Assembly: GCF_003583365.1 (NCBI RefSeq)
Contig: NZ_QXED01000001.1
Span: forward strand, 682,001-746,000
Reading direction: 5' to 3'
Length of the DNA: 64,000 nucleotides
Origin: Fibrisoma montanum
GTDB lineage: Bacteria; Bacteroidota; Bacteroidia; Cytophagales; Spirosomataceae
Shown: positions 1-64,000 of the stretch, piece after piece
Layout: every line of letters starts with the position of its first letter
Position numbering within the stretch: the first letter of the stretch is position 1
Translations under genes and position numbers: made by a program
Notes under the pieces: model-generated
Databases searched by the model: none
What the model saw: only the letters and a program-made list of their open reading frames with translations
Told to the model about the DNA's origin: nothing

Positions 1-111
1 TACGTGTACACCTCTCCCGATGAATCGAAAGCTTACAAAGGGCAGGAAGTTGTATCGGCTGCGCCGGTGGTGCCTGAGTTGCAGTTTACTGTGGCGGAGT
101 TGTTTGCTTGA
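1..111 (+). CDS. Uma2-family endonuclease-like protein, C-terminal end only
   Basis: Frame 1 is open from the window edge to a TGA at 109-111 and gives 36 residues. The tail has the pattern of the C-terminus of Uma2 (DUF820) proteins: a short aromatic strand (YVYTSPDE), an acidic/glycine turn, then PELQFTVAELFA, matching the usual PxLxLxxxxLF ending. Uma2 proteins have a PD-(D/E)XK nuclease fold and are abundant in Cytophagales and cyanobacteria; their cellular role is poorly known. The catalytic part lies outside the window, so the call rests on the tail alone. It converges with the antitoxin-like gene that ends 9 bases downstream. Confidence 0.5.
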   Translation, partial: YVYTSPDESKAYKGQEVVSAAPVVPELQFTVAELFA

Positions 112-120
112 TCGAAAGTT

Positions 121-336
121 TTAAGAAATCTCACAAAAAATATCTTCCTCGGATTGAAAGCCAGCTGCTTCGGTATAAGAACGTACCTCCTGGCGAAGGC
201 GCTCCATCTGCTGACGACGGAGATAATCAGTCAGTACTTTCTGAGCGACAACCGCTTCATCCGCATTCGTTAACGCCGTTTCCTGCTGAAGTTTGTTAGC
301 CAGCGCATCATCCAGTGCTATAGTCAGTACAGTCAT
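121..336 (-). CDS. Small antitoxin-like protein (ribbon-helix-helix type), no toxin partner visible
   Basis: 71 residues from the ATG at 336; an upstream in-frame start at 429 would add an unlikely basic tail and run into the carB terminator. The N-terminal strand MTVLTIALDDALANKL followed by two helices fits a CopG/RHH DNA-binding antitoxin, and the acidic helical tail ending SEEDIFCEIS resembles toxin-neutralising tails. Antitoxins of this kind normally overlap a toxin gene just downstream. Here the downstream neighbour is the convergent Uma2 gene, so the gene is an orphan or has a distant partner. The family assignment is inference from pattern. Confidence 0.5.
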   Translation of the reverse strand: MTVLTIALDDALANKLQQETALTNADEAVVAQKVLTDYLRRQQMERLRQEVRSYTEAAGFQSEEDIFCEIS

Positions 337-394
337 AAACGGTCGAATTGATTGAGTAAATATCCGTTTTAGAAACGCAAATCGCAATAAAAGA

Positions 395-426
395 GTTGTG
401 CCACAGCCTTTAAGCCGTGGCACAAC
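395..426 (-). terminator. Intrinsic terminator downstream of carB
   Basis: A 10-bp perfect stem (395-404 with 417-426, arm GTTGTGCCAC) continues after one mismatch by two more pairs. On the minus strand it is followed by CTCTTTTATT. It lies 21 bases past the carB stop. Confidence 0.6.
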
Positions 427-447
427 CATACATAACTCTGCTTCGGC

Positions 448-3324
448 CTACCGGCTCAGGTAGAGATTCCGCTCGGAGTAGACATTCTGGAAGAAATCAT
501 CCGTCAGGTCGTCGATAAAATAGATGCCTTCGCCCGTCGACTTCATCTCTGGTCCAAGCTCCTTGTTCACATTCGGGAATTTGTTGAACGAGAACACTGG
601 GATCTTGATCGCGTAGCCTTTCTTGACCGGTTTGAAGTCAAAATCTTTCACTTTCTTATCGCCCAGCATCACCTTGGTGGCGTAGTTGACATACGGCTCC
701 TGGTAGGCTTTGCAGATGAACGGTACCGTTCGCGATGCCCGCGGGTTGGCTTCGATAACGTAGACCTTTTCATCTTTGATCGCAAACTGGATGTTGATCA
801 GCCCAACGGTCCGCAGCGCTACGGCAATCTTCCTGGTGTACTCCTCAATCTGACGAATCACGTTCTCGCTCAGATCGAACGGCGGCAGCACGGCGTAGGA
901 GTCGCCGGAGTGAATGCCCGCCGGCTCGATGTGCTCCATGATGCCGATGATGTACACGTCCTCGCCGTCGCAGATGGCGTCGGCTTCGGCCTCGATGGCG
1001 TTTTCGAGGAAGTGGTCGAGCAGGATGTTGTTATCCGGAATGTCGTTCAGGATTTTCATCACGTGCTGCTCCAGCTCCGTTTCGTTGATGACGATCTTCA
1101 TGCTCTGGCCACCCAGCACGTAGCTCGGCCGCACCAGCAGGGGGAAGCCCAGCTCCCGCGACAGTTCCAGGGCAGCTTCCGACTCGCGTACTGTGCCGAA
1201 CTTCGGATACGGGATGTCAAGCTTGCGCAGCATCTCGGAGAAATGGCCCCGGTCTTCGGCCAGGTCGAGCGCTTCCCAGCTTGTACCAATGATCTTGATC
1301 CCGTATCGGGTCAGCTTTTCGGCCATTTTCAGGGCCGTTTGCCCACCCAGCTGCACAATTACGCCCTCGGGCTGTTCGTGCATGATGATCGCGTGAACGT
1401 GCTCCCAGAATACCGGCTCGAAATACAGCTTATCCGCAATGTCCGGGTCGGTCGACACCGTTTCCGGGTTGCAGTTGATCATGATGGTTTCGTAACCCGC
1501 TTCTTTGGCGGCTAGTACGCCATGTACGCAGGAATAATCGAACTCAATACCCTGTCCAATACGGTTTGGTCCGGAGCCTAGCACGACAATCTTCTTCCGA
1601 TTGCTCCGAATGGATTCGTTGCCGGGCAGGTCTGATACCGGCTCCGGACGATCCTGCGTGATCGGCACCTGGTTGTTGAAGGTCGAATAATAGTACGGCG
1701 TTTTAGCCTCAAATTCGGCCGCGCACGTATCCACGCATTTGAACACCCGCCGGATGTTGTGCTGCTGCCGGTATTGATACACCTTACTTTCTTTTACGCT
1801 CAGCAAATGCGCCAACTGCCGGTCAGCGTAGCCTTTCTGCTTGGCAGTGCGGAGCAGTTCGGGGGGCAGATCCTCCAGATCATACTGCTGAATTTCGCGC
1901 TCCAGTTCGATCAGTTCTTCAATCTGGTGCAGGAACCACGGATCGATCCTGGTTAATTTCTGAATAGTCCGGAACGACATCCCCGCTTTGAACGCGTCGT
2001 AGATGTGGAACAGCCGGTTCCAGCTCGGATGCTCCAGCGATTTCTTCAGTTCTTCCTGGTCGGTCAGCTCACGACCATCGGCACCGAGGCCGTTCCGCCG
2101 GATTTCGAGCGATTGACAGGCTTTCTGCAGCGCTTCCTGGAAGTTTCGGCCGATACCCATGGCCTCACCTACCGATTTCATCTGCAAACCCAGCGACCGG
2201 TCGGCTCCCGGAAACTTGTCGAAGTTCCAGCGCGGTACTTTTACGATCACGTAGTCGATGGCCGGCTCGAAGAACGCCGACGTTGTGCCCGTAATCGGGT
2301 TAATCAGCTCGTCGAGGTTATACCCGATGGACATTTTGGCGGCAATCTTGGCAATCGGGTAACCGGTTGCCTTGGATGCCAGCGCCGACGACCGGCTCAC
2401 GCGGGGATTTACTTCAATAACAATGATTTCGTCCGTTTGCGGATTTACTGAAAACTGGATGTTACATCCACCCGCAAACTTCCCGATGCCGTCCATTACC
2501 CGGATCGCCAGATCGCGCATCTGCTGGTAGAGCGTGTCGGGCAGGGTCATGGCCGGAGCCACCGTGATGCTGTCGCCGGTATGCACACCCATCGGGTCGA
2601 AGTTCTCGATGGAACAGATGATAATGAAATTGCCGTTGTTGTCGCGCAGCAGTTCCAGTTCATACTCCTTCCAGCCCATTACGCTCTGCTCGACCAGTAC
2701 CTCATGTACCGGCGATGCGTGTAGCCCGTGGGTCAGTGCCTTGTCGAACTCTTCGGGCGTGTTGACAAAGCCGCCACCGGTACCACCGAGTGTAAACGAC
2801 GGCCGGATAACGAGCGGAAATCCAATTTCCTGCGCAATCTCCTTGCCTTCGAGGAACGACCGGGCCGTGCGACCTTTGCAGACGCCGGCGCCCAGTTCGA
2901 GCATCAGCAACCGGAATTTCTCACGGTCTTCGGTGGTTTCGATCGCCTTTATGTCAACGCCGATAATCTTGACGCTGTACTTTTCCCAGATACCGGCCTT
3001 GTCGCAGTCGATGGCCAGGTTCAGCGCCGTCTGACCGCCCATCGTGGGCAGCACCGCGTCGATGGGACGCCCCATTTCCTGGTGCTTCTTCAGGATTTCG
3101 ACGATAGACTTTTTTTCGAGCGGCTTCAGATACACGTGATCGGCGTTGATCGGATCGGTCATGATCGTCGCCGGGTTAGAGTTGATTAGCGCAACTTCGA
3201 TACCTTCTTCACGGAGAGAGCGGGCCGCCTGTGAGCCAGCGTAGTCAAATTCACACGCCTGACCGATGATGATAGGGCCAGAGCCAATAATAAGAACCGA
3301 GCGGATGTTGGGATTTTTGGGCAT
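448..3324 (-). CDS. carB: Carbamoyl-phosphate synthase large subunit, short form lacking the C-terminal MGS domain
   Basis: Makes carbamoyl phosphate from bicarbonate, ammonia (from CarA) and two ATP, for pyrimidine and arginine synthesis. The ATG at 3324 gives 958 residues beginning MPKNPNIRSVLIIGSGP, the usual family start; a GTG at 3345 is the alternative. Two homologous halves are visible, each opening with a glycine-rich strand (GSGPIIIGQACEFDY, and GSGPNRIGQGIEFDY near residue 560) and each carrying an ATP-grasp domain. The protein stops about 25 residues after GPEMKSTGE. In the roughly 1070-residue E. coli enzyme this point is followed by the methylglyoxal-synthase-like domain that binds UMP and ornithine, which is absent here. 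No carA is adjacent. Confidence 0.95.
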   Translation of the reverse strand: MPKNPNIRSVLIIGSGPIIIGQACEFDYAGSQAARSLREEGIEVALINSNPATIMTDPINADHVYLKPLEKKSIVEILKKHQEMGRPIDAVLPTMGGQTALNLAIDCDKAGIWEKYSVKIIGVDIKAIETTEDREKFRLLMLELGAGVCKGRTARSFLEGKEIAQEIGFPLVIRPSFTLGGTGGGFVNTPEEFDKALTHGLHASPVHEVLVEQSVMGWKEYELELLRDNNGNFIIICSIENFDPMGVHTGDSITVAPAMTLPDTLYQQMRDLAIRVMDGIGKFAGGCNIQFSVNPQTDEIIVIEVNPRVSRSSALASKATGYPIAKIAAKMSIGYNLDELINPITGTTSAFFEPAIDYVIVKVPRWNFDKFPGADRSLGLQMKSVGEAMGIGRNFQEALQKACQSLEIRRNGLGADGRELTDQEELKKSLEHPSWNRLFHIYDAFKAGMSFRTIQKLTRIDPWFLHQIEELIELEREIQQYDLEDLPPELLRTAKQKGYADRQLAHLLSVKESKVYQYRQQHNIRRVFKCVDTCAAEFEAKTPYYYSTFNNQVPITQDRPEPVSDLPGNESIRSNRKKIVVLGSGPNRIGQGIEFDYSCVHGVLAAKEAGYETIMINCNPETVSTDPDIADKLYFEPVFWEHVHAIIMHEQPEGVIVQLGGQTALKMAEKLTRYGIKIIGTSWEALDLAEDRGHFSEMLRKLDIPYPKFGTVRESEAALELSRELGFPLLVRPSYVLGGQSMKIVINETELEQHVMKILNDIPDNNILLDHFLENAIEAEADAICDGEDVYIIGIMEHIEPAGIHSGDSYAVLPPFDLSENVIRQIEEYTRKIAVALRTVGLINIQFAIKDEKVYVIEANPRASRTVPFICKAYQEPYVNYATKVMLGDKKVKDFDFKPVKKGYAIKIPVFSFNKFPNVNKELGPEMKSTGEGIYFIDDLTDDFFQNVYSERNLYLSR

Positions 3325-3409
3325 TGGTGGTTGAAGAATAGTCACTCAGCAGGCATTACGGATGGGTTGTCAATAGGTACAACCTTTTGCAATGCTTACA
3401 TCATGACAA

Positions 3410-3539
3410 TCAATGACGATACGGTCATTGACCTCGCCGAAACCGACCCGACTGCCCGAGTGAAAGCGGATTGGTGACAATCAGCCCCCGATTCGTCGGA
3501 CCGATCCGTTTCTGTCTGGTCAAAAATCACGCAAAATTA
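3410..3539 (-). promoter_or_regulatory. carB leader: possible -7 box and an 8-bp palindrome
   Basis: On the minus strand 3539-3532 reads TAATTTTG, matching the Bacteroidota -7 consensus TAnnTTTG, but no clear -33 TTG was found. The resulting leader would be about 185 nt. It contains a perfect palindrome TCAATGAC/GTCATTGA (3410-3417 and 3424-3431), which could be an operator. The rest of 3346-3620 shows nothing else recognisable. Confidence 0.3.
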
Positions 3540-3620
3540 GCGTATGGCGAAGGAAATTGAAAAGGTAAATCGAACAAAAACAGGATGATGGTCTTATTTT
3601 TACTATAAATTCCTCCCGCT

Positions 3621-5057
3621 ATGCACCGACCGTATCTTTATTGCCTTTGTCTGTTACTTACCGGCCTTGTACTTTCCTGCGTTCAGGTGATCGGGCCGGA
3701 AGACTACGTGGCCCCTCAACGTCCCCCAACCAACCCCGGATCCGGCGGATTACCTCCGCAGCAGCAGCCGACCCCGCAAAGGCGACTGTTTATATCGAAC
3801 GGCCAGGTCCGGCTGGGAATTGATCTTAACGCCGGCGGTGCCATTACGTACCTGTCCGAAGCCAACAGCAGTGTCAACATGGTTAACAACGTGGATCTGG
3901 GTCGGCAGATCCAAACCTCGTTGTATGCTGGTCCTATTCCGTACGTCATCAACGGTAAACAGCCCGTACCACAGTGGCGAACACTCGGCTGGAATCCCGT
4001 TCAAACCGGCGATTACTACAACAACCCGGCCCGCGTTGTCAGCTACCAGCAGGGAGAAACCAACTTGTACGTAAAAACCGTGCCTCTGATCTGGCCATTG
4101 TTCAACGAACCGGCCGAGTGTGTGATGGAGCACTGGATCGAACTGAAAGACAACCGGGTTCACGTCCGTTGCCGATTTGCCGTGAGCCGCCCCGATACCA
4201 CCCAGTATGAAGCCCGAACGCAGGAGTCGCCTTGTGTTTATCTGAATGGGCCGTACTACCGGATGATTGGCTACACTGGCCTGCAACCCTTCACAAACGC
4301 TCCCGTTACGGAGTTTACGGAAGCGGGCGTTACCAACCGGTATTCGACCGAGAACTGGATTGGATTGTTCAACGAGCAGGGCCGCGGAGTGGGTTTATAC
4401 CGGCCCAACGAATACCGCTACCGGTCGTCGTTTATGGGAAACTCCCGTACGTCTGGCGAGTACGATTTTTCGAGCGGTTACGTCAACGCGGAAGATTTTT
4501 TGCTGATCGATCACAACGGTCAGTATGAATTTGACTACACGCTGATCCTGGGCTCCATAACCGATGTCCGGCAGTACGTCTACAGCCAGCCCCGCCCGGC
4601 CCGGGTGCCCAACTACCGGTTTGTGAACGACCGGCAGGGCTGGTACTACAGCAACGCAACGGATACCGGCTGGCCGATTCGCAACGAACTTAACGTCCGC
4701 TGGAGCCGGGTCGATACCTCGAAAGTAAACTTCAGGGTCAGCAGTCCGCTGGTATTCTGGCAGGCAACCGAGGTTCCAAAAATTTACATCCAGGCCGCTT
4801 TTCAGACTAAGTCTACAACTGCCCGGTTCAGCTGGCGCAAACCCGACGAAGTAGATTTTTACGCCATCAGTGGCCGGTTTATCGACTTCCCGATTATTGG
4901 CGACGGACAGTACCGAACGTACGAAATCAACCTGAACGGTGTTCCCGGCTGGGAGGGCGTTATCAAACAGATCAGCCTTGATCCAACGCCCGGACAGGAA
5001 CAATTTGAGAAAGGCTCCACGCTTCGCTTACGAAGCATAACGGCCACGCCCCTCTGA
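3621..5057 (+). CDS. Outer-membrane-type lipoprotein of unknown function
   Basis: 478 residues. A lipoprotein signal peptide ends in the lipobox LVLSC with Cys20, followed by a Pro/Gln/Gly-rich linker (about 27-52). The mature part is rich in Tyr, Asn and Arg and in alternating beta-strand patterns. An N-terminal segment (NGQVRLGIDLNAGGAITYLSE) resembles the opening of galactose-mutarotase-like beta-sandwich domains of carbohydrate enzymes, and the C-terminal third has a jelly-roll-like pattern (RFSWRKPDEVDFYA, GQYRTYEINL). This suggests a carbohydrate-related surface protein, but no family was recognised and no catalytic residues can be named. It is transcribed alone and ends in a terminator. 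Confidence 0.75.
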   Translation: MHRPYLYCLCLLLTGLVLSCVQVIGPEDYVAPQRPPTNPGSGGLPPQQQPTPQRRLFISNGQVRLGIDLNAGGAITYLSEANSSVNMVNNVDLGRQIQTSLYAGPIPYVINGKQPVPQWRTLGWNPVQTGDYYNNPARVVSYQQGETNLYVKTVPLIWPLFNEPAECVMEHWIELKDNRVHVRCRFAVSRPDTTQYEARTQESPCVYLNGPYYRMIGYTGLQPFTNAPVTEFTEAGVTNRYSTENWIGLFNEQGRGVGLYRPNEYRYRSSFMGNSRTSGEYDFSSGYVNAEDFLLIDHNGQYEFDYTLILGSITDVRQYVYSQPRPARVPNYRFVNDRQGWYYSNATDTGWPIRNELNVRWSRVDTSKVNFRVSSPLVFWQATEVPKIYIQAAFQTKSTTARFSWRKPDEVDFYAISGRFIDFPIIGDGQYRTYEINLNGVPGWEGVIKQISLDPTPGQEQFEKGSTLRLRSITATPL

Positions 5058-5066
5058 CAAACAGAA

Positions 5067-5090
5067 AGCGCCGGGGATGGCCCCGGCGCT
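5067..5090. terminator. Bidirectional terminator between convergent genes
   Basis: 10-bp perfect GC-rich stem AGCGCCGGGG/CCCCGGCGCT with a 4-base loop (ATGG), lying 9 bases after the lipoprotein stop and 22 bases after the stop of the convergent ferritin-like gene. Confidence 0.7.
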
Positions 5091-5112
5091 CGGCATTTTA
5101 TCATCTGATCGA

Positions 5113-5877
5113 TTACGCAAAGAACGGCGTAACGATGGCCAGTACCGCTTCGCGAGTCAGCGGTTCGTCGAACGCTTCTGACACAGCCGTTGCCGACAGG
5201 CCCGTGAGCTGAACGAGATCGATACCTGCCTGGCTTAAGGCTTCGTCGCCGGCGTAAACACCCTGGGGCGCACCGTTGGCCAGTGTAATCCAGCCTTTCT
5301 CACCCCGCAGATAGCGAATCCGCGCTGCGTGACGAGCCTCTACCGAGTGAATCTGCAGAGCAATCGTCAGCACCTCAGGAGATACCAGCAACCGGGCCGC
5401 CTGTCCCTTGTAAGCCCGTACGCCTGTGTCTTCAAACGCCTGCGCTACGGTGTAGTTTGTCTGAACGTTTGTGAATACGTCGCCAAACGTGCCTTTAGCG
5501 GTGAAGTCGAAGTTCGGCTTCATCACGGCGGCTGAGCCCAGGGCACCCTTCAGCAAGTCAACGTGTGCGTTTTCGTGCTTGGCGATCTGCTCATAATACG
5601 GGCGGGCCATGGCCGGAATGATACCGGCTGCCAGACTGCGGTTATAGAATTCGGCTTCCAGATACTCCAGCGTCAGGGCAAAGTTCAACACCTCGGCCAC
5701 TACGTTATTTTGAGCGTAGGCCTTGTTCAGAACGGCCGAGAAGGCCAGGGGAGCCGTACCCAGGAAGGCTTTCTTCATCCAGCCCTGGAATACGTGGCGA
5801 CGCGTTACATGGTCCAGACGCTCGTATACATCGGCATCGACCTTTTCAATTTCGTTCAGTATGTTTTGGAGATTCAT
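5113..5877 (-). CDS. Ferritin-like domain protein (second of a tandem pair)
   Basis: 254 residues of the Ferritin_2 type (PF13668-like, the dessication-related group). A basic N-terminal stretch (TRRHVFQGWMKKAF) precedes a hydrophobic segment ending near NKAYAQ, suggesting export, possibly by Tat although the twin-Arg motif is not canonical. The four-helix bundle follows. Candidate metal ligands sit in ALTLEYLEAEFY, in IAKHENAHVDLL and in SVEARHAARIRYL, the spacing expected for a di-iron ferritin-like fold. The substrate is unknown. It starts 13 bases after the stop of the upstream paralogue and probably shares its transcript. Confidence 0.85.
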   Translation of the reverse strand: MNLQNILNEIEKVDADVYERLDHVTRRHVFQGWMKKAFLGTAPLAFSAVLNKAYAQNNVVAEVLNFALTLEYLEAEFYNRSLAAGIIPAMARPYYEQIAKHENAHVDLLKGALGSAAVMKPNFDFTAKGTFGDVFTNVQTNYTVAQAFEDTGVRAYKGQAARLLVSPEVLTIALQIHSVEARHAARIRYLRGEKGWITLANGAPQGVYAGDEALSQAGIDLVQLTGLSATAVSEAFDEPLTREAVLAIVTPFFA

Positions 5878-5890
5878 GGCGATTTGGGGG

Positions 5891-6646
5891 TTATGCGCGA
5901 CGACGCACGTTCATGCCGTTGAGAGTTTCTTTGATGTACGGTGTTACCAGAGCCAGTACTTCGACTGGAACCCGAATTTCTTCCAGACCAGTGCTCGGGA
6001 AGATTACGTCGTCACCGGCAAATGAACGACTCTGCGGATCAATCAACGTGCTGATGATCGATGCGTGACGCGCTTCAACCGACACGATCTTACCGGCCAG
6101 TGTCAAATAATCGGCACTCATGATAAACTGACCGGCCCCGTTATAAGCCGATACGCCGATGTTCTCGAACAGGCGGGCAGCACCCAGTACCGCAGCACGG
6201 TTGCTGAAGTTGATGCTGCTGAAGTCAGGCGTCAGACCCGGGATAGCCGCCGAGCCGATAGCCGCTTTGAACAGATCACGGTGAATAATTTCGTGATCGC
6301 GGATGTCGGTCAGAATTCTCCGTTCCATATCCGTCATACCTGAGTACGGCGTTGCAATCACCTGCGTATAGAAGGCGGCTTCCAGCTGCTCCAGCGCATA
6401 CGCGTAGTTCAATACCGTTACATCGTTGTTACCAACGTCCCCAAAGTCGATGGTTCTGAATCCTTCACGAGCGCTCCGGGCCGCTGCGGTAGGGTCAACG
6501 ATTTCGTTTTGGCAGGCACTTAACGCCACACCTGCTGCCGCGGTTACCCCGAGGTAGCGCATGAACATCCGGCGGCCAAGTGCTGCGGACTCTTTGCCGG
6601 TCAGCATCTGACGAACGTCAGTGTGGCCATTAGACTGATTTTCCAT
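5891..6646 (-). CDS. Ferritin-like domain lipoprotein with Tat-like signal (first of a tandem pair)
   Basis: 251 residues from the ATG at 6646; an in-frame TTG at 6655 is less likely. The N-terminus carries RRMFMRYLGVTAAAGVALSAC, a twin-arginine-like motif followed by a lipobox, so the protein is probably exported folded and lipidated at the Cys. The ferritin-like bundle has the ligand motifs YALEQLEAAFY, IRDHEIIHRDLF and SVEARHASIIS, aligned with those of the downstream paralogue. Export of folded, metal-loaded proteins is the usual reason for Tat use, which fits a metal-binding bundle. The physiological role is unknown. Confidence 0.85.
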   Translation of the reverse strand: MENQSNGHTDVRQMLTGKESAALGRRMFMRYLGVTAAAGVALSACQNEIVDPTAAARSAREGFRTIDFGDVGNNDVTVLNYAYALEQLEAAFYTQVIATPYSGMTDMERRILTDIRDHEIIHRDLFKAAIGSAAIPGLTPDFSSINFSNRAAVLGAARLFENIGVSAYNGAGQFIMSADYLTLAGKIVSVEARHASIISTLIDPQSRSFAGDDVIFPSTGLEEIRVPVEVLALVTPYIKETLNGMNVRRRA

Positions 6647-7135
6647 TGAGTACAAAAAGTTTGGTTTGCCGCTTCCCCGTTCATCGGAGAAGTACCATAA
6701 GTACGCACGGATTGGCTACGTAGATTTGTTGATATGTATTATTTTATGTCTTTTGACCGAAACATGAGGTTATGGCTCACCTGCGCGCCTTTTGGCACAA
6801 AAAATTTATAAAAGTCTATTACACCTATGTATTGTTAAATCTTTATCCTTTTTATTCGTAATTAACAGCCTGGTATTAAAGGGATTTACACGTAGGAGCG
6901 CCCAACGCAAAAATCCGTTCAGCCAGGCCTGCTGGACCTGGCTGAACGGATTTGTATCTAGTGGGCAAGAACCGCAACTACCCCCAAAGCCTTCCCGAAC
7001 TACGAAGCAGTCATACGGAATAAAACCCTTAAGGCGAAGCCCGGCAATTGAGCGGTTTGTTGTCGCCGGATGGTAGAGCAAGTGGTAGTAAGGCGGTTAA
7101 CCTACAACCAGACGGTTTAACGAACGTCGATCTGA
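6647..7135. other. Gene-poor spacer of about 490 bases
   Basis: Between the ferritin-like pair and the ABC transporter. The only clear structure is the hairpin at 6911-6953. The remaining sequence is AT-rich near 6720-6880, as expected for the upstream region of the ferritin-like pair, and has no convincing gene, tRNA or repeat. Short open frames on both strands here overlap the hairpin and have no family features. Confidence 0.5.
6911..6953 (-). terminator. Strong hairpin, probable terminator of the ABC transporter gene
   Basis: Perfect 17-bp inverted repeat (6911-6927 with 6937-6953, loop of 9). On the minus strand the stem runs into a T-tract (GGATTTTTGCG), fitting an intrinsic terminator about 180 bases past the transporter stop at 7136. 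Confidence 0.6.
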
Positions 7136-8977
7136 TTACACGCTTTGCATGGTGCTCAGCTTCCGATAGAAACCCTCGTCGAGCGACACCAGCTCGTCGT
7201 GACGACCGCGTTCGATGATACGTCCCTGGTGCACCACCAGAATCTCGTCAGCATGCTGAATGGTACTGAGCCGGTGGGCGATCACCAGCGTAGTCCGGTT
7301 GGCCATCAGGCGCGTGAGAGCTTCCTGCACCAGCTTTTCCGACTCCGTATCAAGTGCCGACGTAGCTTCGTCGAGGATCAGAATGGGCGGATTTTTCAGA
7401 ATAGCACGGGCGATGCTGATCCGTTGCCGCTGCCCACCCGACAGCTTACTGCCCCGGTCGCCGATGACGGTTTGATAGCCATCGGGTTGTGCCACGATGA
7501 AATCATGAGCGTTGGCAATCCGGGCGGCCTCCATTACCTGGGCTTCGGTAGCCGAACTGCCGAAAGCGATGTTATTGAAAATGGTATCGTTGAACAGAAT
7601 GCTTTCCTGCGTTACGATGCCCATCTGCGCCCGCAACGACTCCGTGGTGCAGTCGCGCAGATCAACGCCGTCGATCAGAATCTGACCGGCGGTGGGGTCG
7701 TAAAAGCGCGGAATCAGATCAGCGATGGTCGATTTGCCCCCACCCGATGAACCGACCAGCGCGACCGTTTTTCCCCTCGGCAGATCAAAATTGATGTTTC
7801 GCAGCACCGGTACGTCGGCCTGATACGCAAACGATACGTTCTGCACGCTGATCCGGTCGCGGAAAGCCGTGAGTTCGCTAGCGCCAGGTTTGTCCTGAAT
7901 GGTCGATTCGGTGTCGATCAATTCCAGCACCCGCTCACCGGAGGCCAAACCGCGCTGGGCACTGCTGAACGCATTGGAAATATCCTTAGCCGGCCGCATC
8001 ACCTGCGAAAAAATGGCGATGTAGGCGATAAACTGCGACGGCGACAGGTCCGACTGGTTCGACAATACCAGCGAACCGCCATACAACAGAATTCCCGCCA
8101 CCACCGTTACGCCCATAAACTCCGAGAACGGCGACGCCAGCTCCCGCCGATTGGCCAGCGACCGGATAGCCCGTCGATACGCCTGGTTCTCTTCCCGAAA
8201 CTTACCCATCACGTAGGGCTCGGCATTGAATCCCTTTACAACGCGCATACCGCCGAAGGTCTCGTCCAGCAGACTGATGAGTCCGGCAAGCCGGTGCTGC
8301 CCTTCCTGAGCGTCGCGTTTCATACGCTTGACCAGCGTAGCGATGAAAATGCCGGACACCGGAATGACAATGAAAGCAAACAGCGTGAGCGAAACCGAGA
8401 TGTTAAAAAGTGCGTAGAGGTAGCCGATCAGCAGAAAAATCTCCTTCATGGCCGCCGACAACGTATTGGCAATCGAGTTTTCGACTTCCTGCACGTCGGT
8501 CATGATGCGGGAAATGAGGTTGCCTTTGCGCTCGTTGGAGAAAAAGCCGAGGTGCAGCCGGACCGCCCGCCCGAACACGGCCTCCCGCAGTTGTGCCACC
8601 ATCCGGGCTTTGAACGTTTCCAGTTGCCGCACCGACAGGTATTTGAAAATATTACTCAGCAACACGGACAGAATAATCACGACGCAGACAAACTGCAACG
8701 CACCGGTTCGACCGTATTCCTGGAAATACTGCACGAAATAATAGCGAAACAGATCGGCCAGTTCGCTCGGATTGAGCGAGAAATCTGGGGCTGGTTTACT
8801 CAATAACGACTGCCGTTCCTGCGGACTGATCTGATCGAACAGTACGTTGAGGAGCGGAATCAGGAGCGTCAGGTTCAGCACCGCGAACAAACTGGCCAGC
8901 AGCGAGGTTGGCAGGAATCCGACAATGAACCGCCCCAACGGTTTGGCGTATGATAATAAGCGAAAGTACGTTTTCAT
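7136..8977 (-). CDS. ABC exporter, fused membrane and ATPase domains (MsbA-like)
   Basis: 613 residues: an N-terminal six-helix type IV exporter domain (about 15-335) and a C-terminal nucleotide-binding domain. The ATPase motifs are complete: Walker A GSSGGGKST (409-417), Q-loop Gln457, signature LSGGQ (512-516), Walker B ILILDE (532-537) and the switch His in IAHRLS (about 569). Such half-transporters work as homodimers in the inner membrane and export lipids, lipid A core or drugs; the substrate cannot be read from sequence. It is transcribed alone, with repeat element I just before its ATG. Confidence 0.93.
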   Translation of the reverse strand: MKTYFRLLSYAKPLGRFIVGFLPTSLLASLFAVLNLTLLIPLLNVLFDQISPQERQSLLSKPAPDFSLNPSELADLFRYYFVQYFQEYGRTGALQFVCVVIILSVLLSNIFKYLSVRQLETFKARMVAQLREAVFGRAVRLHLGFFSNERKGNLISRIMTDVQEVENSIANTLSAAMKEIFLLIGYLYALFNISVSLTLFAFIVIPVSGIFIATLVKRMKRDAQEGQHRLAGLISLLDETFGGMRVVKGFNAEPYVMGKFREENQAYRRAIRSLANRRELASPFSEFMGVTVVAGILLYGGSLVLSNQSDLSPSQFIAYIAIFSQVMRPAKDISNAFSSAQRGLASGERVLELIDTESTIQDKPGASELTAFRDRISVQNVSFAYQADVPVLRNINFDLPRGKTVALVGSSGGGKSTIADLIPRFYDPTAGQILIDGVDLRDCTTESLRAQMGIVTQESILFNDTIFNNIAFGSSATEAQVMEAARIANAHDFIVAQPDGYQTVIGDRGSKLSGGQRQRISIARAILKNPPILILDEATSALDTESEKLVQEALTRLMANRTTLVIAHRLSTIQHADEILVVHQGRIIERGRHDELVSLDEGFYRKLSTMQSV

Positions 8978-8982
8978 TCAAT

Positions 8983-9035
8983 GGTGACTTCACCGCAAAG
9001 GCGCGAAGGCTTCTGCAAAGGTCGCAAAGAAATCA
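8983..9035. repeat. Intergenic word-repeat element I (GCAAAG type)
   Basis: Four degenerate copies of a GCAAAG/GCGAAG word (around 8993, 9002, 9015 and 9023), irregularly spaced at 8-12 bases. It ends a few bases before the ABC transporter ATG at 8977 (read on the minus strand). It is the least regular member of the class described in the findings and has no clear second arm. Confidence 0.4.
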
Positions 9036-9054
9036 ACGCGGCCGTACGATAAAT

Positions 9055-9077
9055 TATACCTAAGACTCGTAGGTATA
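9055..9077. promoter_or_regulatory. Probable PadR operator
   Basis: Inverted repeat TATACCT/AGGTATA (9055-9061 and 9071-9077) with a 9-base spacer, 27 bases before the padR ATG. PadR repressors usually bind such AT-rich dyads at their own promoters; the assignment is by position and symmetry. Confidence 0.45.
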
Positions 9078-9103
9078 TAAAATTCATAGTTTACCTTTAA
9101 TTC

Positions 9104-9454
9104 ATGAACAACGGTACTAATTCCCAACTGTTGAAGGGTAGCCTGTCGGTGGTTATTCTGCGCCTGCTCGAAGAACGCGAGAAGATGTACGGCTATGAAA
9201 TCACCCAAAAAGTGAAAGAGCTGACGGCGGGCGAAATGGCGATTACGGAAGGTGCCCTGTACCCTGCCCTGCATAAACTTGAAGCAGAGGGGCTGCTGAC
9301 GACGGAGATTCAGGTCGTTGACGGCCGCGCCCGCAAGTATTACTCGCTGACCAAAGACGGTCATAGGGAAGCAGTCAGCCGGGTTTCCGAACTGACCGCC
9401 TTTTTGCAGAATCTGCAAACGATTCTAAATGTAGGATTCAAACCCGCTCTTTAA
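9104..9454 (+). CDS. PadR-family transcriptional regulator
   Basis: 116 residues, the size of small class-2 PadR proteins. The winged-helix domain is complete: LLKGSLSVVILRLLEE, then MYGYEITQKVKEL, then ITEGALYPALHKLEAEGLL (recognition helix) and the wing DGRARKYYSLT, followed by a C-terminal dimerisation helix. These repressors respond to hydrophobic ligands or envelope stress. The stop codon is one base from the start of the membrane-protein gene, so the two are cotranscribed, and a dyad lies just upstream. Confidence 0.92.
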   Translation: MNNGTNSQLLKGSLSVVILRLLEEREKMYGYEITQKVKELTAGEMAITEGALYPALHKLEAEGLLTTEIQVVDGRARKYYSLTKDGHREAVSRVSELTAFLQNLQTILNVGFKPAL

Positions 9455-9455
9455 C

Positions 9456-10151
9456 ATGAACCTGACCCAAGCGCAACTACAAGCCATTGATTATCATTTA
9501 CGTTATGACAATTTGCTCACTAATGAAGAGCTTATTCTCGAACTGACTGATCATTACTCCGCTAGCCTTGACGAACTCTTGTCTACTGGTCTGGCCTTTG
9601 GCACCGCGCTGGCAACTATAACGGCCGGCTTTGGGGGGTGTAACGAACTGCAAAAAATGGAACGTCAGTACAATCGTATCACATTCCGACATTACGACCA
9701 ACGATGGCTTGGTTTCATTCGGGAGTCATTTCGCTGGCCGCTTAGTATCGGACCAATCAGTTTGTTTGTACTTGCGTTTTGGACAACCCTTGAAGCACCA
9801 AAACCTCATTCATTTTCTCTTCAAACCCTGATAGATACTTTTTGGGGAAGTGTAGGCATTGGCACCTTAATAGGCATGATTTTGGGATTGCCTTTGTTTT
9901 CTTTCTTTGGCAGTATTCTGAAACATGGCGTCCACAACGTACCTACAGAAATAAGTTACATTCTTAGCCGATTCTTACCGGCCTTGTTACTCCTGTACCT
10001 CTTCGCTGGGTGCCTGATCTATTTGGCTCCTCACTTGCCCGCCTATATATATGAAGGTTCATTAGCAACTTGTGTTATGTTAGCCGCTGTTTTACTGTAT
10101 TCGCACAGAAAGATGTATGATTCGCTATATGAGCTTACTCCTTCTCGATAA
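9456..10151 (+). CDS. Membrane protein cotranscribed with padR
   Basis: 231 residues. A soluble helical N-terminal domain (about 1-80, beginning MNLTQAQLQAIDYHL, with a conserved-looking LILELTDHY) resembles the short domain often found before permease-like proteins in PadR operons. Four hydrophobic segments follow, at about 95-115, 130-155, 170-190 and 198-218. No transport or enzyme motif is visible. In Bacteroidota padR is commonly followed by a small membrane protein of this type, possibly the sensor or the regulated product. Codon use is more AT-rich than in the neighbours. Confidence 0.75.
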   Translation: MNLTQAQLQAIDYHLRYDNLLTNEELILELTDHYSASLDELLSTGLAFGTALATITAGFGGCNELQKMERQYNRITFRHYDQRWLGFIRESFRWPLSIGPISLFVLAFWTTLEAPKPHSFSLQTLIDTFWGSVGIGTLIGMILGLPLFSFFGSILKHGVHNVPTEISYILSRFLPALLLLYLFAGCLIYLAPHLPAYIYEGSLATCVMLAAVLLYSHRKMYDSLYELTPSR

Positions 10152-10196
10152 ACTAAAGTCTCTCATCGCGAAAACGGATTGTAGCTTAACCAGGCC

Positions 10197-10301
10197 ATGC
10201 TCACCATCGATCAACTTCATGCCATTGATAAGCTCATTCGTAGTCATCTCTCAGAGACAAAATGGGGGCAGCAGGAATTAAATTCAGTCACCAGGCAATA
10301 G
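10197..10301 (+). pseudogene. Possible remnant of a second copy of the padR-linked membrane protein
   Basis: A 34-codon frame starts MLTIDQLHAIDKLIRSHL and then stops. This closely parallels the first 18 residues of the gene ending 45 bases upstream (MNLTQAQLQAIDYHLRYD). The likeness is confined to the N-terminal helix and no homologous continuation was seen. It may be the stump of a tandem duplication; the stretch is short and chance similarity is possible. Confidence 0.35.
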
Positions 10302-10318
10302 CCCGATACTAATTCCTA

Positions 10319-11380
10319 CTATTTCAATACCTCCTGATACAACGCCCAATACGCCTTTGCGGCCTTTTCCCAGCTAAAGCGGTTGGCCTGCCAGCGTAGT
10401 CGGTCGGCTTTGAGCGGGTCGTCGTGGTAATCCATCATGCCTTGCCGGAACGTCTCGACCATCTCATCCGGCTCAAACGACGTAAAATACACCGCTTCCC
10501 GACCGCCAATCTCCGGCAAACTGGTCAGATTGGAGCAGAACACGGGCTTTCCAAACGACATCGCTTCCACCACCGGCAATCCGAACCCTTCGGAGAGCGA
10601 CGGAAACAGAAATGCTTCGCAGTGGGCATAAAGCCAGATTTTTGTGGGTTCGTCTACGGCTCCGGGCATCAGCAGCCGGTCGGCTACACCAATTTTCTGA
10701 GCCTGTTCCAGAACGTGCTGGGCGTAGGGATGACCATCGGGACCGGCCAGAATGAGTTGATAATCCGGAAACGCTTCCAGAAACGGCAGCAAAACGTGAA
10801 CGTTTTTCTTGGGATGGATGACGCCTACAGACAGAAAAAACGGTCGGTCGGTCTGGATCGCCGAAGCCGTTTCCTGAACCGGGATGGTAAGCGCTGCCAG
10901 TGAGTTGCCGTTGTAAATAACCTGTAGCGGCAGGCTTTCCGCTACGTGTAAATGCTCCCGTACCACCGACGCCGTAAACTCCGAAATAGCCGTCAGGACT
11001 GAGATCCGGCTGATTCTGCGCTGCAACAGGCTCAGCTTCCGGGCTTTTTTAACGGATGGATAATCCGGCCGGTCAAGGAAGTTCAGATCGTGGATTGTCA
11101 GGATCAGTTTGGTAGGCGACAGGGGCAGATAGATGGAGTCCTGATGCAGGCAATGCCAGACATCGTATCGGCCACCGAGCCAGATCTTCCGCCACCACGA
11201 CGCTTCAACGTAGCTTACGTCATCGCCGAATACGCCCTCCTGCCCTTTTGGCACCAGAAACGTTACGGTCCAGCCCTCCGGGCGCTGGCGAATCAGCTCG
11301 CGGCCCAGATGCAGGCACACCTGACCCAGACCGCTGGTAAGATCGCGTAAACGTTCGGTATCGATGAATAGAGACGGCAT
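10319..11380 (-). CDS. Glycosyltransferase, GT4 family (GT-B fold)
   Basis: 353 residues. The C-terminal Rossmann domain shows the nucleotide-sugar signature of GT4 enzymes: KKNVHVLLPFLEAF, ILAGPDG, the loop LFPSLSEGFGLPVVEAMSFG with the EX7E motif, and PEIGG. The N-terminal half has the acceptor-side pattern HCLHQDS and TIHDLNF. It transfers a sugar from a nucleotide or lipid donor to an unknown acceptor at the cytoplasmic face of the membrane. No polysaccharide cluster surrounds it. Confidence 0.9.
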   Translation of the reverse strand: MPSLFIDTERLRDLTSGLGQVCLHLGRELIRQRPEGWTVTFLVPKGQEGVFGDDVSYVEASWWRKIWLGGRYDVWHCLHQDSIYLPLSPTKLILTIHDLNFLDRPDYPSVKKARKLSLLQRRISRISVLTAISEFTASVVREHLHVAESLPLQVIYNGNSLAALTIPVQETASAIQTDRPFFLSVGVIHPKKNVHVLLPFLEAFPDYQLILAGPDGHPYAQHVLEQAQKIGVADRLLMPGAVDEPTKIWLYAHCEAFLFPSLSEGFGLPVVEAMSFGKPVFCSNLTSLPEIGGREAVYFTSFEPDEMVETFRQGMMDYHDDPLKADRLRWQANRFSWEKAAKAYWALYQEVLK

Positions 11381-11404
11381 GGGAGCAGAGTTTATCTCAC
11401 AAAG

Positions 11405-12739
11405 CTACGCTGATCGACCCAATCGTTCACCCCAAATGTACTGGCGTTCTTTCTGGTTTATCTTTAGTTCTGCCAAATAACCGGTTTTCACTAAAGCCTG
11501 TACGTCAGTCCGCGCGGTTTGATTAGATACACCAAGCCGGTTTTCAACTTCTTTAATAGACAATACAACATCAGGGTCTTGCCGAAACCACTCTACAATC
11601 TGTGCTTGCCGGGGCGACAAACCCTTGTCGCGCTGTAGTGCTATCAATTGCCGCTTCTCCTGGTTCTTACGCTCAATATATTTTTTCAGTTCATCATACG
11701 CTTTACTGAGAGTTTTTACTTGATACAACACAAAGTATGTCAAGTCATTTTCGTCAATTTCAGTGTATTGGAACGCCCGGTAATACTGCGCCCGCGACTG
11801 CATAATCACCCGTGAGATTGACAAATATTCAGTTAGCCAGTAGCCTTTTCGTAAGAGATACCAATAAAACAACGCCCTTGCCGTACGGCCGTTGCCATCA
11901 GTAAAAGGGTGGAAGTAGCCAATCAAAAAATGAATGATGCTTGCCTTTACAACCGGATGTAGAAAGAAAGGTGGCGTTTCGTCGTTGAAGAACAGGCACA
12001 AATCATCAACAAACCCTGGTAAGGTTGCGAACGAAGGTGGCGTGTGAATAATTTCGCCATCAACCGCATCCACTACGTGTATATCGTCGTGTTGCCGGAA
12101 TCGACCAGCCTCCTCGGGTTTATCTAACGTTTGTTCTGTCATCAACCGGTGAAGTGCTAATAAAGTCTCCGGCGTCAGACGATCATCCTTAGTTTCGACA
12201 ATATGCCGGATAGTCTGATAATTATTTACAATCATTCTTTCAGAGACGTTACGAGGAGGGCGATTCTTACGCAGCATGTCTTTCGCTACTACCCGCGACG
12301 TAACGGCGCCTTCGATCTGACTTGAAGAAATAGATTCTTCCATAATTGAACTCAGCAGATACTGGTTCTTATCACGCTCTGTAATGGTATCCTGACTACC
12401 CAATGAGCCACCCAGATGAAGGTCAAACTCATGTAAGTATTGCTGTAAAGAATCGGTGTTTGTAAAATAGAACCCCTGGTTTGTCATCTCGAGATAACGT
12501 CTGTCCTGAAGTCGGTTCTCTTTTACAACAGACCATAAATCGATTGGATCCAGAACATCTTTATACTCGCCGGGGACCTTGTATTTTACTTTATCCCAAT
12601 ATAAATAATCATCATTAATCTGTCGGATAATGCCGTCGCGATACAAGGCACCATACACGTCAATATTGCCCTTTTCAACGAATTTTATAAAGATCTTTGG
12701 ATACGACTCACGGACAGGCGGACGCTCAATAGATTTCAT
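11405..12739 (-). CDS. Fic-domain protein with N-terminal inhibitory helix and C-terminal winged helix
   Basis: 444 residues from the ATG at 12739; an in-frame ATG at 12760 lies inside a palindrome and is less likely. The Fic core HPFTDGNGRTAR (277-288) has every residue needed to transfer AMP from ATP to hydroxyl side chains. The inhibitory motif (S/T)xxxE(G/N) appears as SSQIEG (139-144), before the Fic core, so this is a class II (self-inhibited) Fic protein. The tail (about 380-440, GLSPRQAQIVEWF, then IKEVENRLGVSNQTARTD) is a winged helix. The target is unknown. The tail and the palindrome next to the start suggest autoregulation (inference). Confidence 0.92.
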   Translation of the reverse strand: MKSIERPPVRESYPKIFIKFVEKGNIDVYGALYRDGIIRQINDDYLYWDKVKYKVPGEYKDVLDPIDLWSVVKENRLQDRRYLEMTNQGFYFTNTDSLQQYLHEFDLHLGGSLGSQDTITERDKNQYLLSSIMEESISSSQIEGAVTSRVVAKDMLRKNRPPRNVSERMIVNNYQTIRHIVETKDDRLTPETLLALHRLMTEQTLDKPEEAGRFRQHDDIHVVDAVDGEIIHTPPSFATLPGFVDDLCLFFNDETPPFFLHPVVKASIIHFLIGYFHPFTDGNGRTARALFYWYLLRKGYWLTEYLSISRVIMQSRAQYYRAFQYTEIDENDLTYFVLYQVKTLSKAYDELKKYIERKNQEKRQLIALQRDKGLSPRQAQIVEWFRQDPDVVLSIKEVENRLGVSNQTARTDVQALVKTGYLAELKINQKERQYIWGERLGRSA

Positions 12740-12741
12740 AG

Positions 12742-12782
12742 GATTTCCTAATATTTCCAAATTTAGGAAATATTAGGAAATC
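12742..12782. promoter_or_regulatory. Perfect 17-bp palindrome, probable operator of the Fic gene
   Basis: Arms 12742-12758 and 12766-12782 are exact reverse complements with a 7-base AT loop. Each arm contains two related half-sites (ATTTCCTA and ATTTCC), so the dyad is nested. It fills the gap between the fabF stop (12784) and the Fic ATG (12739). No T-tract follows, so an operator is preferred to a terminator. Confidence 0.6.
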
Positions 12783-12783
12783 A

Positions 12784-14031
12784 TTACACTCGCTGAAACA
12801 CGACAATCGCGTTGTGCCCCCCAAATCCAAACGTATTACTCATCACAACATCCACCGTAGTTTCAGCCGCTACGTTCGGGGTCAGATTAAACCCAGCCGG
12901 TACGTGTTCGTCGCGATCCCGCAGGTTAATTGTCGGTGGAATGCAATTGTGCTGCATAGCCAGGATACCGGCTACGCCTTCGATGGCGCCAGCGGCTCCG
13001 AGCAGATGCCCCGTCATGGATTTCGTCGCGCTGATGTGCAGCCGCTCCGGATTCGGACCGAACACCGTTGCAATCGCTTTGGCTTCGCTGACATCACCAA
13101 TCGGGGTCGACGTAGCGTGCACGTTGAGGTAGTCAACGTCGGACGGCTGCAGCCCCGCTTCCCGTAACGCTTCCCGCATCGCCAGAGCCGCACCGAGTCC
13201 TTCCGGGTGTGTGCCGGTCATGTGGTACGCATCGGCGGTGGCCCCGGTACCGACCAGCTCGGCGTAGATAGTGGCCCCCCGGGCCTTGGCGTGTTCGTAT
13301 TCTTCCAGCACAATGGCCCCGGCTCCTTCGCCCAACACAAACCCGTCGCGGTTGGCGTCAAAGGGCCGCGATGCCGTAGCCGGATCGTCGTTACGTTCCG
13401 ACAGGGCTTTCATGTTACTGAACCCACCAAGGGCCGACTCCGTCACAACGTACTCAGAACCACCCGTTACGATCACATCGGCTTTGCCCAGACGAATGTG
13501 GTTAAACGCTTCGATCAGGGAGTGCGTCGATGATGCACAGGCGGATACGGGAGCGAAGTTGACACCCATGAAGCCGTGCTTGATCGAAATCAGACCCGAC
13601 GCAATGTTGGCAATCATTTTCGGAATGAAGAACGGACTAAAGCGCGGGTTCCGGTTGCTGTTAGCGTAGGCAATAACCTCCTCCTGAAAACTGTACAGAC
13701 CGCCAATGCCCGACGCCCAGATAACGCCCACCCGTTGTTTATTGATACCGGTATCGGTCAGGCCGGCGTCGGCAATGGCTTCGTCGGCCGCTACGATGGC
13801 GTAGTGCGTGAAACCGTCCATCTTGCGGGCTTCCTTTTTATCAAAGAAGTTAAGCGGGTCAAATCCTTTGACCTCGCAGGCGAATTTGGTTTTGAATAAC
13901 GTCGTGTCAAACTTGGTAATCGGCGCAGCTCCGCTTGTGCCGGAAGCCAGTCCGTTCCAGTATTCGGCGACAGTGTTACCAATGGGTGTGAGGGCACCCA
14001 GGCCCGTTACGACCACACGTTTTAGTTGCAT
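12784..14031 (-). CDS. fabF: 3-oxoacyl-[acyl-carrier-protein] synthase II
   Basis: 415 residues from the ATG at 14031 (MQLKRVVVTGLGALTP); the longer frame to 14082 overlaps the dehalogenase gene. It condenses malonyl-ACP with acyl-ACP in fatty-acid elongation. The Cys-His-His triad is present: Cys165 in PVSACASSTH, His in VNVHATSTPIGD (about 306) and His in SMTGHLLGAAGA (about 342). It starts 5 bases after the dehalogenase stop and is the last gene of the tetR operon. No acyl carrier protein gene is adjacent, so this may be a second, condition-specific copy (inference). Confidence 0.93.
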   Translation of the reverse strand: MQLKRVVVTGLGALTPIGNTVAEYWNGLASGTSGAAPITKFDTTLFKTKFACEVKGFDPLNFFDKKEARKMDGFTHYAIVAADEAIADAGLTDTGINKQRVGVIWASGIGGLYSFQEEVIAYANSNRNPRFSPFFIPKMIANIASGLISIKHGFMGVNFAPVSACASSTHSLIEAFNHIRLGKADVIVTGGSEYVVTESALGGFSNMKALSERNDDPATASRPFDANRDGFVLGEGAGAIVLEEYEHAKARGATIYAELVGTGATADAYHMTGTHPEGLGAALAMREALREAGLQPSDVDYLNVHATSTPIGDVSEAKAIATVFGPNPERLHISATKSMTGHLLGAAGAIEGVAGILAMQHNCIPPTINLRDRDEHVPAGFNLTPNVAAETTVDVVMSNTFGFGGHNAIVVFQRV

Positions 14032-14036
14032 GTTGA

Positions 14037-14936
14037 TTACGTCAGATTCTGTTGAATAAACTGCACAATTAATTGAGCCCACTCCTCCCCTTTATCCTCC
14101 TGGATGAAGTGACCACCGTCCGATAGCGTCGTATGCGCCTGGCCGCGTGTGCCTGGGATGAGTTTCTGTAAAACACGATCACCACCGGCCGTGATGGGGT
14201 CTTTATCGCCAAACGCAGTCAGGAACGGCTTCTGCCATTGCATCAGCGTTTGCCAGGCCGCCCGGTTTGCGGCTGCTGCCGGATCATCGGGCGACGTAGG
14301 CACTAACTTCGGAAATACCCGGGCCGCCGTCTTGTACGATTCATCGGGAAAGGGCGCGTCATAAGCCGCGATAACCTCGGCCGGCAGCTTGTTTACACAA
14401 CCCCCACTGACAATGAAGCCAATCGGCAACTCCGGTATGGTTTGAGAAAACTGCTGCCATTGCAGAAAGGCCTCCGAGGGCGGCTGATCACCCGTCGGCA
14501 GGCCCGTATTGGACGCCGTGATGCGGGCAAACCGTTCGTGGTTTTCGGCGGCAACGCGCAAGCCCAGCAGGCCGCCCCAATCCTGGCAAACGAGGGTGAT
14601 GTTACGCAGGTCCAACGCGTTGATGAACGCCGTGAGCCACTCAACATGCTGCTGATACGAGTACACATCCGGCTCAGCCACTTTATCAGACTTACCAAAA
14701 CCGATCAGATCGGGTGCGATAACCCGGTAGCCCCCGGCGGCAACAATCGGAATCAGTTTACGATACAGGTACGACCAGGTCGGTTCGCCGTGTAGCATCA
14801 GCACTACCTCGGCCGATTCGCGGGGACCTTCATCAACGTAGTGCATCCGCAGGCCACCAACAGCCACGTAGTTGGCCCCAAACGGATAGCCGGGGAGGTT
14901 TTCAAACCGATCGTCAGGGGTTCGGAGTACAGTCAT
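14037..14936 (-). CDS. Haloalkane dehalogenase-like alpha/beta hydrolase (subfamily I, DhlA/DhmA type)
   Basis: 299 residues. The HGEPTWSYLYRKL motif (49-61) is that of subfamily I haloalkane dehalogenases such as DhlA, which have Glu where subfamily II has Asn. The nucleophile is Asp119 in VCQDWGG, followed by the halide-stabilising Trp120. The acid is probably Asp in FGDKDPI (about 244) and the base His in DGGHFIQED (about 277). Such enzymes hydrolyse carbon-halogen bonds to alcohol and halide, but the natural substrate here is unknown. The gene overlaps the tetR gene by 23 bases. Confidence 0.85.
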   Translation of the reverse strand: MTVLRTPDDRFENLPGYPFGANYVAVGGLRMHYVDEGPRESAEVVLMLHGEPTWSYLYRKLIPIVAAGGYRVIAPDLIGFGKSDKVAEPDVYSYQQHVEWLTAFINALDLRNITLVCQDWGGLLGLRVAAENHERFARITASNTGLPTGDQPPSEAFLQWQQFSQTIPELPIGFIVSGGCVNKLPAEVIAAYDAPFPDESYKTAARVFPKLVPTSPDDPAAAANRAAWQTLMQWQKPFLTAFGDKDPITAGGDRVLQKLIPGTRGQAHTTLSDGGHFIQEDKGEEWAQLIVQFIQQNLT

Positions 14937-15501
14937 GAGTTGATGCGTTAAGTCGGTTAAGGGCCCGCTTCCGGCAGTCCTGCAGCAGCGATTCCGGACT
15001 GCCGAGTTTCACCAGTAGTAATGAGCCTTCAAGTTCGGCAGCCAGTTGCTGAGCCAATGTCAACGCCTGTACGGCCGGGTGCGTCGTTTGATAGATATGC
15101 GCCACGGCATTGATCAACCCGGCAAAAAACGCCTGCATCGGTTCCTTGAATTCGTCGGTCAGCAAAGCCGTTTCGAGTACGGTATTTCCCATAATACAAC
15201 CACCCTCCGATACCGATACGGCGGTGTACAGGCGATCCAGAAAAAGGGCCAGGCGCTCCTCGGGTGGTAGCTCGGCCTGATAGGCAACGGAGAAGATCCG
15301 TTGCTCGCTGGTTCGGGTTACCCACCACAACACCTCCTTCATCAGCGTTTCCTTGCTGTTGAAGTAATGATAAAAACTGCCTTTCAGCAACCCGCAGGCC
15401 CGCGCCAGATCATCCATCGTTGTACGATGATAGCCCTGCCGCTTAAACACGCTCAGCGATTTTTGCAGGATTTCGTCCCGGGTGACTTTCTGAATGGGCA
15501 T
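14914..15501 (-). CDS. TetR-family transcriptional repressor
   Basis: 195 residues from the ATG at 15501 (MPIQKVTRDEILQKSL); a longer frame would run through the probable operator. The N-terminal helix-turn-helix is typical: FKRQGYHRTTMDDLARACGLLKGSFYHYFNSKETL. The C-terminal helical ligand domain (about 75-190) is of the AcrR/TetR_C type. It heads the operon with the dehalogenase and fabF, so it most likely represses that operon in response to a small hydrophobic ligand (inference). Confidence 0.9.
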   Translation of the reverse strand: MPIQKVTRDEILQKSLSVFKRQGYHRTTMDDLARACGLLKGSFYHYFNSKETLMKEVLWWVTRTSEQRIFSVAYQAELPPEERLALFLDRLYTAVSVSEGGCIMGNTVLETALLTDEFKEPMQAFFAGLINAVAHIYQTTHPAVQALTLAQQLAAELEGSLLLVKLGSPESLLQDCRKRALNRLNASTHDCTPNP

Positions 15502-15535
15502 GTCTTGTCTTCGTTCGGCGGGCAATTTTACCAAA

Positions 15536-15545
15536 CAAACGTTTG
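15536..15545. promoter_or_regulatory. Possible TetR operator
   Basis: Palindrome CAAACGTTTG lies 34 bases upstream of the tetR ATG, beside an AT-rich stretch suited to a promoter. Its position between tetR and hemE fits autorepression. Confidence 0.4.
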
Positions 15546-15680
15546 ATAAAAAAATATAAAGTCGCACTTCGCTAATTTTGTGGGATTTATACGTTTTTGT
15601 AAACGCTCACGATCCGGATAAACTCCGGTCTATCGTACAAATCAGCTTAATCCGGCGGGGGTCGCCCGGGCGATTCTCAC

Positions 15681-15688
15681 TACCTTTG
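15681..15688 (+). promoter_or_regulatory. -7 promoter element abutting the hemE start
   Basis: TACCTTTG matches the Bacteroidota consensus TAnnTTTG and is followed by only four bases (CACC) before the hemE ATG at 15693. If used, transcription would begin at or next to the ATG, giving a leaderless mRNA. No good -33 TTG is visible. A second TAATTTTG lies further upstream at 15573-15580. Confidence 0.4.
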
Positions 15689-15692
15689 CACC

Positions 15693-16769
15693 ATGACTTT
15701 GCAAAATGATCTGCTGCTGCGCGTAGCGCGGGGCGAACTGACTGAACGGGTTCCGGTCTGGATGATGCGTCAGGCCGGGCGCGTACTGGCCGAATACCGA
15801 GCCGTTCGGGAGCGGGCCGGCAATTTTATTACGTTAGCTAAAACTCCCGAACTGGCGGCCGAAGTGACCATCCAGCCCGTTGATGCGTTTGGCGTTGATG
15901 CGGCCATCATCTTCTCCGACATTCTGGTGGTGCCCGAAGCGATGGGCCTGCCCTACGAAATGATCGAAGCCCGGGGACCGGTTTTCCCGCAAACGGTACG
16001 TTCATCGGCCGACCTCGGCCGACTGCGGGTGGCCGATCCGGAAACTGACCTGGGTTACGTACTGGATGCGATTCGGCTCACGAAAAAAGAACTGAACGGC
16101 CGCGTGCCCCTGATCGGTTTCGCGGGCGCCCCGTTCACGATATTCTGCTACATGACCGAAGGCAAAGGTTCCAAGACGTTCTCGGTCGCCAAGAAACTCT
16201 TATACACGGACCCTCACTTTGCCCATACTCTGCTTCGGCAGATTACCGACAGCACCATTGCGTACCTCAAGGCCCAGGTTCGGGCGGGGGCTGATCTGGT
16301 TCAACTTTTTGATTCGTGGGCGGGTATTCTTTCACCGGAGCAGTACCGTACGTTCTCGCTGCCCTACATCCAGCAGATCTGCGACGCACTGGGCAGCGAA
16401 ATTCGCGATGGCATTGTAAACCATGCCCCGGTTCCCGTTACTGTCTTCGCGAAAGGGGCGTTTTTTGCCCGGCACGAGATTGGCCAGTTGAGTTGTTCGG
16501 TTGTGGGGTTGGACTGGAACATGGATCCGAAGGAATCCCGGGAGCTGATCCCGAACAAGGTCCTGCAGGGGAATTTAGATCCGTGCGTCCTCTACGCCGA
16601 TTTCGCACAGATCCGGGCCGAGGTGAAGCAGATGCTCAGCGCGTTCGGCCATCAGCATTATATCGCCAATCTTGGCCACGGTATTTACCCGGACACCGAC
16701 CGGGATAAAGCGCGGTGCTTTGTTGATGCAGTAAAGGAGTTGGGCGTTGCGCCGGGCGTCAGTGTGTAA
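15693..16769 (+). CDS. hemE: Uroporphyrinogen decarboxylase
   Basis: 358 residues. It removes the four acetate carboxyls of uroporphyrinogen III to give coproporphyrinogen III in haem synthesis, in the cytosol. The family signature [11 protein letters not shown] is at 20-30. Other conserved elements are [14 protein letters not shown] with the catalytic Asp, [21 protein letters not shown], and [10 protein letters not shown] near the C-terminus. Length and ends are normal. It stands alone, divergent from tetR, and is followed by a strong terminator. Confidence 0.97.
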
Positions 16770-16793
16770 TGCAACGAACCCTATCAAACGTCT

Positions 16794-16828
16794 AAAGCAA
16801 AAGGAGGCTAGATGCCTCCTTTTGCTTT
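16794..16828 (+). terminator. Intrinsic terminator of hemE
   Basis: Perfect 15-bp stem (16794-16808 with 16814-16828, loop TAGAT), 24 bases after the hemE stop. The GC-rich core GGAGGC/GCCTCC is flanked by A- and T-rich arms, so it may also act on the other strand. Confidence 0.8.
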
Positions 16829-16894
16829 TATATACCTTCTATGGGCAGGTTCATCACGTTTTGATTAACTCTCCACAACAACTCGAACCCTATC

Positions 16895-16921
16895 TTGTTA
16901 TATAAGAAAATTATATATTTG
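16895..16921 (+). promoter_or_regulatory. Promoter of the TlpA-like lipoprotein gene
   Basis: TTG (16895-16897), 16 bases, then TATATTTG (16914-16921): a full Bacteroidota -33/-7 pair. The predicted transcript start near 16925 lies after the in-frame TTG at 16895, so that codon cannot be the start; the GTG at 16946 can. Confidence 0.6.
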
Positions 16922-16945
16922 TATAATACTAGATTCTATCCTGCT

Positions 16946-18085
16946 GTGAAAACTATACTGATCAATCGTTTCCGGAATTTAATAATTCTGACGATTCCCT
17001 GCCTGGTTGGTTTATCTTGTTTAAGCTGCCATTCAACGCCTACCGAGGAGCAGATGATTGTCATGGGCGACTTAACCGATACGCATTCCTACCTGGAGGG
17101 AAAGACACTTTATCTGGAAGACCTCGAAACCGCGCGTGCACTAGACTCCTCGGTAGTTAAACAAGGCAAGTTTAAATTCACCGTGAACTCTGGCAATGAT
17201 TATACACCCGTCAGAGTCCGAATTGGCCATGAAACCGGTAACCCCACATGGCCTTATCAGGTACTTGGCTACACTAACCCTTTTCTTGAGCGAACCTACG
17301 AGAGTATTTTTTACCTTGAGCCGGGCACTACGTATCTGGAAAGAGATCCTGCAGTAGGTCCGCATGGTTTGGCTAAACTGGGACTTCGGTTTGTAGACGT
17401 TAGGCCACAAACGGCTGTGGCTTTCAAACACCTGCGGTTCAGCAGCAGGCCGATGCGATCGCAATCGCCCGAAGAATACAATCGTTCCCTCGTTCGTCGC
17501 TATCCGTATTCAGTTTATTTACTAAACACATTGAATGAAAGCAAGTACTACCTGTCCCCTTCCGAAGTAGCACAACTCCTGCCTTTGTTTGACGAGCGTT
17601 TGCATGCCACCTCTATTCATAAAAAACTGCATTCCTATGCTACCTATATAAAATCCGATGCTGATTTTCCGACTGATGTTGTTCTTAAAAAAGCGGACAA
17701 TTCGTTAACGTCTGCCATCATCGATCCGGCGAAGTACAACCTGGTTGTATTCTGGGCTAGTTGGTGCGGCCCCTGTCGTAGGGAAATTCCGCAGATCAAG
17801 GCACTCTACAACGTACATAAAGACAAACTTGCCATATCGAGTATTTCCATTGACAAGCGGGAGGATCACTGGCGCAGGGCTTTGCAACAGGAAGCCATGC
17901 CGTGGAGCCAGTATTTGGTTAACCAGGATATATCTTTTACCAGGCTGGACCGGAAATACAGGCTCAATGCGGTTCCGCTCTGGCTGCTGTTCAATTCAAA
18001 GAACAAATTACTTGATTACGGCCTGGGGATGAATGAAGGCAAGGATGCCATTGACAAACGGGTGTCGGCTATGATTAGTAAGTAA
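16946..18085 (+). CDS. TlpA-like thiol-disulfide oxidoreductase, lipoprotein
   Basis: 379 residues from the GTG at 16946 (KTILINRFRNL after the start); the upstream TTG lies within the promoter. A signal peptide with lipobox GLSC precedes an N-terminal domain of the DUF4369 type (about 35-140, MIVMGDLTD, then YLEDLETARALDSSVV). A helical linker and a thioredoxin fold follow. The active site is the classic WCGPC in FWASWCGPCRREIPQ, with a cis-Pro region NAVPLWLLF. In Bacteroidota these periplasmic proteins reduce disulfides or support cytochrome c maturation; the partner is unknown. Codon use is more AT-rich than in hemE. Confidence 0.88.
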   Translation: MKTILINRFRNLIILTIPCLVGLSCLSCHSTPTEEQMIVMGDLTDTHSYLEGKTLYLEDLETARALDSSVVKQGKFKFTVNSGNDYTPVRVRIGHETGNPTWPYQVLGYTNPFLERTYESIFYLEPGTTYLERDPAVGPHGLAKLGLRFVDVRPQTAVAFKHLRFSSRPMRSQSPEEYNRSLVRRYPYSVYLLNTLNESKYYLSPSEVAQLLPLFDERLHATSIHKKLHSYATYIKSDADFPTDVVLKKADNSLTSAIIDPAKYNLVVFWASWCGPCRREIPQIKALYNVHKDKLAISSISIDKREDHWRRALQQEAMPWSQYLVNQDISFTRLDRKYRLNAVPLWLLFNSKNKLLDYGLGMNEGKDAIDKRVSAMISK

Positions 18086-18215
18086 TCCACTACGTTTCAG
18101 AGCATGCCACCAACCTGGTCTGTGCTCAATACGTATCGGTTTTCGGTCTGCTACATGAGCATAATCACATGACATACACGCCAACTAGTAAAACCACACC
18201 CGGAGCAAGGAAATA

Positions 18216-18269
18216 ACAACCGATACACCAACGAGTGCTTAAAACATTACTCGTTGGTGTATCGGTTGT
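18216..18269. terminator. 21-bp perfect hairpin between convergent genes
   Basis: Arms 18216-18236 and 18249-18269 are exact reverse complements with a 12-base AT loop. The element starts 131 bases after the TlpA-like stop and touches the stop of the convergent DUF1080 gene. A bidirectional terminator is the simplest reading, but the stem is unusually long and has no clear T-tract on either side. Confidence 0.55.
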
Positions 18270-18270
18270 G

Positions 18271-19401
18271 TCATTTTATGGAAGCCGTAACGCTGTTTAC
18301 CTTCAAGGTCACCGAGAAGTCTTCGACCGGGCCCAGAACCGTTTCCAGCCGCAGTACAACCGGGTCGTTTGTCAACGTATCGCCTTTTGTTGAAATTGGA
18401 ATCGACAGCTTCTGCCCCGCTTTCAGCACCAGCGGAAAGACGGGAAGTTTTACCCGAAACTGCTCCAGATTTTTGCCAATCAGCTCCGCTGCGATCAGTT
18501 CGACGTCCCCACCCTGATTGGTGATTTCAAGCGTCTGACTGCCATTTCGGGCCAGCTCGATGCTCGGCTTATTGGCCACCAATTTGGGAACTCCCGTGGG
18601 GTGGAACACGATGGGCCGCACTTCTATATTCTTCAGATAATGCTCGGCTCCTTCGCTCTGGAATTGAATCTGACCGCGGGTGGTCTGCTGGTGTAAATCC
18701 TGACGGTAGATATTGTAGACGCGGTTAACCACAAACCCGTTCACTATAAACACGGCATCGGCACCCCGGGCTACCAGTTCGCCGGTCGTCCAATTGTCGG
18801 AGGTACTTTCAAAATTCCCGGAGCGGAACACCCGGTTTTTTGTCAACTGCAACGGAGCCGAGGGCGTGTACTGATCTACCTCATCGGCATCGTCGTGGCT
18901 TTTGGCAAGCGGTATCATCGGAATACCAGCCCCAACGTTGTGGTAATCGCCGATATCAGTTTCCTGTATCTGCAGTTCGATACTGCGCATCCAGCAGGTA
19001 GACCCAAAATCGTAGGGCGGTGAACAGTGGAACAGTAAGCCGCCGTCGGCCACTACGTTTTCGCGGGGCGGCCACTTCTTTTTACCGAATTTTACCTGAA
19101 ACCGCAGGTGGTAGTTGCTGAACGATTCTTTGGTGAACACGCCACCCCAATCCTGACCCGAGACGCGGAGCATACCGTCTTCTACCGTAAATACACCGTG
19201 AGGATCCTGGTTGAGACCAATCGGTTTCTGGTCAGCGGCTGCTTCGCTCGGCCGCAGGTAGGTTTCCCATCCAGAGAGGTCCTTACCGTTAAAAAGGCTC
19301 CTCCACGAGGTTGATGACCCATTCTGAGCAACGGCAAAGTAGCCAGGGCAGGCTACAAATGCACAGATAAGATAAGCGAGAAATGTTGACCGGCTTTTCA
19401 T
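18271..19401 (-). CDS. Secreted DUF1080 (3-keto-disaccharide hydrolase-like) protein
   Basis: 376 residues with a Sec signal peptide ending near YFAVAQ. The DUF1080 jelly-roll domain (about 30-260) opens with WRSLFNGKDLSGWETY and shows the family strands VEDGMLRVSG, NYHLRFQVKFG, ADGGLLFHC, SIELQIQE and GQIQFQSEGAEHYLKNIEV. DUF1080 proteins resemble GH16-like lectin folds, and some hydrolyse 3-keto-glycosides. A C-terminal Ig-like domain (about 275-370) follows. It faces away from the AraC regulator at 19533, which may control it (inference from divergent placement). Confidence 0.88.
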   Translation of the reverse strand: MKSRSTFLAYLICAFVACPGYFAVAQNGSSTSWRSLFNGKDLSGWETYLRPSEAAADQKPIGLNQDPHGVFTVEDGMLRVSGQDWGGVFTKESFSNYHLRFQVKFGKKKWPPRENVVADGGLLFHCSPPYDFGSTCWMRSIELQIQETDIGDYHNVGAGIPMIPLAKSHDDADEVDQYTPSAPLQLTKNRVFRSGNFESTSDNWTTGELVARGADAVFIVNGFVVNRVYNIYRQDLHQQTTRGQIQFQSEGAEHYLKNIEVRPIVFHPTGVPKLVANKPSIELARNGSQTLEITNQGGDVELIAAELIGKNLEQFRVKLPVFPLVLKAGQKLSIPISTKGDTLTNDPVVLRLETVLGPVEDFSVTLKVNSVTASIK

Positions 19402-19532
19402 AAAGAGACAGGAGGTTTACTGGTGATGATTAGACCAAAAGCTCCTCAAAAGTAGGCTGACCTGCCGGGCCGGATATTGTAAAAATCGATGATTCACCGG
19501 TAAAAGCCGGCCTATTCCGGTATATTTATACT

Positions 19533-20372
19533 ATGAAGCGCTATATTCAGCACGAACCCTTTAACATCTATATCTTCTCGGAAAGCGAGTGGCCCCATCC
19601 GGTTCATAACCACAGCTACTTCGAAATCATCTTTATCCGCAGCGGCCGGGGGCAACACTTCATCAATGGCAATACCTTCCCGTACGAAGCCGGCGACGTG
19701 TTTTTGCTAGGCCCCGAAGATTATCACTACTTCGATATTGCTGAGTTAACCCACTTCTGCTACATCCGATTTACGGAGCTGTTTATGAAGGACCCTTCGG
19801 TATCAGCTTCATCACGCTGGCTGCGGACGCTGGAATTTCTGCACAATACGCCCTACCAGTCTACAGGCAGCCTGATTACCGACCCGGCCGAGAAAGACCT
19901 GCTCGACCATCTGCTGATTGTTTTACTGCACGAATACCAGCCGGGCAATGCATATGACGAAGCCATAATCAACGGTCTGATGAAAGCCATTCTGAGCATT
20001 CTGGCCCGGAACATTGTGCGCAAACAGATGACTGATATTCAGGATACCAAAAGGGCGAAGCTGATTGAAGACATATTGCTCTACATCTGTCAGCACATTC
20101 ACGAGCCCGATACCCTGCGCCTGGAACGGCTGGCGGAGCGGTTTAACCTGTCAGCCAACTATATAAGCGCCTATTTCAGAGGACAAACCGGCGAATCGCT
20201 CCAGCAGTACATTCTCAAATACAAGCTGAAGATGATTGAAAACCGCCTGCGGTTCAGCGACAAAAGCATTTCGGAGATCAGCTACGACTTCGGCTTCACC
20301 GACAGCAGCCACCTGAACAAACTGTTCAAAAAATACTATGGCCTTGCCCCCCTGGCGTATCGAAAGAAGTAG
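19533..20372 (+). CDS. AraC-family transcriptional regulator with cupin sensor domain
   Basis: 279 residues. The N-terminal cupin (about 1-140) has the sugar-sensor pattern WPHPVHNHSYFEIIFI, GRGQHFINGN and GDVFLLGPEDYHYF. The C-terminal double helix-turn-helix (about 180-279) is clear: LERLAERFNLSANYISAYF for the first, KSISEISYDFGFTDSSHLNKLFKK and GLAPLAYRKK for the second. Such regulators usually activate carbohydrate genes on binding a sugar. The neighbours (DUF1080 protein, and 1 kb away the xylanase) suggest control of polysaccharide use (inference). Confidence 0.92.
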   Translation: MKRYIQHEPFNIYIFSESEWPHPVHNHSYFEIIFIRSGRGQHFINGNTFPYEAGDVFLLGPEDYHYFDIAELTHFCYIRFTELFMKDPSVSASSRWLRTLEFLHNTPYQSTGSLITDPAEKDLLDHLLIVLLHEYQPGNAYDEAIINGLMKAILSILARNIVRKQMTDIQDTKRAKLIEDILLYICQHIHEPDTLRLERLAERFNLSANYISAYFRGQTGESLQQYILKYKLKMIENRLRFSDKSISEISYDFGFTDSSHLNKLFKKYYGLAPLAYRKK

Positions 20373-20476
20373 GCTATGCGCTGATGCTTAGCCGTGTAGC
20401 GAGGCATGAATGAAGACCGCCATGCGCAATCGGGTAGCTGCCCTGACCAATGCAGGTTATAGCGCACGACACCCGC

Positions 20477-21073
20477 TTATTCTACCGCTTGTCCGCTTTC
20501 AACACGTACCAGTTTTCGGTCTGGTATCTGGCCATTGATCACACCGTCGCGCAGCAACCGCGAAACGATTGCCCGGGGAGGGAACTCATCACCCGACAAG
20601 GGATTGGTAGCAGCCACTCCTTTCCAGAAAGACTGGTTGGTTGTCAGAGAGCGCATCTCAAATTGATATTGAGAAAAGTCATTTCCCTCGGGTGCGTCAA
20701 GCGATAGTACCTTGCCCTTGTAGGTACGTTCAACGGTCAGCACTACCTCACTCTGGCAGTCAAGGGCACGTTCCCGTATCGCTTCGGCATGGTTTGCTGG
20801 CTCATAGGGATTGATTGTGACTACACAAACCTGATACTCTTCAGGAAACGTAGCTGCAAACCGACTCGCATAGGCGTGCGCAGACTCCCGCGATTGTATG
20901 ACTAACAGAACCCGGCTGAACGACTGTGGAATCGCTTCAGGTTTGGCCTTTGAAACGAATCCCCTCCGATTACCACTTAGTTTACTTTCCGAGGTTACGT
21001 TTGATTGCATGACGTAGCAGCCACTTAATCCGATGATCAGGCTGCTTATATAGAGTATCTGTACAGCTTTCAT
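20477..21073 (-). CDS. Small lipoprotein of unknown function
   Basis: 198 residues. The signal peptide ends with the lipobox IGLSGC (Cys19). The mature part has an alpha/beta pattern (SRVLLVIQSRESAHAYASRF, YQVCVVTINPYEP, ALDCQSEVVLTVER), which resembles the small nucleotide-free Rossmann-like lipoproteins of Bacteroidota, but no family was recognised. It lies between the AraC regulator and the xylanase and points away from the former. No operon partner is evident. Confidence 0.7.
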   Translation of the reverse strand: MKAVQILYISSLIIGLSGCYVMQSNVTSESKLSGNRRGFVSKAKPEAIPQSFSRVLLVIQSRESAHAYASRFAATFPEEYQVCVVTINPYEPANHAEAIRERALDCQSEVVLTVERTYKGKVLSLDAPEGNDFSQYQFEMRSLTTNQSFWKGVAATNPLSGDEFPPRAIVSRLLRDGVINGQIPDRKLVRVESGQAVE

Positions 21074-21275
21074 AGTGTATGGCGTTGACTGGATTTTGTA
21101 ACCGGTGACTATGATTAAAACAACAGCATAAGTTACGAGCTGTTAATCAACAACTTAAATTCTAATCAATTATTTTTTTCGGATCAACCACCTGATACGT
21201 TGGCAGGCGCTCAAAGCAAATAGGGGAACAAACTGGCTGCCCAGTTGCCCCCCTAATCAGGTAGTATTCGTTTTA

Positions 21276-24200
21276 TTAAGGCTTGAGTAGCTTGATCGTT
21301 TGTTTCTCCCGGTTTGTGCTTACCTGCAACAACAGCATGCCCGCGGGTTTGCAGCTCACCGACAACTGATGCCGCTCGACCGAAGCCGCCCGCTCGGTCT
21401 GGTATTCCGCCACAACCTGGCCCTGCACGTCGGTGACCAACAGCCGCAGGGGCTGACCTTCTACCCCACTCACCGCTACGTCGATCTGATCGCCCACGAT
21501 GGGGTTACCCAGTACGGTTACGCGCAGGGCCGACTCGCCGTCGCTACTGCCGACACGGGCACCTGATACGGTTGGCTCCTGTCCATACACCAGTGTGCCG
21601 TTCAGGTAGGCCGTTATCCGGGCGTTTTCGGCCAGTGGCCCCGCTGCTTTGTAGGAATGATCATCCGCTTCGTTGAACGGCGACCAGTCGCCCTTGTTGA
21701 TCCGCTGCTGAATCAGCCCGGTTGTACTGCCGGGCTGCAACTGCCCCAAAGCCGGTGCAAAGCTTAGCTCCAGATACGTATCAGCCCCCGCTCGGTTTTG
21801 TTTACCGAACTGGCTTTTTACGTTGGCGTTACCCAATTCAGCGTAGTCGACGGTATAGACCAGCGGCTTATCACCCTCAACCGTGAACCAGTACCGAATG
21901 GTTAGCCCGCTGTAATCAACCGGTACGTTGCCTTCATTGGCTACCTTCAGATGCGTGCTGATCTGGTTGGTAGCAGGATTACCATTTTTGTTTTCTGAAT
22001 ACACCTTCAGGGCGGTAACGGACGTCAGCGGTTGGGGTTCGGTGCCCCAAATCAGGGTATTGTTACGATATACCGTGATGCGTTCCGTCTGGGTATAAGC
22101 CGACTGAGCCACAAATGAGTAATCGTCGGTTTCGTTAAAGTTGGTCCAGTTCTGCTTGGCAACGCCGGTCTGGATTTCGCCGGAATTACCGCCGGCCGCT
22201 AACTCACCGGCTGATGCGTCGAAGCTGTACTCGATGTAGCCGAGGGCTCCCTGTCGGGGTTGGGGCAGGGCTACGTACTTCATCCTGACTTTATTTGTGC
22301 CAATCTGCGCCCAATAGACCGACAGATTAGTCATTGGAGCGAAATTTTCGGCCGTTAGCCAGTACCGTACCGCGATTTCGCCGTAGGGAACAGCCGTGGT
22401 GCCGGTATTATAGAGCTTCAGATACGGTCGAATTATGTTGTTGCTGGTTTGGTTGTTATCGCCGTCCCGGTAGTGAACACTCAGCCGGTCTGCCGGAGCA
22501 GGCACCAGAACAGCTACGGTTGCTACCGTAACCGGACTGACGCACAAGCCCGTTTTGCAGACTACCGAGAAGCTGAACGTTCCGGTAGCCGTTGTTGACA
22601 CGGGCAGCGACGGCTCTCCATCAGTCCCGTTCCAACTGACGACGCCGGGGCAGTTTGACACCGACAGCGCTACGTTGGGCGTTCCCTGAGTTACGGTCAG
22701 GCTCTTGGCGTCAGGTGCATCGGCGGGTGCCGACACCGACAGTTGAAACGGAGTTGACGTCAGGCTGCTGACCCCGTTGACAACGACTGTGTAATTACCC
22801 TGCTGTTCAACCCCAACGGCAGAAAGCGAAAGCGCAGCGGTCGTAGCCGAACTAACCCCCGTCAGTGCCACGCCGTCTTTGTACCACTGATAGCTATCAA
22901 CGGGGCCCTCCGCTGCTACCGATACGCTGACGGCTGCGCCCACGCAGACGACCGAAGCACTCTCTGGCTGCCGAATAATGGTGGTGGGCACCGTCAGCGC
23001 GAACAGATAGGTAGAATCGCGGTCGAGCCGAACCGTATCGACGATCTGCTGACCACCGCGGGTGACGGTAATCTTGTAATCACCTTTAAATCCCCGCAGC
23101 CCGGCCTCTCCGGCTGAGTTGGTACCCAGGGTTGTTGTAGGCGTCCACCACTCGTTGAAAACCAGATCGATGAATGGTTTCCCTTCCGGTTTCAGATTCC
23201 AGTTTCTGTCGAATAAGGGTGCCCGCCCGGCGTAATGAGCGCCATCCCAGAAGCCCCACATCAGAAAACCCTCACTGGCCGGGTGACTGAACGTAATCGT
23301 TAGCAGGTCGCGCAGGTACTTGGCCTCCAGTTCCGGAGAGCCCAGCGTCTTGTTGTCGTATTCCGTAATTTTAACAGCGCCCCCGTTGGTAAGCTGGTGG
23401 AAATCGGTGAAATGCTGATACATTTCGGTTGGCGGAACCAGATACCGCATATGGGCCTGGAAGCCGACACCGTCTACTTTACCCCCGCCCTGTACGATCT
23501 CACCGACGATCTGGCGATAAAAGTCATTTTTGACGTACGCATTCGTAACATTGGCTTCGTTGATGTACCGCTTCACGGCGGGGTTGACCTGTTCCGCCTT
23601 CTTGAAAATATCAACGTAGACCTCCCGCCCGGTCGAATAACCCGGTGACCCTCTGAACGTATTGGCAATATCTACGTTGCCGGTTGGCTCGTTGATAACA
23701 TCCCAATCCAGAATAATGTCTTTTATATCCGGCTGCGTCAGCATGCTCGTAACCCGGTCGTTCATGCGGGTAGTTAAACCCGCCAGATCCGGGGGCGTGG
23801 CAGTGCCTTTGGTACGTAGGTCGGCTGGTGAGTTGCCCCAACCGGGCCAGACCAGGACGTGACCGCGCACCCGAACGCCCTGACTGTTCAGCGCCTTCAC
23901 GACGTTATGGCGTCGCTGCCGGGAGTCGGCCGACAGGAATTCCCAGTTAACCCATTTGTGTCCATTCTCAAAAACAAGTTCAGAGAAGCCATGGCCCTTA
24001 CCATCCAGATTGAACAGCTTACTTTCGTACGTAGCGTTCGTACTGGCATTAGGCGCTGACGTTCTGAACGACGAGAGCAGCGTCTCGTTAATAGCCGTAC
24101 CGAATGCGTACTGATGGCGTATCATTTCGACGGTTACCTGAGCGTCGGGGAGCACCTGTCCTCGCTGAGAAGTAACCTTGACGGCCAGATTGGCCTTCCG

Positions 24201-24947
24201 GTACCTGTCGATGCGCTCGTTAGCTTCAGCCCGCCAGGGCGCCGAATCTTCCATGCCTGCATACTCTGAATGGCTCACCGTAGGAAGCTGTACGGGCGGA
24301 TTCTGCCCGAAGTTGAGCAAAGCAACCCCGCCAACCTGAACGGTCTGTTGCTGAAAACCCAACTGGAAACCCAGTCCGGCGCCAGCTACCGGGTAAGCCT
24401 CCCCGGCCGTGAACGGTAAGACGTAGCGCTTCCAGCGACCACCCACCACGCGCTGTTCGAAGTTCAGGTCTTTGCGAAAGTTGCCGCTTTTCTTCTCAAA
24501 GGCGAAGACGGCCAAGCCAAAACGCGTTGAATCCGTGGCCGTAGAAACGCCATTGGCCGATTCGGTACGTGCCCAGAAGACAAGCAGCAGCCTATCGCCC
24601 GAGGCAATGGAAGCCGACGTAGGCAGCGACATACTGGCATTCCAGGGGTTGGCAGGAACCGTAGTAACCGTTAACGACCGGGCCGAACTAAACGGTTGCC
24701 CGCTGACCGGGATCACCGTACCCCCACCCATAGCGCTGGTGGTCGTCGCGACGTTCGGCGAAAACGCCCAGCTGCCGCCGGTTATCCCATACTGCGATTG
24801 AAGCTCAGCCCGTAGGTTTTGGTGGTACGTATCTTCCTGCGCCCGTAGGCTGGACGGCAACACTGATAAAAGAAGATAAGCGAGAAATAACCGGACGACC
24901 AGGTGCTGTAGGCCAGGTTTGGAGTAAAGAGTACACGCAAGCGTCAT
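21276..24947 (-). CDS. Multidomain secreted GH10 endo-1,4-beta-xylanase with two CBM3 modules and T9SS sorting domain
   Basis: 1223 residues from the ATG at 24947 (MTLACTLYSKPG); an upstream ATG at 25007 is less likely. It cuts internal beta-1,4 bonds of xylan outside the cell. Order: signal peptide ending at LRAQ; N-terminal beta-sandwich, CBM-like (about 40-230); GH10 barrel (about 240-640), with acid/base Glu in DWDVINEPTGN (23681-23710) and nucleophile Glu in VKITEYDN (near 23360); Ig-like segments (about 22985-22500, SYQWYKDG); two CBM3-like cellulose-binding modules (about 22490-22060 and 22030-21600, both with RYW and YAELG/WAQIG patterns); and a T9SS C-terminal domain (LRLLVTDVQGQVV, ending TIKLLKP). 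With xylB and xylA downstream it supports xylan use. Confidence 0.93.
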   Translation of the reverse strand: MTLACTLYSKPGLQHLVVRLFLAYLLLSVLPSSLRAQEDTYHQNLRAELQSQYGITGGSWAFSPNVATTTSAMGGGTVIPVSGQPFSSARSLTVTTVPANPWNASMSLPTSASIASGDRLLLVFWARTESANGVSTATDSTRFGLAVFAFEKKSGNFRKDLNFEQRVVGGRWKRYVLPFTAGEAYPVAGAGLGFQLGFQQQTVQVGGVALLNFGQNPPVQLPTVSHSEYAGMEDSAPWRAEANERIDRYRKANLAVKVTSQRGQVLPDAQVTVEMIRHQYAFGTAINETLLSSFRTSAPNASTNATYESKLFNLDGKGHGFSELVFENGHKWVNWEFLSADSRQRRHNVVKALNSQGVRVRGHVLVWPGWGNSPADLRTKGTATPPDLAGLTTRMNDRVTSMLTQPDIKDIILDWDVINEPTGNVDIANTFRGSPGYSTGREVYVDIFKKAEQVNPAVKRYINEANVTNAYVKNDFYRQIVGEIVQGGGKVDGVGFQAHMRYLVPPTEMYQHFTDFHQLTNGGAVKITEYDNKTLGSPELEAKYLRDLLTITFSHPASEGFLMWGFWDGAHYAGRAPLFDRNWNLKPEGKPFIDLVFNEWWTPTTTLGTNSAGEAGLRGFKGDYKITVTRGGQQIVDTVRLDRDSTYLFALTVPTTIIRQPESASVVCVGAAVSVSVAAEGPVDSYQWYKDGVALTGVSSATTAALSLSAVGVEQQGNYTVVVNGVSSLTSTPFQLSVSAPADAPDAKSLTVTQGTPNVALSVSNCPGVVSWNGTDGEPSLPVSTTATGTFSFSVVCKTGLCVSPVTVATVAVLVPAPADRLSVHYRDGDNNQTSNNIIRPYLKLYNTGTTAVPYGEIAVRYWLTAENFAPMTNLSVYWAQIGTNKVRMKYVALPQPRQGALGYIEYSFDASAGELAAGGNSGEIQTGVAKQNWTNFNETDDYSFVAQSAYTQTERITVYRNNTLIWGTEPQPLTSVTALKVYSENKNGNPATNQISTHLKVANEGNVPVDYSGLTIRYWFTVEGDKPLVYTVDYAELGNANVKSQFGKQNRAGADTYLELSFAPALGQLQPGSTTGLIQQRINKGDWSPFNEADDHSYKAAGPLAENARITAYLNGTLVYGQEPTVSGARVGSSDGESALRVTVLGNPIVGDQIDVAVSGVEGQPLRLLVTDVQGQVVAEYQTERAASVERHQLSVSCKPAGMLLLQVSTNREKQTIKLLKP

Positions 24948-25184
24948 GCTTTTGCTGGTTAAGATTTGCAGAATAAGGGAGCGGAACCAGGCTGCTGGGC
25001 CGTTCACTTACTAGACACCTCAACTCATAAAAGCACTTACACTAATTCGATAAAAGATACGCCTGAGTGACAACAAGTTTAACGCAAAAATGGATTGGAT
25101 TCAACTGTACGAGATTCCAGTTGAGCTGGGCACAGTTTGTGCCGCAAACGCTCGGATCGACTACCAGGAACAAAGACTGGTCAC

Positions 25185-26180
25185 CTACAACTTTTCCTTT
25201 GCTTCTGCTTTCAGCAAGGCCTTGTCGATAGGCACGACCCCTACGGATTCGCAGACTAAGCCGCCCCCAAGATTCGATAGGCCCGCGATTATCTGGGGCG
25301 GCTGTTTCAGCGCTACGCAGCAGGCAGCAATACTGATTACCGTATCGCCCGCGCCCGATACGTCGGAAATCTGCCGAACGTGGGCCGGAAGCCGGTGCTG
25401 TTCGCCGTTGTAGTCAATAAATACCCCCCGCTCCGACAACGTAATGAGTGCCCCCTTCAGGTTGAGCTGCGCTTTCAACTGATTGACCGCCATGTGAAAT
25501 TCGTCGGCATTATCAACCTCAAAATCGAACTTAAGCCCTTCGCGCAGTTCTTTTAGGTTCGGCTTGAAAAGGGTGGCGTTGTGGTACGCCAGAAAGTTTC
25601 GCTTCTTGGGGTCAACAACCGTCGGGATGCCTTTTTCGTTGGCAAAGTCGGTTATCTCAGCGATGACGTCTTTGCTTAGAACGCCTTTGTCATAATCTTC
25701 AAAGATGATGACATGGCAGGTTGGAATGAGCTCTTTGGCTTTTGCCACCAGCTTCGCCTGCTCCTCAGCGGTAATAGGTTTGTCCGTTTCGGTATCGACC
25801 CGGACCACCTGCTGCGATCCGGCAATGATCCGCTCTTTAATCGTTGTAATACGTGAATCCGAACGGATCAGTCCATCGCAGTTCAGTCCCCGGTCGCAAA
25901 GCTGGCCTTCGAGCATGTCGCCCGGTCCATCGGTGCCGATCACCGAGCAGATGATCGCTTCGGCCCCCAACGCCTGTACGTTGAGCAGTACGTTGCCCGC
26001 ACCACCCAGCCGAAGCTCCCGGCGTTGAACCGTTACGACGGGTACGGGTGCTTCGGGCGAAATCCGTTCAACGCGTCCCCATACGTACGAATCGAGCATT
26101 ACATCGCCAACAATTAACACACGCAGGGAATCGAACTGGTCGAACAGCTCGTCGATGGTCATGTCCAGCACTGGACTCAT
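25185..26180 (-). CDS. D-glycero-beta-D-manno-heptose-7-phosphate kinase (HldE/RfaE N-domain, stand-alone)
   Basis: 331 residues of the PfkB/ribokinase fold. It phosphorylates heptose 7-phosphate at C1 on the route to ADP-heptose for lipopolysaccharide core. Visible motifs are VLIVGDVMLDSYVWG, ERISPEAPVPVV, LGGAGNV, and the anion hole and catalytic base DVSGAGDTV near residue 278. The adenylyltransferase domain fused to it in E. coli HldE is missing, so it would be encoded elsewhere. A second ATG at 26162 (MTIDELFDQF) is an equally likely start. It is divergent from xylB and unrelated to xylose breakdown. Confidence 0.9.
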   Translation of the reverse strand: MSPVLDMTIDELFDQFDSLRVLIVGDVMLDSYVWGRVERISPEAPVPVVTVQRRELRLGGAGNVLLNVQALGAEAIICSVIGTDGPGDMLEGQLCDRGLNCDGLIRSDSRITTIKERIIAGSQQVVRVDTETDKPITAEEQAKLVAKAKELIPTCHVIIFEDYDKGVLSKDVIAEITDFANEKGIPTVVDPKKRNFLAYHNATLFKPNLKELREGLKFDFEVDNADEFHMAVNQLKAQLNLKGALITLSERGVFIDYNGEQHRLPAHVRQISDVSGAGDTVISIAACCVALKQPPQIIAGLSNLGGGLVCESVGVVPIDKALLKAEAKEKL

Positions 26181-26299
26181 AGGGGTAAAAACACTGGTTC
26201 AGACCACAAAGAAACGAAAACCCGCAACGCTTTCCGCAGCGGCTGATAGAGTTCGAGGGAGTGGCCGATGTGGAGGTCTGTGGTGGATTGCGTATTTTG

Positions 26300-26383
26300 C
26301 AATCGGTTTACGGCCATTTGGAATGGTGTACTGGCTGTTTGCTACGCTCAACCGTAAACCAAAACCTGTAAACCTCCTTACCA
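26300..26383 (+). repeat. Intergenic word-repeat element J (GTTTACGG/CCGTAAAC type, period 7)
   Basis: The right arm, ending at the xylB ATG, is four 7-base words (AACCGTA, AACCAAA, ACCTGTA, AACCTCC). The left arm contains the reverse complement, giving a perfect 9-bp pairing of 26305-26313 with 26352-26360. Its words resemble those of element B upstream of accD. Confidence 0.55.
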
Positions 26384-27865
26384 ATGTATTTTCTTGGATT
26401 CGATCTGGGCAGTTCATCCGTCAAAGCCTGCCTCTTAGACGCCGAAACCGGCACAGCCGTAGCCACCGCTTTTTTCCCTGAAACCGAAATGGCCATCGAC
26501 GCTCCGCAACCGGGCTTCGCTGAGCAAAATCCCGAGGCCTGGTGGCAAAACGCCTGTCAGGCGTCTAAAGCGGTTATCCGGCAGGCGGGGGTAGCCCCGG
26601 AGGCCGTGAAAGCCATCGGCATCTCGTACCAGATGCACGGGCTGGTTGTGGTTGATAAACACCTGAACGTACTGCGTCCGTCCATCATCTGGTGCGACAG
26701 CCGGGCCGTTCCGTACGGTAACCGGGCCTTCGACGCCCTTGGCCACGACCGAACGCTGCGGCATCTGCTCAACTCACCCGGCAACTTTACAGCTGCCAAA
26801 CTGGCGTGGGTGAAAGCCAACGAACCGGATGTGTACGCGCAGGTAGATAAATTCATGCTCCCCGGCGATTATCTGGCAGCCCGGATGACCGGCGAGATCG
26901 TGACGACCGCATCGGGGCTGTCGGAAGGGATTTTCTGGGATTTTCAGCAGAGCCAGCCCGCCGATTTTCTGCTTGATTACTACGGTTTCGATTCGTCGCT
27001 TATCCCAACGATCCGGCCGACATTTGCTGAGCAGGGGCAACTGAACACTCAGGCCGCTGCTGAACTGGGACTGGCTGCCGGTACGCCCGTTACGTACCGG
27101 GCCGGCGATCAGCCCAACAACGCATTCTCGCTCAATGTCCTCGAACCAGGTGAGATCGCGGCCACGGCCGGTACGTCGGGGGTAGTGTACGGTGTCAGCG
27201 ACAAGGCCGAATATGATGCGCAGTCGCGGGTCAATACGTTCCTGCACGTTAGCAGTACACCCGAAGCTGCGCGGTATGGCGTATTGCTGTGCGTTAATGG
27301 AACAGGTATTCTGAACAGTTGGCTACGTAATCAGCTGCTTCGCAATTCGGTGAGCTACGCCGATATGAACACCATTGCCGCCCACGCGCCGGTGGGTGCC
27401 GACGGCCTGGTTTGCCTGCCCTTCGGCAACGGTGCTGAGCGGGTACTCGAAAACCGCGACCTGGGCGCTTCGTTCCACGGCCTGCAACTGACCCGCCACG
27501 GGCTGCCGCACCTGGTTCGGGCTGCGCAGGAGGGCATTGTCTTTGCACTATACTACGGCATCAAGGTGATGGAGCAGGTCGGTGTGGGGCTCAAAACCAT
27601 TCGGGCCGGGGAGGCCAACATGTTCCTGAGCCCACTCTTCCGCGATACGCTGGCGACATTGACCGGCGCTGAAATTCAACTCTACAACACCGATGGTGCG
27701 CAGGGAGCCGCCCGCGGAGCCGGCCTGGGACTAGGCTACTACAAAAATCGCGATGAAGCGTTCGTAGGTTTGCACGTAACGAAAACGATTGATGCCGACA
27801 TCCGGGACCAGGCGCGGTTCACCGATGCGTACGAACGGTGGCTGGAAAAACTGATGACGCTTTAG
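26384..27865 (+). CDS. xylB: Xylulokinase
   Basis: 493 residues, the normal length of the FGGY family. It phosphorylates D-xylulose to xylulose 5-phosphate for the pentose phosphate pathway. The N-terminal ATPase fold begins FLGFDLGSSSVKACLLD, followed by ISYQMHGLVVVD and IIWCDSRA. The catalytic Asp is in YRAGDQPNNAFS (about 240), then TAGTSGVVYG, and the C-terminal ATP site includes GAQGAARGAGLGLGYY. The gene faces the same way as xylA 0.9 kb downstream, with a toxin-antitoxin-like pair between them. Confidence 0.95.
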   Translation: MYFLGFDLGSSSVKACLLDAETGTAVATAFFPETEMAIDAPQPGFAEQNPEAWWQNACQASKAVIRQAGVAPEAVKAIGISYQMHGLVVVDKHLNVLRPSIIWCDSRAVPYGNRAFDALGHDRTLRHLLNSPGNFTAAKLAWVKANEPDVYAQVDKFMLPGDYLAARMTGEIVTTASGLSEGIFWDFQQSQPADFLLDYYGFDSSLIPTIRPTFAEQGQLNTQAAAELGLAAGTPVTYRAGDQPNNAFSLNVLEPGEIAATAGTSGVVYGVSDKAEYDAQSRVNTFLHVSSTPEAARYGVLLCVNGTGILNSWLRNQLLRNSVSYADMNTIAAHAPVGADGLVCLPFGNGAERVLENRDLGASFHGLQLTRHGLPHLVRAAQEGIVFALYYGIKVMEQVGVGLKTIRAGEANMFLSPLFRDTLATLTGAEIQLYNTDGAQGAARGAGLGLGYYKNRDEAFVGLHVTKTIDADIRDQARFTDAYERWLEKLMTL

Positions 27866-27886
27866 TTCTTTTTGGTAAAATCAGCT

Positions 27887-28132
27887 ATGAAATACACTCA
27901 TCCACGGTACTCGCGAATCACGATTGACCCGGAAGTTTGCTCCGGAAAACCGTGTATTCGTGGTCTTCGATTTCCAGTAGCTTCATTACTGGATTATTTA
28001 AGCAGCGGTATAACATACGAATGCTTGCTTCAGGAATTTCCCTTCTTGGAGCGAGAAGATATTTTTGAAGCCTTGTCGTTTTCGGCCGATATGCTTCAGG
28101 AAAATTTCTTTCTTCTCCAGAAAGCAGCTTGA
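27887..28132 (+). CDS. DUF433 protein, antitoxin-like
   Basis: 81 residues from the ATG at 27887. It has the DUF433 core: RITIDPEVCSGKPCIRGLRFPV, then LLDYLSSGITYECLLQEFPFLEREDI and FEALSFSADM. The fold is a homeodomain-like helix-turn-helix, and these proteins are paired with DUF5615 PIN-like proteins as predicted VapBC-like modules. The partner starts 2 bases after the stop. It sits 21 bases after xylB and may be read from the same transcript. AT-richer codons than xylB suggest separate acquisition. Confidence 0.9.
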   Translation: MKYTHPRYSRITIDPEVCSGKPCIRGLRFPVASLLDYLSSGITYECLLQEFPFLEREDIFEALSFSADMLQENFFLLQKAA

Positions 28133-28134
28133 TA

Positions 28135-28398
28135 ATGAAGTTTCTGCTTGATGTGAACATGCCGCCCTCACTTGGTTTGCAATTGGAGTCCCTGGGGCAC
28201 TCTTACCGCTGGGTACCAGCTTGTATGGAGCCAACCTCCAGTGATTCAGCCATTTTGCAGGAAGCGACGCGTAATGACGAAGTTGTTTTAACACACGATA
28301 ACGATTTTGATACGTTGCTTTCTTTCACAGGCAGCACTAAGCCATCTGTCGTTATATTCAGAATTCACAGATTAGCACCGAACGCTTTTTTACAATAA
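28135..28398 (+). CDS. DUF5615 PIN-like toxin, truncated by a frameshift
   Basis: 87 residues from the ATG at 28135. It has the DUF5615 N-terminal core with PIN-type acidic residues: MKFLLDVNMPP (Asp7), SDSAILQEATRNDEVVLTHDNDFD (the paired Asp residues), then KPSVVIFRIHR. Family members are usually 110-125 residues. Here the frame stops after LAPNAFLQ, just past a run of six T (28386-28391). The missing tail is encoded in the next frame (28398-28517). One extra T would restore a 126-residue protein. Either the toxin is inactivated or the run is miscounted. Confidence 0.85.
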   Translation: MKFLLDVNMPPSLGLQLESLGHSYRWVPACMEPTSSDSAILQEATRNDEVVLTHDNDFDTLLSFTGSTKPSVVIFRIHRLAPNAFLQ

Positions 28399-28517
28399 TG
28401 ACGGCTAACTGGTCATCTATCGAACCAGCCTTAACAAGAGGAGCACTTATCATTATTGAAGAAGACAAAATGCGCATTAGAGATTTGCCATACAGTTCCA
28501 TTAATAAACGAGAATAA
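28398..28517 (+). pseudogene. Out-of-frame C-terminal part of the DUF5615 toxin
   Basis: A 39-codon frame overlapping the toxin stop encodes WSSIEPALTRGALIIIEEDK then MRIRDLPY. This is the typical last section of DUF5615 proteins (a short helix, the LxxGALVVVE strand, then RIRxLP). It follows on from the toxin if one base is inserted in the T run at 28386-28391. Confidence 0.7.
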
Positions 28518-28797
28518 TGATTTACAGGCTTACCCTTTTGGCTGGTAGAAACTGAGCTGACTATGACTCACGAACGTTCGACAGGGCTCCATAGATAAAG
28601 ATTGACGTGCGATAAGGTTTCGCTGGGTTGAGTACATCAAAAAAATGATCCGTCAGGATAGCCGCGCCATGAGCGAACAGGGTAAATCAAAAATAAAGCC
28701 TGCTCGTACACTAACCCCGTAAAGAAACTTCCTGTCCGACTTATGAGTAAAGGCCGTAATTTAACCGCCTTAATACCCTAAAATTTCCGCTGAACAC

Positions 28798-30144
28798 ATG
28801 TCTGAAATTAAGCTTACACTGGGCGATACGGCCTACTTCCCCTTTGTCGACAAGCCCATTGCCTTCGAAGGGCGTGACTCCGACAACCCCCTCGCCTTCA
28901 AGGTCTACGACCCCAACCGACTCATCCTGGGACGGCCCATGAAGGACCTTTTCCGCTTTGCCGTCGCCTACTGGCACTCCTTCTGCGGCACTGGCAACGA
29001 CCCATTCGGACCCGGCACCAAGCACTTCCCCTGGGATGCCCTGGCAGCCAACGACCCCCTGGCAGCCGCCCACCACAAGATGGATGCCGCCTTCGAGTTC
29101 ATCACCAAGATGGGCATCGAGTTCTACTGCTTCCACGATGTCGATGTCGCCCCCGAAGGCCGATCCAACGCCGAGTTCGAAGCCAACTTCCGCGCCATCG
29201 TCGACTACGCCAAACAGAAGCAGGCCGCCAGTGGCGTCAAGCTGCTCTGGGGCACGGCCAACCTCTTCTCCCATGAGCGCTACATGAACGGGGCGGCCAC
29301 CAACCCCGACTTCCACGTGCTGGCCCACGGGGGCTGGCAGGTCAAGAACGCCATCGATGCCACCATCGAGCTGGGCGGCTCGGGCTACACCTTCTGGGGG
29401 GGCCGTGAGGGTTACATGTCCTTGCTGAACACCAACATGAAGCGGGAGACCGAGCACCTGGGCCGCTTTTTGCAGATGGCCCGGGACTACGCCCGCCAGC
29501 AGGGCTTCAAGGGGGCCTTCTACATCGAGCCCAAGCCCATGGAGCCCTCTAAGCACCAGTACGACTTTGATGCGGCCACGGTGGTGGGCTTCCTCAACCG
29601 GCACGGGTTGCAGGACGACTTTGAGTTGAACATCGAGACCAACCACGCCACGCTGGCCAACCACACCTTTGCCCATGAGCTGCAGGTGGCGGCTGATGCG
29701 GGCATGCTGGGCTCGATCGATGCCAACCGGGGCGACTACCAGAACGGCTGGGACACGGATCAGTTTCCCATGGACCTCTATGAGCTGACCGAAGCGATGC
29801 TGGTGATCCTGGAAGCGGGTGGTCTGAAGTCGGGCGGGGTGAACTTCGACGCCAAGACGCGGAGGAACTCGACCGACCTGGAGGACTTGTTCATTGCGCA
29901 CATCGGGGGCATGGACGCCTTTGCCAGGGCCGCGATCGTGGCGGAGGCCATCCTGGAGAAGTCGCCGTACCGGAAGCTGCGGTCGGAGCGGTACGCGAGC
30001 TATGACAGTGGTGAGGGGGCACGTTTTGAGCGGGGCGAGCTGACGTTGGCGGATCTGCGGCAGTATGCACTGGAGCAGGGCGAGCCGCGGCAGATCAGCG
30101 GCAAGCAGGAGCTGTTCGAGGCCATCATCAATCAGTACATCTAG
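28798..30144 (+). CDS. xylA: Xylose isomerase
   Basis: 448 residues, class II length. It converts D-xylose to D-xylulose using two divalent metals. Conserved motifs are [14 protein letters not shown], the catalytic His region [20 protein letters not shown], the metal-binding [34 protein letters not shown] and [19 protein letters not shown]. Third codon positions are far richer in G+C than in the neighbours, with a switch along the gene: Val is GTC in 8 of 9 cases up to 29400 and GTG in all 6 after it, and Arg and Ala move to CGG and GCG. This composition also keeps a long antisense frame open. Confidence 0.97.
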
Positions 30145-30162
30145 ATAACTCCCCTTGAGCAG

Positions 30163-30204
30163 AAAATAGGTTTACCAGATTAACCGTCTGTGTAAACCTA
30201 TTTT
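30163..30204 (+). terminator. Intrinsic terminator of xylA
   Basis: Perfect 13-bp stem (30163-30175 with 30192-30204, arm AAAATAGGTTTAC) followed by TTATTTT, 18 bases after the xylA stop. Confidence 0.75.
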
Positions 30205-30257
30205 TATTTTCATGGCTGAACGGCTATCTTGAACCGCACACCCAAAACAAGTAACTC

Positions 30258-30473
30258 ATGGAGCTTTTCATCGGATTAGGAGGCATCGAACTGCTCTTCG
30301 TACTGGCTATTCTGGGATTTTTCATCCTCTTGCCGCTCATTGCTCTCATTGACGCCCTTCGCAGTTCGTTCCATGGCAACGATAAGCTTGTTTGGGTGCT
30401 GGTCATTCTTCTTTTTCCATTTCTGGGGGCCATCTTATACTTTGTTATCGGCCGTAACCAACGCATTCCATGA
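30258..30473 (+). CDS. PLDc_N-domain small membrane protein
   Basis: 71 residues with two membrane segments (about 8-30 and 43-63) joined by a short charged loop (DALRSSFHGNDK). The ending FLGAILYFVIGRNQ is the signature of the phospholipase D N-terminal (PLDc_N) family, normally found before cardiolipin synthase domains; here it stands alone, as is common in Bacteroidota. Function unknown. Its TGA overlaps the ATG of the next gene by 4 bases, so the two are translationally coupled. Confidence 0.8.
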   Translation: MELFIGLGGIELLFVLAILGFFILLPLIALIDALRSSFHGNDKLVWVLVILLFPFLGAILYFVIGRNQRIP

Positions 30474-30928
30474 AAGCCATTCTACTCCTGGTTAATCTCT
30501 TAATCTGCTCAGCAGCCATCGCCCAATCCGGGGAAGAACAAGCCGTTCGCACCACCATTACCAACATGTTCGACGGCATGCGCAAAGCAGACACGACTCT
30601 GTTCAAATCGGTCTTTGCGCCAAACGCTACGTTGCAAAGCATCGCCAAAAACAAAGAGGGCGTTGTGGCGGTCCGGCAGGATGCCATTCCTGGCTTCATT
30701 GCTTCTGTTGGCAAACAGGCACCGGGCGCCCTCGACGAACGGCTGTCGGGCATGGAAATCAAAATTGATGGTGAGCTGGCTACGGCCTGGACGCCCTACA
30801 CGTTTTACTACAACCAGAAAAAGAGCCATTGCGGAGTCAATGCCTTTACGCTGGTCAAACTGAACGGTGGCTGGAAAATCCAGAGCATCATCGATACCCG
30901 CCGACGCGACAACTGTCCGGATTTATAG
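30470..30928 (+). CDS. Secreted NTF2-like (SnoaL/DUF4440-type) protein
   Basis: 152 residues with a Sec signal peptide ending SAAIAQ. The rest has the cone-shaped NTF2-like pattern: an N-terminal helix EEQAVRTTITNMFDGMRKAD, a strand around LFAPNATLQSIA-like residues, then GELATAWTPYTFYY, VNAFTLVKLNGGWKIQSIIDTR. Such domains occur as small hydrolases, isomerases or binding proteins; no catalytic residue can be assigned. It is coupled to the PLDc_N gene and convergent with the enoyl-CoA hydratase gene, only 3 bases away. Confidence 0.85.
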   Translation: MKAILLLVNLLICSAAIAQSGEEQAVRTTITNMFDGMRKADTTLFKSVFAPNATLQSIAKNKEGVVAVRQDAIPGFIASVGKQAPGALDERLSGMEIKIDGELATAWTPYTFYYNQKKSHCGVNAFTLVKLNGGWKIQSIIDTRRRDNCPDL

Positions 30929-30931
30929 CCA

Positions 30932-31750
30932 TTACTCACCGCTCCAGTTTGGTGCGCGCTTTTCCAGAAAAGCCGCCATGCCTTCCCTGGCATCGGCGGT
31001 CTGCTGAATCTGTTGAAACTGCTCGTGCAGAAAGGCCTGCTGCTGATCCGGTGGCAGGCTTTTTACTTGTTGATACGCCCGTAGGCCGAATTGCATAGCC
31101 GTTGGCGAATACTGCTTCAACTCATTAGTAATCCGCGCCACTTCGGCATCCAGTTCTGCGGCCGGCACAACGGTTGTTACCAGCCCTACAGCCATCGCAT
31201 CAGCGGCCGACAGCACCCTGGCCCGCAGACAAAGATCGAGGGCCGTGCGGGCGGGCATGATCTCCAGTAACACCGCCAGCACCTGAAACGGGAACAGCCC
31301 ACGCTTCACTTCGGGCAGGCTGAACGTAGCTGACCCGGCCGCTACTACGTAGGTACAGCCGCCAACCAGCAAAAAACCCCCGGCGTAGACCGGCCCCTGC
31401 ACCCGGGCAATACAGGGTTTGTGCAACCCAGCCATCAGTTCACCTAACCGAACCGGACCGGACGGTGGCGGAACCGCAGGCAACTCCTGCTCACCAGTCG
31501 AAAGCGCTTTCAGGTCCATACCGGCGCAGAACGTATCGCCCGCGGCTGCCAGCACCACCATCCAGATAGCCTTCGTATAGTGGGCATAGTGAAGTGCAAA
31601 AGCTAGTTCGGTAAGCAGCGTTTGGTTAAGGGCATTCTTCTTTTCCGGCCGATTGAGCGTAATGGTCAGTACGTGATCGCTGTGCTCAACCAGGAGGTGA
31701 CGGAAACCACCCGCGGGTAGTTCAGCCGCCTGCGAAGGTGTGTAAAGCAT
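30932..31750 (-). CDS. Enoyl-CoA hydratase/isomerase (crotonase) family protein
   Basis: 272 residues with the crotonase fold. Oxyanion-hole segments are FCAGMDLKAL and GPVYAGGFLLVGG. Of the two catalytic acids of true enoyl-CoA hydratases, the second is present (Glu in FSLPEVKRGLFP), but the first, normally in GGGCEL, is Thr here (VGGCTYVV). One-acid crotonases are often isomerases (such as delta3-delta2-enoyl-CoA isomerase) or other CoA enzymes rather than hydratases. No beta-oxidation genes are adjacent. A -7-like TAGTTTTG lies at 31816-31809 on the minus strand. Confidence 0.88.
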   Translation of the reverse strand: MLYTPSQAAELPAGGFRHLLVEHSDHVLTITLNRPEKKNALNQTLLTELAFALHYAHYTKAIWMVVLAAAGDTFCAGMDLKALSTGEQELPAVPPPSGPVRLGELMAGLHKPCIARVQGPVYAGGFLLVGGCTYVVAAGSATFSLPEVKRGLFPFQVLAVLLEIMPARTALDLCLRARVLSAADAMAVGLVTTVVPAAELDAEVARITNELKQYSPTAMQFGLRAYQQVKSLPPDQQQAFLHEQFQQIQQTADAREGMAAFLEKRAPNWSGE

Positions 31751-31924
31751 AGTAACTGATGAAAAGCGTAAAACTAGGCATTTAGGCTAATTATAACCGC
31801 TTCAGTGGCAAAACTACCGCTTAATAAATTACTTGCTGTAACCTGCTGTACGGTATATGTCTGTGTAGATTTTTCAAGTTAGGAAACTGAAAGCCAGCTG
31901 TTCATCCTTCTCTCCTGACCTGTT

Positions 31925-33046
31925 ATGAAACTCTTTATCTGTCTGTGCCTGGTGCTCATGAGCATTCAGACATACGCTACCCATATCCTGGGCGGTTATG
32001 TTCAGGCGAAACGCGTCTCTCCTACATCGCTTCAATATGACATCGTTGTGACGTTGTATTTAGATGAAGTTTACGGCCGGGCAGCCGCCGACGACGTCAA
32101 CATCATACAGATCTGCTTCGGTGATGGTACCACGCGTACCATCACCCGGGCCACACGGCAGCTGGTAACTGACCGCGTTGCCAGCCTGAACGTGTATCAA
32201 ACGCAGCACACGTATGCAGGACCAGGTTCGTTTGTAGTCACAACTACCATTCCTAACCGTACTGAGGCCCGAAATTTACCCCGGGCAGACCTGCTGCCTT
32301 TTACGCTCAGTACGACCCTGTTAATTAACAGCCAGCTTGTCAATCAAACGCCGGCCGTGTCCGTGCCGGCAACCGGTTTCCGACTGGCTGCCCGGCAGCG
32401 CGCTACCATTAATTTGCAGGCTACCGACGCGGAGGGAGACAGCCTGGTGTATGGGCTCGTTCGTGCGCTTACGACCACGTCATTGACTTCGTGTGAACAG
32501 CGAACGGCTACTACGTATCAGTTTCCAAACGACGCTACCCGACAGGGCACGTTCAGAATAAATAGTCGCACCGGCACGCTGGTCTGGGATTCACCCGTTG
32601 AACTCGGTCGGTACGTGATCTCGATTGCTATCGACGAATGGCGCAACGGCGTAACCATCAGTCGCACCATTCACGAAATTACCCTATTTGTTGAGGATCG
32701 ACCCGGTACGCCCACCCCTACTCCGCCCTACGAACCAGCCATCGAAGGGGCATTTGGTGGGATTATTACGGCGCTGCCCGAATACACCGATGCTGACATA
32801 GAGTTGGTTGTCTTTCCCAACCCGGTTGAAAGTCGGCTGTGGGTGACCATTCAAAGTCGAAAAGCCATAGTGCCCAGTGCCCAGTTACGGGACATTGGCG
32901 GTCGGCTGATTCACGAACTACGCTTCAACGGCCCCGCCCGACGCCATGAGCAGCTAATCGATCTGGAAAGCTTGTCGGCCGGTACGTACATCCTGCACAC
33001 GGAGGTAAACGGCCGGACGATAGCCGAGAAAATTCTGAAGAAATAA
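31925..33046 (+). CDS. Secreted T9SS cargo protein with gliding/PKD-like repeats
   Basis: 373 residues. A signal peptide ends at SIQTYA, and the mature protein begins THILGGYVQAKRVS, a start common in Bacteroidota adhesins of the gliding-motility-associated group. Beta-rich Ig/PKD-like domains follow (about 20-260), with DSLVYGLVRA and GRYVISIAIDEW. A Pro-rich linker (GTPTPTPPYEP) leads to the C-terminal sorting domain (about 285-373: VVFPNPVESRLWV, LRDIGGRLI, LSAGTYILHTEVNGRT, ending KILKK). It should be exported by Sec and then by the type IX system to the surface. Ligand unknown. Confidence 0.85.
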   Translation: MKLFICLCLVLMSIQTYATHILGGYVQAKRVSPTSLQYDIVVTLYLDEVYGRAAADDVNIIQICFGDGTTRTITRATRQLVTDRVASLNVYQTQHTYAGPGSFVVTTTIPNRTEARNLPRADLLPFTLSTTLLINSQLVNQTPAVSVPATGFRLAARQRATINLQATDAEGDSLVYGLVRALTTTSLTSCEQRTATTYQFPNDATRQGTFRINSRTGTLVWDSPVELGRYVISIAIDEWRNGVTISRTIHEITLFVEDRPGTPTPTPPYEPAIEGAFGGIITALPEYTDADIELVVFPNPVESRLWVTIQSRKAIVPSAQLRDIGGRLIHELRFNGPARRHEQLIDLESLSAGTYILHTEVNGRTIAEKILKK

Positions 33047-33048
33047 GA

Positions 33049-34026
33049 TTAGAACAGCTGCTTCCACGTACCCTTCACCCGATTGTATTTCAGGGTGCTG
33101 GGGAGGGCCTTCCACCAGTATTTGTTGATCTCAACAGCGAACGACGGCTGCATATAGCAGTTGATGGCGCAACCTTCACAGGCCGGCAGACGGCCTTCCA
33201 GCGCCACCAGCTTCTGCACTTCGTCGGAGCGGTAGAGCTCGTACAGCTGGCCGTCGATGGCAATGTCTTTCAGCCCCAGGTGGTAGCAGGGCAATACCAG
33301 CTTGTTTTCCGGCGAAATCACCAGCGTCGTGCTGGCAGCGCGGCAAACGGGGTCGTCAGTGTGGTTGCCCCCATCGCGACGAAGCTGAATAAACGCATCG
33401 TTGAGATAGACGTTTTTCTGCCGTCCCCACCAGGTCATCTGCTGGAGAGCAGCTTCCGAAAATCGTTCGCCTGTCTCAACGGTATTATACTCAAATACGG
33501 GATTCAGGATCAGCACCAGGTTGTTGGGCAGGCAGATTTCTTCGTGCAGCTGCCTGATCTGGGCAACGTTATGCTCAAACACAGTAAACAGAATGTCGGG
33601 CCGTTCGCCAAGTCGCCGGGCTATAGCGATGGATTCCATGACTTTGTCGAAGCACGGTACGCCCCTCGATCGGTCATGCTCTTCGGCAATTGGCGAGTCG
33701 AGCGAAAAGTGCAGCATATCGACCAGCCCCCGCAGCCGTTCGGCGTACTTTGGGTAAAGTAATCCGTTCGTCGTGATGGTTGTGATGAAGCCAAGCTGTT
33801 TGGCTTCCAGCAGGAGGTCGGGCAACTGACGGTGCAGCAGGGGTTCGCCACCCGTAAAATCAACGACCCGAACGCCCAGCCGTTTCAAATCCCTCAGGTT
33901 TTCCCGTACGTTTTCAAGGGTGACGTAGGGTGAGGGCCGCTCCCATATATCGCAAAAATTACAGGTCGCATTGCAGCGGTACGTCACGTAGTAGTTGCAC
34001 AGAACCGGATGGGAGACAAGGCGCAT
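33049..34026 (-). CDS. Radical SAM protein with C-terminal extra cysteines
   Basis: 325 residues. The cluster motif CNATCNFC (CxxxCxxC) is near residue 18, followed by VVDFTGGEPLLHRQLP with the SAM-binding GGEP, and TTNGLL and FSLDSP strands of the partial TIM barrel. The C-terminal part has further cysteines (PCYHLG, then CEGCAINCYMQP) like a SPASM/twitch domain that may hold auxiliary clusters. The product is unknown; HpnH-like and peptide-modifying enzymes share this layout. It is downstream of accD, separated only by repeat element A. Confidence 0.88.
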   Translation of the reverse strand: MRLVSHPVLCNYYVTYRCNATCNFCDIWERPSPYVTLENVRENLRDLKRLGVRVVDFTGGEPLLHRQLPDLLLEAKQLGFITTITTNGLLYPKYAERLRGLVDMLHFSLDSPIAEEHDRSRGVPCFDKVMESIAIARRLGERPDILFTVFEHNVAQIRQLHEEICLPNNLVLILNPVFEYNTVETGERFSEAALQQMTWWGRQKNVYLNDAFIQLRRDGGNHTDDPVCRAASTTLVISPENKLVLPCYHLGLKDIAIDGQLYELYRSDEVQKLVALEGRLPACEGCAINCYMQPSFAVEINKYWWKALPSTLKYNRVKGTWKQLF

Positions 34027-34128
34027 AAGAGAAAGGAGAAAAGGGTGGAAAGGGAAGAGGGAACAAAGGAGAGAAAATTAGTAGTTGCGAATTCCTTCCT
34101 CCTTTCCTCCCTCCTGCCTTTCTCCTTC
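34027..34128. repeat. Intergenic word-repeat element A (GA-rich/CT-rich arms, period 7)
   Basis: Purine arm 34027-34077 (words such as AAGAGAA, AGGAGAA, AAGGGTG, GAAAGGG) and pyrimidine arm 34091-34128, with a 13-base mixed spacer. The arms are approximately complementary. On the minus strand the CT-rich arm runs directly into the ATG of the radical SAM gene at 34026, and the other arm abuts the accD stop. Confidence 0.65.
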
Positions 34129-34971
34129 TTACTGCAACATCTTGAACAAGCTCGACAGCTTGTCTTTCAGGTCTTTACGATCAACGATGAAGTCGAGAAA
34201 ACCATGTTCGAGCACAAACTCTGCACTCTGGAATCCTTTGGGCAGGTCCGTACCAATGGTTTCGCGAATGACACGCGGACCGGCAAAACCAATCAGAGCG
34301 CCGGGTTCAGCAATGTTAAAATCACCGAGCATAGCATACGAAGCCGTTACGCCCCCCGTTGTAGGATCAGTCAGCAGTGAAACATACGGCAATCCAGCCT
34401 CCGACAGTAATGCCAGCTTGGCCGATGTTTTAGCCATCTGCATCAACGAGAAACCAGCCTCCATCATCCGGGCTCCCCCCGACCGTGAAATCATCAGGAA
34501 CGGCGTCTTATTTTGTAACGCATGGTCGATAGCACGGGCAATCTTCTCGCCCACCACCGATCCCATTGAGCCACCGATGAAGCCAAAGTCCATGCAGGCA
34601 ATCGTCACCGTTATGTCGTTCATGGGGCCGTATGCCGTGCGAACCGCGTCTTTCAGACCGGTTTTATTGATGGTCGTCCGCAGCCGATCCGGGTAAGGCT
34701 TGGTATCGGTAAACTTCAGCGGATCCGCCGACGTCATCGTTGCATCCAGCTCAACGAACTGGTTTTCGTCGAACAGGATGCTGAAATAAGCATCGGAACC
34801 AATTTTCTCGTGGTAGTTACAGTGTACGCAGGTATAGGCATTCAGCTTATGCTCCCGCGTATGCATGATTTTCTTACAGTTTGGACATTGGTACCACAAC
34901 CCATCGGGAGCTTCCCGCTTCATTTCGGTCGGGGTCTGAATACCCTTATCTTTTCGGACGAACCAAGACAT
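34129..34971 (-). CDS. accD: Acetyl-CoA carboxylase carboxyltransferase subunit beta
   Basis: 280 residues. With AccA it transfers CO2 from carboxybiotin to acetyl-CoA, giving malonyl-CoA for fatty acids. The N-terminal zinc ribbon is complete (CPNCKK, then CVHC, residues about 29-51). The carboxyltransferase core shows [32 protein letters not shown] with the oxyanion glycines, and [16 protein letters not shown]. Length is normal. accA is not nearby. Element B lies immediately before the ATG. Confidence 0.96.
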
Positions 34972-35040
34972 TTGCCAGTTTTCAGTTTGTGGTTTACAGG
35001 TTACGGTTCACTGACCGGATCTGTAAATGACCGGTAAAGA
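34972..35040. repeat. Intergenic word-repeat element B (CAGTTTACGGTT type, period 7)
   Basis: Degenerate 7-base words (TGCCAGT, TTTCAGT, TTGTGGT, TTACAGG, TTACGGT, TCACTGA) run from 34973, with a shorter arm at about 35011-35036 that is a rough reverse complement. It starts one base from the accD ATG on the minus strand. Words overlap those of element J. Confidence 0.5.
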
Positions 35041-35064
35041 TACTAAGAAAAAACTGTCGGGTGG

Positions 35065-35763
35065 TCACAGCGCAAGATAGTAACGTCGGCGAGCCGGCTC
35101 GTAGCGTTCAATGGCGTAGCGCAGAGCGGTTCGGGGGAGCTGCCGAATGTGATCGTGCAGAAACTCATCGAGGGCGTCGGGGTTACGTTTGCCTACCTCG
35201 CGCAGCATCCAGCCAGTTGCCTTATGGATCAGGTCATGCGTATGGCCAAGCAGCCGTTCTGCAAGCGCAAACGTATCCGCAAACTGCCCGTTCCGGATAA
35301 ACGCCAGGGTGGCTACCATCGCTATCCGCTGGCTCCAGAGGTGGTCTTCACAAACCAGATCATACAGCACTGATCGCTCCTGGGTAAACAACGTTTCTCC
35401 AACAATGGCCGGGCACGACGAATCGACCAGGTCCCAGTTGTTAACAAACAGACGATTAGCCAGGTAGGCGTCCAGAATTTGTTGCTGTTGTACGTGCCTG
35501 GCCCGCCGTGTCTGGTTGACCCAGATCAGTAATCCGACCATTCGGCACTCGTGGAAAGGGTCCTGAACCAGCTTTTCGGTTTCCTCGATGGGCAGCGCAA
35601 CGTACTGCCGGGCCAGCGCGTGTTGTTGGGGCATCGACAGACCCAGAAACTGGTCTCCGGCGCCGTATTCTCCGGGTCTTGTTTTAAAATACCGGGCTAC
35701 AAACGACGCCCGTTCGGGCTGTTCCAGCGCCAGCAGCGCTTCCTTTACCTGATCGGCAGTCAT
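35065..35763 (-). CDS. DNA alkylation repair protein (AlkD-like HEAT-repeat glycosylase)
   Basis: 232 residues from the ATG at 35763 (MTADQVKEALLAL); a longer frame to 35796 would read into repeat element C. The protein is all-helical with ALK/HEAT repeats. Family motifs are KTRPGEYGAGDQFLG near the N-terminus, FHECRMVGLLIWV, NNWDLVDSSCPAIVG (with the WD that contacts flipped DNA) and HDLIHKATGWMLREVGKRN. It removes positively charged alkylpurines such as 3- and 7-methyl bases. It follows ftsZ in the same direction. Confidence 0.9.
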   Translation of the reverse strand: MTADQVKEALLALEQPERASFVARYFKTRPGEYGAGDQFLGLSMPQQHALARQYVALPIEETEKLVQDPFHECRMVGLLIWVNQTRRARHVQQQQILDAYLANRLFVNNWDLVDSSCPAIVGETLFTQERSVLYDLVCEDHLWSQRIAMVATLAFIRNGQFADTFALAERLLGHTHDLIHKATGWMLREVGKRNPDALDEFLHDHIRQLPRTALRYAIERYEPARRRYYLAL

Positions 35764-35840
35764 GGGGATTGGCAAAGGGCGTGGGGCTAAGGGCACAGGA
35801 ACTGTCGATCCCCTGCCCTTAGCCCCACGCCCAGGATCTT
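35764..35840. repeat. Intergenic word-repeat element C (GGGC type, period 7) with a 19-bp perfect stem
   Basis: Left arm words AAAGGGC, GTGGGGC, TAAGGGC; right arm CCTGCCC, TTAGCCC, CACGCCC. Arms 35777-35795 and 35814-35832 pair perfectly over 19 bp with an 18-base loop. It fills the gap between the ftsZ stop (35847) and the alkD ATG (35763). No T-tract follows on the minus strand, so it is not a standard terminator. Confidence 0.75.
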
Positions 35841-35846
35841 GTTAAC

Positions 35847-37295
35847 TTAGTCGTTCAGCCGTGCCCGAATGAACTCATGTTCGGGTAGCATTGGCGTTTG
35901 ATACAGTTGGGTTTTGTTACGCAGATACGTCGGCGTGTCGAGGTCATTGCTGTTGTATTGACCTTTCACGAACGTATCAATTGTGCGTTTGATCAGGTCC
36001 GCATCGTCCGGCCGTTCATCGTCGAGCAGTTCCAGCGTATCAACATTGACCTCAGGGTTCAGCCGCTGACCGTTCGACTGGTCAGGACGAATAATGGTCT
36101 GTTCGGTGGTGTATCCGGTTTCCCAGCGCACACTCTCACTCTGTGGACTAACCGCCACCGGCGTTGGCGCTACGGGCTCCGGCTCCACCTCTACCAGTTC
36201 CGGCTGCGCATCGTCCATGTCGAGACTGCTTTCAACTGGCTCGGTTTCCAGTTCATCCTCCACCGCTTCGTCTTCCTGTTCCTCGGCGTCAATCGGCAGA
36301 CCCGTCGACAGCGTTTCGCCCAGATTATTGGTTGTTTCGAAACCAGCCGCGATGATGGTCACCCGAAGTTTTTTGCCTAGTTCCTTGTCGGTAATGGCTC
36401 CAAACTTGAACATACGGGCTTCGGTACCGATTTTGTTAACGATATACTCCGAAATGAGCGTTTGCTCATCGAGCAGCATATCGTGTTCCGGGCTGGATGC
36501 AATCGTGAGCAGCACCCGCTTGGCCCCCCGGATATCTCGGTCGTTGAGCAGCGGTGAGTTTAGCGCGGCTTCAATGGCCAGCAGCGCCCGATCCTCCCCG
36601 TCGGCCTCGGCCGATCCCATCACCGACTGTCCGGCTTTATCAAGCACCTTCTTTACGTCGGCAAAGTCAGCGTTGATATCGCCCTGGGTAGTGATGATTT
36701 CGGCAATACTTTTTACTGCGTTCGCCAGCACGTTGTCGGCGTGGGCATAAGCCTCTTTCCACCGAAGTTTGCCGTGCAGCTCGGCCAGTTTATCGTTCAG
36801 CACGACCAGCACCGTATCACAGCTCTTTTTGAGCTTTTCGATACCGCGCATAGCCTGTTCTTTCTTGTCGGTACCTTCGTACTTGTAGGGAGCCGTTACG
36901 ACAGCCACCGTCAGCAACCCCATTTCACGGGCTACCTCGGCCACCACCGGAGCCGCCCCGGTTCCCGTACCGCCCCCCATCCCGGCCGTGATGAACACCA
37001 TCTTGACCGGGGGTGCCAGCAGATGCCGGATTTCCTCGATGCTCGCCCGGGCTGCCTTTTCGCCTTCGTCTGCATCAGTACCAGCCCCCAACCCATCGCC
37101 TAGCTGCAGTTTGGTTGGTACCGGGTTACTCGTAAGCGCCTGGCGATCAGTGTTACAGACAGCAAAATTAACGTCCTGCACACCCATTTTAAACATGTGC
37201 TTAACCGCATTGCCCCCTGCGCCCCCTACACCAATTACCTTGATGATCGTTGGATTATCATCCGGTATTTCAAATCTATATCCCTGACTATGCAT
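35847..37295 (-). CDS. ftsZ: Cell division GTPase FtsZ
   Basis: 482 residues from the ATG at 37295 (MHSQGYRFEIP). It polymerises into the cytokinetic ring at midcell. The tubulin signature GGGTGTG is at 107-113, with VIGVGGAGGNAV at 20-31 and the T7-loop region NADFADVKKVLDKAG. The globular domain ends near residue 320. A long acidic linker (about 335-400, EDELETEPVESSLDMDD) leads to the C-terminal peptide DLDTPTYLRNKTQLY, which binds FtsA. It is the last dcw gene and follows ftsA by about 90 bases. Confidence 0.97.
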   Translation of the reverse strand: MHSQGYRFEIPDDNPTIIKVIGVGGAGGNAVKHMFKMGVQDVNFAVCNTDRQALTSNPVPTKLQLGDGLGAGTDADEGEKAARASIEEIRHLLAPPVKMVFITAGMGGGTGTGAAPVVAEVAREMGLLTVAVVTAPYKYEGTDKKEQAMRGIEKLKKSCDTVLVVLNDKLAELHGKLRWKEAYAHADNVLANAVKSIAEIITTQGDINADFADVKKVLDKAGQSVMGSAEADGEDRALLAIEAALNSPLLNDRDIRGAKRVLLTIASSPEHDMLLDEQTLISEYIVNKIGTEARMFKFGAITDKELGKKLRVTIIAAGFETTNNLGETLSTGLPIDAEEQEDEAVEDELETEPVESSLDMDDAQPELVEVEPEPVAPTPVAVSPQSESVRWETGYTTEQTIIRPDQSNGQRLNPEVNVDTLELLDDERPDDADLIKRTIDTFVKGQYNSNDLDTPTYLRNKTQLYQTPMLPEHEFIRARLND

Positions 37296-37384
37296 AATGT
37301 CTTGGGTGGAATCTTCTTTTTTATGTCTAGAATCTGCCTGATACACGTAACCGGCTGTCAGGCCGGTTCATACGGTGCGAATCA

Positions 37385-38782
37385 TCAATAGGTGTCGGTT
37401 TCACTGCCACGAATGGGCCGGACTGCTTTCTTGAGCCAGGCCAGTAGCCCATTGCTTTCAGGTTCTTTCTCAGGCGCTTTCTCTCGTTCACGCTCCCGTT
37501 CCCGTGTGGCGGTCGGCGCCGGTGGGCTGTACGCAGGCCGCACAGGCGTGGGATCTTCGTTATAGACCGAGCGTCCTGGATCGCTGATGAATGATATGCG
37601 GTTATCGATGGTTTTGTAGCCGGCCCACACCAGGCCAACGGCCGTTGCGTAGGCTGGATCGCCCACCAGATCGGCGCGGGGGTTGGGCTCCAGGTGTTCG
37701 GGATAGCCAACCCGTACTTCTTCCATTCCCGTTACGCGCTGGAATATCTGTTCCACGCCCGGAATCAGCGCCGACCCACCCGTCAGGACGATACCGCCGA
37801 GCAGTTTTCCGTCGTAGCCCGACCGGATGATTTCGGCCTGAACCAGAGAGGCAATCTCGCGCAGACGATCCTCGATGATGACCGCTACGTTTTTTAACAG
37901 TACATCTTTCGGCTTGCGGTTGCTCAGGCCGGGTACCGCCACCACCTCGTTGAGTTTGTACTCCGTGGGGTTGGCATTTCCAAACTTCCGCTTCAACTGC
38001 TCGGCCTGCTGCGGCAGTACTTTGCAGCCACTCTGGATGTCGGCCGTAACGCTGTTGCCCGCCCAGGGGAACACCGCTACGTGGCGCAGTACGTTCCGGT
38101 GATAGATAGCCATTTCGGTTGTGCCTCCGCCGATATCGACGAGCGCCACACCGGCATATTTTTCTTCGTCAGTCAGTACGGCCAGCCCCGACGCCAGTGC
38201 CGAGAGCATCATGGTATCCTGCATCAGGTTATTGCGCGAGATGCATTTCCGTACGTTGCGGGCAGCATTCGCCTGAGCGACGATTAACTGAAAATCGGCA
38301 CCCAGCTTAACCCCGTTACGGCCCACAGGCTGTTGCACGTTGGTTTCTCCATCGACAACAAAGTCCATCGGCAGCGCGTGGATAATCTCTTTGTCGGCCG
38401 GGATAGTGGTACGGTACATATCGCTCAGCAGATGGTCGATATCTTCCATCTGTACCTCATCGCCCGAGGAACTGCGGGTGATGCTGCCGCTCGACTTAAC
38501 CGACGTTACGTGCGAGCCGCTGAAGCTGACGTTAACGAGCTGAATGTTGAGATTCGATTGGTTGGAAGCCTCCCGAACGGCCCGCCGAATGGCTTCGACC
38601 GTATTATTCACGTTGACGACGGACCCTTTGGCGACCCCGTCGGCCAGAAATGTTTCGCCTACGCCCAATACTTCGAGCGTTTCGTGGTCTTTATGACGTA
38701 AAACACGGCCTGCCACAGCGCATACTTTCGTGCTGCCAATGTCAAGCCCCACCACTATCTTATCATCAATGCCTGTCGTCAT
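37385..38782 (-). CDS. ftsA: Cell division protein FtsA
   Basis: 465 residues from the ATG at 38782, which overlaps the ftsQ stop by 4 bases (ATGA); a GTG at 38788 is the alternative. It is an actin-like ATPase that anchors FtsZ to the membrane and recruits later division proteins. Motifs: KIVVGLDIGSTKVCAVAG (phosphate 1), LVDIGGGTTEMAIY (phosphate 2), GIVLTGGSALIPGV (adenosine). The 1C domain lies about 85-165. A charged ERERERE linker leads to the amphipathic C-terminal helix GLLAWLKKAVRPIRG, the membrane target sequence. Confidence 0.96.
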   Translation of the reverse strand: MTTGIDDKIVVGLDIGSTKVCAVAGRVLRHKDHETLEVLGVGETFLADGVAKGSVVNVNNTVEAIRRAVREASNQSNLNIQLVNVSFSGSHVTSVKSSGSITRSSSGDEVQMEDIDHLLSDMYRTTIPADKEIIHALPMDFVVDGETNVQQPVGRNGVKLGADFQLIVAQANAARNVRKCISRNNLMQDTMMLSALASGLAVLTDEEKYAGVALVDIGGGTTEMAIYHRNVLRHVAVFPWAGNSVTADIQSGCKVLPQQAEQLKRKFGNANPTEYKLNEVVAVPGLSNRKPKDVLLKNVAVIIEDRLREIASLVQAEIIRSGYDGKLLGGIVLTGGSALIPGVEQIFQRVTGMEEVRVGYPEHLEPNPRADLVGDPAYATAVGLVWAGYKTIDNRISFISDPGRSVYNEDPTPVRPAYSPPAPTATREREREREKAPEKEPESNGLLAWLKKAVRPIRGSETDTY

Positions 38783-39549
38783 TCGCACACAATTTGGTTT
38801 CGGTACTGCACACTTACCCGACTGTATCGCTCCCAGCCCTTCAGAGGAAGCACCTTTGTATAAAATAATTTTAGTTTCTTCAACTTAGCCTCCAGATCGA
38901 CCGGTGGTCCGAATTCGATCCGGTGTTTTCCGATCTGCGGCCACATCGTCACCCCGCCCTGCGCATCGACCGACAATTCGGCGATCTGCGCCCGCCAGAA
39001 CGGATCGTCATAAACGGCTTTCAGCAGCATCAGCAGCGGCCGGTTCCGTTCATTTGACAACGACCGGTTTTTCTCAAAATAGCGGCCGGTCAGAATGGGC
39101 ACCCGGGCCGTGTAATTCATCGACACCGGAAAAACCCGCCCTTCTTCGCTAACATACTGCCCAGACACCACCCCTCCATCGTGGTACGTCATTAACCGAG
39201 CCAACGGGCGCGGCTGCTCGACCGTCACGATCAGGTTTCCTTCCAGATCACGGGCAATCTGGCAGCTTTTCACCAGACCATGCTGAAGCAATCGCTGCTC
39301 CAGCCGCCGAAGGTCAACATCCGAATAATCTCTCCCACTGATCGGGTCAGCCCCCTGGTTGGTCAGGTATCCCGTTACGTCGCGTCGCGTCAGAAATTTG
39401 TGGCCATCGATCTCGTTCAACCGAACAACGACCGACTGCACCCGCTTCTGCCCGTGCCGAACTTCAGTAAAAGCGATCAATCCGAACAGCAAAAATAGCC
39501 CTCCAGCGATCACTAGCCATTTTTTGGTTGAATTAAAGGTAGAAAACAT
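38779..39549 (-). CDS. ftsQ: Cell division protein FtsQ/DivIB
   Basis: 256 residues from the ATG at 39549 (MFSTFNSTKKW). A short cytoplasmic tail and one membrane helix (about 10-30, LVIAGGLFLLFGLIAF) are followed by a POTRA domain (about 40-115: VVVRLNEIDGHKFLTRRDV, LRRLEQRLLQHGLVKSCQIARDLEGNLIVTVEQPRP) and the FtsQ beta domain (to about 250). It links early and late division proteins in the periplasm. Sequence is diverged, as usual for this family; position between murC and ftsA supports the call. Confidence 0.92.
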   Translation of the reverse strand: MFSTFNSTKKWLVIAGGLFLLFGLIAFTEVRHGQKRVQSVVVRLNEIDGHKFLTRRDVTGYLTNQGADPISGRDYSDVDLRRLEQRLLQHGLVKSCQIARDLEGNLIVTVEQPRPLARLMTYHDGGVVSGQYVSEEGRVFPVSMNYTARVPILTGRYFEKNRSLSNERNRPLLMLLKAVYDDPFWRAQIAELSVDAQGGVTMWPQIGKHRIEFGPPVDLEAKLKKLKLFYTKVLPLKGWERYSRVSVQYRNQIVCE

Positions 39550-39586
39550 CTGGAAATAAGCTATCTGAGCATACAAATATTTTTAT

Positions 39587-40987
39587 TTATTGGCCTAGTA
39601 ATGCGCTTTTTAACGTTGGCAACAGTTGATCAATGTCTCCAGCCCCAATGGTTACAAGTAAGGACGGCTTCATTTCCTGTACTAAGTTAACTAATTCTTC
39701 TTTGGTACACTGCCGCTTCGACGGAGCCTGAACATTTCGCAGGATCAGGTCCGACGTAACGCCTTCGATGGGCTGTTCGCGGGCCGGGTAGATGTCCAGC
39801 AAAATCACCTGATCAGCCAGCGACAGGCTCTCGGCAAAGCCATCCGCAAAGTCGCGCGTTCGGGAATACAGGTGCGGCTGAAACACCGCCGTCAACTCAC
39901 GGTCGGGATACAGCGCTTTCACCGACGACAGGAACGCCTTCACCTCGGCAGGGTGATGCGCGTAGTCGTCGATCAGCACGGCCTGATCGGTTTTCAGTAC
40001 GTACTCAAACCGCCGTCTGACTCCCCGGTAGCTGTTCAGCGCCGACCGTATGGCCGCCGGTTCGACCCCAAGCTGCAGCGCCACCGCGCCGGCAGCCACC
40101 GCATTTTCGACGTTATGAAACCCAGGAACAACTAACTGAATATCGGCAATACCCCCCTGCGGATACATCAGATCAAACACGAAGCAGGCATTCTCAATCC
40201 GCAGGTTCTGGCTGTGGTAATCGCCTTCTGTCAGCGAATACTGACGAACGGCCGCTTTTGTTTTATCCTGTAGTGACAATCCTTTTTTCATGAACAGAAC
40301 GCCGGGCTCACCACCCCGATCCGGCTCAATCTGACTCACAAACTGGCCGAACGATTCAAGTACGGCATCGTGCGCTCCGTAAATATCGAGGTGATCGGCA
40401 TCGGTCGATGTCACAATTGCCAGATGCGGAAACAGGGTCAGGAAGGACCGGTCAAACTCATCCGCTTCGACGACGCAGACTACCGACCGAATGTCGTCGG
40501 CGGGTTCGTTGAGCAGGAAGTTGGTGCCGTAGTTGTTGGTGATGCCGCCCAGAAAAGCCGCGCAGTTGACACCCGCATGCCGCAGGATATGCGCAACCAT
40601 CGATGAGGTGGTAGTTTTGCCGTGCGTTCCGGCCACCGCCACCGTTTTCATCTGCCCAGCCAGCAACCCCAGCACCTGCGAGCGCTTCTGGATAGTGAAG
40701 CCATTTTCCAGCAAATAGACGTATTCCTTGTGCTCTTTCGGTACGGCGGGCGTGTAGATCACGAGCGTTTGAGCCGGGTTCTCCCGAAACGCTACCGGAA
40801 TTGACTCAACCGATTCCAAGAAGTGAATTGCCATTCCTTCTGACTGGAGGGTGTTGGTAAGCGACGTCGGGGTTTTGTCATACCCGGCCACTTCGTATCC
40901 GTTGATGCGAAACCAGCGGGCCAGCGCACTCATGCCAATTCCCCCGATACCGAGAAAATAAATGTACTTGAACGTGTCTAAGGTCAT
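39587..40987 (-). CDS. murC: UDP-N-acetylmuramate--L-alanine ligase
   Basis: 466 residues from the ATG at 40987 (MTLDTFKYIYFLGIGGIGMS); a longer frame to 41038 would translate element D as a Ser/Phe/Leu-rich tail. It adds L-Ala to UDP-MurNAc, the first step of the peptide stem. The Rossmann motif FLGIGGIGMSALA, the ATP loop AGTHGKTTTSSM (about 113-124), EADEFDRSF and DDYAHHPAEVKAFL are all present. Length is standard. It lies between murG and ftsQ in the dcw order. Confidence 0.97.
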   Translation of the reverse strand: MTLDTFKYIYFLGIGGIGMSALARWFRINGYEVAGYDKTPTSLTNTLQSEGMAIHFLESVESIPVAFRENPAQTLVIYTPAVPKEHKEYVYLLENGFTIQKRSQVLGLLAGQMKTVAVAGTHGKTTTSSMVAHILRHAGVNCAAFLGGITNNYGTNFLLNEPADDIRSVVCVVEADEFDRSFLTLFPHLAIVTSTDADHLDIYGAHDAVLESFGQFVSQIEPDRGGEPGVLFMKKGLSLQDKTKAAVRQYSLTEGDYHSQNLRIENACFVFDLMYPQGGIADIQLVVPGFHNVENAVAAGAVALQLGVEPAAIRSALNSYRGVRRRFEYVLKTDQAVLIDDYAHHPAEVKAFLSSVKALYPDRELTAVFQPHLYSRTRDFADGFAESLSLADQVILLDIYPAREQPIEGVTSDLILRNVQAPSKRQCTKEELVNLVQEMKPSLLVTIGAGDIDQLLPTLKSALLGQ

Positions 40988-41074
40988 AAGTGTGAGGGAG
41001 GAGAGGAGGAAAGGGAGGAAGGAGGAAAGCGAATACATAACCCTTCTCCTTTTCTCCTATCCTCCCTTTCCTCC
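40988..41074. repeat. Intergenic word-repeat element D (GA-rich/CT-rich arms, period 7)
   Basis: Purine arm 40989-41029 (words GTGAGGG, AGGAGAG, GAGGAAA, GGGAGGA, AGGAGGA) and pyrimidine arm 41043-41074. About 25 positions pair with few mismatches across a mixed loop. It fills the whole gap between the murG stop and the murC ATG. It shares the GGAGGAAAGGGAGGA vocabulary with element A. Confidence 0.7.
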
Positions 41075-42166
41075 TTATTTTTTTAAGTTGATCACTTCTT
41101 CGGCAATCTCCCGGGCGGCATTGGGCCTGGCCAATGTCCGGATCTGGGTACTTAACTGTGTCCGTCTGGCAGCATCGTTGAGTAGGCTCAACGTACTCGT
41201 TACCAACTCGTTGCGGGCAACCTGATCCCGAACCAGCAAAGCCGCATTACGCTCTACAAGGCTCATCGCGTTTTTGGTCTGATGATCTTCCGATGCCGCC
41301 GGAAACGGTACCAGAATGGCCGGTCGCCCGACCAGACACAGTTCCGATACCGACAACGCGCCGGCGCGAGACACCACGACGCTGGCCACGGCATAGGCTT
41401 TATCCATGTCATAGATGAAATCGTAGGCTTTCACAAGGGGCGAGTTCACGGCAGCAACGGCGGCCCGCGCCCGTTCGATGAACGCCGGGCCTGTCTGCCA
41501 GACGACCTGCACCCCTGCATCGACAAACCGGCGCAGGGCGGGCTCCATGCTTTCGTTCAGCGTACGGGCCCCCTGGCTTCCACCAATGACCAGCACCGTC
41601 GGGCGATTACCTTGCAGATCGAAAAGCGTCAGGCCGGCGTTTAACTGCTGATCGGCAAACTGAATGTCCTTCCGAACCGGATTACCCGTCATCCGGATTT
41701 TTTCGGCGGGAAAGAACGCTTCCATACCCGGATACGCCACGCAGATTCGCTCCGCCCAGCGGGCCAGTACTTTGTTGGTCAGGCCGGCGTACGAATTCTG
41801 CTCCTGAATCAGGGTCGGAATGCCTTTGAGCGATGCCGCCAGCAGCAGCGGCCCACTGGCGTAGCCACCCACACCAACGGCTACGTCGGGGCGGAAGTCG
41901 CGTACAATCTGCTGCGCCCTGATCAGGCTCCGGCCAAGTTTCAGGGGAAAAGCCAGATTATCCAGTGTCAACTCCCGCTTGATGCCGACCACCGGCAACC
42001 CAACGATCGAGTAGCCCGCGCGGGGCACTTTCTCCATCTCCATTTTACCCTCGGCTCCCACGAACAAAATTGTCGTGGTTGGGTCCATCGCTTTCAGTTC
42101 GTTGGCAATGGCTATGGCCGGGTAGATGTGTCCGCCGGTTCCGCCCCCGCTAATAATTACATTCAT
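41075..42166 (-). CDS. murG: Undecaprenyldiphospho-muramoylpentapeptide beta-N-acetylglucosaminyltransferase
   Basis: 363 residues, normal length. It adds GlcNAc to lipid I, making lipid II at the inner face of the membrane. GT-B fold with the family G-loops ISGGGTGGHIYPA (6-18) and VGVGGYASGP, the UDP-GlcNAc loop VIGGSQGARTLNE, and SRAGALSVSELCLVGRPAILVPFP near the C-terminus. It lies between ftsW and murC, flanked on both sides by word-repeat elements (E and D). Confidence 0.97.
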   Translation of the reverse strand: MNVIISGGGTGGHIYPAIAIANELKAMDPTTTILFVGAEGKMEMEKVPRAGYSIVGLPVVGIKRELTLDNLAFPLKLGRSLIRAQQIVRDFRPDVAVGVGGYASGPLLLAASLKGIPTLIQEQNSYAGLTNKVLARWAERICVAYPGMEAFFPAEKIRMTGNPVRKDIQFADQQLNAGLTLFDLQGNRPTVLVIGGSQGARTLNESMEPALRRFVDAGVQVVWQTGPAFIERARAAVAAVNSPLVKAYDFIYDMDKAYAVASVVVSRAGALSVSELCLVGRPAILVPFPAASEDHQTKNAMSLVERNAALLVRDQVARNELVTSTLSLLNDAARRTQLSTQIRTLARPNAAREIAEEVINLKK

Positions 42167-42258
42167 TCGGTTTGTGGTTAGTAGTGCGTAGTTTGTGGCT
42201 GGCTGATGCGCGGGTACCCTTGCTCAACCCACCTACGTACTACACACTACGACCTAAC
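42167..42258. repeat. Intergenic word-repeat element E (GGTTAGT/ACTACAC type, period 7)
   Basis: Left arm, starting at the murG ATG: GGTTTGT, GGTTAGT, AGTGCGT, AGTTTGT, GGCTGGC. Right arm: CCTACGT, ACTACAC, ACTACGA, CCTAACT. The arms are approximate reverse complements. It fills the gap between the ftsW stop (42259) and the murG ATG (42166). Confidence 0.7.
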
Positions 42259-43386
42259 TTAAATCTTACTTTCATCGGCCTCTTCCCGACTGACGCTCAG
42301 CACAATACCAATAGCCAGACCGGTGAAGATCAGCGACGTACCTCCCATACTCAGTAATGGCAGCGGCTGACCCGTAACCGGGGCCAGACCAACCGCCACG
42401 CAGATACTGGCAAAGGCCTGAAACACAATACTGAACGTTAGTCCGGCCGACAGCAGACCGCCAAAGGGCCGGGTTGTTTTCTGAATGGCTTTCATGCCAC
42501 GCCACAAAAACCAGAGGTACGCCATAATAACCGGCAGCCCACCAAACAGCAGCCCGTATTCCTCAACGATGATGGCATAAATGAAATCGGAGAACGGGTT
42601 GGGCAGCGTATTTCGCTGGTGACTGTTGCCGGGCCCCTGCCCCGTCAGGCCGCCGTTGGCCAGGGCGATATACGACTGCTCCACCTGATATACGATGGTG
42701 TCGGAATCCATGAAATTCTTTATCCGATTGGTAGCCGTACCGAATCGCTGTCCCAGCACCAGCGCAAAACCGCCGACGACGACGCAGAACACGACCATGC
42801 TCGTGAGGTAACGTACCGGAACCCGACCGATATACATCAGCAGGAAGCAGGTGGCCCCAAGCAGGAGCGCCGTTGACGTATTGGAGAGGATAATCAGGGC
42901 GCAGATCACTCCGATCCAGACAATCAGGTTGACCAGTACGCTTGGATCGTTCATAAACCGCTGCCGTTTGGCCAGCATAGCCGCCAGGTTGGAAATCAGG
43001 GCCAGTTTGGCCAGATCGGAGGGCTGAAACGTCTGGTTGATGATTGGGATGGTCACCCAGCGCGACGCGTCGTTCAGCGTAGAGCCTTTAAAGAAGGCCC
43101 ACAACAGCAGCGGAATCGATAGCCACAGCCCAAACTTCGACAGCCGGGCGTAGTAAATGTAGTTGATCTTGTGGGCGAAGTACGTGCAAACCAGCCCCAG
43201 CATCAGCAGGGAACCGTGCTTGAGCAGAAAAACTTCCGTGTTGCCGTCGAGTTCGCGAAACGCTTTGGTTCCCGTTGCGCTGTATACGACCAGCACGCTC
43301 ATGATAGACAGATACAACACAATCCACCAGATTTGCCGGTCACCTTTAAGGTTGTTTCGTATCCAGTCGCGAATAGAAAAGGTCAT
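42259..43386 (-). CDS. ftsW: Peptidoglycan glycosyltransferase FtsW (SEDS family)
   Basis: 375 residues with about ten membrane segments. With its partner penicillin-binding protein (FtsI) it polymerises lipid II into septal glycan. SEDS features seen: WIVLYLSIMSVLVVYSATG at the N-terminus, LNDASRWVTIP with FQPSDLAKLA (extracellular loop and catalytic Asp region), QVEQSYIALANGGLTGQGPGNS, and the C-terminal LPLLSMGGTSLIFTGLAIG. Length and order (murD-ftsW-murG) are typical of dcw clusters. Confidence 0.95.
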   Translation of the reverse strand: MTFSIRDWIRNNLKGDRQIWWIVLYLSIMSVLVVYSATGTKAFRELDGNTEVFLLKHGSLLMLGLVCTYFAHKINYIYYARLSKFGLWLSIPLLLWAFFKGSTLNDASRWVTIPIINQTFQPSDLAKLALISNLAAMLAKRQRFMNDPSVLVNLIVWIGVICALIILSNTSTALLLGATCFLLMYIGRVPVRYLTSMVVFCVVVGGFALVLGQRFGTATNRIKNFMDSDTIVYQVEQSYIALANGGLTGQGPGNSHQRNTLPNPFSDFIYAIIVEEYGLLFGGLPVIMAYLWFLWRGMKAIQKTTRPFGGLLSAGLTFSIVFQAFASICVAVGLAPVTGQPLPLLSMGGTSLIFTGLAIGIVLSVSREEADESKI

Positions 43387-43424
43387 GGTTCTATCAATGT
43401 TTCCTCCCTGAATGTACTGATTCC

Positions 43425-44780
43425 TTATTGCTGGCTATGTTGCAGCGCCTGCACCGCAGCTTTAAACTGATTACCACGGTCTTCGTAATTTTTGAACAGG
43501 TCGAAGCTGGCGCAGGCTGGCGACAGCAGCACGACATCCCCCGGCTGCCCCAGGGTCAGTCCTTTCGCAACGGCGTCCTGAACACGTTGCGTTTCGTAAA
43601 TTACGGGCACTTTGCCTTCGAAAAACGCTACTAATTTATGATTATCTGCGCCCAGACAAACCAGCGCTTTTACCTTCCGGCGAACTAACTCCTCAATCTG
43701 GCTGTAGTCATTGCCTTTATCCTGCCCCCCGGCAATCCAGATGGTCGGCGATGTCATACTCGACAGCGCGTAGAATACGGAATCGACGTTAGTGGCTTTG
43801 GAATCATTGATGAACTGAACCCCATTGATGGTCCCGGCTGGTTCGAGTCGGTGAGGAGCGTTCTGAAAGGTTCGCAGCCCCTCAGCAATGGCCGCATCGG
43901 ACACCCCAACCGACAGCGCAGCCAGCACAGCCGCCAGCATGTTGATGGCGTTGTGCGGTCCACGCAGGGGCGTTTCGTCCTGAACAATGGTGAAACTACG
44001 GTCGCCACACTGCGCCGTTAACAGACCATTGGACAGATACCCACCGGGTACTGGCCGCGTTTCGAGTGAAACAGGCAGTTGGCGCACTGCGGGCGTGCGC
44101 TTTGCCAGCTCGTCAAGAATAGGCTGATTTTCCCGGAAAAATATAAAATAGCTGTCCGGCTGCATGTTCTGCAGAATCCGGAATTTTGAATCAACGTAGT
44201 TCTGAAAATTATATCCGTAGCGGTCGAGGTGATCCGGCGTAATATTAAGCAAAACAGCCGTGTCGAGCCGGGTTTCGTACATATCATCAAGCTGAAAACT
44301 GCTCAGTTCAAGTACGTAGTAATCGAACGTATCGTGGATAACCTGTTCGGCGAAGCTATCGCCAATATTGCCGGCAAGCCCTACATTCAGCCCGGCCGTT
44401 TTCAACAGATGATAAATCAGCAGCGTAGTGGTGGTTTTTCCGTTGCTGCCCGTAATGCCAATCAGGCGGGCGCGGGTATAGCGGGCCGCGAATTCGATCT
44501 CCGACAGAACGGGCGTTCCCTGGGCTTTCAGTTGCTGCACCAGGGGGACCGTATCCGGAATACCCGGGCTTTTTACAACCTCGGTAGCATTCAGAATACG
44601 TTCTTCGGTATGCCGGCCTTCCTCGAACGGGATACCGGCCGCCTGCAGTGTGGTGCGGTAGTTTTCTTTCAGATTCCCCCGATCCGACAGAAATACCTCA
44701 TACCCCTTAGTCTGCCCGAGCAGAGCCGCGCCAACGCCACTTTCTCCTCCGCCCAGAATCACCAGTTTCTTTGCTGCCAT
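43425..44780 (-). CDS. murD: UDP-N-acetylmuramoyl-L-alanine--D-glutamate ligase
   Basis: 451 residues. It adds D-Glu to UDP-MurNAc-L-Ala. N-terminal strand KLVILGGGESGVGAALLG, ATP loop GITGSNGKTTTTLL (about 111-124), ELSSFQLDD, and FINDSKATNVDSV of the Mur ligase family, ending with the C-terminal domain LLSPACASFDLFKNYEDRG. It is the first gene of the second dcw segment. Unlike the usual arrangement, it follows mscL and its terminator rather than mraY. Confidence 0.97.
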   Translation of the reverse strand: MAAKKLVILGGGESGVGAALLGQTKGYEVFLSDRGNLKENYRTTLQAAGIPFEEGRHTEERILNATEVVKSPGIPDTVPLVQQLKAQGTPVLSEIEFAARYTRARLIGITGSNGKTTTTLLIYHLLKTAGLNVGLAGNIGDSFAEQVIHDTFDYYVLELSSFQLDDMYETRLDTAVLLNITPDHLDRYGYNFQNYVDSKFRILQNMQPDSYFIFFRENQPILDELAKRTPAVRQLPVSLETRPVPGGYLSNGLLTAQCGDRSFTIVQDETPLRGPHNAINMLAAVLAALSVGVSDAAIAEGLRTFQNAPHRLEPAGTINGVQFINDSKATNVDSVFYALSSMTSPTIWIAGGQDKGNDYSQIEELVRRKVKALVCLGADNHKLVAFFEGKVPVIYETQRVQDAVAKGLTLGQPGDVVLLSPACASFDLFKNYEDRGNQFKAAVQALQHSQQ

Positions 44781-44818
44781 ACGTAGTTATTACCAATGGC
44801 AAAGTAACGCATAAATAA

Positions 44819-44847
44819 AAAAGCCCCGGCTACTCACCGGGGCTTTT
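44819..44847 (-). terminator. Intrinsic terminator of mscL, before murD
   Basis: 11-bp perfect stem AAAAGCCCCGG/CCGGGGCTTTT (44819-44829 and 44837-44847) followed on the minus strand by a T-rich run. It separates mscL from the murD-ftsZ segment, so that segment should have its own promoter. Confidence 0.8.
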
Positions 44848-44868
44848 CGTTCGGCTTTATGAGCCTGA

Positions 44869-45201
44869 TTACTCTTTAGGCGCCAGTGAACTCGACAACC
44901 GCACCCGATTGGCAGCCTTGACAATCAGAAAGATAACCCAGGCGATAACTAAAAATTGAATCAGCACATTCAAAAAGTTTCCATAGCGAATGGCCACTTC
45001 AGGCGTAGTTCCAACGGCTTCTTTCAACACGATTTTCAACTGGCTGAAATCGATACCCCCAATGATGAGCCCCAATACCGGGTTGATGATGTCTTCGACC
45101 AGCGAGGTAGTAATTTTACCAAAAGCCGCTCCGATAACGATACCAACGGCCAGATCCAGCACATTACCCTGCGCAATAAACGTACGAAATTCGTTAAGCA
45201 T
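44869..45201 (-). CDS. mscL: Large-conductance mechanosensitive channel
   Basis: 110 residues, at the short end for MscL. It forms a homopentameric pore that opens under membrane tension and protects from hypo-osmotic shock. N-terminal helix MLNEFRTFIAQGNVLDLAVGIVIGAAFGKI is the family signature and pore-lining TM1. A short periplasmic loop and TM2 (LNVLIQFLVIAWVIFLIV) follow, then a brief basic C-terminal helix that is shorter than in E. coli. It lies downstream of the MscS-like and DUF3078 genes. Confidence 0.95.
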   Translation of the reverse strand: MLNEFRTFIAQGNVLDLAVGIVIGAAFGKITTSLVEDIINPVLGLIIGGIDFSQLKIVLKEAVGTTPEVAIRYGNFLNVLIQFLVIAWVIFLIVKAANRVRLSSSLAPKE

Positions 45202-45294
45202 ATTCGGTTTGTTTTAGTGAAGATTCTCTTTACGGATGATTATAAAAAGCCGGCAAATGATAACAACAATACGTTGCAAATCAAGATTTTACAC

Positions 45295-46254
45295 TTACTT
45301 CGCCTTTTTACGGAACGTACTGACGTTATACACCAATCCGACCGCCAGCGTCTGCTGAATCTGCAGACTCGTGCTGAAATCTTCGTCGTACAGCGCAATG
45401 AAGCCGAATGTGGTGGTCAGGTATCGGTTGATTTTAGCGGTCAGAATCAGATCCAGCCGGTGGTCGATTGCATCGAGCTGCTGGTAGTTGGCAAAGAGCT
45501 GATACCGGGTGTTGATGCTGATATTTTCCGATAAGTTGCGGTTCAGCGAAGCCTGCAATTGTAGCGCCAGCCATTCCGTTCGCACCGACCGACCCGGCTG
45601 CACGCCGTAGGCCACCGCGTTTGGATCACGGATCGGTATGCCATTGACCACACTATACCGAACTTCGCCATCGGTCAGAAAGGTAAGCCGGGGCGCAAAC
45701 GGGCTAAGTCGTATGGCGATCCAGTCGTTTGGTTTAAGGGCCAGGCCCCAGGCCAGTGTAAGCTGTCCGGGGGCTAGAAAATTGGAGATTTTGAACCGTT
45801 CCTGCCCCGGCCCAAGATTATCGTACCGATAGCCGGTTGTGAAGAAGGAATTGAACGTTCCCGACATAAACAGGTCCAGTCTCGGCGAAAGTTTGTACCC
45901 CGTCACCGAATTCAGAAAAATCTGATCGGCCGACTTCCGGGTTATACCCGTCTGCGTTACGTAGCCTAACTGAAGGTCGGCGGTGTTATCCCACGACCAC
46001 CTCGCCTTTTCGTACAATGCCCGGGCCGCAACCACGGCGCCGATCGCAACGGAATTAGTACCTCCGCCAACCCAGTTACTGAATGAAGCCTGATTGAAGT
46101 TGATACCGCCACTGAACGATTTCTGCCAGTACGTAGTGTCCTTCAGAACGACCGCAACGGTGTCTTTGAAGTTCGTTGTAACAACAGTCGAATCCTGCGC
46201 CACGGCCAGGTTACTGCTTGTCCAGGCGACGAGCAGGTACAAAAGCTTTTTCAT
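45295..46254 (-). CDS. DUF3078 outer-membrane beta-barrel-like protein
   Basis: 319 residues from the ATG at 46254 (MKKLLYLLVAW); the upstream in-frame start would add a tail with no signal. A Sec signal peptide ends NLAVAQ. The mature protein has the DUF3078 opening (WQKSFSGGINFNQASFSNWVGGG) and about ten amphipathic beta-strands ending in aromatic residues, as in outer-membrane barrels. DUF3078 is confined mostly to Bacteroidota and has no known function. It follows the MscS-like gene by 57 bases in the same direction. Confidence 0.85.
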   Translation of the reverse strand: MKKLLYLLVAWTSSNLAVAQDSTVVTTNFKDTVAVVLKDTTYWQKSFSGGINFNQASFSNWVGGGTNSVAIGAVVAARALYEKARWSWDNTADLQLGYVTQTGITRKSADQIFLNSVTGYKLSPRLDLFMSGTFNSFFTTGYRYDNLGPGQERFKISNFLAPGQLTLAWGLALKPNDWIAIRLSPFAPRLTFLTDGEVRYSVVNGIPIRDPNAVAYGVQPGRSVRTEWLALQLQASLNRNLSENISINTRYQLFANYQQLDAIDHRLDLILTAKINRYLTTTFGFIALYDEDFSTSLQIQQTLAVGLVYNVSTFRKKAK

Positions 46255-46311
46255 AGTACGTTTGTAGCGAATGGAGGTTGAACCTGCTACTAACGTACTC
46301 ACAAATACCGT

Positions 46312-47139
46312 TTAATCAAATAGTTCGACTTTTTTCATCTGCAGGGTCTGAAGCGGAATAATCGTGGTTGTCTCCCCAGTCTGAAGCGTCATTGACGTAC
46401 TGTCGATTTTCACAATCCGGCCTTTCACCTCATCGACCTGAATTGTCTGGCCTTCGCGAAAGCGGTTCTTCGAATAGAACGACGAGAGAATATTAGCCAT
46501 TACGTCGCGTGAGGCCAGCCCGTAGCCGGCCGCAAACGCAAAGATGATTCCGCCAATGATCAGATTGAAACTCGATTCCAGCAACTCCGTATTCAGCCCC
46601 GCCTGCCCCAGGGCGTTGATGAGCGTAATGATGAGGAAGAAGAAAAACACGAGGGTTCCCAGCATCCGACCGCCACTGATGTTGAACGAATTACACAACC
46701 CTATCACAAATTTTTTGAGCCCCTCCGAAATAAACAACCCCACAACGAGCATCAGCCCGGCCACGATCAGTTTGGGGATCAGGTTAGTAATGCCCAGCAC
46801 CAGATCCGTGAGAGCGGCCACGCCCAGCATCTCGGCCGCGGCCGTAGCGAAGATCAATACGATGAAAAAGTACAGCACCTGCGCCAACGCGCGACTGGCC
46901 TTAATCTCGGTGTTCATGCGCCGGACCAGATCAATGTCATTCAACCGTTCCCCAATCCTGTCGATGCCAATTTTTCGCAATACGGTTTGCACAAGGTTGC
47001 GAATCAGCCGGGCAATAAGTAGCCCCAGCAACAGAATTACGATGGCGCTGATCAGACGGGGAATGAAATTGATCAACTGATTAATTAAGCCAATGACGAT
47101 ATTGGACAGAATTTCCTGAAGATTGGGGATGTTGTTCAT
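46312..47139 (-). CDS. MscS-like mechanosensitive ion channel family protein
   Basis: 275 residues with four or five hydrophobic segments (about 20-48, 85-110, 125-150, 160-182, 190-215). The first helix (FIPRLISAIVILLLGLLIARLI) is the conserved TM-helix type seen in small MscS relatives. The last helix, FNLIIGGIIFAFAAGYGLASRDVMANILS, resembles the MscS pore helix TM3. A short Sm-like beta domain follows (GQTIQVDEVKGRIVKIDSTSMTLQTG). It is read from the ECF sigma factor transcript, with 12-base gaps on either side of the small gene between them. Confidence 0.85.
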   Translation of the reverse strand: MNNIPNLQEILSNIVIGLINQLINFIPRLISAIVILLLGLLIARLIRNLVQTVLRKIGIDRIGERLNDIDLVRRMNTEIKASRALAQVLYFFIVLIFATAAAEMLGVAALTDLVLGITNLIPKLIVAGLMLVVGLFISEGLKKFVIGLCNSFNISGGRMLGTLVFFFFLIITLINALGQAGLNTELLESSFNLIIGGIIFAFAAGYGLASRDVMANILSSFYSKNRFREGQTIQVDEVKGRIVKIDSTSMTLQTGETTTIIPLQTLQMKKVELFD

Positions 47140-47151
47140 GGCGAGGATAGG

Positions 47152-47346
47152 TCATTTACGTTGGTTTTCGTCGGGGAGCAACTCACTCACGAAAACGGTG
47201 AAGACCGCAAATATACCGTAGGCATACACCTCGACGACCTGGAGTGAATTTCGGATCATGTCAATTTCTGAAACGACTTCCTGTTTCAGATAAGCCGGGC
47301 AGGCTGCATCCGGCTCCAGTGCTTTAAACGGATTAGTATTTTCCAT
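47152..47346 (-). CDS. Small single-pass membrane protein encoded next to an ECF sigma factor
   Basis: 64 residues: an acidic cytoplasmic part (MENTNPFKALEPDAACPAYL, then KQEVVSEIDMIRNSLQ) and one membrane segment (about 38-56, VEVYAYGIFAVFTVFVSEL). It starts 12 bases after the sigma factor stop and ends 12 bases before the MscS-like gene. By size and place it could be a minimal anti-sigma factor or membrane anchor for the sigma factor, but no zinc-finger or known anti-sigma motif is visible. Confidence 0.7.
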   Translation of the reverse strand: MENTNPFKALEPDAACPAYLKQEVVSEIDMIRNSLQVVEVYAYGIFAVFTVFVSELLPDENQRK

Positions 47347-47358
47347 GGGACTGACTGA

Positions 47359-47964
47359 TCAACGAAAAGGCCATTTTACAGAAAACACGGCTTTCAGGGC
47401 CAGCAGTAGCCAGAATACGGCCCCTTCCAGGTAGTACTTTCTCAACTTATCCCGGGTCCGCTTGAGTCGCATCTTCACCGCGCTCTCGGTCGTTTTCTGC
47501 ATATCAGCAATATCACGAATGCTGAAATCGTCCTGATACTTCATCATCAGTATGCTTTGCTCTTCGGGAGTCAGCTGGCTCATGGCCCGTTGTAGCTGCT
47601 GTACCTGCAGCTCAGCTATTTCGCTCAGGTCCTCATCGTCGCTTAGCTCTACCGGCTCCCACCCCTCGTCCATATATATTTCATGCCGATGACGTGACGA
47701 ACGTACGTGATCAACGCAATAGTTATAAGTAATAGAGTACAGCCAGGTCGAAAACTTGGCCTGCCCCTGGTAACTGCCCAGTTTGATTACCAGACGCAGA
47801 AAAATATCGTGCGCCATGTCCTCGGCCCGCACAGGGTCTTTAGTAAACGACAGGCACTTGCGATACACCTTGTCGCAGTATCGCTCATAGAGCGCTTCAA
47901 AATAAGCGTTCCGCTGCGTCTGGATATATAAACTAACTAACTCTTCGTCGGCAATACCTTTCAT
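47359..47964 (-). CDS. ECF RNA polymerase sigma factor with hydrophobic C-terminal tail
   Basis: 201 residues. Region 2 (about 20-95) has KCLSFTKDPVRAEDMAHDIFLRL and FSTWLYSITYNYCVDHVR. Region 4 (about 120-175) has LTPEEQSILMMKYQDDFSIRDIADMQKTTESAVKMRLKRTRDKL. The last 22 residues (EGAVFWLLLALKAVFSVKWP) form a hydrophobic segment, unusual for a soluble sigma factor and absent from the paralogue at 48128. It heads the operon with the small membrane protein and MscS-like channel, suggesting an envelope or osmotic stress role (inference). Confidence 0.92.
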   Translation of the reverse strand: MKGIADEELVSLYIQTQRNAYFEALYERYCDKVYRKCLSFTKDPVRAEDMAHDIFLRLVIKLGSYQGQAKFSTWLYSITYNYCVDHVRSSRHRHEIYMDEGWEPVELSDDEDLSEIAELQVQQLQRAMSQLTPEEQSILMMKYQDDFSIRDIADMQKTTESAVKMRLKRTRDKLRKYYLEGAVFWLLLALKAVFSVKWPFR

Positions 47965-48053
47965 TCAATTCATACGATTGAGGTTAAGACAGGCAATCAA
48001 CGGAAAGTAACTGACTTGTCCAATTAGCTCTGAAAGAAACCACGTAACAAGCC

Positions 48054-48080
48054 GAAAGCCCGGAACATGACCGGGCTTTC
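48054..48080. terminator. Hairpin between the two ECF sigma genes
   Basis: 10-bp perfect stem GAAAGCCCGG/CCGGGCTTTC (48054-48063 and 48071-48080), 47 bases past the stop of the upstream sigma gene. The T-rich run lies on the plus-strand side, so termination on the minus strand is less certain. Confidence 0.5.
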
Positions 48081-48127
48081 GATTACTTTTTTTACACAGT
48101 ATGTCTTGCCACTCCGCCTACTATATG

Positions 48128-48679
48128 TCAGAGCTGCGTCTCGTCGTAATACTTTTTCAATTTGTCGCGGGAGCGTTTGAGCCGCATTTTCACTGCACTT
48201 TCTGTAAGTGCCTGCTTACTGGCAATTTCGCGGATGCTGATATCTTCCTGATACTTCAGTACAAGCAACGTCTGCTCCTCGGGGGCCAGCCGTTTCAGGG
48301 CCTGCCTTACCTGCTGGTCCTGCATTTCCAACTGGTCGGCCGTATTCTCATCAGGATCACTTGACAGGTGTTCCCAGCCTTCATCGAGCAGCACTTCATA
48401 ACGCCAGTTTGGGATCCGAACGTGGTCGGCGCAATGATTATAAGTGATAGTGTATAACCAGGTTGAGAATCGAGCCTGTTGCCGGAAGCTGCTGAGCTTG
48501 TTGATCAGCCTTAAAAAAATATCATGGGTCAGGTCTTCGGCACCAATCGGATCTTTAATGAACGACAGGCACTTGCGGTAAACTTTATCGCTGTATCGTT
48601 CATACAACCGTTCAAAATAAGCGTCGCGCTGTGTTTCAAGATAAAGACTGACTAACTCTTCGTCGGTGAAGTGCTTCAT
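48128..48679 (-). CDS. ECF RNA polymerase sigma factor, paralogue of the neighbouring one
   Basis: 183 residues. Regions 2 and 4 match the sigma factor at 47359 closely (DEELVSLYLETQRDAYFERLYERY against DEELVSLYIQTQRNAYFEALYERY; ESAVKMRLKRSRDKLKKYY against ESAVKMRLKRTRDKLRKYY), so the two arose by tandem duplication. The acidic linker between regions differs and the hydrophobic C-terminal tail is missing (it ends YYDETQL). No anti-sigma gene follows. Confidence 0.92.
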   Translation of the reverse strand: MKHFTDEELVSLYLETQRDAYFERLYERYSDKVYRKCLSFIKDPIGAEDLTHDIFLRLINKLSSFRQQARFSTWLYTITYNHCADHVRIPNWRYEVLLDEGWEHLSSDPDENTADQLEMQDQQVRQALKRLAPEEQTLLVLKYQEDISIREIASKQALTESAVKMRLKRSRDKLKKYYDETQL

Positions 48680-48681
48680 TC

Positions 48682-48706
48682 CAAACGTATGTAATGACCG
48701 TTACAT
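48682..48706 (-). promoter_or_regulatory. -7 element and dyad before the ECF sigma gene
   Basis: On the minus strand TACGTTTG (48689-48682, matching TAnnTTTG) ends 2 bases before the sigma ATG. Just upstream is a small dyad TGTAA/TTACA (about 48691-48706). No TTG at -33 was found. If used, the mRNA would be leaderless; alternatively the real promoter is further away. Confidence 0.3.
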
Positions 48707-48759
48707 GAAAATTTGCCATATAAACGTTATGTCGTTCTGTTTGGATTGCTTACCCAAAA

Positions 48760-48787
48760 AAATGCCCGGCCAAAAAGCCGGGCATTT
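48760..48787 (-). terminator. Intrinsic terminator of the rplM-rpsI-rpsB-tsf operon
   Basis: 11-bp perfect stem AAATGCCCGGC/GCCGGGCATTT (48760-48770 and 48777-48787) followed on the minus strand by TTTTTTT, 26 bases after the tsf stop. Confidence 0.85.
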
Positions 48788-48813
48788 ACTAAACGGTATT
48801 AGATTCTATAGAG

Positions 48814-49647
48814 TTAACCGATTGAAATCCGTTTGAATGCGGATACAGTCAACCCTTTGCTTGTTTTATCGAGAAGCTGAGCGATTGTCAGTGAGTTGTC
48901 TTTCACAAACTCCTGGTTCAGCAGTGTGTTCTCTTTGTAGAACTTGTTCAGCTTACCCAAAGCAATCTTCTCAAGCATAGCCTCGGGCTTCCCTTCCTGG
49001 CGAGCCTGCTCTTTACCAATTTCGATTTCACGCTCGATAACAGATGCGTCAACACCGTCTTTGTCCAGGGCGATAGGCTTCATAGCGGCAATCTGCATCG
49101 CCACGTCCCGACCTACTTCCGTTACGTCGGTACCGTTCGTGTTAGCCAGGCCAACCAGTACACCCAGCTTACCGTTTGAGTGAATGTATGACACGACTTT
49201 ATCGGCAGAGATATTCTCGTAAGAAACCACGTCGATTTTTTCGCCGATTTTACCCATCAGGTCAGTGATGTGCTCCTGCAGGGTCCGGCCATCGGCCTGA
49301 GGAGTTGACAACAACGCTTCTTTGCTGTCGGCATTCGTCGTTACGGCGGTGCTCATGACAGCCATCGCCAGATTCTGGAAGTCGGCAACTTTAGACACAG
49401 GCTCCGTTTCGCAGGCGAGCGCAATGATTTTGCCGTTGGTAGCTTCCGTATTTACGTGCGCCAGTACGACCCCCTCAGCGGTGGCGTTGTCGGCCCGTTT
49501 GTCAGCGATCTTCTGGCCTTGCTTGCGCAGGATCTCTTTTGCTTTTTCGAAATCGCCGTCGGCTTCGGTCAGGGCTTTTTTGCAGTCCATCATGCCCGCT
49601 CCGGTCTCTTGCCGAAGTTTGTTGACATCAGCAGCAGTAATTGCCAT
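48814..49647 (-). CDS. tsf: Translation elongation factor Ts
   Basis: 277 residues. It is the nucleotide exchange factor for EF-Tu. The N-terminal UBA-like domain (ITAADVNKLRQETGAGMMDCKKAL, then KAKEILRKQGQK) is standard, and the core has the expected strands. The EF-Tu contact motif, normally TDFVAKN in the strand after CE, reads CETEPVSKVADF here, replacing the Asp-Phe pair that disrupts the EF-Tu magnesium site in the E. coli complex. The C-terminal motif LLNQEFVKDNSLTI is normal. It follows rpsB as in most bacteria. Confidence 0.95.
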   Translation of the reverse strand: MAITAADVNKLRQETGAGMMDCKKALTEADGDFEKAKEILRKQGQKIADKRADNATAEGVVLAHVNTEATNGKIIALACETEPVSKVADFQNLAMAVMSTAVTTNADSKEALLSTPQADGRTLQEHITDLMGKIGEKIDVVSYENISADKVVSYIHSNGKLGVLVGLANTNGTDVTEVGRDVAMQIAAMKPIALDKDGVDASVIEREIEIGKEQARQEGKPEAMLEKIALGKLNKFYKENTLLNQEFVKDNSLTIAQLLDKTSKGLTVSAFKRISIG

Positions 49648-49716
49648 AAAAAGGGTGGTTGTAAGTTAAATTGGCCAAAAAATGTTTGGTAATCTATAAA
49701 TCGTCTTTTGAAATGG

Positions 49717-49747
49717 AATAGCCCATAGCGGCTGGCTACGGGCTATT
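49717..49747 (-). terminator. Hairpin between rpsB and tsf
   Basis: 13-bp stem with one mismatch (49717-49729 with 49735-49747, arm AATAGCCCATAGC), about 90 bases after the rpsB stop. On the minus strand it is followed by CCATTTC, a weak T-tract, so it may be an attenuator or processing site allowing partial read-through to tsf. Confidence 0.45.
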
Positions 49748-49836
49748 TCAATACGTCCGTTAACGGTTTCCAGCTCTCGGGTGTCGTCACGATCTGAACC
49801 AGCCGACCTCCGCAAACTGACTACCGGAAACCGGCT

Positions 49837-50682
49837 TTACTCTCCGCGGTCTTCTTCAGCAATGGCAGCCGGCGAAGACGTAGCTTCAGCCCCTTCTTCC
49901 AGCTTGCTTTCGTCTTCAGCCCGGGCTTGCACCAGGTCTTCAGCCCGCTTAGCCTCTTCCTCTTCCTGCAGACGCTGATCGTCTTTATCCTGCTTACGCT
50001 CCAGCAGACCTTCTTCAATGGCCTTACCGATGGCGAGTGTAATCAGCGAAATCGACTTGTACGCGTCGTCGTTAGCCGGAATGGCAAAATCAACCTCATC
50101 AGGATTCGAGTTCGTATCGCACATAGCAAACACCGGGATACCCAGGCGCTTGGCTTCTGCTACGGCGATATGCTCCCGTTTTACGTCTACTACAAACAGG
50201 GCGGCCGGCAGGCGAGTCAGGTCTGATATACCTCCCAGCACACGCTCTAATTTTTCTCTTTCCCGCGACAGTGTCAACCGCTCACGCTTAGCCAGATTGC
50301 TGGCCGTGCTTTCGTCCTTCAGCATTTTTTCCAGCGTCTGCATCTTTTTGAGCGACTTCCGGATTGTAGCGAAGTTAGTCAGCATACCACCCAACCAGCG
50401 GTCGGTAATGAACGGCATTTTCAGGCGACGTGCCTCTTCCGAAACAATCTCCTGAGCCTGCTTCTTTGTCGCAACGAACATCACCTTCCGGCCTGAGCGC
50501 ACGATGCCTTTGATAGCATTCTGCGCTTCTTCAAGAGCGGCCAGGGTTTTGTTCAGGTCAATAATGTGGATGCCGTTCTTCTCCATGAAGATGTACGGAG
50601 CCATCCGGGGATCCCACTTGCGCGTAAGGTGGCCAAAGTGCACACCAGCGTCCAAGAGGTCTTTATATTCGATCTGTGCCAT
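49837..50682 (-). CDS. rpsB: 30S ribosomal protein S2
   Basis: 281 residues; the core (1-230) begins [27 protein letters not shown] and contains [33 protein letters not shown] and [27 protein letters not shown]. The C-terminal 50 residues are a charged, low-complexity helix ([19 protein letters not shown]), longer than in E. coli but usual in this phylum. It is followed by tsf and preceded by rpsI, with leader hairpins in the spacer. Confidence 0.97.
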
Positions 50683-50711
50683 TTCTGGGTTTGACAGTTA
50701 AAAAGTTTGTT

Positions 50712-50778
50712 GGGTAATCAACACATTACCCGTGTGTGTTCTACGCAGCACTACGCATCGGCATCATCTAAGCGTAGT
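50712..50778 (-). promoter_or_regulatory. rpsB leader hairpins
   Basis: Two stems in the 177-base rpsI-rpsB spacer: GGGTAAT/ATTACCC (50712-50718 and 50725-50731), 30 bases from the rpsB ATG, and ACTACGC/GCGTAGT (50750-50756 and 50772-50778). Ribosomal protein leaders often bind their own product; whether these do is unknown. The known rpsB leader fold was not tested. Confidence 0.35.
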
Positions 50779-50798
50779 CTGGACGATCAGCAGAGCGG

Positions 50799-50859
50799 TA
50801 AGGCATGGGGCGAAGGATAAGCAAATACCCCAGGCTCCAGGCGCTTTGCCCATTGCCAA
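50799..50859. repeat. Intergenic word-repeat element K (GGCATGGGGC type, period about 7)
   Basis: On the minus strand the words are GGCAATG, GGCAAAG, CGCCTGG, AGCCTGG, GGTATTT. The arm GGCATGGGGCGAAGG pairs imperfectly with the reverse complement of the segment abutting the rpsI stop. The vocabulary is like that of element C. Unlike most, it lies after a stop (rpsI) and about 115 bases before the next start. Confidence 0.45.
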
Positions 50860-51246
50860 TTAACGTTTCGAGAACTGGAACCGACGACGTGCTTTCCGGC
50901 GACCGTATTTCTTACGCTCTACCATGCGGGAGTCGCGCGTCAGGAAGCCTTCTTTCTTCAGAGCCGGACGGAACTCAGCGTTCACTTCAACCAGCGCACG
51001 GGCGATCGCCATACGCGTTGCTTCGGCCTGACCAGCTACCCCACCGCCCCGAACGTTGACTTTCACGTCATACGCTCCGGCACCGTTAACAGTTGCGAAC
51101 GGTTGGTTCAGAATAATTTGCAGGACTTCGGTGGGGAAATATTGCTTGTAATCTTTCCCGTTCACCTGGATGGCACCGCTGCCGGCCGACAGATACACGC
51201 GGCTGATGGCAGTTTTACGGCGACCAATGGTATTAACTCGTTCCAT
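50860..51246 (-). CDS. rpsI: 30S ribosomal protein S9
   Basis: 128 residues, standard length. It starts MERVNTIGRRKTAISRVYL, contains GGGVAGQAEATRMAIARAL and ends with the conserved basic tail DSRMVERKKYGRRKARRRFQFSKR, whose last residues contact tRNA in the P site. It follows rplM by 19 bases in the usual L13-S9 operon. Confidence 0.98.
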   Translation of the reverse strand: MERVNTIGRRKTAISRVYLSAGSGAIQVNGKDYKQYFPTEVLQIILNQPFATVNGAGAYDVKVNVRGGGVAGQAEATRMAIARALVEVNAEFRPALKKEGFLTRDSRMVERKKYGRRKARRRFQFSKR

Positions 51247-51265
51247 GTGTTAGTTCGCGCCTGAC

Positions 51266-51709
51266 TTAGAATTTGATTTCTTTCGGTTGCTGAGCAGCAT
51301 GAGGGTGCTCGTTGCCTACATATACGTGCAGGTTGGTAAACAACCGCCGACCCAACCGGTTTTTGGGCAGCATACCCCGTACGGCATGCTCCAGAACGCG
51401 CTCAGGGCGCTTCTCCAGCAACAACCGGGGGGTTGCAAAACGTTGACCGCCGGGATAACCCGTGTGGCGGACGTAAATCTTGTCGGTCATCTTCGAGCCG
51501 GTCAGGCGCACCTTTTCGGCGTTGATGACAATTACGTTGTCTCCGCAATCGACGTGCGGGGTGAAGTTGGTTTTGTGTTTGCCGCGAATCAGGCGCGCAA
51601 TCTGGCTGGCCAGCCGACCCAGCACTTGCCCCTGAGCGTCAACCACAACCCATTCCTTCTGCACGGTCTCGCTATTGGCAGAGATGGTTTTGTAACTGAG
51701 CGTATTCAC
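51266..51709 (-). CDS. rplM: 50S ribosomal protein L13 (GTG start)
   Basis: 147 residues. The N-terminus [20 protein letters not shown] is the conserved Bacteroidota L13 start, and its first codon is GTG at 51709; no in-frame ATG precedes it, so a GTG start is well supported. Core motifs: [74 protein letters not shown]. It is the first gene of the rplM-rpsI-rpsB-tsf group. Confidence 0.97.
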
Positions 51710-51760
51710 TGTTATGTAGTACTAATTGGTTGATTTCAAACGATTTGCTTACGCAAAAAA

Positions 51761-51791
51761 ACTCCCGTCCGAAAACGGGAGTGCAAATATA
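51761..51791 (-). promoter_or_regulatory. Overlapping terminator and promoter between mraY and rplM
   Basis: A perfect 8-bp stem ACTCCCGT/ACGGGAGT (51761-51768 and 51775-51782) followed on the minus strand by eight T is an intrinsic terminator for mraY. Directly before it is TATATTTG (51791-51784), a -7 box with a possible TTG 20 bases further up. A transcript from this box would begin inside the hairpin and carry part of it at its 5' end ahead of rplM. Confidence 0.5.
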
Positions 51792-51819
51792 CGGTCTAAA
51801 AATCTGAAAGACAAGCTAG

Positions 51820-51873
51820 TGCTTGGTTTTCCGTTGTCAGTTTGCAGTTTTCCGCCCGTGAAAACGCAGGGGA
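51820..51873. repeat. Intergenic word-repeat element F (CAGTTTGCAGTTTTC type, period 7)
   Basis: Words CTTGGTT, TTCCGTT, GTCAGTT, TGCAGTT, TTCCGCC at 51822-51856, lying just past the mraY stop. Only a short second arm is visible (GTTTTC/GAAAAC). It differs from most copies by lying about 110 bases upstream of the next start (rplM). Confidence 0.5.
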
Positions 51874-53082
51874 TCAACGCAGCTTTAAGGTAGCCAGCGT
51901 CAGGACGGCCAGAATAATGCCGACAATCCAAAAGCGGGTCACGATTTTGGCTTCGTGATAGCCTTTCTTTTGAAAATGATGGTGTAAGGGTGCCATCAGG
52001 AAGATCCGGCGTCCCTCGCCATATTTCTGCTTGGTATATTTGAAGTAGCTGACCTGGATGATTACGGAAATGTTTTCGGCCAGAAAAATGCCGCACATGG
52101 ATGGAATCAGGAGTTCTTTTCGGATCGCCAGGGCTAACACAGCGATGACGCCCCCCAACATCAAACTACCCGTATCACCCATAAAAACCTGCGCTGGATA
52201 GGAGTTGTACCATAAAAATCCGACGCACGCTCCCACGAAGGCCGCGCAGAAGATTACCAGTTCGCCCGCGTTCGGAATGTACATGATGTTGAGGTACTGC
52301 GAAAACACCTTGTTACCCGACAGATAGGCCAGTACGGCGATGGTCAGGGCGATGATGATCGACGTTCCGGCTGCCAGCCCATCAATGCCATCGGTAATGT
52401 TGGCTCCGTTCGATACGGCCGTGATGATGAAAATGCAAACCAGTACGTACACAATCCAGGTGTAGCTATCGGGCAGCAACCCGAACAGCAGCGAACTGTA
52501 ATCGAACTCGTTGTTCTTAACGAAGGGAACCGTCGTGAGGGTAGACTTGATGTCGGTGTAGACATCGGGTACGTTGGACGTACTCAGGAGCCGCGGTGCA
52601 TACACCCGAATTTTAACGTAGTCATTAAAATACAGAGTCAGGCCGACGATCATTCCCAGTCCTATCTGACCAACTACCTTGAATTTCCCCTGTAGCCCTT
52701 CTTTATTTTTCTTGAATACCTTGATATAGTCGTCGAGGAAGCCAATCATGCCTGTCCAGACGGTTGATACCAGGGCCAGCACCACGTAGACGTTGGACAG
52801 CTTGGCAAACAGCAGCGCCGGAATCAACAGGGCGGCCAGAATAATGAAGCCGCCCATGGTTGGCGTACCGCGCTTCTGCATCTGGCCCTCCAGACCGAGG
52901 TCGCGGATGGATTCACCAATCTGCAGCTGGCGAAGCTTATCGATGATGCGCCGGCCGAACACCGCTCCAATAATCAGCGACGTAGCAACGGCGCCCAGCG
53001 CACGAAAAGAGATGAACTGAAATACCCCGGCACCGGGAAAATTGTAACGCTCGTCGAGAAACTGGAAAAGGTAATAGAGCAT
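51874..53082 (-). CDS. mraY: Phospho-N-acetylmuramoyl-pentapeptide-transferase
   Basis: 402 residues from the ATG at 53082 ([17 protein letters not shown]); a longer frame to 53139 would translate element G as a His/Ser-rich tail. It joins UDP-MurNAc-pentapeptide to undecaprenyl phosphate, forming lipid I. About ten membrane helices; motifs [39 protein letters not shown], and the C-terminal [24 protein letters not shown]. It is the last gene of the first dcw segment. In an intact cluster murD would follow; here ribosomal genes do. Confidence 0.97.
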
Positions 53083-53180
53083 GGGTGAATGACTGAATGA
53101 GTGAATGCGCGAATGAGTGAATGGGTACAGCGACTCCAATTTTGCTACTCATCCACTAATTAGCTCATTCGCTAATTGAG
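53083..53180. repeat. Intergenic word-repeat element G (GTGAATGA/CTCATTCG type, period 8)
   Basis: Left arm, starting at the mraY ATG: five 8-base words (GGTGAATG, ACTGAATG, AGTGAATG, CGCGAATG, AGTGAATG). Right arm: TACTCATC, CACTAATT, AGCTCATT, CGCTAATT, GAGCAAAG, a rough reverse complement. It fills the mraY-murE gap and is the most regular member of the class. Confidence 0.75.
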
Positions 53181-53185
53181 CAAAG

Positions 53186-54670
53186 TTACTGATTTCCGGC
53201 ATTGGCGAAAGCCTCGCGCAATACCTCACGATCATCAAAATCATATTTTACACCGTTGATCTCCTGGTAGGTTTCGTGGCCTTTGCCGGCCACCAGAATA
53301 ATATCGTGCGGACGAGCCAGCAAAACAGCCTGCCGAATGGCATCGCGCCGGTCTTCGATCGTCAGAGTTTTCTTAAAATCGACCGGAGGGATCCCCGTCT
53401 GCATCTGCTCCAGAATAGCCATAGGGTCTTCGTTGCGGGGGTTGTCGGAAGTCAGGATAACGCGGTCGCTCAATTTGCAGGCGATTTCGGCCATAATCGG
53501 GCGTTTGGCCGCATCGCGGTTACCTCCGCAACCCACTACGGTTATGACCCGCGGACGCTGCCCGGCTTCGTCGCCGTGGCGTAGACCGTCGATGGTTTCC
53601 AGTACGTTCTGCAATGCGTCGGGCGTATGGGCGTAATCGACAATGCCCACAACATTGGTCTCTGATATAACCTGCTCGAAGCGACCCGGCGGAGGGGTTA
53701 ACCCCGAGAGCTGGGTCAGTACGTCTTCGGCTTCTTCGCCCAGCAGTACGGCAGCTCCGTAAACAGCCAGCAGATTGTAGGCGTTAAACCGCCCGATGAG
53801 CTTAAACCATACCTCACGGTCGTCGATCTGCATGTTCAGCCCGAACAGACTATCGGCCAGAACCTTCCCTTTGAACGTAGCCAGCGTCTGGAGCGAGTAG
53901 CTTTCCTTCCGGGCAACGGTATTCTGCAGCATCACCAGGCCGCGCTTGTCGTCGACGTTGGTCAGGGCGAAGGCCGTTAATGGAAGCAGGTCGAAAAAGC
54001 CTTTTTTGGCTTTGATGTAATTATCGAAGGTACCGTGGAAGTCGAGGTGATCGTGGGTGATGTTGGTAAAAATCCCCCCGGCAAACGTCAGTCCGGCGAT
54101 ACGTTCCTGCACCACGGCATGTGAGCTAACCTCCATGAACACGTGGGTACAGCCCGTTTCGAGCATCCGGATCAGCAGTTCGTTGATAGTCACTACATCC
54201 GGCGTGGTGTGGGTAGTTGGAATGACCTGATCGTCGATCTGGTTCTGTACCGTAGACAACAACCCGCAGCGATAACCCAGGCTGCGAAAGAGCCGGAACA
54301 GGAGCGTTGCCACGGAGGTTTTACCGTTCGTACCCGTTACGCCCACGAGTTTAAGCCTTTGCGACGGCTGTTCGTAAAAGTTAGCGGCAATCAGGCCGAG
54401 CGCCCGGGCCGAATGCTGCACCTGGATATAAGCAACCTGATCGGCCCTGTTGGCGGGCAGTTCTTCGCACAGGATCGCCGTGGCTCCCTGCTCAATGGCC
54501 GTGTCAATGAAGGTATGCCCATCGGCGACGGTACCCCGAACTGCGACGAACAGACTGCCGGGACCCACCCGACGCGAGTCGATGGTCAGGTTGGTGATTT
54601 CGGCATCCATGCTCCCGGACGTGGCCAGCAGCGAAACTTTATAGAGGAGGTCTTTGAGTGACTTCGGCAT
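53186..54670 (-). CDS. murE: UDP-N-acetylmuramoyl-L-alanyl-D-glutamate--2,6-diaminopimelate ligase
   Basis: 494 residues from the ATG at 54670; the preceding TTG is not needed. It adds the third residue of the peptide stem. ATP loop GVTGTNGKTSVATLLF (about 110-125), TTHTTPDVVTINELL, VDYAHTPDALQNVL and VVGCGGNRDAAKRP are present. The motif TSDNPRNEDP carries the Asp-Asn-Pro-Arg that binds meso-diaminopimelate, so the wall is predicted to be DAP-type. It follows ftsI by 46 bases. Confidence 0.97.
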   Translation of the reverse strand: MPKSLKDLLYKVSLLATSGSMDAEITNLTIDSRRVGPGSLFVAVRGTVADGHTFIDTAIEQGATAILCEELPANRADQVAYIQVQHSARALGLIAANFYEQPSQRLKLVGVTGTNGKTSVATLLFRLFRSLGYRCGLLSTVQNQIDDQVIPTTHTTPDVVTINELLIRMLETGCTHVFMEVSSHAVVQERIAGLTFAGGIFTNITHDHLDFHGTFDNYIKAKKGFFDLLPLTAFALTNVDDKRGLVMLQNTVARKESYSLQTLATFKGKVLADSLFGLNMQIDDREVWFKLIGRFNAYNLLAVYGAAVLLGEEAEDVLTQLSGLTPPPGRFEQVISETNVVGIVDYAHTPDALQNVLETIDGLRHGDEAGQRPRVITVVGCGGNRDAAKRPIMAEIACKLSDRVILTSDNPRNEDPMAILEQMQTGIPPVDFKKTLTIEDRRDAIRQAVLLARPHDIILVAGKGHETYQEINGVKYDFDDREVLREAFANAGNQ

Positions 54671-54716
54671 CAATCAGTTTATGACGGGTTGGCCGGCAAA
54701 GTTAGCAGCCTCCCCG

Positions 54717-56822
54717 TTAATTCAACGTCAGAGTAATCGGTGTGTTTGCTACCAGCTGCGTACCCGGCTCCAGCGATTGGTCTTTCACTTTACCGTGCCC
54801 TTCTACGGCGACCCGCAGGCCCCGGTTTTCGAGCAGGAACAACGCATCCCGGAGCGTCAGACCCCGAACGTCCGGTATGCGGTCGGGCCGGGTTGGGCGG
54901 GATTTCCAGCGGCCAGCGGGCGTAGCTTCAACCCAGCCCTCGGTTGATGGCTCACTTTTCAGGTTCAGGGTGGCGCTGATCGTATGCAGATCGTCGGAGT
55001 AGCCGGCCAGTAAGCCATCCGCTGGCCGGGGCTGCTGACTGCCCGGACGAATGGGCGCGTGCATGCGGATGTCATACGCTACGATGCGGTCGGCCACCTC
55101 TCTGAACACCGGCGCAGCTACGGCGCCGGCATAAAGTAAGTCAATGTTGTCGCCCTGGGGCGAATCCACTACGGTGATACAACTATATTTCGGGTTGTCG
55201 GCGGGGAAATAGCCAATGAACGATGTATAATATTTACCCACCTTGTAGCGGCCGTTGATGATCTTCTGAGCCGTACCGGTCTTCCCCGCAATGGCGTAGT
55301 ACGGATTGTCAATGTGCCGGGCGGTGCCCTGCTTCACGACACCCCGCAGCAGTTCCTTTGCTTTGCGGGCCGTTTCGCGGGAGCAGATCGGCTCGGGCGC
55401 TACATAAGGTTTAAACTCCTCAACAACGTCTTCCGCCTTCTTGATCTGCTTGACAATCATGGGTCTTACCCACTTACCGTCGTTTGCCACCGCGTTGTAG
55501 AAAGTCAGCATCTGCAACGGGGTGATCTGCATCTCGTAGCCGTAGGACATCGACGTGAGCGACACCTTACTCCAGCCTTTCATATCCGGATTCCGCACTA
55601 CCGGCGTGGCCTCGCCTTTCATGTGAATACCCGTTGGCTGGGTAAGCCGGAACCGACGCAGGTACTGGCAATATAAATCCGGTCGTTTATAGAAGTAGCT
55701 CCGCATGAGCAGGTGCGTGCCTACGTTCGACGACTTTTCGAATACCTGCCGGGCCGTAATGGTACCGGCTCCGCCCCGTTTGGCGTCGTGAATACCCAGC
55801 CCATTGTACGTCATTGACCCACCGCCGGTGGCTACCATCTGGTTCAGCGAAATGGCTTTCTCCTCCATCAACGCCATCATCGTGGCGAGTTTGAACGTTG
55901 AGCCGGGGTCCGTACGTCCGGCCAGCGCGTGGTTGAAGTTTTCAACATAGCCATCGTCCTTGCGGGTCAGGTTGGCCATCGCCCTGATTTCGCCCGTGGC
56001 CACTTCCATGACGATGACGCACCCTTTGGCCGCGTTGTATTTCTCCAGCGCCGAACGTAGTGCGGTTTCGGCCATATCCTGAAAATTAACGTCGATGGTC
56101 GTGTATAGATCCATGCCCGACTCAGGCTTCATGTCCGGCCCATCGTTGACCGGTTTGCGGATGCCACCCGACAGGATTTCGACCAGGCCCACCGCGTTTT
56201 TTCCGGCCAGTTGCTGCTGGAAACTGGCTTCCAAGCCGATCAGCCCACGACCCGTTTTGGCGTCCAGATCGCCGATGGTCCGTTTGGCCATGTTGCCGAA
56301 CGGATGGTACCGTTCGTAATGGGGGCGCAATACCCCTCCACGGGCCGCTACCTTCGCCGAAGACCGGAAAAACGGCCATTTGATCATCATCTGTCGCTCC
56401 TGGAACGTAACCCGCCGACGGTTCAGCAATACGTACCGGCGCTTGCGGGCCCGGGCATCGCGGACCAGATCGGTGTAATCGGTAGCCGATCGGTCGCGGA
56501 AGATGCGCGAGAGCAAGAGCCCCAGCGAATCGACTTTCTTGGCAAAATAGTCGGGTTTGGCAACGGTCGGATCCAGACCGACTACGTAGGTTGGCAGCGA
56601 CGTTGCCAGCAGGCTGCCGTCGCTGGCGTAGATGTTGCCCCGCATCGCCCGGATTGTATCGCGCTGGATGATGGCAGCCGCTACCCGATCCCGCCAGAAC
56701 TTACCCTTGAACGTCTGAAAATACTGTACGTACACCAACCGGCCGATCACGCAGGCCGCCAGCACAATCACGATGTAGGTGACGTGGCTTGCCCGCTGAA
56801 TGATGTCCTGCTTAATGTTCAT
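54717..56822 (-). CDS. ftsI: Division-specific penicillin-binding protein (FtsI/PBP3 type) with C-terminal PASTA domain
   Basis: 701 residues from the ATG at 56822, overlapping the ftsL stop by 11 bases. A septal transpeptidase that cross-links glycan made by FtsW. One N-terminal membrane helix (VTYIVIVLAACVIGRLVYV), a dimerisation/pedestal domain (about 50-250), then the transpeptidase: SxxK in DPGSTFKLATM, SxN in KSSNVGTHL, and KTG in YAIAGKTGTAQK. The last 55 residues (RIPDVRGLTLRDALFLLENRGLRV, ending LTLN) form one PASTA domain, common in FtsI of Bacteroidota and absent from E. coli. Confidence 0.96.
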   Translation of the reverse strand: MNIKQDIIQRASHVTYIVIVLAACVIGRLVYVQYFQTFKGKFWRDRVAAAIIQRDTIRAMRGNIYASDGSLLATSLPTYVVGLDPTVAKPDYFAKKVDSLGLLLSRIFRDRSATDYTDLVRDARARKRRYVLLNRRRVTFQERQMMIKWPFFRSSAKVAARGGVLRPHYERYHPFGNMAKRTIGDLDAKTGRGLIGLEASFQQQLAGKNAVGLVEILSGGIRKPVNDGPDMKPESGMDLYTTIDVNFQDMAETALRSALEKYNAAKGCVIVMEVATGEIRAMANLTRKDDGYVENFNHALAGRTDPGSTFKLATMMALMEEKAISLNQMVATGGGSMTYNGLGIHDAKRGGAGTITARQVFEKSSNVGTHLLMRSYFYKRPDLYCQYLRRFRLTQPTGIHMKGEATPVVRNPDMKGWSKVSLTSMSYGYEMQITPLQMLTFYNAVANDGKWVRPMIVKQIKKAEDVVEEFKPYVAPEPICSRETARKAKELLRGVVKQGTARHIDNPYYAIAGKTGTAQKIINGRYKVGKYYTSFIGYFPADNPKYSCITVVDSPQGDNIDLLYAGAVAAPVFREVADRIVAYDIRMHAPIRPGSQQPRPADGLLAGYSDDLHTISATLNLKSEPSTEGWVEATPAGRWKSRPTRPDRIPDVRGLTLRDALFLLENRGLRVAVEGHGKVKDQSLEPGTQLVANTPITLTLN

Positions 56823-57213
56823 TGAGATTGACAACGATTTTGTGTGGAGGAGTTAAACTATCGGTCAGGCCAAGCCCGGATACCCGCTTACTAAGTTCTG
56901 ATTGTTTGCCACTTTTCATAAAATCGGCCTCCAGCGTAGTTGCCTGCGCCCGAAGTTCATCGACCTGCGTTTTGCTCCGCTGAATCCGACGTACCAGCCG
57001 CTCGGCATTGTGGTTCAGGCCAATATACACGATCAGCAGCAGCGTAACCCAGAGAATCCGGTCAATATGGCGGATGGGCCAGGCATTGTCTTCGCCAAAA
57101 AGCCGGTCGAGCCCGATGACGTCGTTGATCCAGATCGTCAGGCGGTTTTTGCGCTTCTGTTTTTTCTGTCTGGCAACAATGCGTTCGGGTTGCCGAAATG
57201 TATTCTTAACCAT
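56812..57213 (-). CDS. ftsL: FtsL-like division protein
   Basis: 133 residues. A basic cytoplasmic tail (RIVARQKKQKRKNRLTIW) leads to one membrane helix (about 52-66, ILWVTLLLIVYIGL), then a coiled coil (about 67-105, VRRIQRSKTQVDELRAQATTLEADF) and a short tail. This is the layout of Bacteroidota FtsL, a scaffold that links FtsQ/FtsB-like proteins to FtsW-FtsI. The call rests on structure and position before ftsI, since FtsL sequences are poorly conserved. rsmH and mraZ, which usually precede it, are missing. Confidence 0.85.
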   Translation of the reverse strand: MVKNTFRQPERIVARQKKQKRKNRLTIWINDVIGLDRLFGEDNAWPIRHIDRILWVTLLLIVYIGLNHNAERLVRRIQRSKTQVDELRAQATTLEADFMKSGKQSELSKRVSGLGLTDSLTPPHKIVVNLNEH

Positions 57214-57598
57214 GATAAAGCTTTTAATGCTAACGGTGTTCCTTGTACGGCAATCGCAGTGTACTCATCGTCAACAACGTACCGGCAACGTCAGTGACCC
57301 CTTCAGCTTGTTCGTGCGTACCGGTTGGCTGCCCTTCCTAAAAAATCATCGATAAAGCGGGAGTCAAGGTAATCAAACCATGTTTGGCCAGCGACTCGTG
57401 GTCCTCTCAACACGGGTTTTCAACCCAAAATTGTGGCATCAACCTCAATAACGTACCTGGCAACACCCGTCCTTTTCCGCGTACACTTTATCAGCACAAA
57501 GTAACAAAAACCAATACAACTCTGTAAGGCCGTTAAAAAGCAAAGCGATGGCATTTCGCTTAAAATACCATCGCTTTCGTACAAAATCAGCGTCGGTG
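57214..57598. other. Gene-less spacer where rsmH and mraZ would be expected
   Basis: About 385 bases between ftsL and the M28 peptidase gene. It contains the peptidase terminator (57542-57577) and presumably the ftsL promoter, but no clear TAnnTTTG box, no GTGGG-type MraZ boxes and no remnant of rsmH or mraZ could be recognised. Short open frames here lack family features. Confidence 0.5.
57542..57577 (-). terminator. Intrinsic terminator of the M28 peptidase gene
   Basis: 10-bp perfect stem AAAGCGATGG/CCATCGCTTT (57542-57551 and 57568-57577) with a 16-base loop, 21 bases after the peptidase stop. On the minus strand it continues TTTGCTTTTTAA. Confidence 0.65.
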
Positions 57599-59077
57599 TT
57601 ATTCCTTCCAGCGCCACTCGTTGGCAATCTGAAGCGGAGTCCGCAGGCCCTGTGCTACGAGGTAATCCCGCGTTTTGGAATCGTTCAGTCGGCGGGTCGG
57701 GATATCGTCGGCGTCGGCAAGGGCGTAAAGCAGCATGGATGTATAGCGAACCGTATTTTTCAACTGCTCTTCGTTGACTAGGTTGATCCGGTCGCAGTTG
57801 GCGTGGTAGCAGTCCAGCACCTCCTTCGACAGGTGGCCATTCATCCCGACTACGGGAACGCCTTCGAGCATGAACGGCTGATGGTCGCTGTGCAGGCCGG
57901 CCTGGTTCATCATCTGGTTGGCGAAGGCCGGCTCAGTCCGTTTCATAGCCTCCCCTACATCGTTCAGAAACGGCAGCATGTCATTGCGGCCGAATGCATT
58001 CAGCCCTGTAGGATCATTGGTCATATCGAGGTTCATCATGCACCGGACCTTGTCCAGCTGGCCGCTTTCCTTCAACGCCTGCACCATGCTTTTCGACCCC
58101 AGCAGTCCCTGTTCTTCACCCATGAACAGGACAAACTCGATGGTTCGCTTTGGTTTGATTTTCAGCGCCCGGAACGTACGGGCAATGTCCATGACGGCAA
58201 ACGACCCGATGCCATTATCGATGGCCCCGGTTGCCAGATCCCACGAATCGAGGTGACCACCGATAATGATTTTCTCGTCGGGGTATGTAGCTCCGGGCAG
58301 CGTAGCGACTACGTTGCGGGCGCGGATTTTACGGCTTTTGTTGCTCATGGCGATCATGGCGTGCAGCGGACTCCGCTCTTCCTGCATCCACTGCCGCAGC
58401 TGCAGCCCGCTCTCCAGCGAAATGCAGACCGACGGAATAGGAATCAGTTTGCCCGTAACGGAGGCCGTTCCGGTGAGCAGCACATTACCCGGCACCAGAT
58501 TTACCATGATCACGCCTTTCGCACCGTGCTGAATAGCCAGGGCTGTTTTCTCAGACCGATGCAGGTTCCGGGCACCCTGCGCCGGAGCGGCTATACCGAT
58601 GTTGACCAGCGCAATCTTACCCTTCAGCTTGTGTTTAACGGCCGCAAAGTCGCCTTCCAGTCCATTGCCGACATCAACGATTTCACCCTGTATGTGGGCT
58701 TCGATCGGCGAATGGGCCAGCGCAACGACCGGGACCTCCCGGAAGTTATCGCTCTTGCTGGGCACGATCGATAGGGTTACGGTATCGCGCATCCAGGCTT
58801 CCACTTCGAACGGCTCGTACCGCAATTCTTTAAAACCGTACGATTTAAGCAGATTATACGCATACGCTTCGGCCCGGGTTCCGTTGGGGCTGCCGGTCAG
58901 CCGGTGACCAACCACTCCAGAAGCATCGACCAGGGTTTCGTAGGCCCGGCTCCGCTGCATCACTTCATTGTTGATACGGGAAAACACTTTCTCGAGGGAG
59001 GGCTTCTGAAGGCTGAAGGCCATTAAGGTACCGGCAGTGCCAGCGCAAATCAGAACAAACCGCACCGCATGGACCAT
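57599..59077 (-). CDS. Secreted M28-family zinc aminopeptidase with PA domain
   Basis: 492 residues from the ATG at 59077, which gives a clear signal peptide (VRFVLICAGTAGTLMAFS). Starting at 59149 would add an Arg/Gly/Pro-rich tail encoded by repeat element H. A PA insert (about 120-230) precedes the M28 catalytic domain. Zinc ligands and catalytic residues: His and Asp in IIGGHLDSWDLATGAIDNGIG, the Glu pair in FMGEEQGLLGS, Asp in MNLDMTNDP and His in DCYHANCDRIN. It removes N-terminal residues from peptides in the periplasm or outside the cell. Confidence 0.92.
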   Translation of the reverse strand: MVHAVRFVLICAGTAGTLMAFSLQKPSLEKVFSRINNEVMQRSRAYETLVDASGVVGHRLTGSPNGTRAEAYAYNLLKSYGFKELRYEPFEVEAWMRDTVTLSIVPSKSDNFREVPVVALAHSPIEAHIQGEIVDVGNGLEGDFAAVKHKLKGKIALVNIGIAAPAQGARNLHRSEKTALAIQHGAKGVIMVNLVPGNVLLTGTASVTGKLIPIPSVCISLESGLQLRQWMQEERSPLHAMIAMSNKSRKIRARNVVATLPGATYPDEKIIIGGHLDSWDLATGAIDNGIGSFAVMDIARTFRALKIKPKRTIEFVLFMGEEQGLLGSKSMVQALKESGQLDKVRCMMNLDMTNDPTGLNAFGRNDMLPFLNDVGEAMKRTEPAFANQMMNQAGLHSDHQPFMLEGVPVVGMNGHLSKEVLDCYHANCDRINLVNEEQLKNTVRYTSMLLYALADADDIPTRRLNDSKTRDYLVAQGLRTPLQIANEWRWKE

Positions 59078-59130
59078 GCCCGCCGGTCGCCCGGCAGACC
59101 TGACCGGCTGCCGGGCAGACCGGCAATATG
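59078..59130. repeat. Word-repeat element H (GCCGGTC/GCCCGGC type, period 7)
   Basis: Words GCCGGTC, GCCCGGC, AGACCTG, ACCGGCT, GCCGGGC, AGACCGG between 59081 and 59123, self-complementary within the run so that it can fold back. It starts next to the preferred ATG of the M28 peptidase. It is open in the reading frame of that gene, which is why the gene could be called 24 codons too long. Confidence 0.5.
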
Positions 59131-59311
59131 CGTAAAACTTTCGGTGCATATAACAGGAATAAATTCTGGGCTAAATATAGAGAAAAGGCGGTTCATTTTG
59201 GCCCCGCCCGATTAGACACCAAAAATGGAGTAAGCGTTCGTCTGAATCCTGACTAAATTTGCGTATTGGTTTGTAAGTTCGCCCATACACCCGGCTTCAA
59301 ACCAACCAATC

Positions 59312-61441
59312 ATGAAAAAAACCGGTTTATTTCTCATCAGCACGTTCACGCTGCATTGCATGACACACGCCCAGCCGCCAGCGGCTCCCAAAGCCCCCAT
59401 AAAACCGAAAGAACTTACGATTCACGGTCAGACACGCATCGACAACTACTATTATCTCAACGAACGCGAAAATCCGGAGGTGATTAATTACCTCAAAGCC
59501 GAAAACGCGTATCTCGAACAGGTACTGGCCCCCGTCAAGAGCCTGCGCGAGAAATTGTTTGAGGAGATGAAAGGCCGCATTAAGCAGCAGGACGAATCGG
59601 TACCTTACAAAGAAGGGAATTATTATTACTATACGAAGTACGTAACGGGCGGGGAATATCCCATCTATTGCCGCAAAAAAGGCTCGCTGACGGGCGCAGA
59701 GGAGATTATGTTCGATGGCAATGCCCTGGCCAAAGGTCATCCGTACTACAACCTCGGCGGCTACGAAATTTCGGATAATGAGGATCTGGCCATTTTTGCT
59801 GAAGATACCGTTAGCCGTCGGCTGTATACGCTGCGGGTCAAAAATCTAAAAACCGGACAGGTTTATCCGGAGGCCATTCCAAACACCGAAGCTGGTAGCT
59901 TTGCCTGGGCCGCCGACAACAAGACGCTGTTCTACATCAGGAAAGACCCCCAGACGCTGCTGGGCTATCAGGTGTACCGGCACGTACTCGGCACCGATCC
60001 TAAACAGGATGTGCTGGTGTACGAAGAAGCTGACAACCAGTTCTACCTCGGCCTGTACCGGATGAAATCCAAAAAGTACGTCGCCATTGCCTCAGATCAC
60101 AACGGAGTGGCCACTGAGTACCGGCTCCTCGATGCAAAGGCACCTACCGGCCAGTTCTCGGTGTTTCTGCCCCGCGAGAAAGGGCATGAGTACGATATCG
60201 TCCACTTCGCCAACAAGTTCTACGTCCGCACAAACTGGAAAGCCGAAAATTTCCGGCTGATGGAGGTAACCGAAGGCAAAACGTCCGACCGCGCGGCCTG
60301 GCAGGAGATCATCCCGCACCGCCCCGACGTCATGCTGGCTAACATGGATGTGTTTGTGAATCACCTCGTGCTTGGCGAACGCAAAGCGGGCCTGACCAGC
60401 ATCCGGGTCATTAACCAGAAGACCAAAGCCGACGAGTACCTCGATTTTGGTGAACCGGCCTACGTAGCGGGCATCGGCTACAACCCCGATTTCAACACCA
60501 ACGTACTGCGTTTTGGCTATTCGTCGCTGACGACGCCCTCGTCTACGTTCGATTACAACATGGACACCAAACAGAAAACCCTGTTGAAGCAGCAGGAAGT
60601 GCTGGGTGGGTTTGACAAGACTAATTACGTTTCGGAGCGGGTGTATGCCACGGCCCGCGACGGCGTGAAGGTGCCGATTTCGCTGGTGTATCGCAAAGGC
60701 ACCAAAAAAGACGGATCCGCTCCGTTGCTGCAATACTCGTACGGTTCGTACGGCTACTCGACCGACCCGGGTTTCAGCTCAACGCGGCTGAGCCTGCTCG
60801 ACCGGGGCTTCATCTACGCCATTGCCCACATCCGGGGTGGTCAGGAAATGGGTCGGCGCTGGTACGAAGACGGCAAGATGCTGAAGAAGAAAAACACCTT
60901 CAACGATTTCGTCGACTGCTCGGAGTACCTCATCAAGAACAAATACACCTCATCCGACAAGCTGTTTGCGATGGGTGGCAGCGCGGGCGGTCTGCTGATG
61001 GGTGCGGTTATCAACCAGGCTCCGCAGCTGTACCGGGGCGTTGTGGCGGCCGTTCCGTTTGTCGACGTAGTGACGACCATGCTTGACGAGAGCATCCCGC
61101 TGACAACCGGCGAGTTTGAAGAGTGGGGCAATCCAAAAGAGAAGACGTACTACGACTACATGCTGTCGTATTCCCCCTACGACAACGTGCAGAAGAAGGC
61201 GTACCCGAACCTGCTGGTAACGACAGGTCTGCATGATTCGCAGGTGCAGTACTGGGAGCCGGCCAAATGGGTAGCCAAGCTTCGTACGATGAAGACCAAC
61301 AACCCAGGACAGGAAACGCAGTTGCTTCTTCACACGAATATGGAAGCCGGCCACGGGGGTGCATCCGGCCGCTTCCAGGCGTTGAAGGAAGTAGCGCTGG
61401 AGTACGCCTTCATGCTGAATCTGGTGGGCGTGCAGCAGTAA
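59312..61441 (+). CDS. Prolyl oligopeptidase family serine protease (oligopeptidase B type)
   Basis: 709 residues. A weak signal peptide (GLFLISTFTLHCMTHAQ) suggests export. An N-terminal helix and seven-bladed propeller (about 75-430) gate a C-terminal alpha/beta hydrolase (about 440-709). The catalytic Ser is in FAMGGSAGGLLMGA, Asp in TTGLHDSQVQYWEP and His in EAGHGGASGR. Features of S9A oligopeptidase B include AHIRGGQEMGRRWYEDGK and NTFNDFVDCSEYLI. These enzymes cut short peptides after basic residues. It is divergent from the M28 peptidase gene, so the two peptide-degrading enzymes may share a regulatory region. Confidence 0.94.
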   Translation: MKKTGLFLISTFTLHCMTHAQPPAAPKAPIKPKELTIHGQTRIDNYYYLNERENPEVINYLKAENAYLEQVLAPVKSLREKLFEEMKGRIKQQDESVPYKEGNYYYYTKYVTGGEYPIYCRKKGSLTGAEEIMFDGNALAKGHPYYNLGGYEISDNEDLAIFAEDTVSRRLYTLRVKNLKTGQVYPEAIPNTEAGSFAWAADNKTLFYIRKDPQTLLGYQVYRHVLGTDPKQDVLVYEEADNQFYLGLYRMKSKKYVAIASDHNGVATEYRLLDAKAPTGQFSVFLPREKGHEYDIVHFANKFYVRTNWKAENFRLMEVTEGKTSDRAAWQEIIPHRPDVMLANMDVFVNHLVLGERKAGLTSIRVINQKTKADEYLDFGEPAYVAGIGYNPDFNTNVLRFGYSSLTTPSSTFDYNMDTKQKTLLKQQEVLGGFDKTNYVSERVYATARDGVKVPISLVYRKGTKKDGSAPLLQYSYGSYGYSTDPGFSSTRLSLLDRGFIYAIAHIRGGQEMGRRWYEDGKMLKKKNTFNDFVDCSEYLIKNKYTSSDKLFAMGGSAGGLLMGAVINQAPQLYRGVVAAVPFVDVVTTMLDESIPLTTGEFEEWGNPKEKTYYDYMLSYSPYDNVQKKAYPNLLVTTGLHDSQVQYWEPAKWVAKLRTMKTNNPGQETQLLLHTNMEAGHGGASGRFQALKEVALEYAFMLNLVGVQQ

Positions 61442-61461
61442 AATAAATCCTATTCCGTAGT

Positions 61462-61508
61462 AAACCCCTCGTTCCTGTGAAGGCAGACTTTACAGGAACG
61501 AGGGGTTT
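61462..61508 (+). terminator. Intrinsic terminator of the oligopeptidase gene
   Basis: Perfect 17-bp stem (61462-61478 with 61492-61508, arm beginning AAACCCCTCG) with a 13-base loop, 20 bases after the stop. Confidence 0.75.
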
Positions 61509-61666
61509 GCCGCTTCATGTAGAACTACTGCTATTCGCAGGCGCATATTATCTTCTTGTTAACTCACTGATTCCTGTCAGTACTCTACGTATTTTTAATG
61601 TCGGATCTACATTGGGCGCCTTCGCCTGTTTTGCTGGATGCCGTACTCACGTTGACAATTTATTCC

Positions 61667-62263
61667 ATGCAGGCGCCATCCTTATACGATTACCTCTTCC
61701 ACAGCTCCGGGCGTAATCACGTACGGGTCGAGAAGTTTGACAAGGGTTCGTATATATACCAGCCCGGCGACGAACTAGCGCAGATCTTTCTGATCGAAAA
61801 GGGAGCCGTAAAAATCGGAAGTTACTCCAACGACGGCGAACGGGTCATTTACGACGTACTTCAGCCCGGCGAAACCTTTGGTGATCTCGATTACCTCGAC
61901 GACCATGGCATCGAGTTTTTTGAGTTTGCCCGGGCTATGACCAGCGTAACCCTAATGGCGATCGACCGGGATTACTTCAAACACATCGTTGTTCACGATC
62001 CGGTGGCCTCGGAGTGGTTCAACGTAGCGGTTGTCCGGCGGTGGTGGAAGGCCGAGACCCGCCTGCTCCACATGACCCGGGGCGATATTGAAGCCCGGCT
62101 CAGTGTTCTGCGTAAAGAATATGACAAGACCATTACCGACAACGCCGGGTACCGCCACAACCTCTTCAGCCTGCTGTCGCACCAGGAGCTGGCCGACCTC
62201 ACCGGAACAACCCGGCAAACGATTTCCAAGAAGCTGAAAAACAACCTGGAACCGGCTCTTTGA
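61667..62263 (+). CDS. Crp/Fnr-family transcriptional regulator
   Basis: 198 residues from the ATG at 61667 (MQAPSLYDYLFHSSG); an earlier in-frame ATG at 61598 would add 23 residues of no clear type. N-terminal cyclic-nucleotide-binding beta barrel (about 20-110: FDKGSYIYQPGDELAQIFLIEKG, VLQPGETFGDLDYL), then a dimer helix and a winged helix (about 130-198) with LSHQELADLTGTTRQTISKKLK as recognition motif. The barrel lacks the typical cAMP phosphate-binding RxS motif, so the ligand may be different. It precedes the TonB-dependent receptor gene by 141 bases. Confidence 0.92.
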   Translation: MQAPSLYDYLFHSSGRNHVRVEKFDKGSYIYQPGDELAQIFLIEKGAVKIGSYSNDGERVIYDVLQPGETFGDLDYLDDHGIEFFEFARAMTSVTLMAIDRDYFKHIVVHDPVASEWFNVAVVRRWWKAETRLLHMTRGDIEARLSVLRKEYDKTITDNAGYRHNLFSLLSHQELADLTGTTRQTISKKLKNNLEPAL

Positions 62264-62373
62264 CAACGCAAAAAGAAGTGAATGTTAAGCCGTCCACCGG
62301 AAGATGAAGTTTGTGTGAATTAGTAGAACCACGTTAAATTTTAACATATCCGTGTCCTGACACAGCCGGACTT

Positions 62374-62400
62374 TTGTGGGTCTTTACCAACCTAAGTTTG
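62374..62400 (+). promoter_or_regulatory. Promoter of the TonB-dependent receptor gene
   Basis: TTG (62374-62376), 16 bases, TAAGTTTG (62393-62400), then TGTT and the ATG at 62405. Same spacing as the promoter at 16895-16921. With the start site 4-5 bases after the box, the message would begin at the ATG. Confidence 0.55.
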
Positions 62401-62404
62401 TGTT

Positions 62405-64000
62405 ATGGATCGGTTTTTTACTGATTTTTTCAAGCTAATCATTTGTCTGAGTGGTTTGCTTCTTGCCTCATCAGCTACATTCGGACAAACCACGGACGCC
62501 ACCATCACAGGCGTTATCAAAGGTAACAACGGCGAGGTGTTGCCAGGGGCGACCATTACAGCCCGCAACGAATCGACCGGCTTTCAAACCGGTACGGTAT
62601 CCAACATCGAAGGACGTTACACGATGCGGCAGGTGCCGCTGGGCGGGCCTTATACCATCACGGTGTCGTACGTTGGTTTTACGAACCAGGCCCGCACGGG
62701 TTACCGGCTCAATCAGGCTGACCAGTTGGTGGTCGACTTTAACCTGGCAGAGAGCGGCACTGAACTTCAGGAAGTCAAAGTAACTGAAAATGCGCTCAAA
62801 AGCCGGATTGATCGGATAGGTGCCTCTACCGCCATTACGGCCAGCAACATTGCCAAGCTACCCATCAACAACCGAAGCTTTACAAACCTGCTGGCTTTAT
62901 CGCCGTTGAGCAACGGTGGTAGTATCGGCGGACAGCTACCGTCGTCGACCAACTACCTGATCGACGGAGCCAGCGCCCGGAATAACCTCACCAGTGGTGC
63001 GTTAGGCAACGGTCCTTTTTCGCTTTCCCTTGAAGCCATCCGGGAATTCGAGATTGTGGCGAATGAATACGACGTAACAAAAGGTCGTCAGGGGGGTGGA
63101 ACAGTCAGTGTCGTTACCAAATCAGGGACCAACACCACTACCGGCACGGCATTCACGTATTATAACGCCGATGGACTGTCCAGCGCCCGCGACATTCGGG
63201 GAAACAGTCGCGCCATTAATTTCACCCGGTTTCAGTACGGATTCAGCCTGGGCGGCCCAATCATCAAAGATAAACTGCACTACTTTGTGGCCCTGGACCG
63301 GCAAACAGAATCGTCGCCGTTCTACATCGCCGACATTCGCACCGATGCCGATGCCAATGCGCTTGGTATCAGCAGAGCCGTTCTGGATAGCGTCATTACC
63401 ATTGGTCGTCAGAAGTACGGACTGAGCAATACGCAGCAGGTCGGTGAGTTCAACCGCGAAACCGTTGCCAATACGTTATTCACGCGTCTGGACTGGCAGA
63501 TTAACGATAAGAACGTTCTTACTATCCGGAATAACTTCAGTAACTGGAACAACCCGAACAGCGTCGAAGACAACTCACAAATCAACCTGTACGAGACCTA
63601 CAGTAGCTTTAGTTCACGGGAAAACAGCACCCTGGTTTCGTTGCGCTCAACGTTCAGGCCAACCCTGATTAACGAACTGAAAGTGCAATACCAGTCAGCC
63701 ACCCGGAACTACGAAGCCAACACCCTGTTGCCATCGGCGAACATTCCACGGGCTATCGTTACGGTTCGTTCGATACTTCCCAACGGACTGTCGAGCAACC
63801 GATCGGTCCAGTTAGGCGGCCAACGGTTCACACCCGAGCGCAACCTTGAGAACCAGATTCAACTGGCAAACACGGTGTACTGGAACAAGGGCCGGTATAA
63901 CTTCACGTTCGGTACCGACAACACGCTCACGTACCTGGATACGTACATCTCCAATGAGCAAAACGGACGATTCATTTTCAACAGTCTGCGCGAATTTGAT
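62405..64000 (+). CDS. TonB-dependent receptor with N-terminal carboxypeptidase-like domain, 5' part
   Basis: 532 codons open to the window end. A signal peptide ends SSATFGQ. A CarboxypepD_reg-like domain (about 30-115: ITGVIKGNNGEVLPGATITARN, GRYTMRQVPLGGPYTITVSYVGF) is followed by the plug domain (about 125-220: LKSRIDRIGASTAITASNIAKL, then NYLIDGASARNN, EAIREFEIVANEYDV) and the start of the barrel (FQYGFSLGGPIIKDKLHYFVALDR). The plug and barrel pattern is that of the OmpA/CirA-like receptors that import or bind large substrates. The substrate is unknown. The 3' end lies outside the window. Confidence 0.93.
   Translation, partial: MDRFFTDFFKLIICLSGLLLASSATFGQTTDATITGVIKGNNGEVLPGATITARNESTGFQTGTVSNIEGRYTMRQVPLGGPYTITVSYVGFTNQARTGYRLNQADQLVVDFNLAESGTELQEVKVTENALKSRIDRIGASTAITASNIAKLPINNRSFTNLLALSPLSNGGSIGGQLPSSTNYLIDGASARNNLTSGALGNGPFSLSLEAIREFEIVANEYDVTKGRQGGGTVSVVTKSGTNTTTGTAFTYYNADGLSSARDIRGNSRAINFTRFQYGFSLGGPIIKDKLHYFVALDRQTESSPFYIADIRTDADANALGISRAVLDSVITIGRQKYGLSNTQQVGEFNRETVANTLFTRLDWQINDKNVLTIRNNFSNWNNPNSVEDNSQINLYETYSSFSSRENSTLVSLRSTFRPTLINELKVQYQSATRNYEANTLLPSANIPRAIVTVRSILPNGLSSNRSVQLGGQRFTPERNLENQIQLANTVYWNKGRYNFTFGTDNTLTYLDTYISNEQNGRFIFNSLREFD

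What the first reader, a model, noticed from the sequence alone, without database searches (positions are those of the whole stretch)
34027..59130. A class of intergenic 7- or 8-base word-repeat hairpins, each with its own word, placed at start codons
At least eleven spacers (elements A-K: 34027, 34972, 35764, 40988, 42167, 51820, 53083, 59078, 8983, 26300, 50799) are made of degenerate words repeated every 7 or, in G, 8 bases. Most have a second arm that is an approximate reverse complement, giving an imperfect hairpin; C pairs perfectly over 19 bp. Unlike REP, ERIC or MITE elements there is no shared consensus: words differ between copies (GA-rich in A and D; GGGC in C and K; GGTTAGT in E; GTGAATGA in G; GTTTACGG in B and J). 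Heptamer repeats (STRRs) are known from heterocystous cyanobacteria, but those keep a fixed word. Nine of the eleven end within about 15 bases of a start codon, so they would be part of the mRNA leader of murC, murG, mraY, accD, alkD, xylB, an ABC transporter, an M28 peptidase and a radical SAM gene. They may be 5'-leader regulators, slippage-born hairpins, or traces of an unknown element. No function is shown.
Basis: partly seen in the sequence, partly recalled or inferred. Interest (0 to 1): 0.85.

Follow-up and report, generated by a model that had tools for sequence, protein, structure and literature searches.

The report
Intergenic word hairpins with S23p genes
Many gaps between genes in this bacterium and its relatives hold hairpins built of repeated 7- or 8-letter words, and the same kind of arms often bracket a widespread small gene of unknown function, which suggests that both belong to one little-known class of genetic element.

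Summary
In 464 kb of this Fibrisoma genome, strong hairpins between genes are about 100-fold over shuffles and 23-fold over genic sequence. Many have arms of 7-8 base words with a G-rich 5' arm. Words are not private to a copy: a few families recur. Relatives carry other words, or nothing, in the same spacers. Arms co-vary and loops appear inverted between related species, as template switching would give. Elements adjoin stop codons more often than start codons and also lie between convergent genes, so a general 5'-leader role is unlikely.

New: all four PF05635 genes found in the genome (S23p, '23S rRNA intervening sequence protein', related to retroelement Avd) are bracketed by such arms; so are 17 of 29 tested in other family genomes and 17 of 30 elsewhere in the phylum, against 2 of 157 control ORFs and 4 of 30 and 3 of 39 neighbouring ORFs. 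At one spacer, relatives have S23p with arms, a hairpin alone, or neither.

Best reading: the hairpins are mostly ORF-less forms of S23p/IVS-like elements. Mobility and RNA processing are inferred, not shown.

The parts
34024..34130 (.). Element A, GA-rich word hairpin between accD (34129-34971, -) and a radical SAM gene (33049-34026, -)
   Evidence: hairpin score 17, MFE z -2.6; sister arms pair better, score 33; period p 0.16 and 0.049
34972..35064 (.). Element B, GTTTACGG-type words (34972-35012) between the DNA alkylation repair gene and accD; no significant hairpin
   Evidence: period p<0.0005, MFE z -0.5; nearly identical in the sister
35777..35832 (.). Element C, GGGC words, strong hairpin between ftsZ (35847-37346) and the DNA alkylation repair ORF (35065-35796)
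   Evidence: score 20, MFE z -10.7, period p 0.0065 in the first arm
40988..41080 (.). Element D, GGAGGAAA words, hairpin between murG and murC
   Evidence: score 22, MFE z -4.6; period p 0.12 and 0.063
42167..42262 (.). Element E, GTTTGTAG/GTTAGTAG words, hairpin between ftsW and murG; the spacer holds other words, or is nearly empty, in relatives
   Evidence: MFE z -5.5, period p 0.008 in the first arm
51820..51873 (.). Element F, TTTGCAG words downstream of mraY; the sister has a longer, differently worded sequence here
   Evidence: period p 0.003, MFE z 0.0, sister alignment
53083..53183 (.). Element G, octamer GTGAATGA hairpin between murE and mraY
   Evidence: score 19, period p<0.0005 in both arms, MFE z -2.1
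59078..59126 (.). Element H, GC-rich repeat and hairpin at the 5' end of the M28 peptidase ORF (57599-59149, -)
   Evidence: MFE z -6.0, period p 0.0025; near-identical in the sister without indels
8983..9034 (.). Element I, GCAAAGG words, one arm; borders a stretch of about 1.2 kb present here and absent in the sister
   Evidence: no significant period (p 0.38) or fold (z -1.0)
26300..26380 (.). Element J, GTTTACGG-type hairpin with long loop upstream of the xylB-like gene (26384-27865)
   Evidence: MFE z -2.0, period p 0.21
50795..50862 (.). Element K, GGGC-type words; weak
   Evidence: period p 0.13, MFE z 0.4

Best explanation
The hairpins are mostly ORF-less members of a Bacteroidota-wide class of intergenic elements. 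The full form is a pair of inverted arms made of 7-8 base words with an S23p gene (PF05635, four-helix bundle, the '23S rRNA intervening sequence protein') in the loop.

Shown: the hairpin class, its word periodicity, G-rich 5' arm, recurrent words, other words at the same spacer in relatives, inverted loops, and bracketing of many S23p genes by such arms.

Inferred: (1) the elements enter or arise just behind a stop codon and survive there because the transcribed hairpin harms neither gene, perhaps by RNase III cleavage as in a 23S rRNA IVS; (2) slippage changes word number, and replication template switching between the arms copies one arm onto the other and inverts loops, so the structure outlives any particular word; (3) S23p helps to spread or maintain the elements.
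For: S23p link: all 4 PF05635 genes found in the draft genome lie between inverted word arms, each of another word type (scores 23, 38, 24, 27 against shuffle maxima 19, 21, 14, 14). In 29 other family genomes, one gene each, 17 score 18 or more and 16 exceed all 100 shuffles; controls 2 of 157 small ORFs (own genome and Fibrella) and 4 of 30 neighbouring ORFs (Fisher p 1.5e-14 and 4e-4). In 30 genomes of the phylum outside the family, 17 against 3 of 39 neighbours, p 1e-5; of the 17, ten have significant arm period, lag 7 in 5 and 8 in 5; G>C in the 5' arm in 16. One spacer in 30 family genomes: S23p with arms 7, S23p without clear arms 3, ORF-less hairpin 10, short spacer 6, other 4. Words like element G's bracket one S23p gene and GA words like those of A and D another.

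Template switching: orthologous loops inverted in 13 of 111 comparisons (at 6 sites), direct in 16; compensatory pairs 34 against 15.4 permuted, maximum 26.

Other words at the same spacer.

Literature: Coxiella IVS has a 28-bp stem, an S23p ORF in the loop, heptameric repeats before its start, and RNase III cleavage (PMC4990558, passages).
Against: No element was seen to move; no target duplication was sought. Four S23p genes stand against many hairpins. 12 of 29 and 13 of 30 tested S23p genes lack arms of score 18. Other cargo was not searched for; two other ORFs of the 157 controls were bracketed too. Sharing of 12-mers between the four own S23p flanks and own ORF-less hairpins is 9, 0, 1 and 3 against a control mean of 0.36, but one control also reached 9. 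Of pairs comparable with the sister, 115 are broken on one side and 20 on both, against 656 unchanged; arms are 83% identical to the sister's, no less than other spacers (83%), so word change is not unusually fast. Many relatives have no hairpin at a given spacer. S23p genes may simply drop into older hairpins. Transcription and RNase III cleavage are untested here, and the Coxiella S23p is reported as probably not made in vivo (PMC4990558).
Confidence: 0.55

Rival explanations
1. Purely mutational hairpins: local slippage makes word arrays and template switching makes and repairs the second arm. S23p genes merely sit in, or favour, such hairpins.
For: Inverted loops and compensatory excess; copy-number differences in one arm between sisters; single-arm remnants at orthologous sites.
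Against: The same words recur at unlinked sites (12-mers shared in 12 of 1431 own pairs against 1.1 shuffled, in Fibrella 23 of 1711 against 0.2; GAGTGAATGA doublets 19 times at 10 places, 0 in the reversed control). S23p bracketing exceeds other ORFs.
Confidence: 0.3
2. Selected mRNA hairpins: bidirectional end structures that stabilise the upstream mRNA or stop transcription, with sequence free and structure conserved.
For: Adjoin the stop codon (62 of 99); more frequent between convergent than divergent genes for all long hairpins (44/184 against 16/181, p 1e-4); compensatory excess.
Against: Convergent against divergent is not significant for the periodic subset (9/184 against 5/181, p 0.41), nor co-oriented against divergent (p 0.10). 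At ftsW|murG 8 of 34 genomes have spacers of 5 bp or less, so no hairpin is needed there. Several sit inside the mur/fts gene cluster, where stopping transcription should be harmful (inference).
Confidence: 0.2
3. 5'-leader regulators at start codons.
For: 37 of 99 lie within 15 nt of a start codon.
Against: Stop codons are close more often, convergent spacers carry them, and many relatives lack them at the same genes.
Confidence: 0.06
4. REP-like elements moved by a RAYT (Y1) transposase.
For: Palindromic, intergenic, many copies; one Y1_Tnp match in the genome, 27 bits, over the family cut-off of 23.
Against: That match is far weaker than the best ones of many relatives (about 75-130 bits); the commonest 8-mer of the arms occurs in 7 of 56 own hairpins, so there is no shared consensus.
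Confidence: 0.04

Closest known systems
Intervening sequences (IVS) of 23S rRNA with S23p ORF (e.g. Coxiella burnetii, PMC4990558, passages)
   Same: Inverted arms forming a stem, S23p-family ORF in the loop, heptameric repeats next to the ORF (GACAGAT in Coxiella), described there as selfish
   Different: Here between protein genes, not in rRNA; arms are word arrays; most copies seen have no ORF; RNase III excision not shown
Heptamer repeats: TAACTGA in Beggiatoaceae, Cyanobacteria and some Bacteroidetes (PMC4679880, abstract and two sections), GGGNATC in Xanthomonas/Nostoc (PMC4692102, abstract and one section), STRR (recalled)
   Same: Seven-base period, intergenic, near start or stop codons, copy-number variation
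   Different: Those are direct repeats of one word or word type; here words vary, two inverted arms are usual, and S23p genes are linked
REP/RAYT and other repeated extragenic palindromes (recalled; search listings)
   Same: Intergenic palindromes in many copies
   Different: No shared consensus, only a weak Y1_Tnp match, arms are tandem words
Diversity-generating retroelements (Avd protein and target hairpin)
   Same: Avd resembles PF05635 (PMC10053308, passages); the DGR target hairpin of BPP-1, at the stop codon of mtd, needs stem structure but not stem sequence (PMC3240598, passages)
   Different: No RVT_1 reverse transcriptase found in the own, Fibrella or Rudanella genome; no TR/VR pair was sought

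Membership tests
23S rRNA IVS | Located in a 23S rRNA helix | tested here: not met
   Elements and the four own S23p genes lie between protein ORFs
23S rRNA IVS | Inverted arms around an S23p ORF | tested here: met
   4 of 4 own, 17 of 29 family, 17 of 30 phylum genes; met for these, not for the ORF-less copies
23S rRNA IVS | Removed by RNase III | not testable with these tools
   needs RNA
STRR / fixed heptamer repeats | One fixed word | tested here: not met
   Several word families per genome, other words at the same spacer in relatives
REP/RAYT | Shared palindromic consensus | tested here: not met
   Commonest arm 8-mer in 7 of 56 own long hairpins; apex words of own hairpins within the shuffle maximum
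REP/RAYT | RAYT transposase in the genome | tested here: inconclusive
   One Y1_Tnp match, 27 bits, over the cut-off of 23 but weak
Diversity-generating retroelement | Reverse transcriptase | tested here: not met
   No PF00078 match in 3 of 4 genomes incl. the own one; one in Fibrisoma limi; drafts, so a gap is possible
MITE | Target-site duplication and fixed terminal repeats | not tested
   -
Intrinsic terminator | GC-rich stem followed by a T run | not tested
   Shorter terminator-like hairpins (span under 55) were set apart by length only

The most novel reading that the evidence does not exclude
S23p (PF05635), an Avd-like protein of unknown function found in 157 of 198 sampled genomes of the phylum, is the factor of a reverse-transcriptase-independent class of mobile hairpins. 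With host replication it seeds and rewrites word hairpins at gene ends; many heptamer repeats seen between bacterial genes, and the IVS of 23S rRNA, are its products.
Probability: 0.22. Interest if true: 0.92.

Novelty: new variant of a known kind. Interest (0 to 1): 0.77.

Why it matters
Heptamer repeats and S23p proteins are two separate unexplained features of bacterial genomes. Linking them gives S23p genes a testable context and suggests that 23S rRNA IVS are one niche of a larger class. Inverted loops and co-varying arms also make these spacers a natural record of template switching in bacteria, and a warning that covariation there need not mean selection.

Tried and rejected
Simple lag-7 autocorrelation over the window: only weak signals, because words are degenerate. 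Pooling all hairpin arms: modest excess, diluted by terminators. RAYT and reverse transcriptase: no support. A constant apex motif: GCGTCAGC in 10 of 104 apexes of relatives, many from one orthologous Larkinella spacer, and GCGAAGC in 7 of 57 in Fibrella; nothing beyond shuffles in own apexes, so not a general core. Indels of 7 nt in elements: 9 of 95 gaps, too few to judge. Control hits L162:10980 and L171:1174: neither clearly matched the S23p set by blastx (E 0.40 and 1.4); the family scan of the first used only part of its ORF.

Limits. Gene starts come from a greedy ORF caller, not a gene finder. Own and sister hairpins are partly orthologous, so pooled counts are not independent; one search includes terminator-like hairpins; the 111 loop comparisons repeat sites, and 11 of the 13 inverted ones are Larkinella. 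The 157 control ORFs come from the own genome and Fibrella only, and were not matched for spacer type. The phylum test used the best PF05635 match of 30 of 157 positive genomes; the family test one gene in each of 30 genomes, one of which had no open frame. In one search, 17 of 30 score at least 18 and 17 of 30 exceed all 100 shuffles, 16 in common; my notebook line that all 17 exceed the shuffles is wrong. In one search some of the 10 ORF-less hairpins are not word-like (e.g. L289). One search's murG-murC start estimates are unreliable; one search serves there. Within-genus dialects rest (the Larkinella word pattern had one reversed-control match); word sharing between own and Fibrella hairpins also exceeds shuffles (18 of 3186 against 1.0), so dialects are only partial. 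Papers: PMC4679880 abstract and sections 3 and 10; PMC4692102 abstract and section 13; PMC4990558, PMC3240598, PMC10053308 passages; PMC8794818, PMC8604942 and PMC10434271 abstract and outline. Absence from print rests on the 10 paper searches of open-licence papers only.
Full report
What was checked. The window is G000:C11:682001-746000 of a 7.8 Mb draft genome in 39 contigs. Its sister G001 is Fibrisoma limi: a contig of the same length carries the same murG, 96% identical to ours; Fibrisoma is in Spirosomataceae, Bacteroidota. Gene names were tested: accD, ftsZ, ftsA, murC, murG, murD, mraY and murE pass curated cut-offs; ftsW and xylB are best matches below theirs. One by one, six spacers have significant 7/8-base period in their first or only arm and seven fold better than shuffles.

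Class in the genome. With a local hairpin score over the window plus twenty 20-kb stretches (464 kb), hairpins of score 16 or more number 67 in 79 kb of intergenic or gene-edge sequence, 14 in 385 kb of genic sequence and 3.7 in shuffled sequence (23-fold and 107-fold). The list shows a few words repeatedly: GGAGGAAA, GTTTACGG/GTTTGTAG, GTGAATGA, GCAGAGA, GGGC, beside ordinary terminators and other palindromes. The sister has 58 intergenic and 3 genic in 480 kb. Among long hairpins, arms with significant period (33 of 104 in own plus sister, 24 of 56 in Fibrella) have best lags of 7, 8 or 9 in 32 of 33 and 22 of 24. In these G exceeds C in the 5' arm in 31 of 33 and 18 of 24 (4 the other way); over all long hairpins in 34 of 56 own (17 the other way), and in genic hairpins in 30 of 72 (32 the other way). 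Words are shared between loci more than shuffles allow, also between own and Fibrella hairpins. GAGTGAATGA-type doublets occur 19 times at 10 places of the genome (0 in the reversed control); a GTTTACGG-type pattern 6 times (0 in the control); a Larkinella word pattern 5 times in each of two Larkinella genomes (one control match) and in none of four others.

Position. In co-oriented spacers the hairpin lies within 15 nt of the stop codon in 62 of 99 and of the start codon in 37 of 99; for periodic ones 31 and 21 of 38. Long hairpins lie in 44 of 184 convergent, 87 of 639 co-oriented and 16 of 181 divergent spacers (convergent against divergent p 1e-4, co-oriented against divergent p 0.10); the periodic ones in 9, 34 and 5, without significant difference.

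Evolution. At ten of the eleven spacers the sequence aligns with F. limi; F does not. Elsewhere words differ: in one spacer nearly all repeats of both arms are GTGAATGA type here and GTGAAAGA type there, in another GA-rich arms stand opposite GGGC arms, and one spacer has 102 bp here and 32 bp there. In named relatives the murD|ftsW spacer holds hairpins of AATGATG, ATGTATG, GTACAAT, GGTAAGTGGTGA, GAGTGAA or AATGAAC words, or single-arm remnants; murG|murC has ATGGTTA words in Larkinella. Occupancy is far from complete: a hairpin of score 15 or more in 14 of 34 genomes at murD|ftsW and 5 of 34 at ftsW|murG, and 8 of 34 have 5 bp or less at the latter. In 38 orthologous hairpins, compensatory pairs number 34 against 15.4 permuted (maximum 26), beside 656 unchanged, 115 broken on one side, 20 on both and 50 G-U; arms are 83% identical, like other spacers. 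In 111 comparisons of orthologous loops, 16 match directly and 13 inverted, the latter at six sites, four of them in Larkinella; in 54 further cases the second species had no hairpin. Loop inversion with arm homogenisation is what template switching between inverted repeats does (PMC8604942, abstract), and template switching can create and repair hairpins (PMC8794818, abstract).

The S23p link. One genome-wide match of the GAGTGAATGA word bracketed a small ORF that is PF05635. The genome has four PF05635 matches. All four genes lie between inverted word arms: GA-rich, GCAACCCC, TTGAATGATTGAA and GAGTGAATGA. All match TIGR02436, four helix bundle protein, and the one tested matches the solved proteins 2gsc and 2rld. 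In 29 other family genomes 17 such genes score 18 or more, against 2 of 157 control ORFs and 4 of 30 neighbours. In 30 genomes elsewhere in the phylum 17, against 3 of 39; PF05635 occurs in 157 of 198 sampled genomes there and 57 of 61 in the family. At the spacer upstream of one ABC ATPase, 30 of 61 family genomes looked at show S23p with arms (7), S23p without clear arms (3), hairpin without ORF (10), short spacer (6) and other (4). So full, ORF-less and empty forms alternate at one place.

Interpretation. In Coxiella the IVS of 23S rRNA has a 28-bp stem, an S23p ORF in the loop, heptameric repeats before it, and is cut out by RNase III (PMC4990558, passages). The intergenic elements look like the same kind of thing outside rRNA. 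I infer that a transcribed stem behind a stop codon is tolerated and perhaps processed, that replication errors keep the stem while words drift, and that S23p is the common factor. PF05635 resembles Avd of diversity-generating retroelements (PMC10053308, passages), whose target hairpin needs structure but not sequence of the stem (PMC3240598, passages); but no reverse transcriptase was found in the own genome, so a retro mechanism is not supported here.

What stays open. Movement, transcription, processing and any role of S23p are not shown. The alternative that hairpins are mutational products and S23p genes settle in them remains at about 0.3. I found no description of the S23p link in ten searches of the open-licence library, of which four named S23p, its synonyms or Avd (66, 72, 78, 82).

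Noticed in passing
L192 and L197 (own genome C28:923053 and C28:929891): Two octamer-word hairpins share a loop stretch of about 65 nt (GTCTGCAACTATC...GTAGTTTGGGGTTAGTACCCTGGATTGTG), possibly a small dispersed element nested in them.
   Followed up: no
window 9040-10320: About 1.2 kb beside element I is absent from the sister, which joins directly behind the word repeat.
   Followed up: partly
Larkinella murD|ftsW spacer (L112, L113 near 8700): Loop inverted between L. rosea and L. terrae with similar arm words.
   Followed up: yes
L170:481, L170:16081, L171:377, L172:5317 (Fibrella): Perfect or near-perfect palindromes with arms of about 72-79 nt; the first nests word arms, the others carry dispersed motifs such as TGTCATCCCGACG and CCCTTCGAC...GCTCAGGGTGACA.
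   Followed up: no
Fibrella apexes: GCTTCGC/GCGAAGC recurs at the apex of hairpins with different arm words (7 of 57), as if arms and apex were separate modules.
   Followed up: partly
window 12740-12784: A palindrome AGGATTTCCTAATATTTCC...GGAAATATTAGGAAATC between two genes, in a stretch of period 10, unlike the word hairpins.
   Followed up: no
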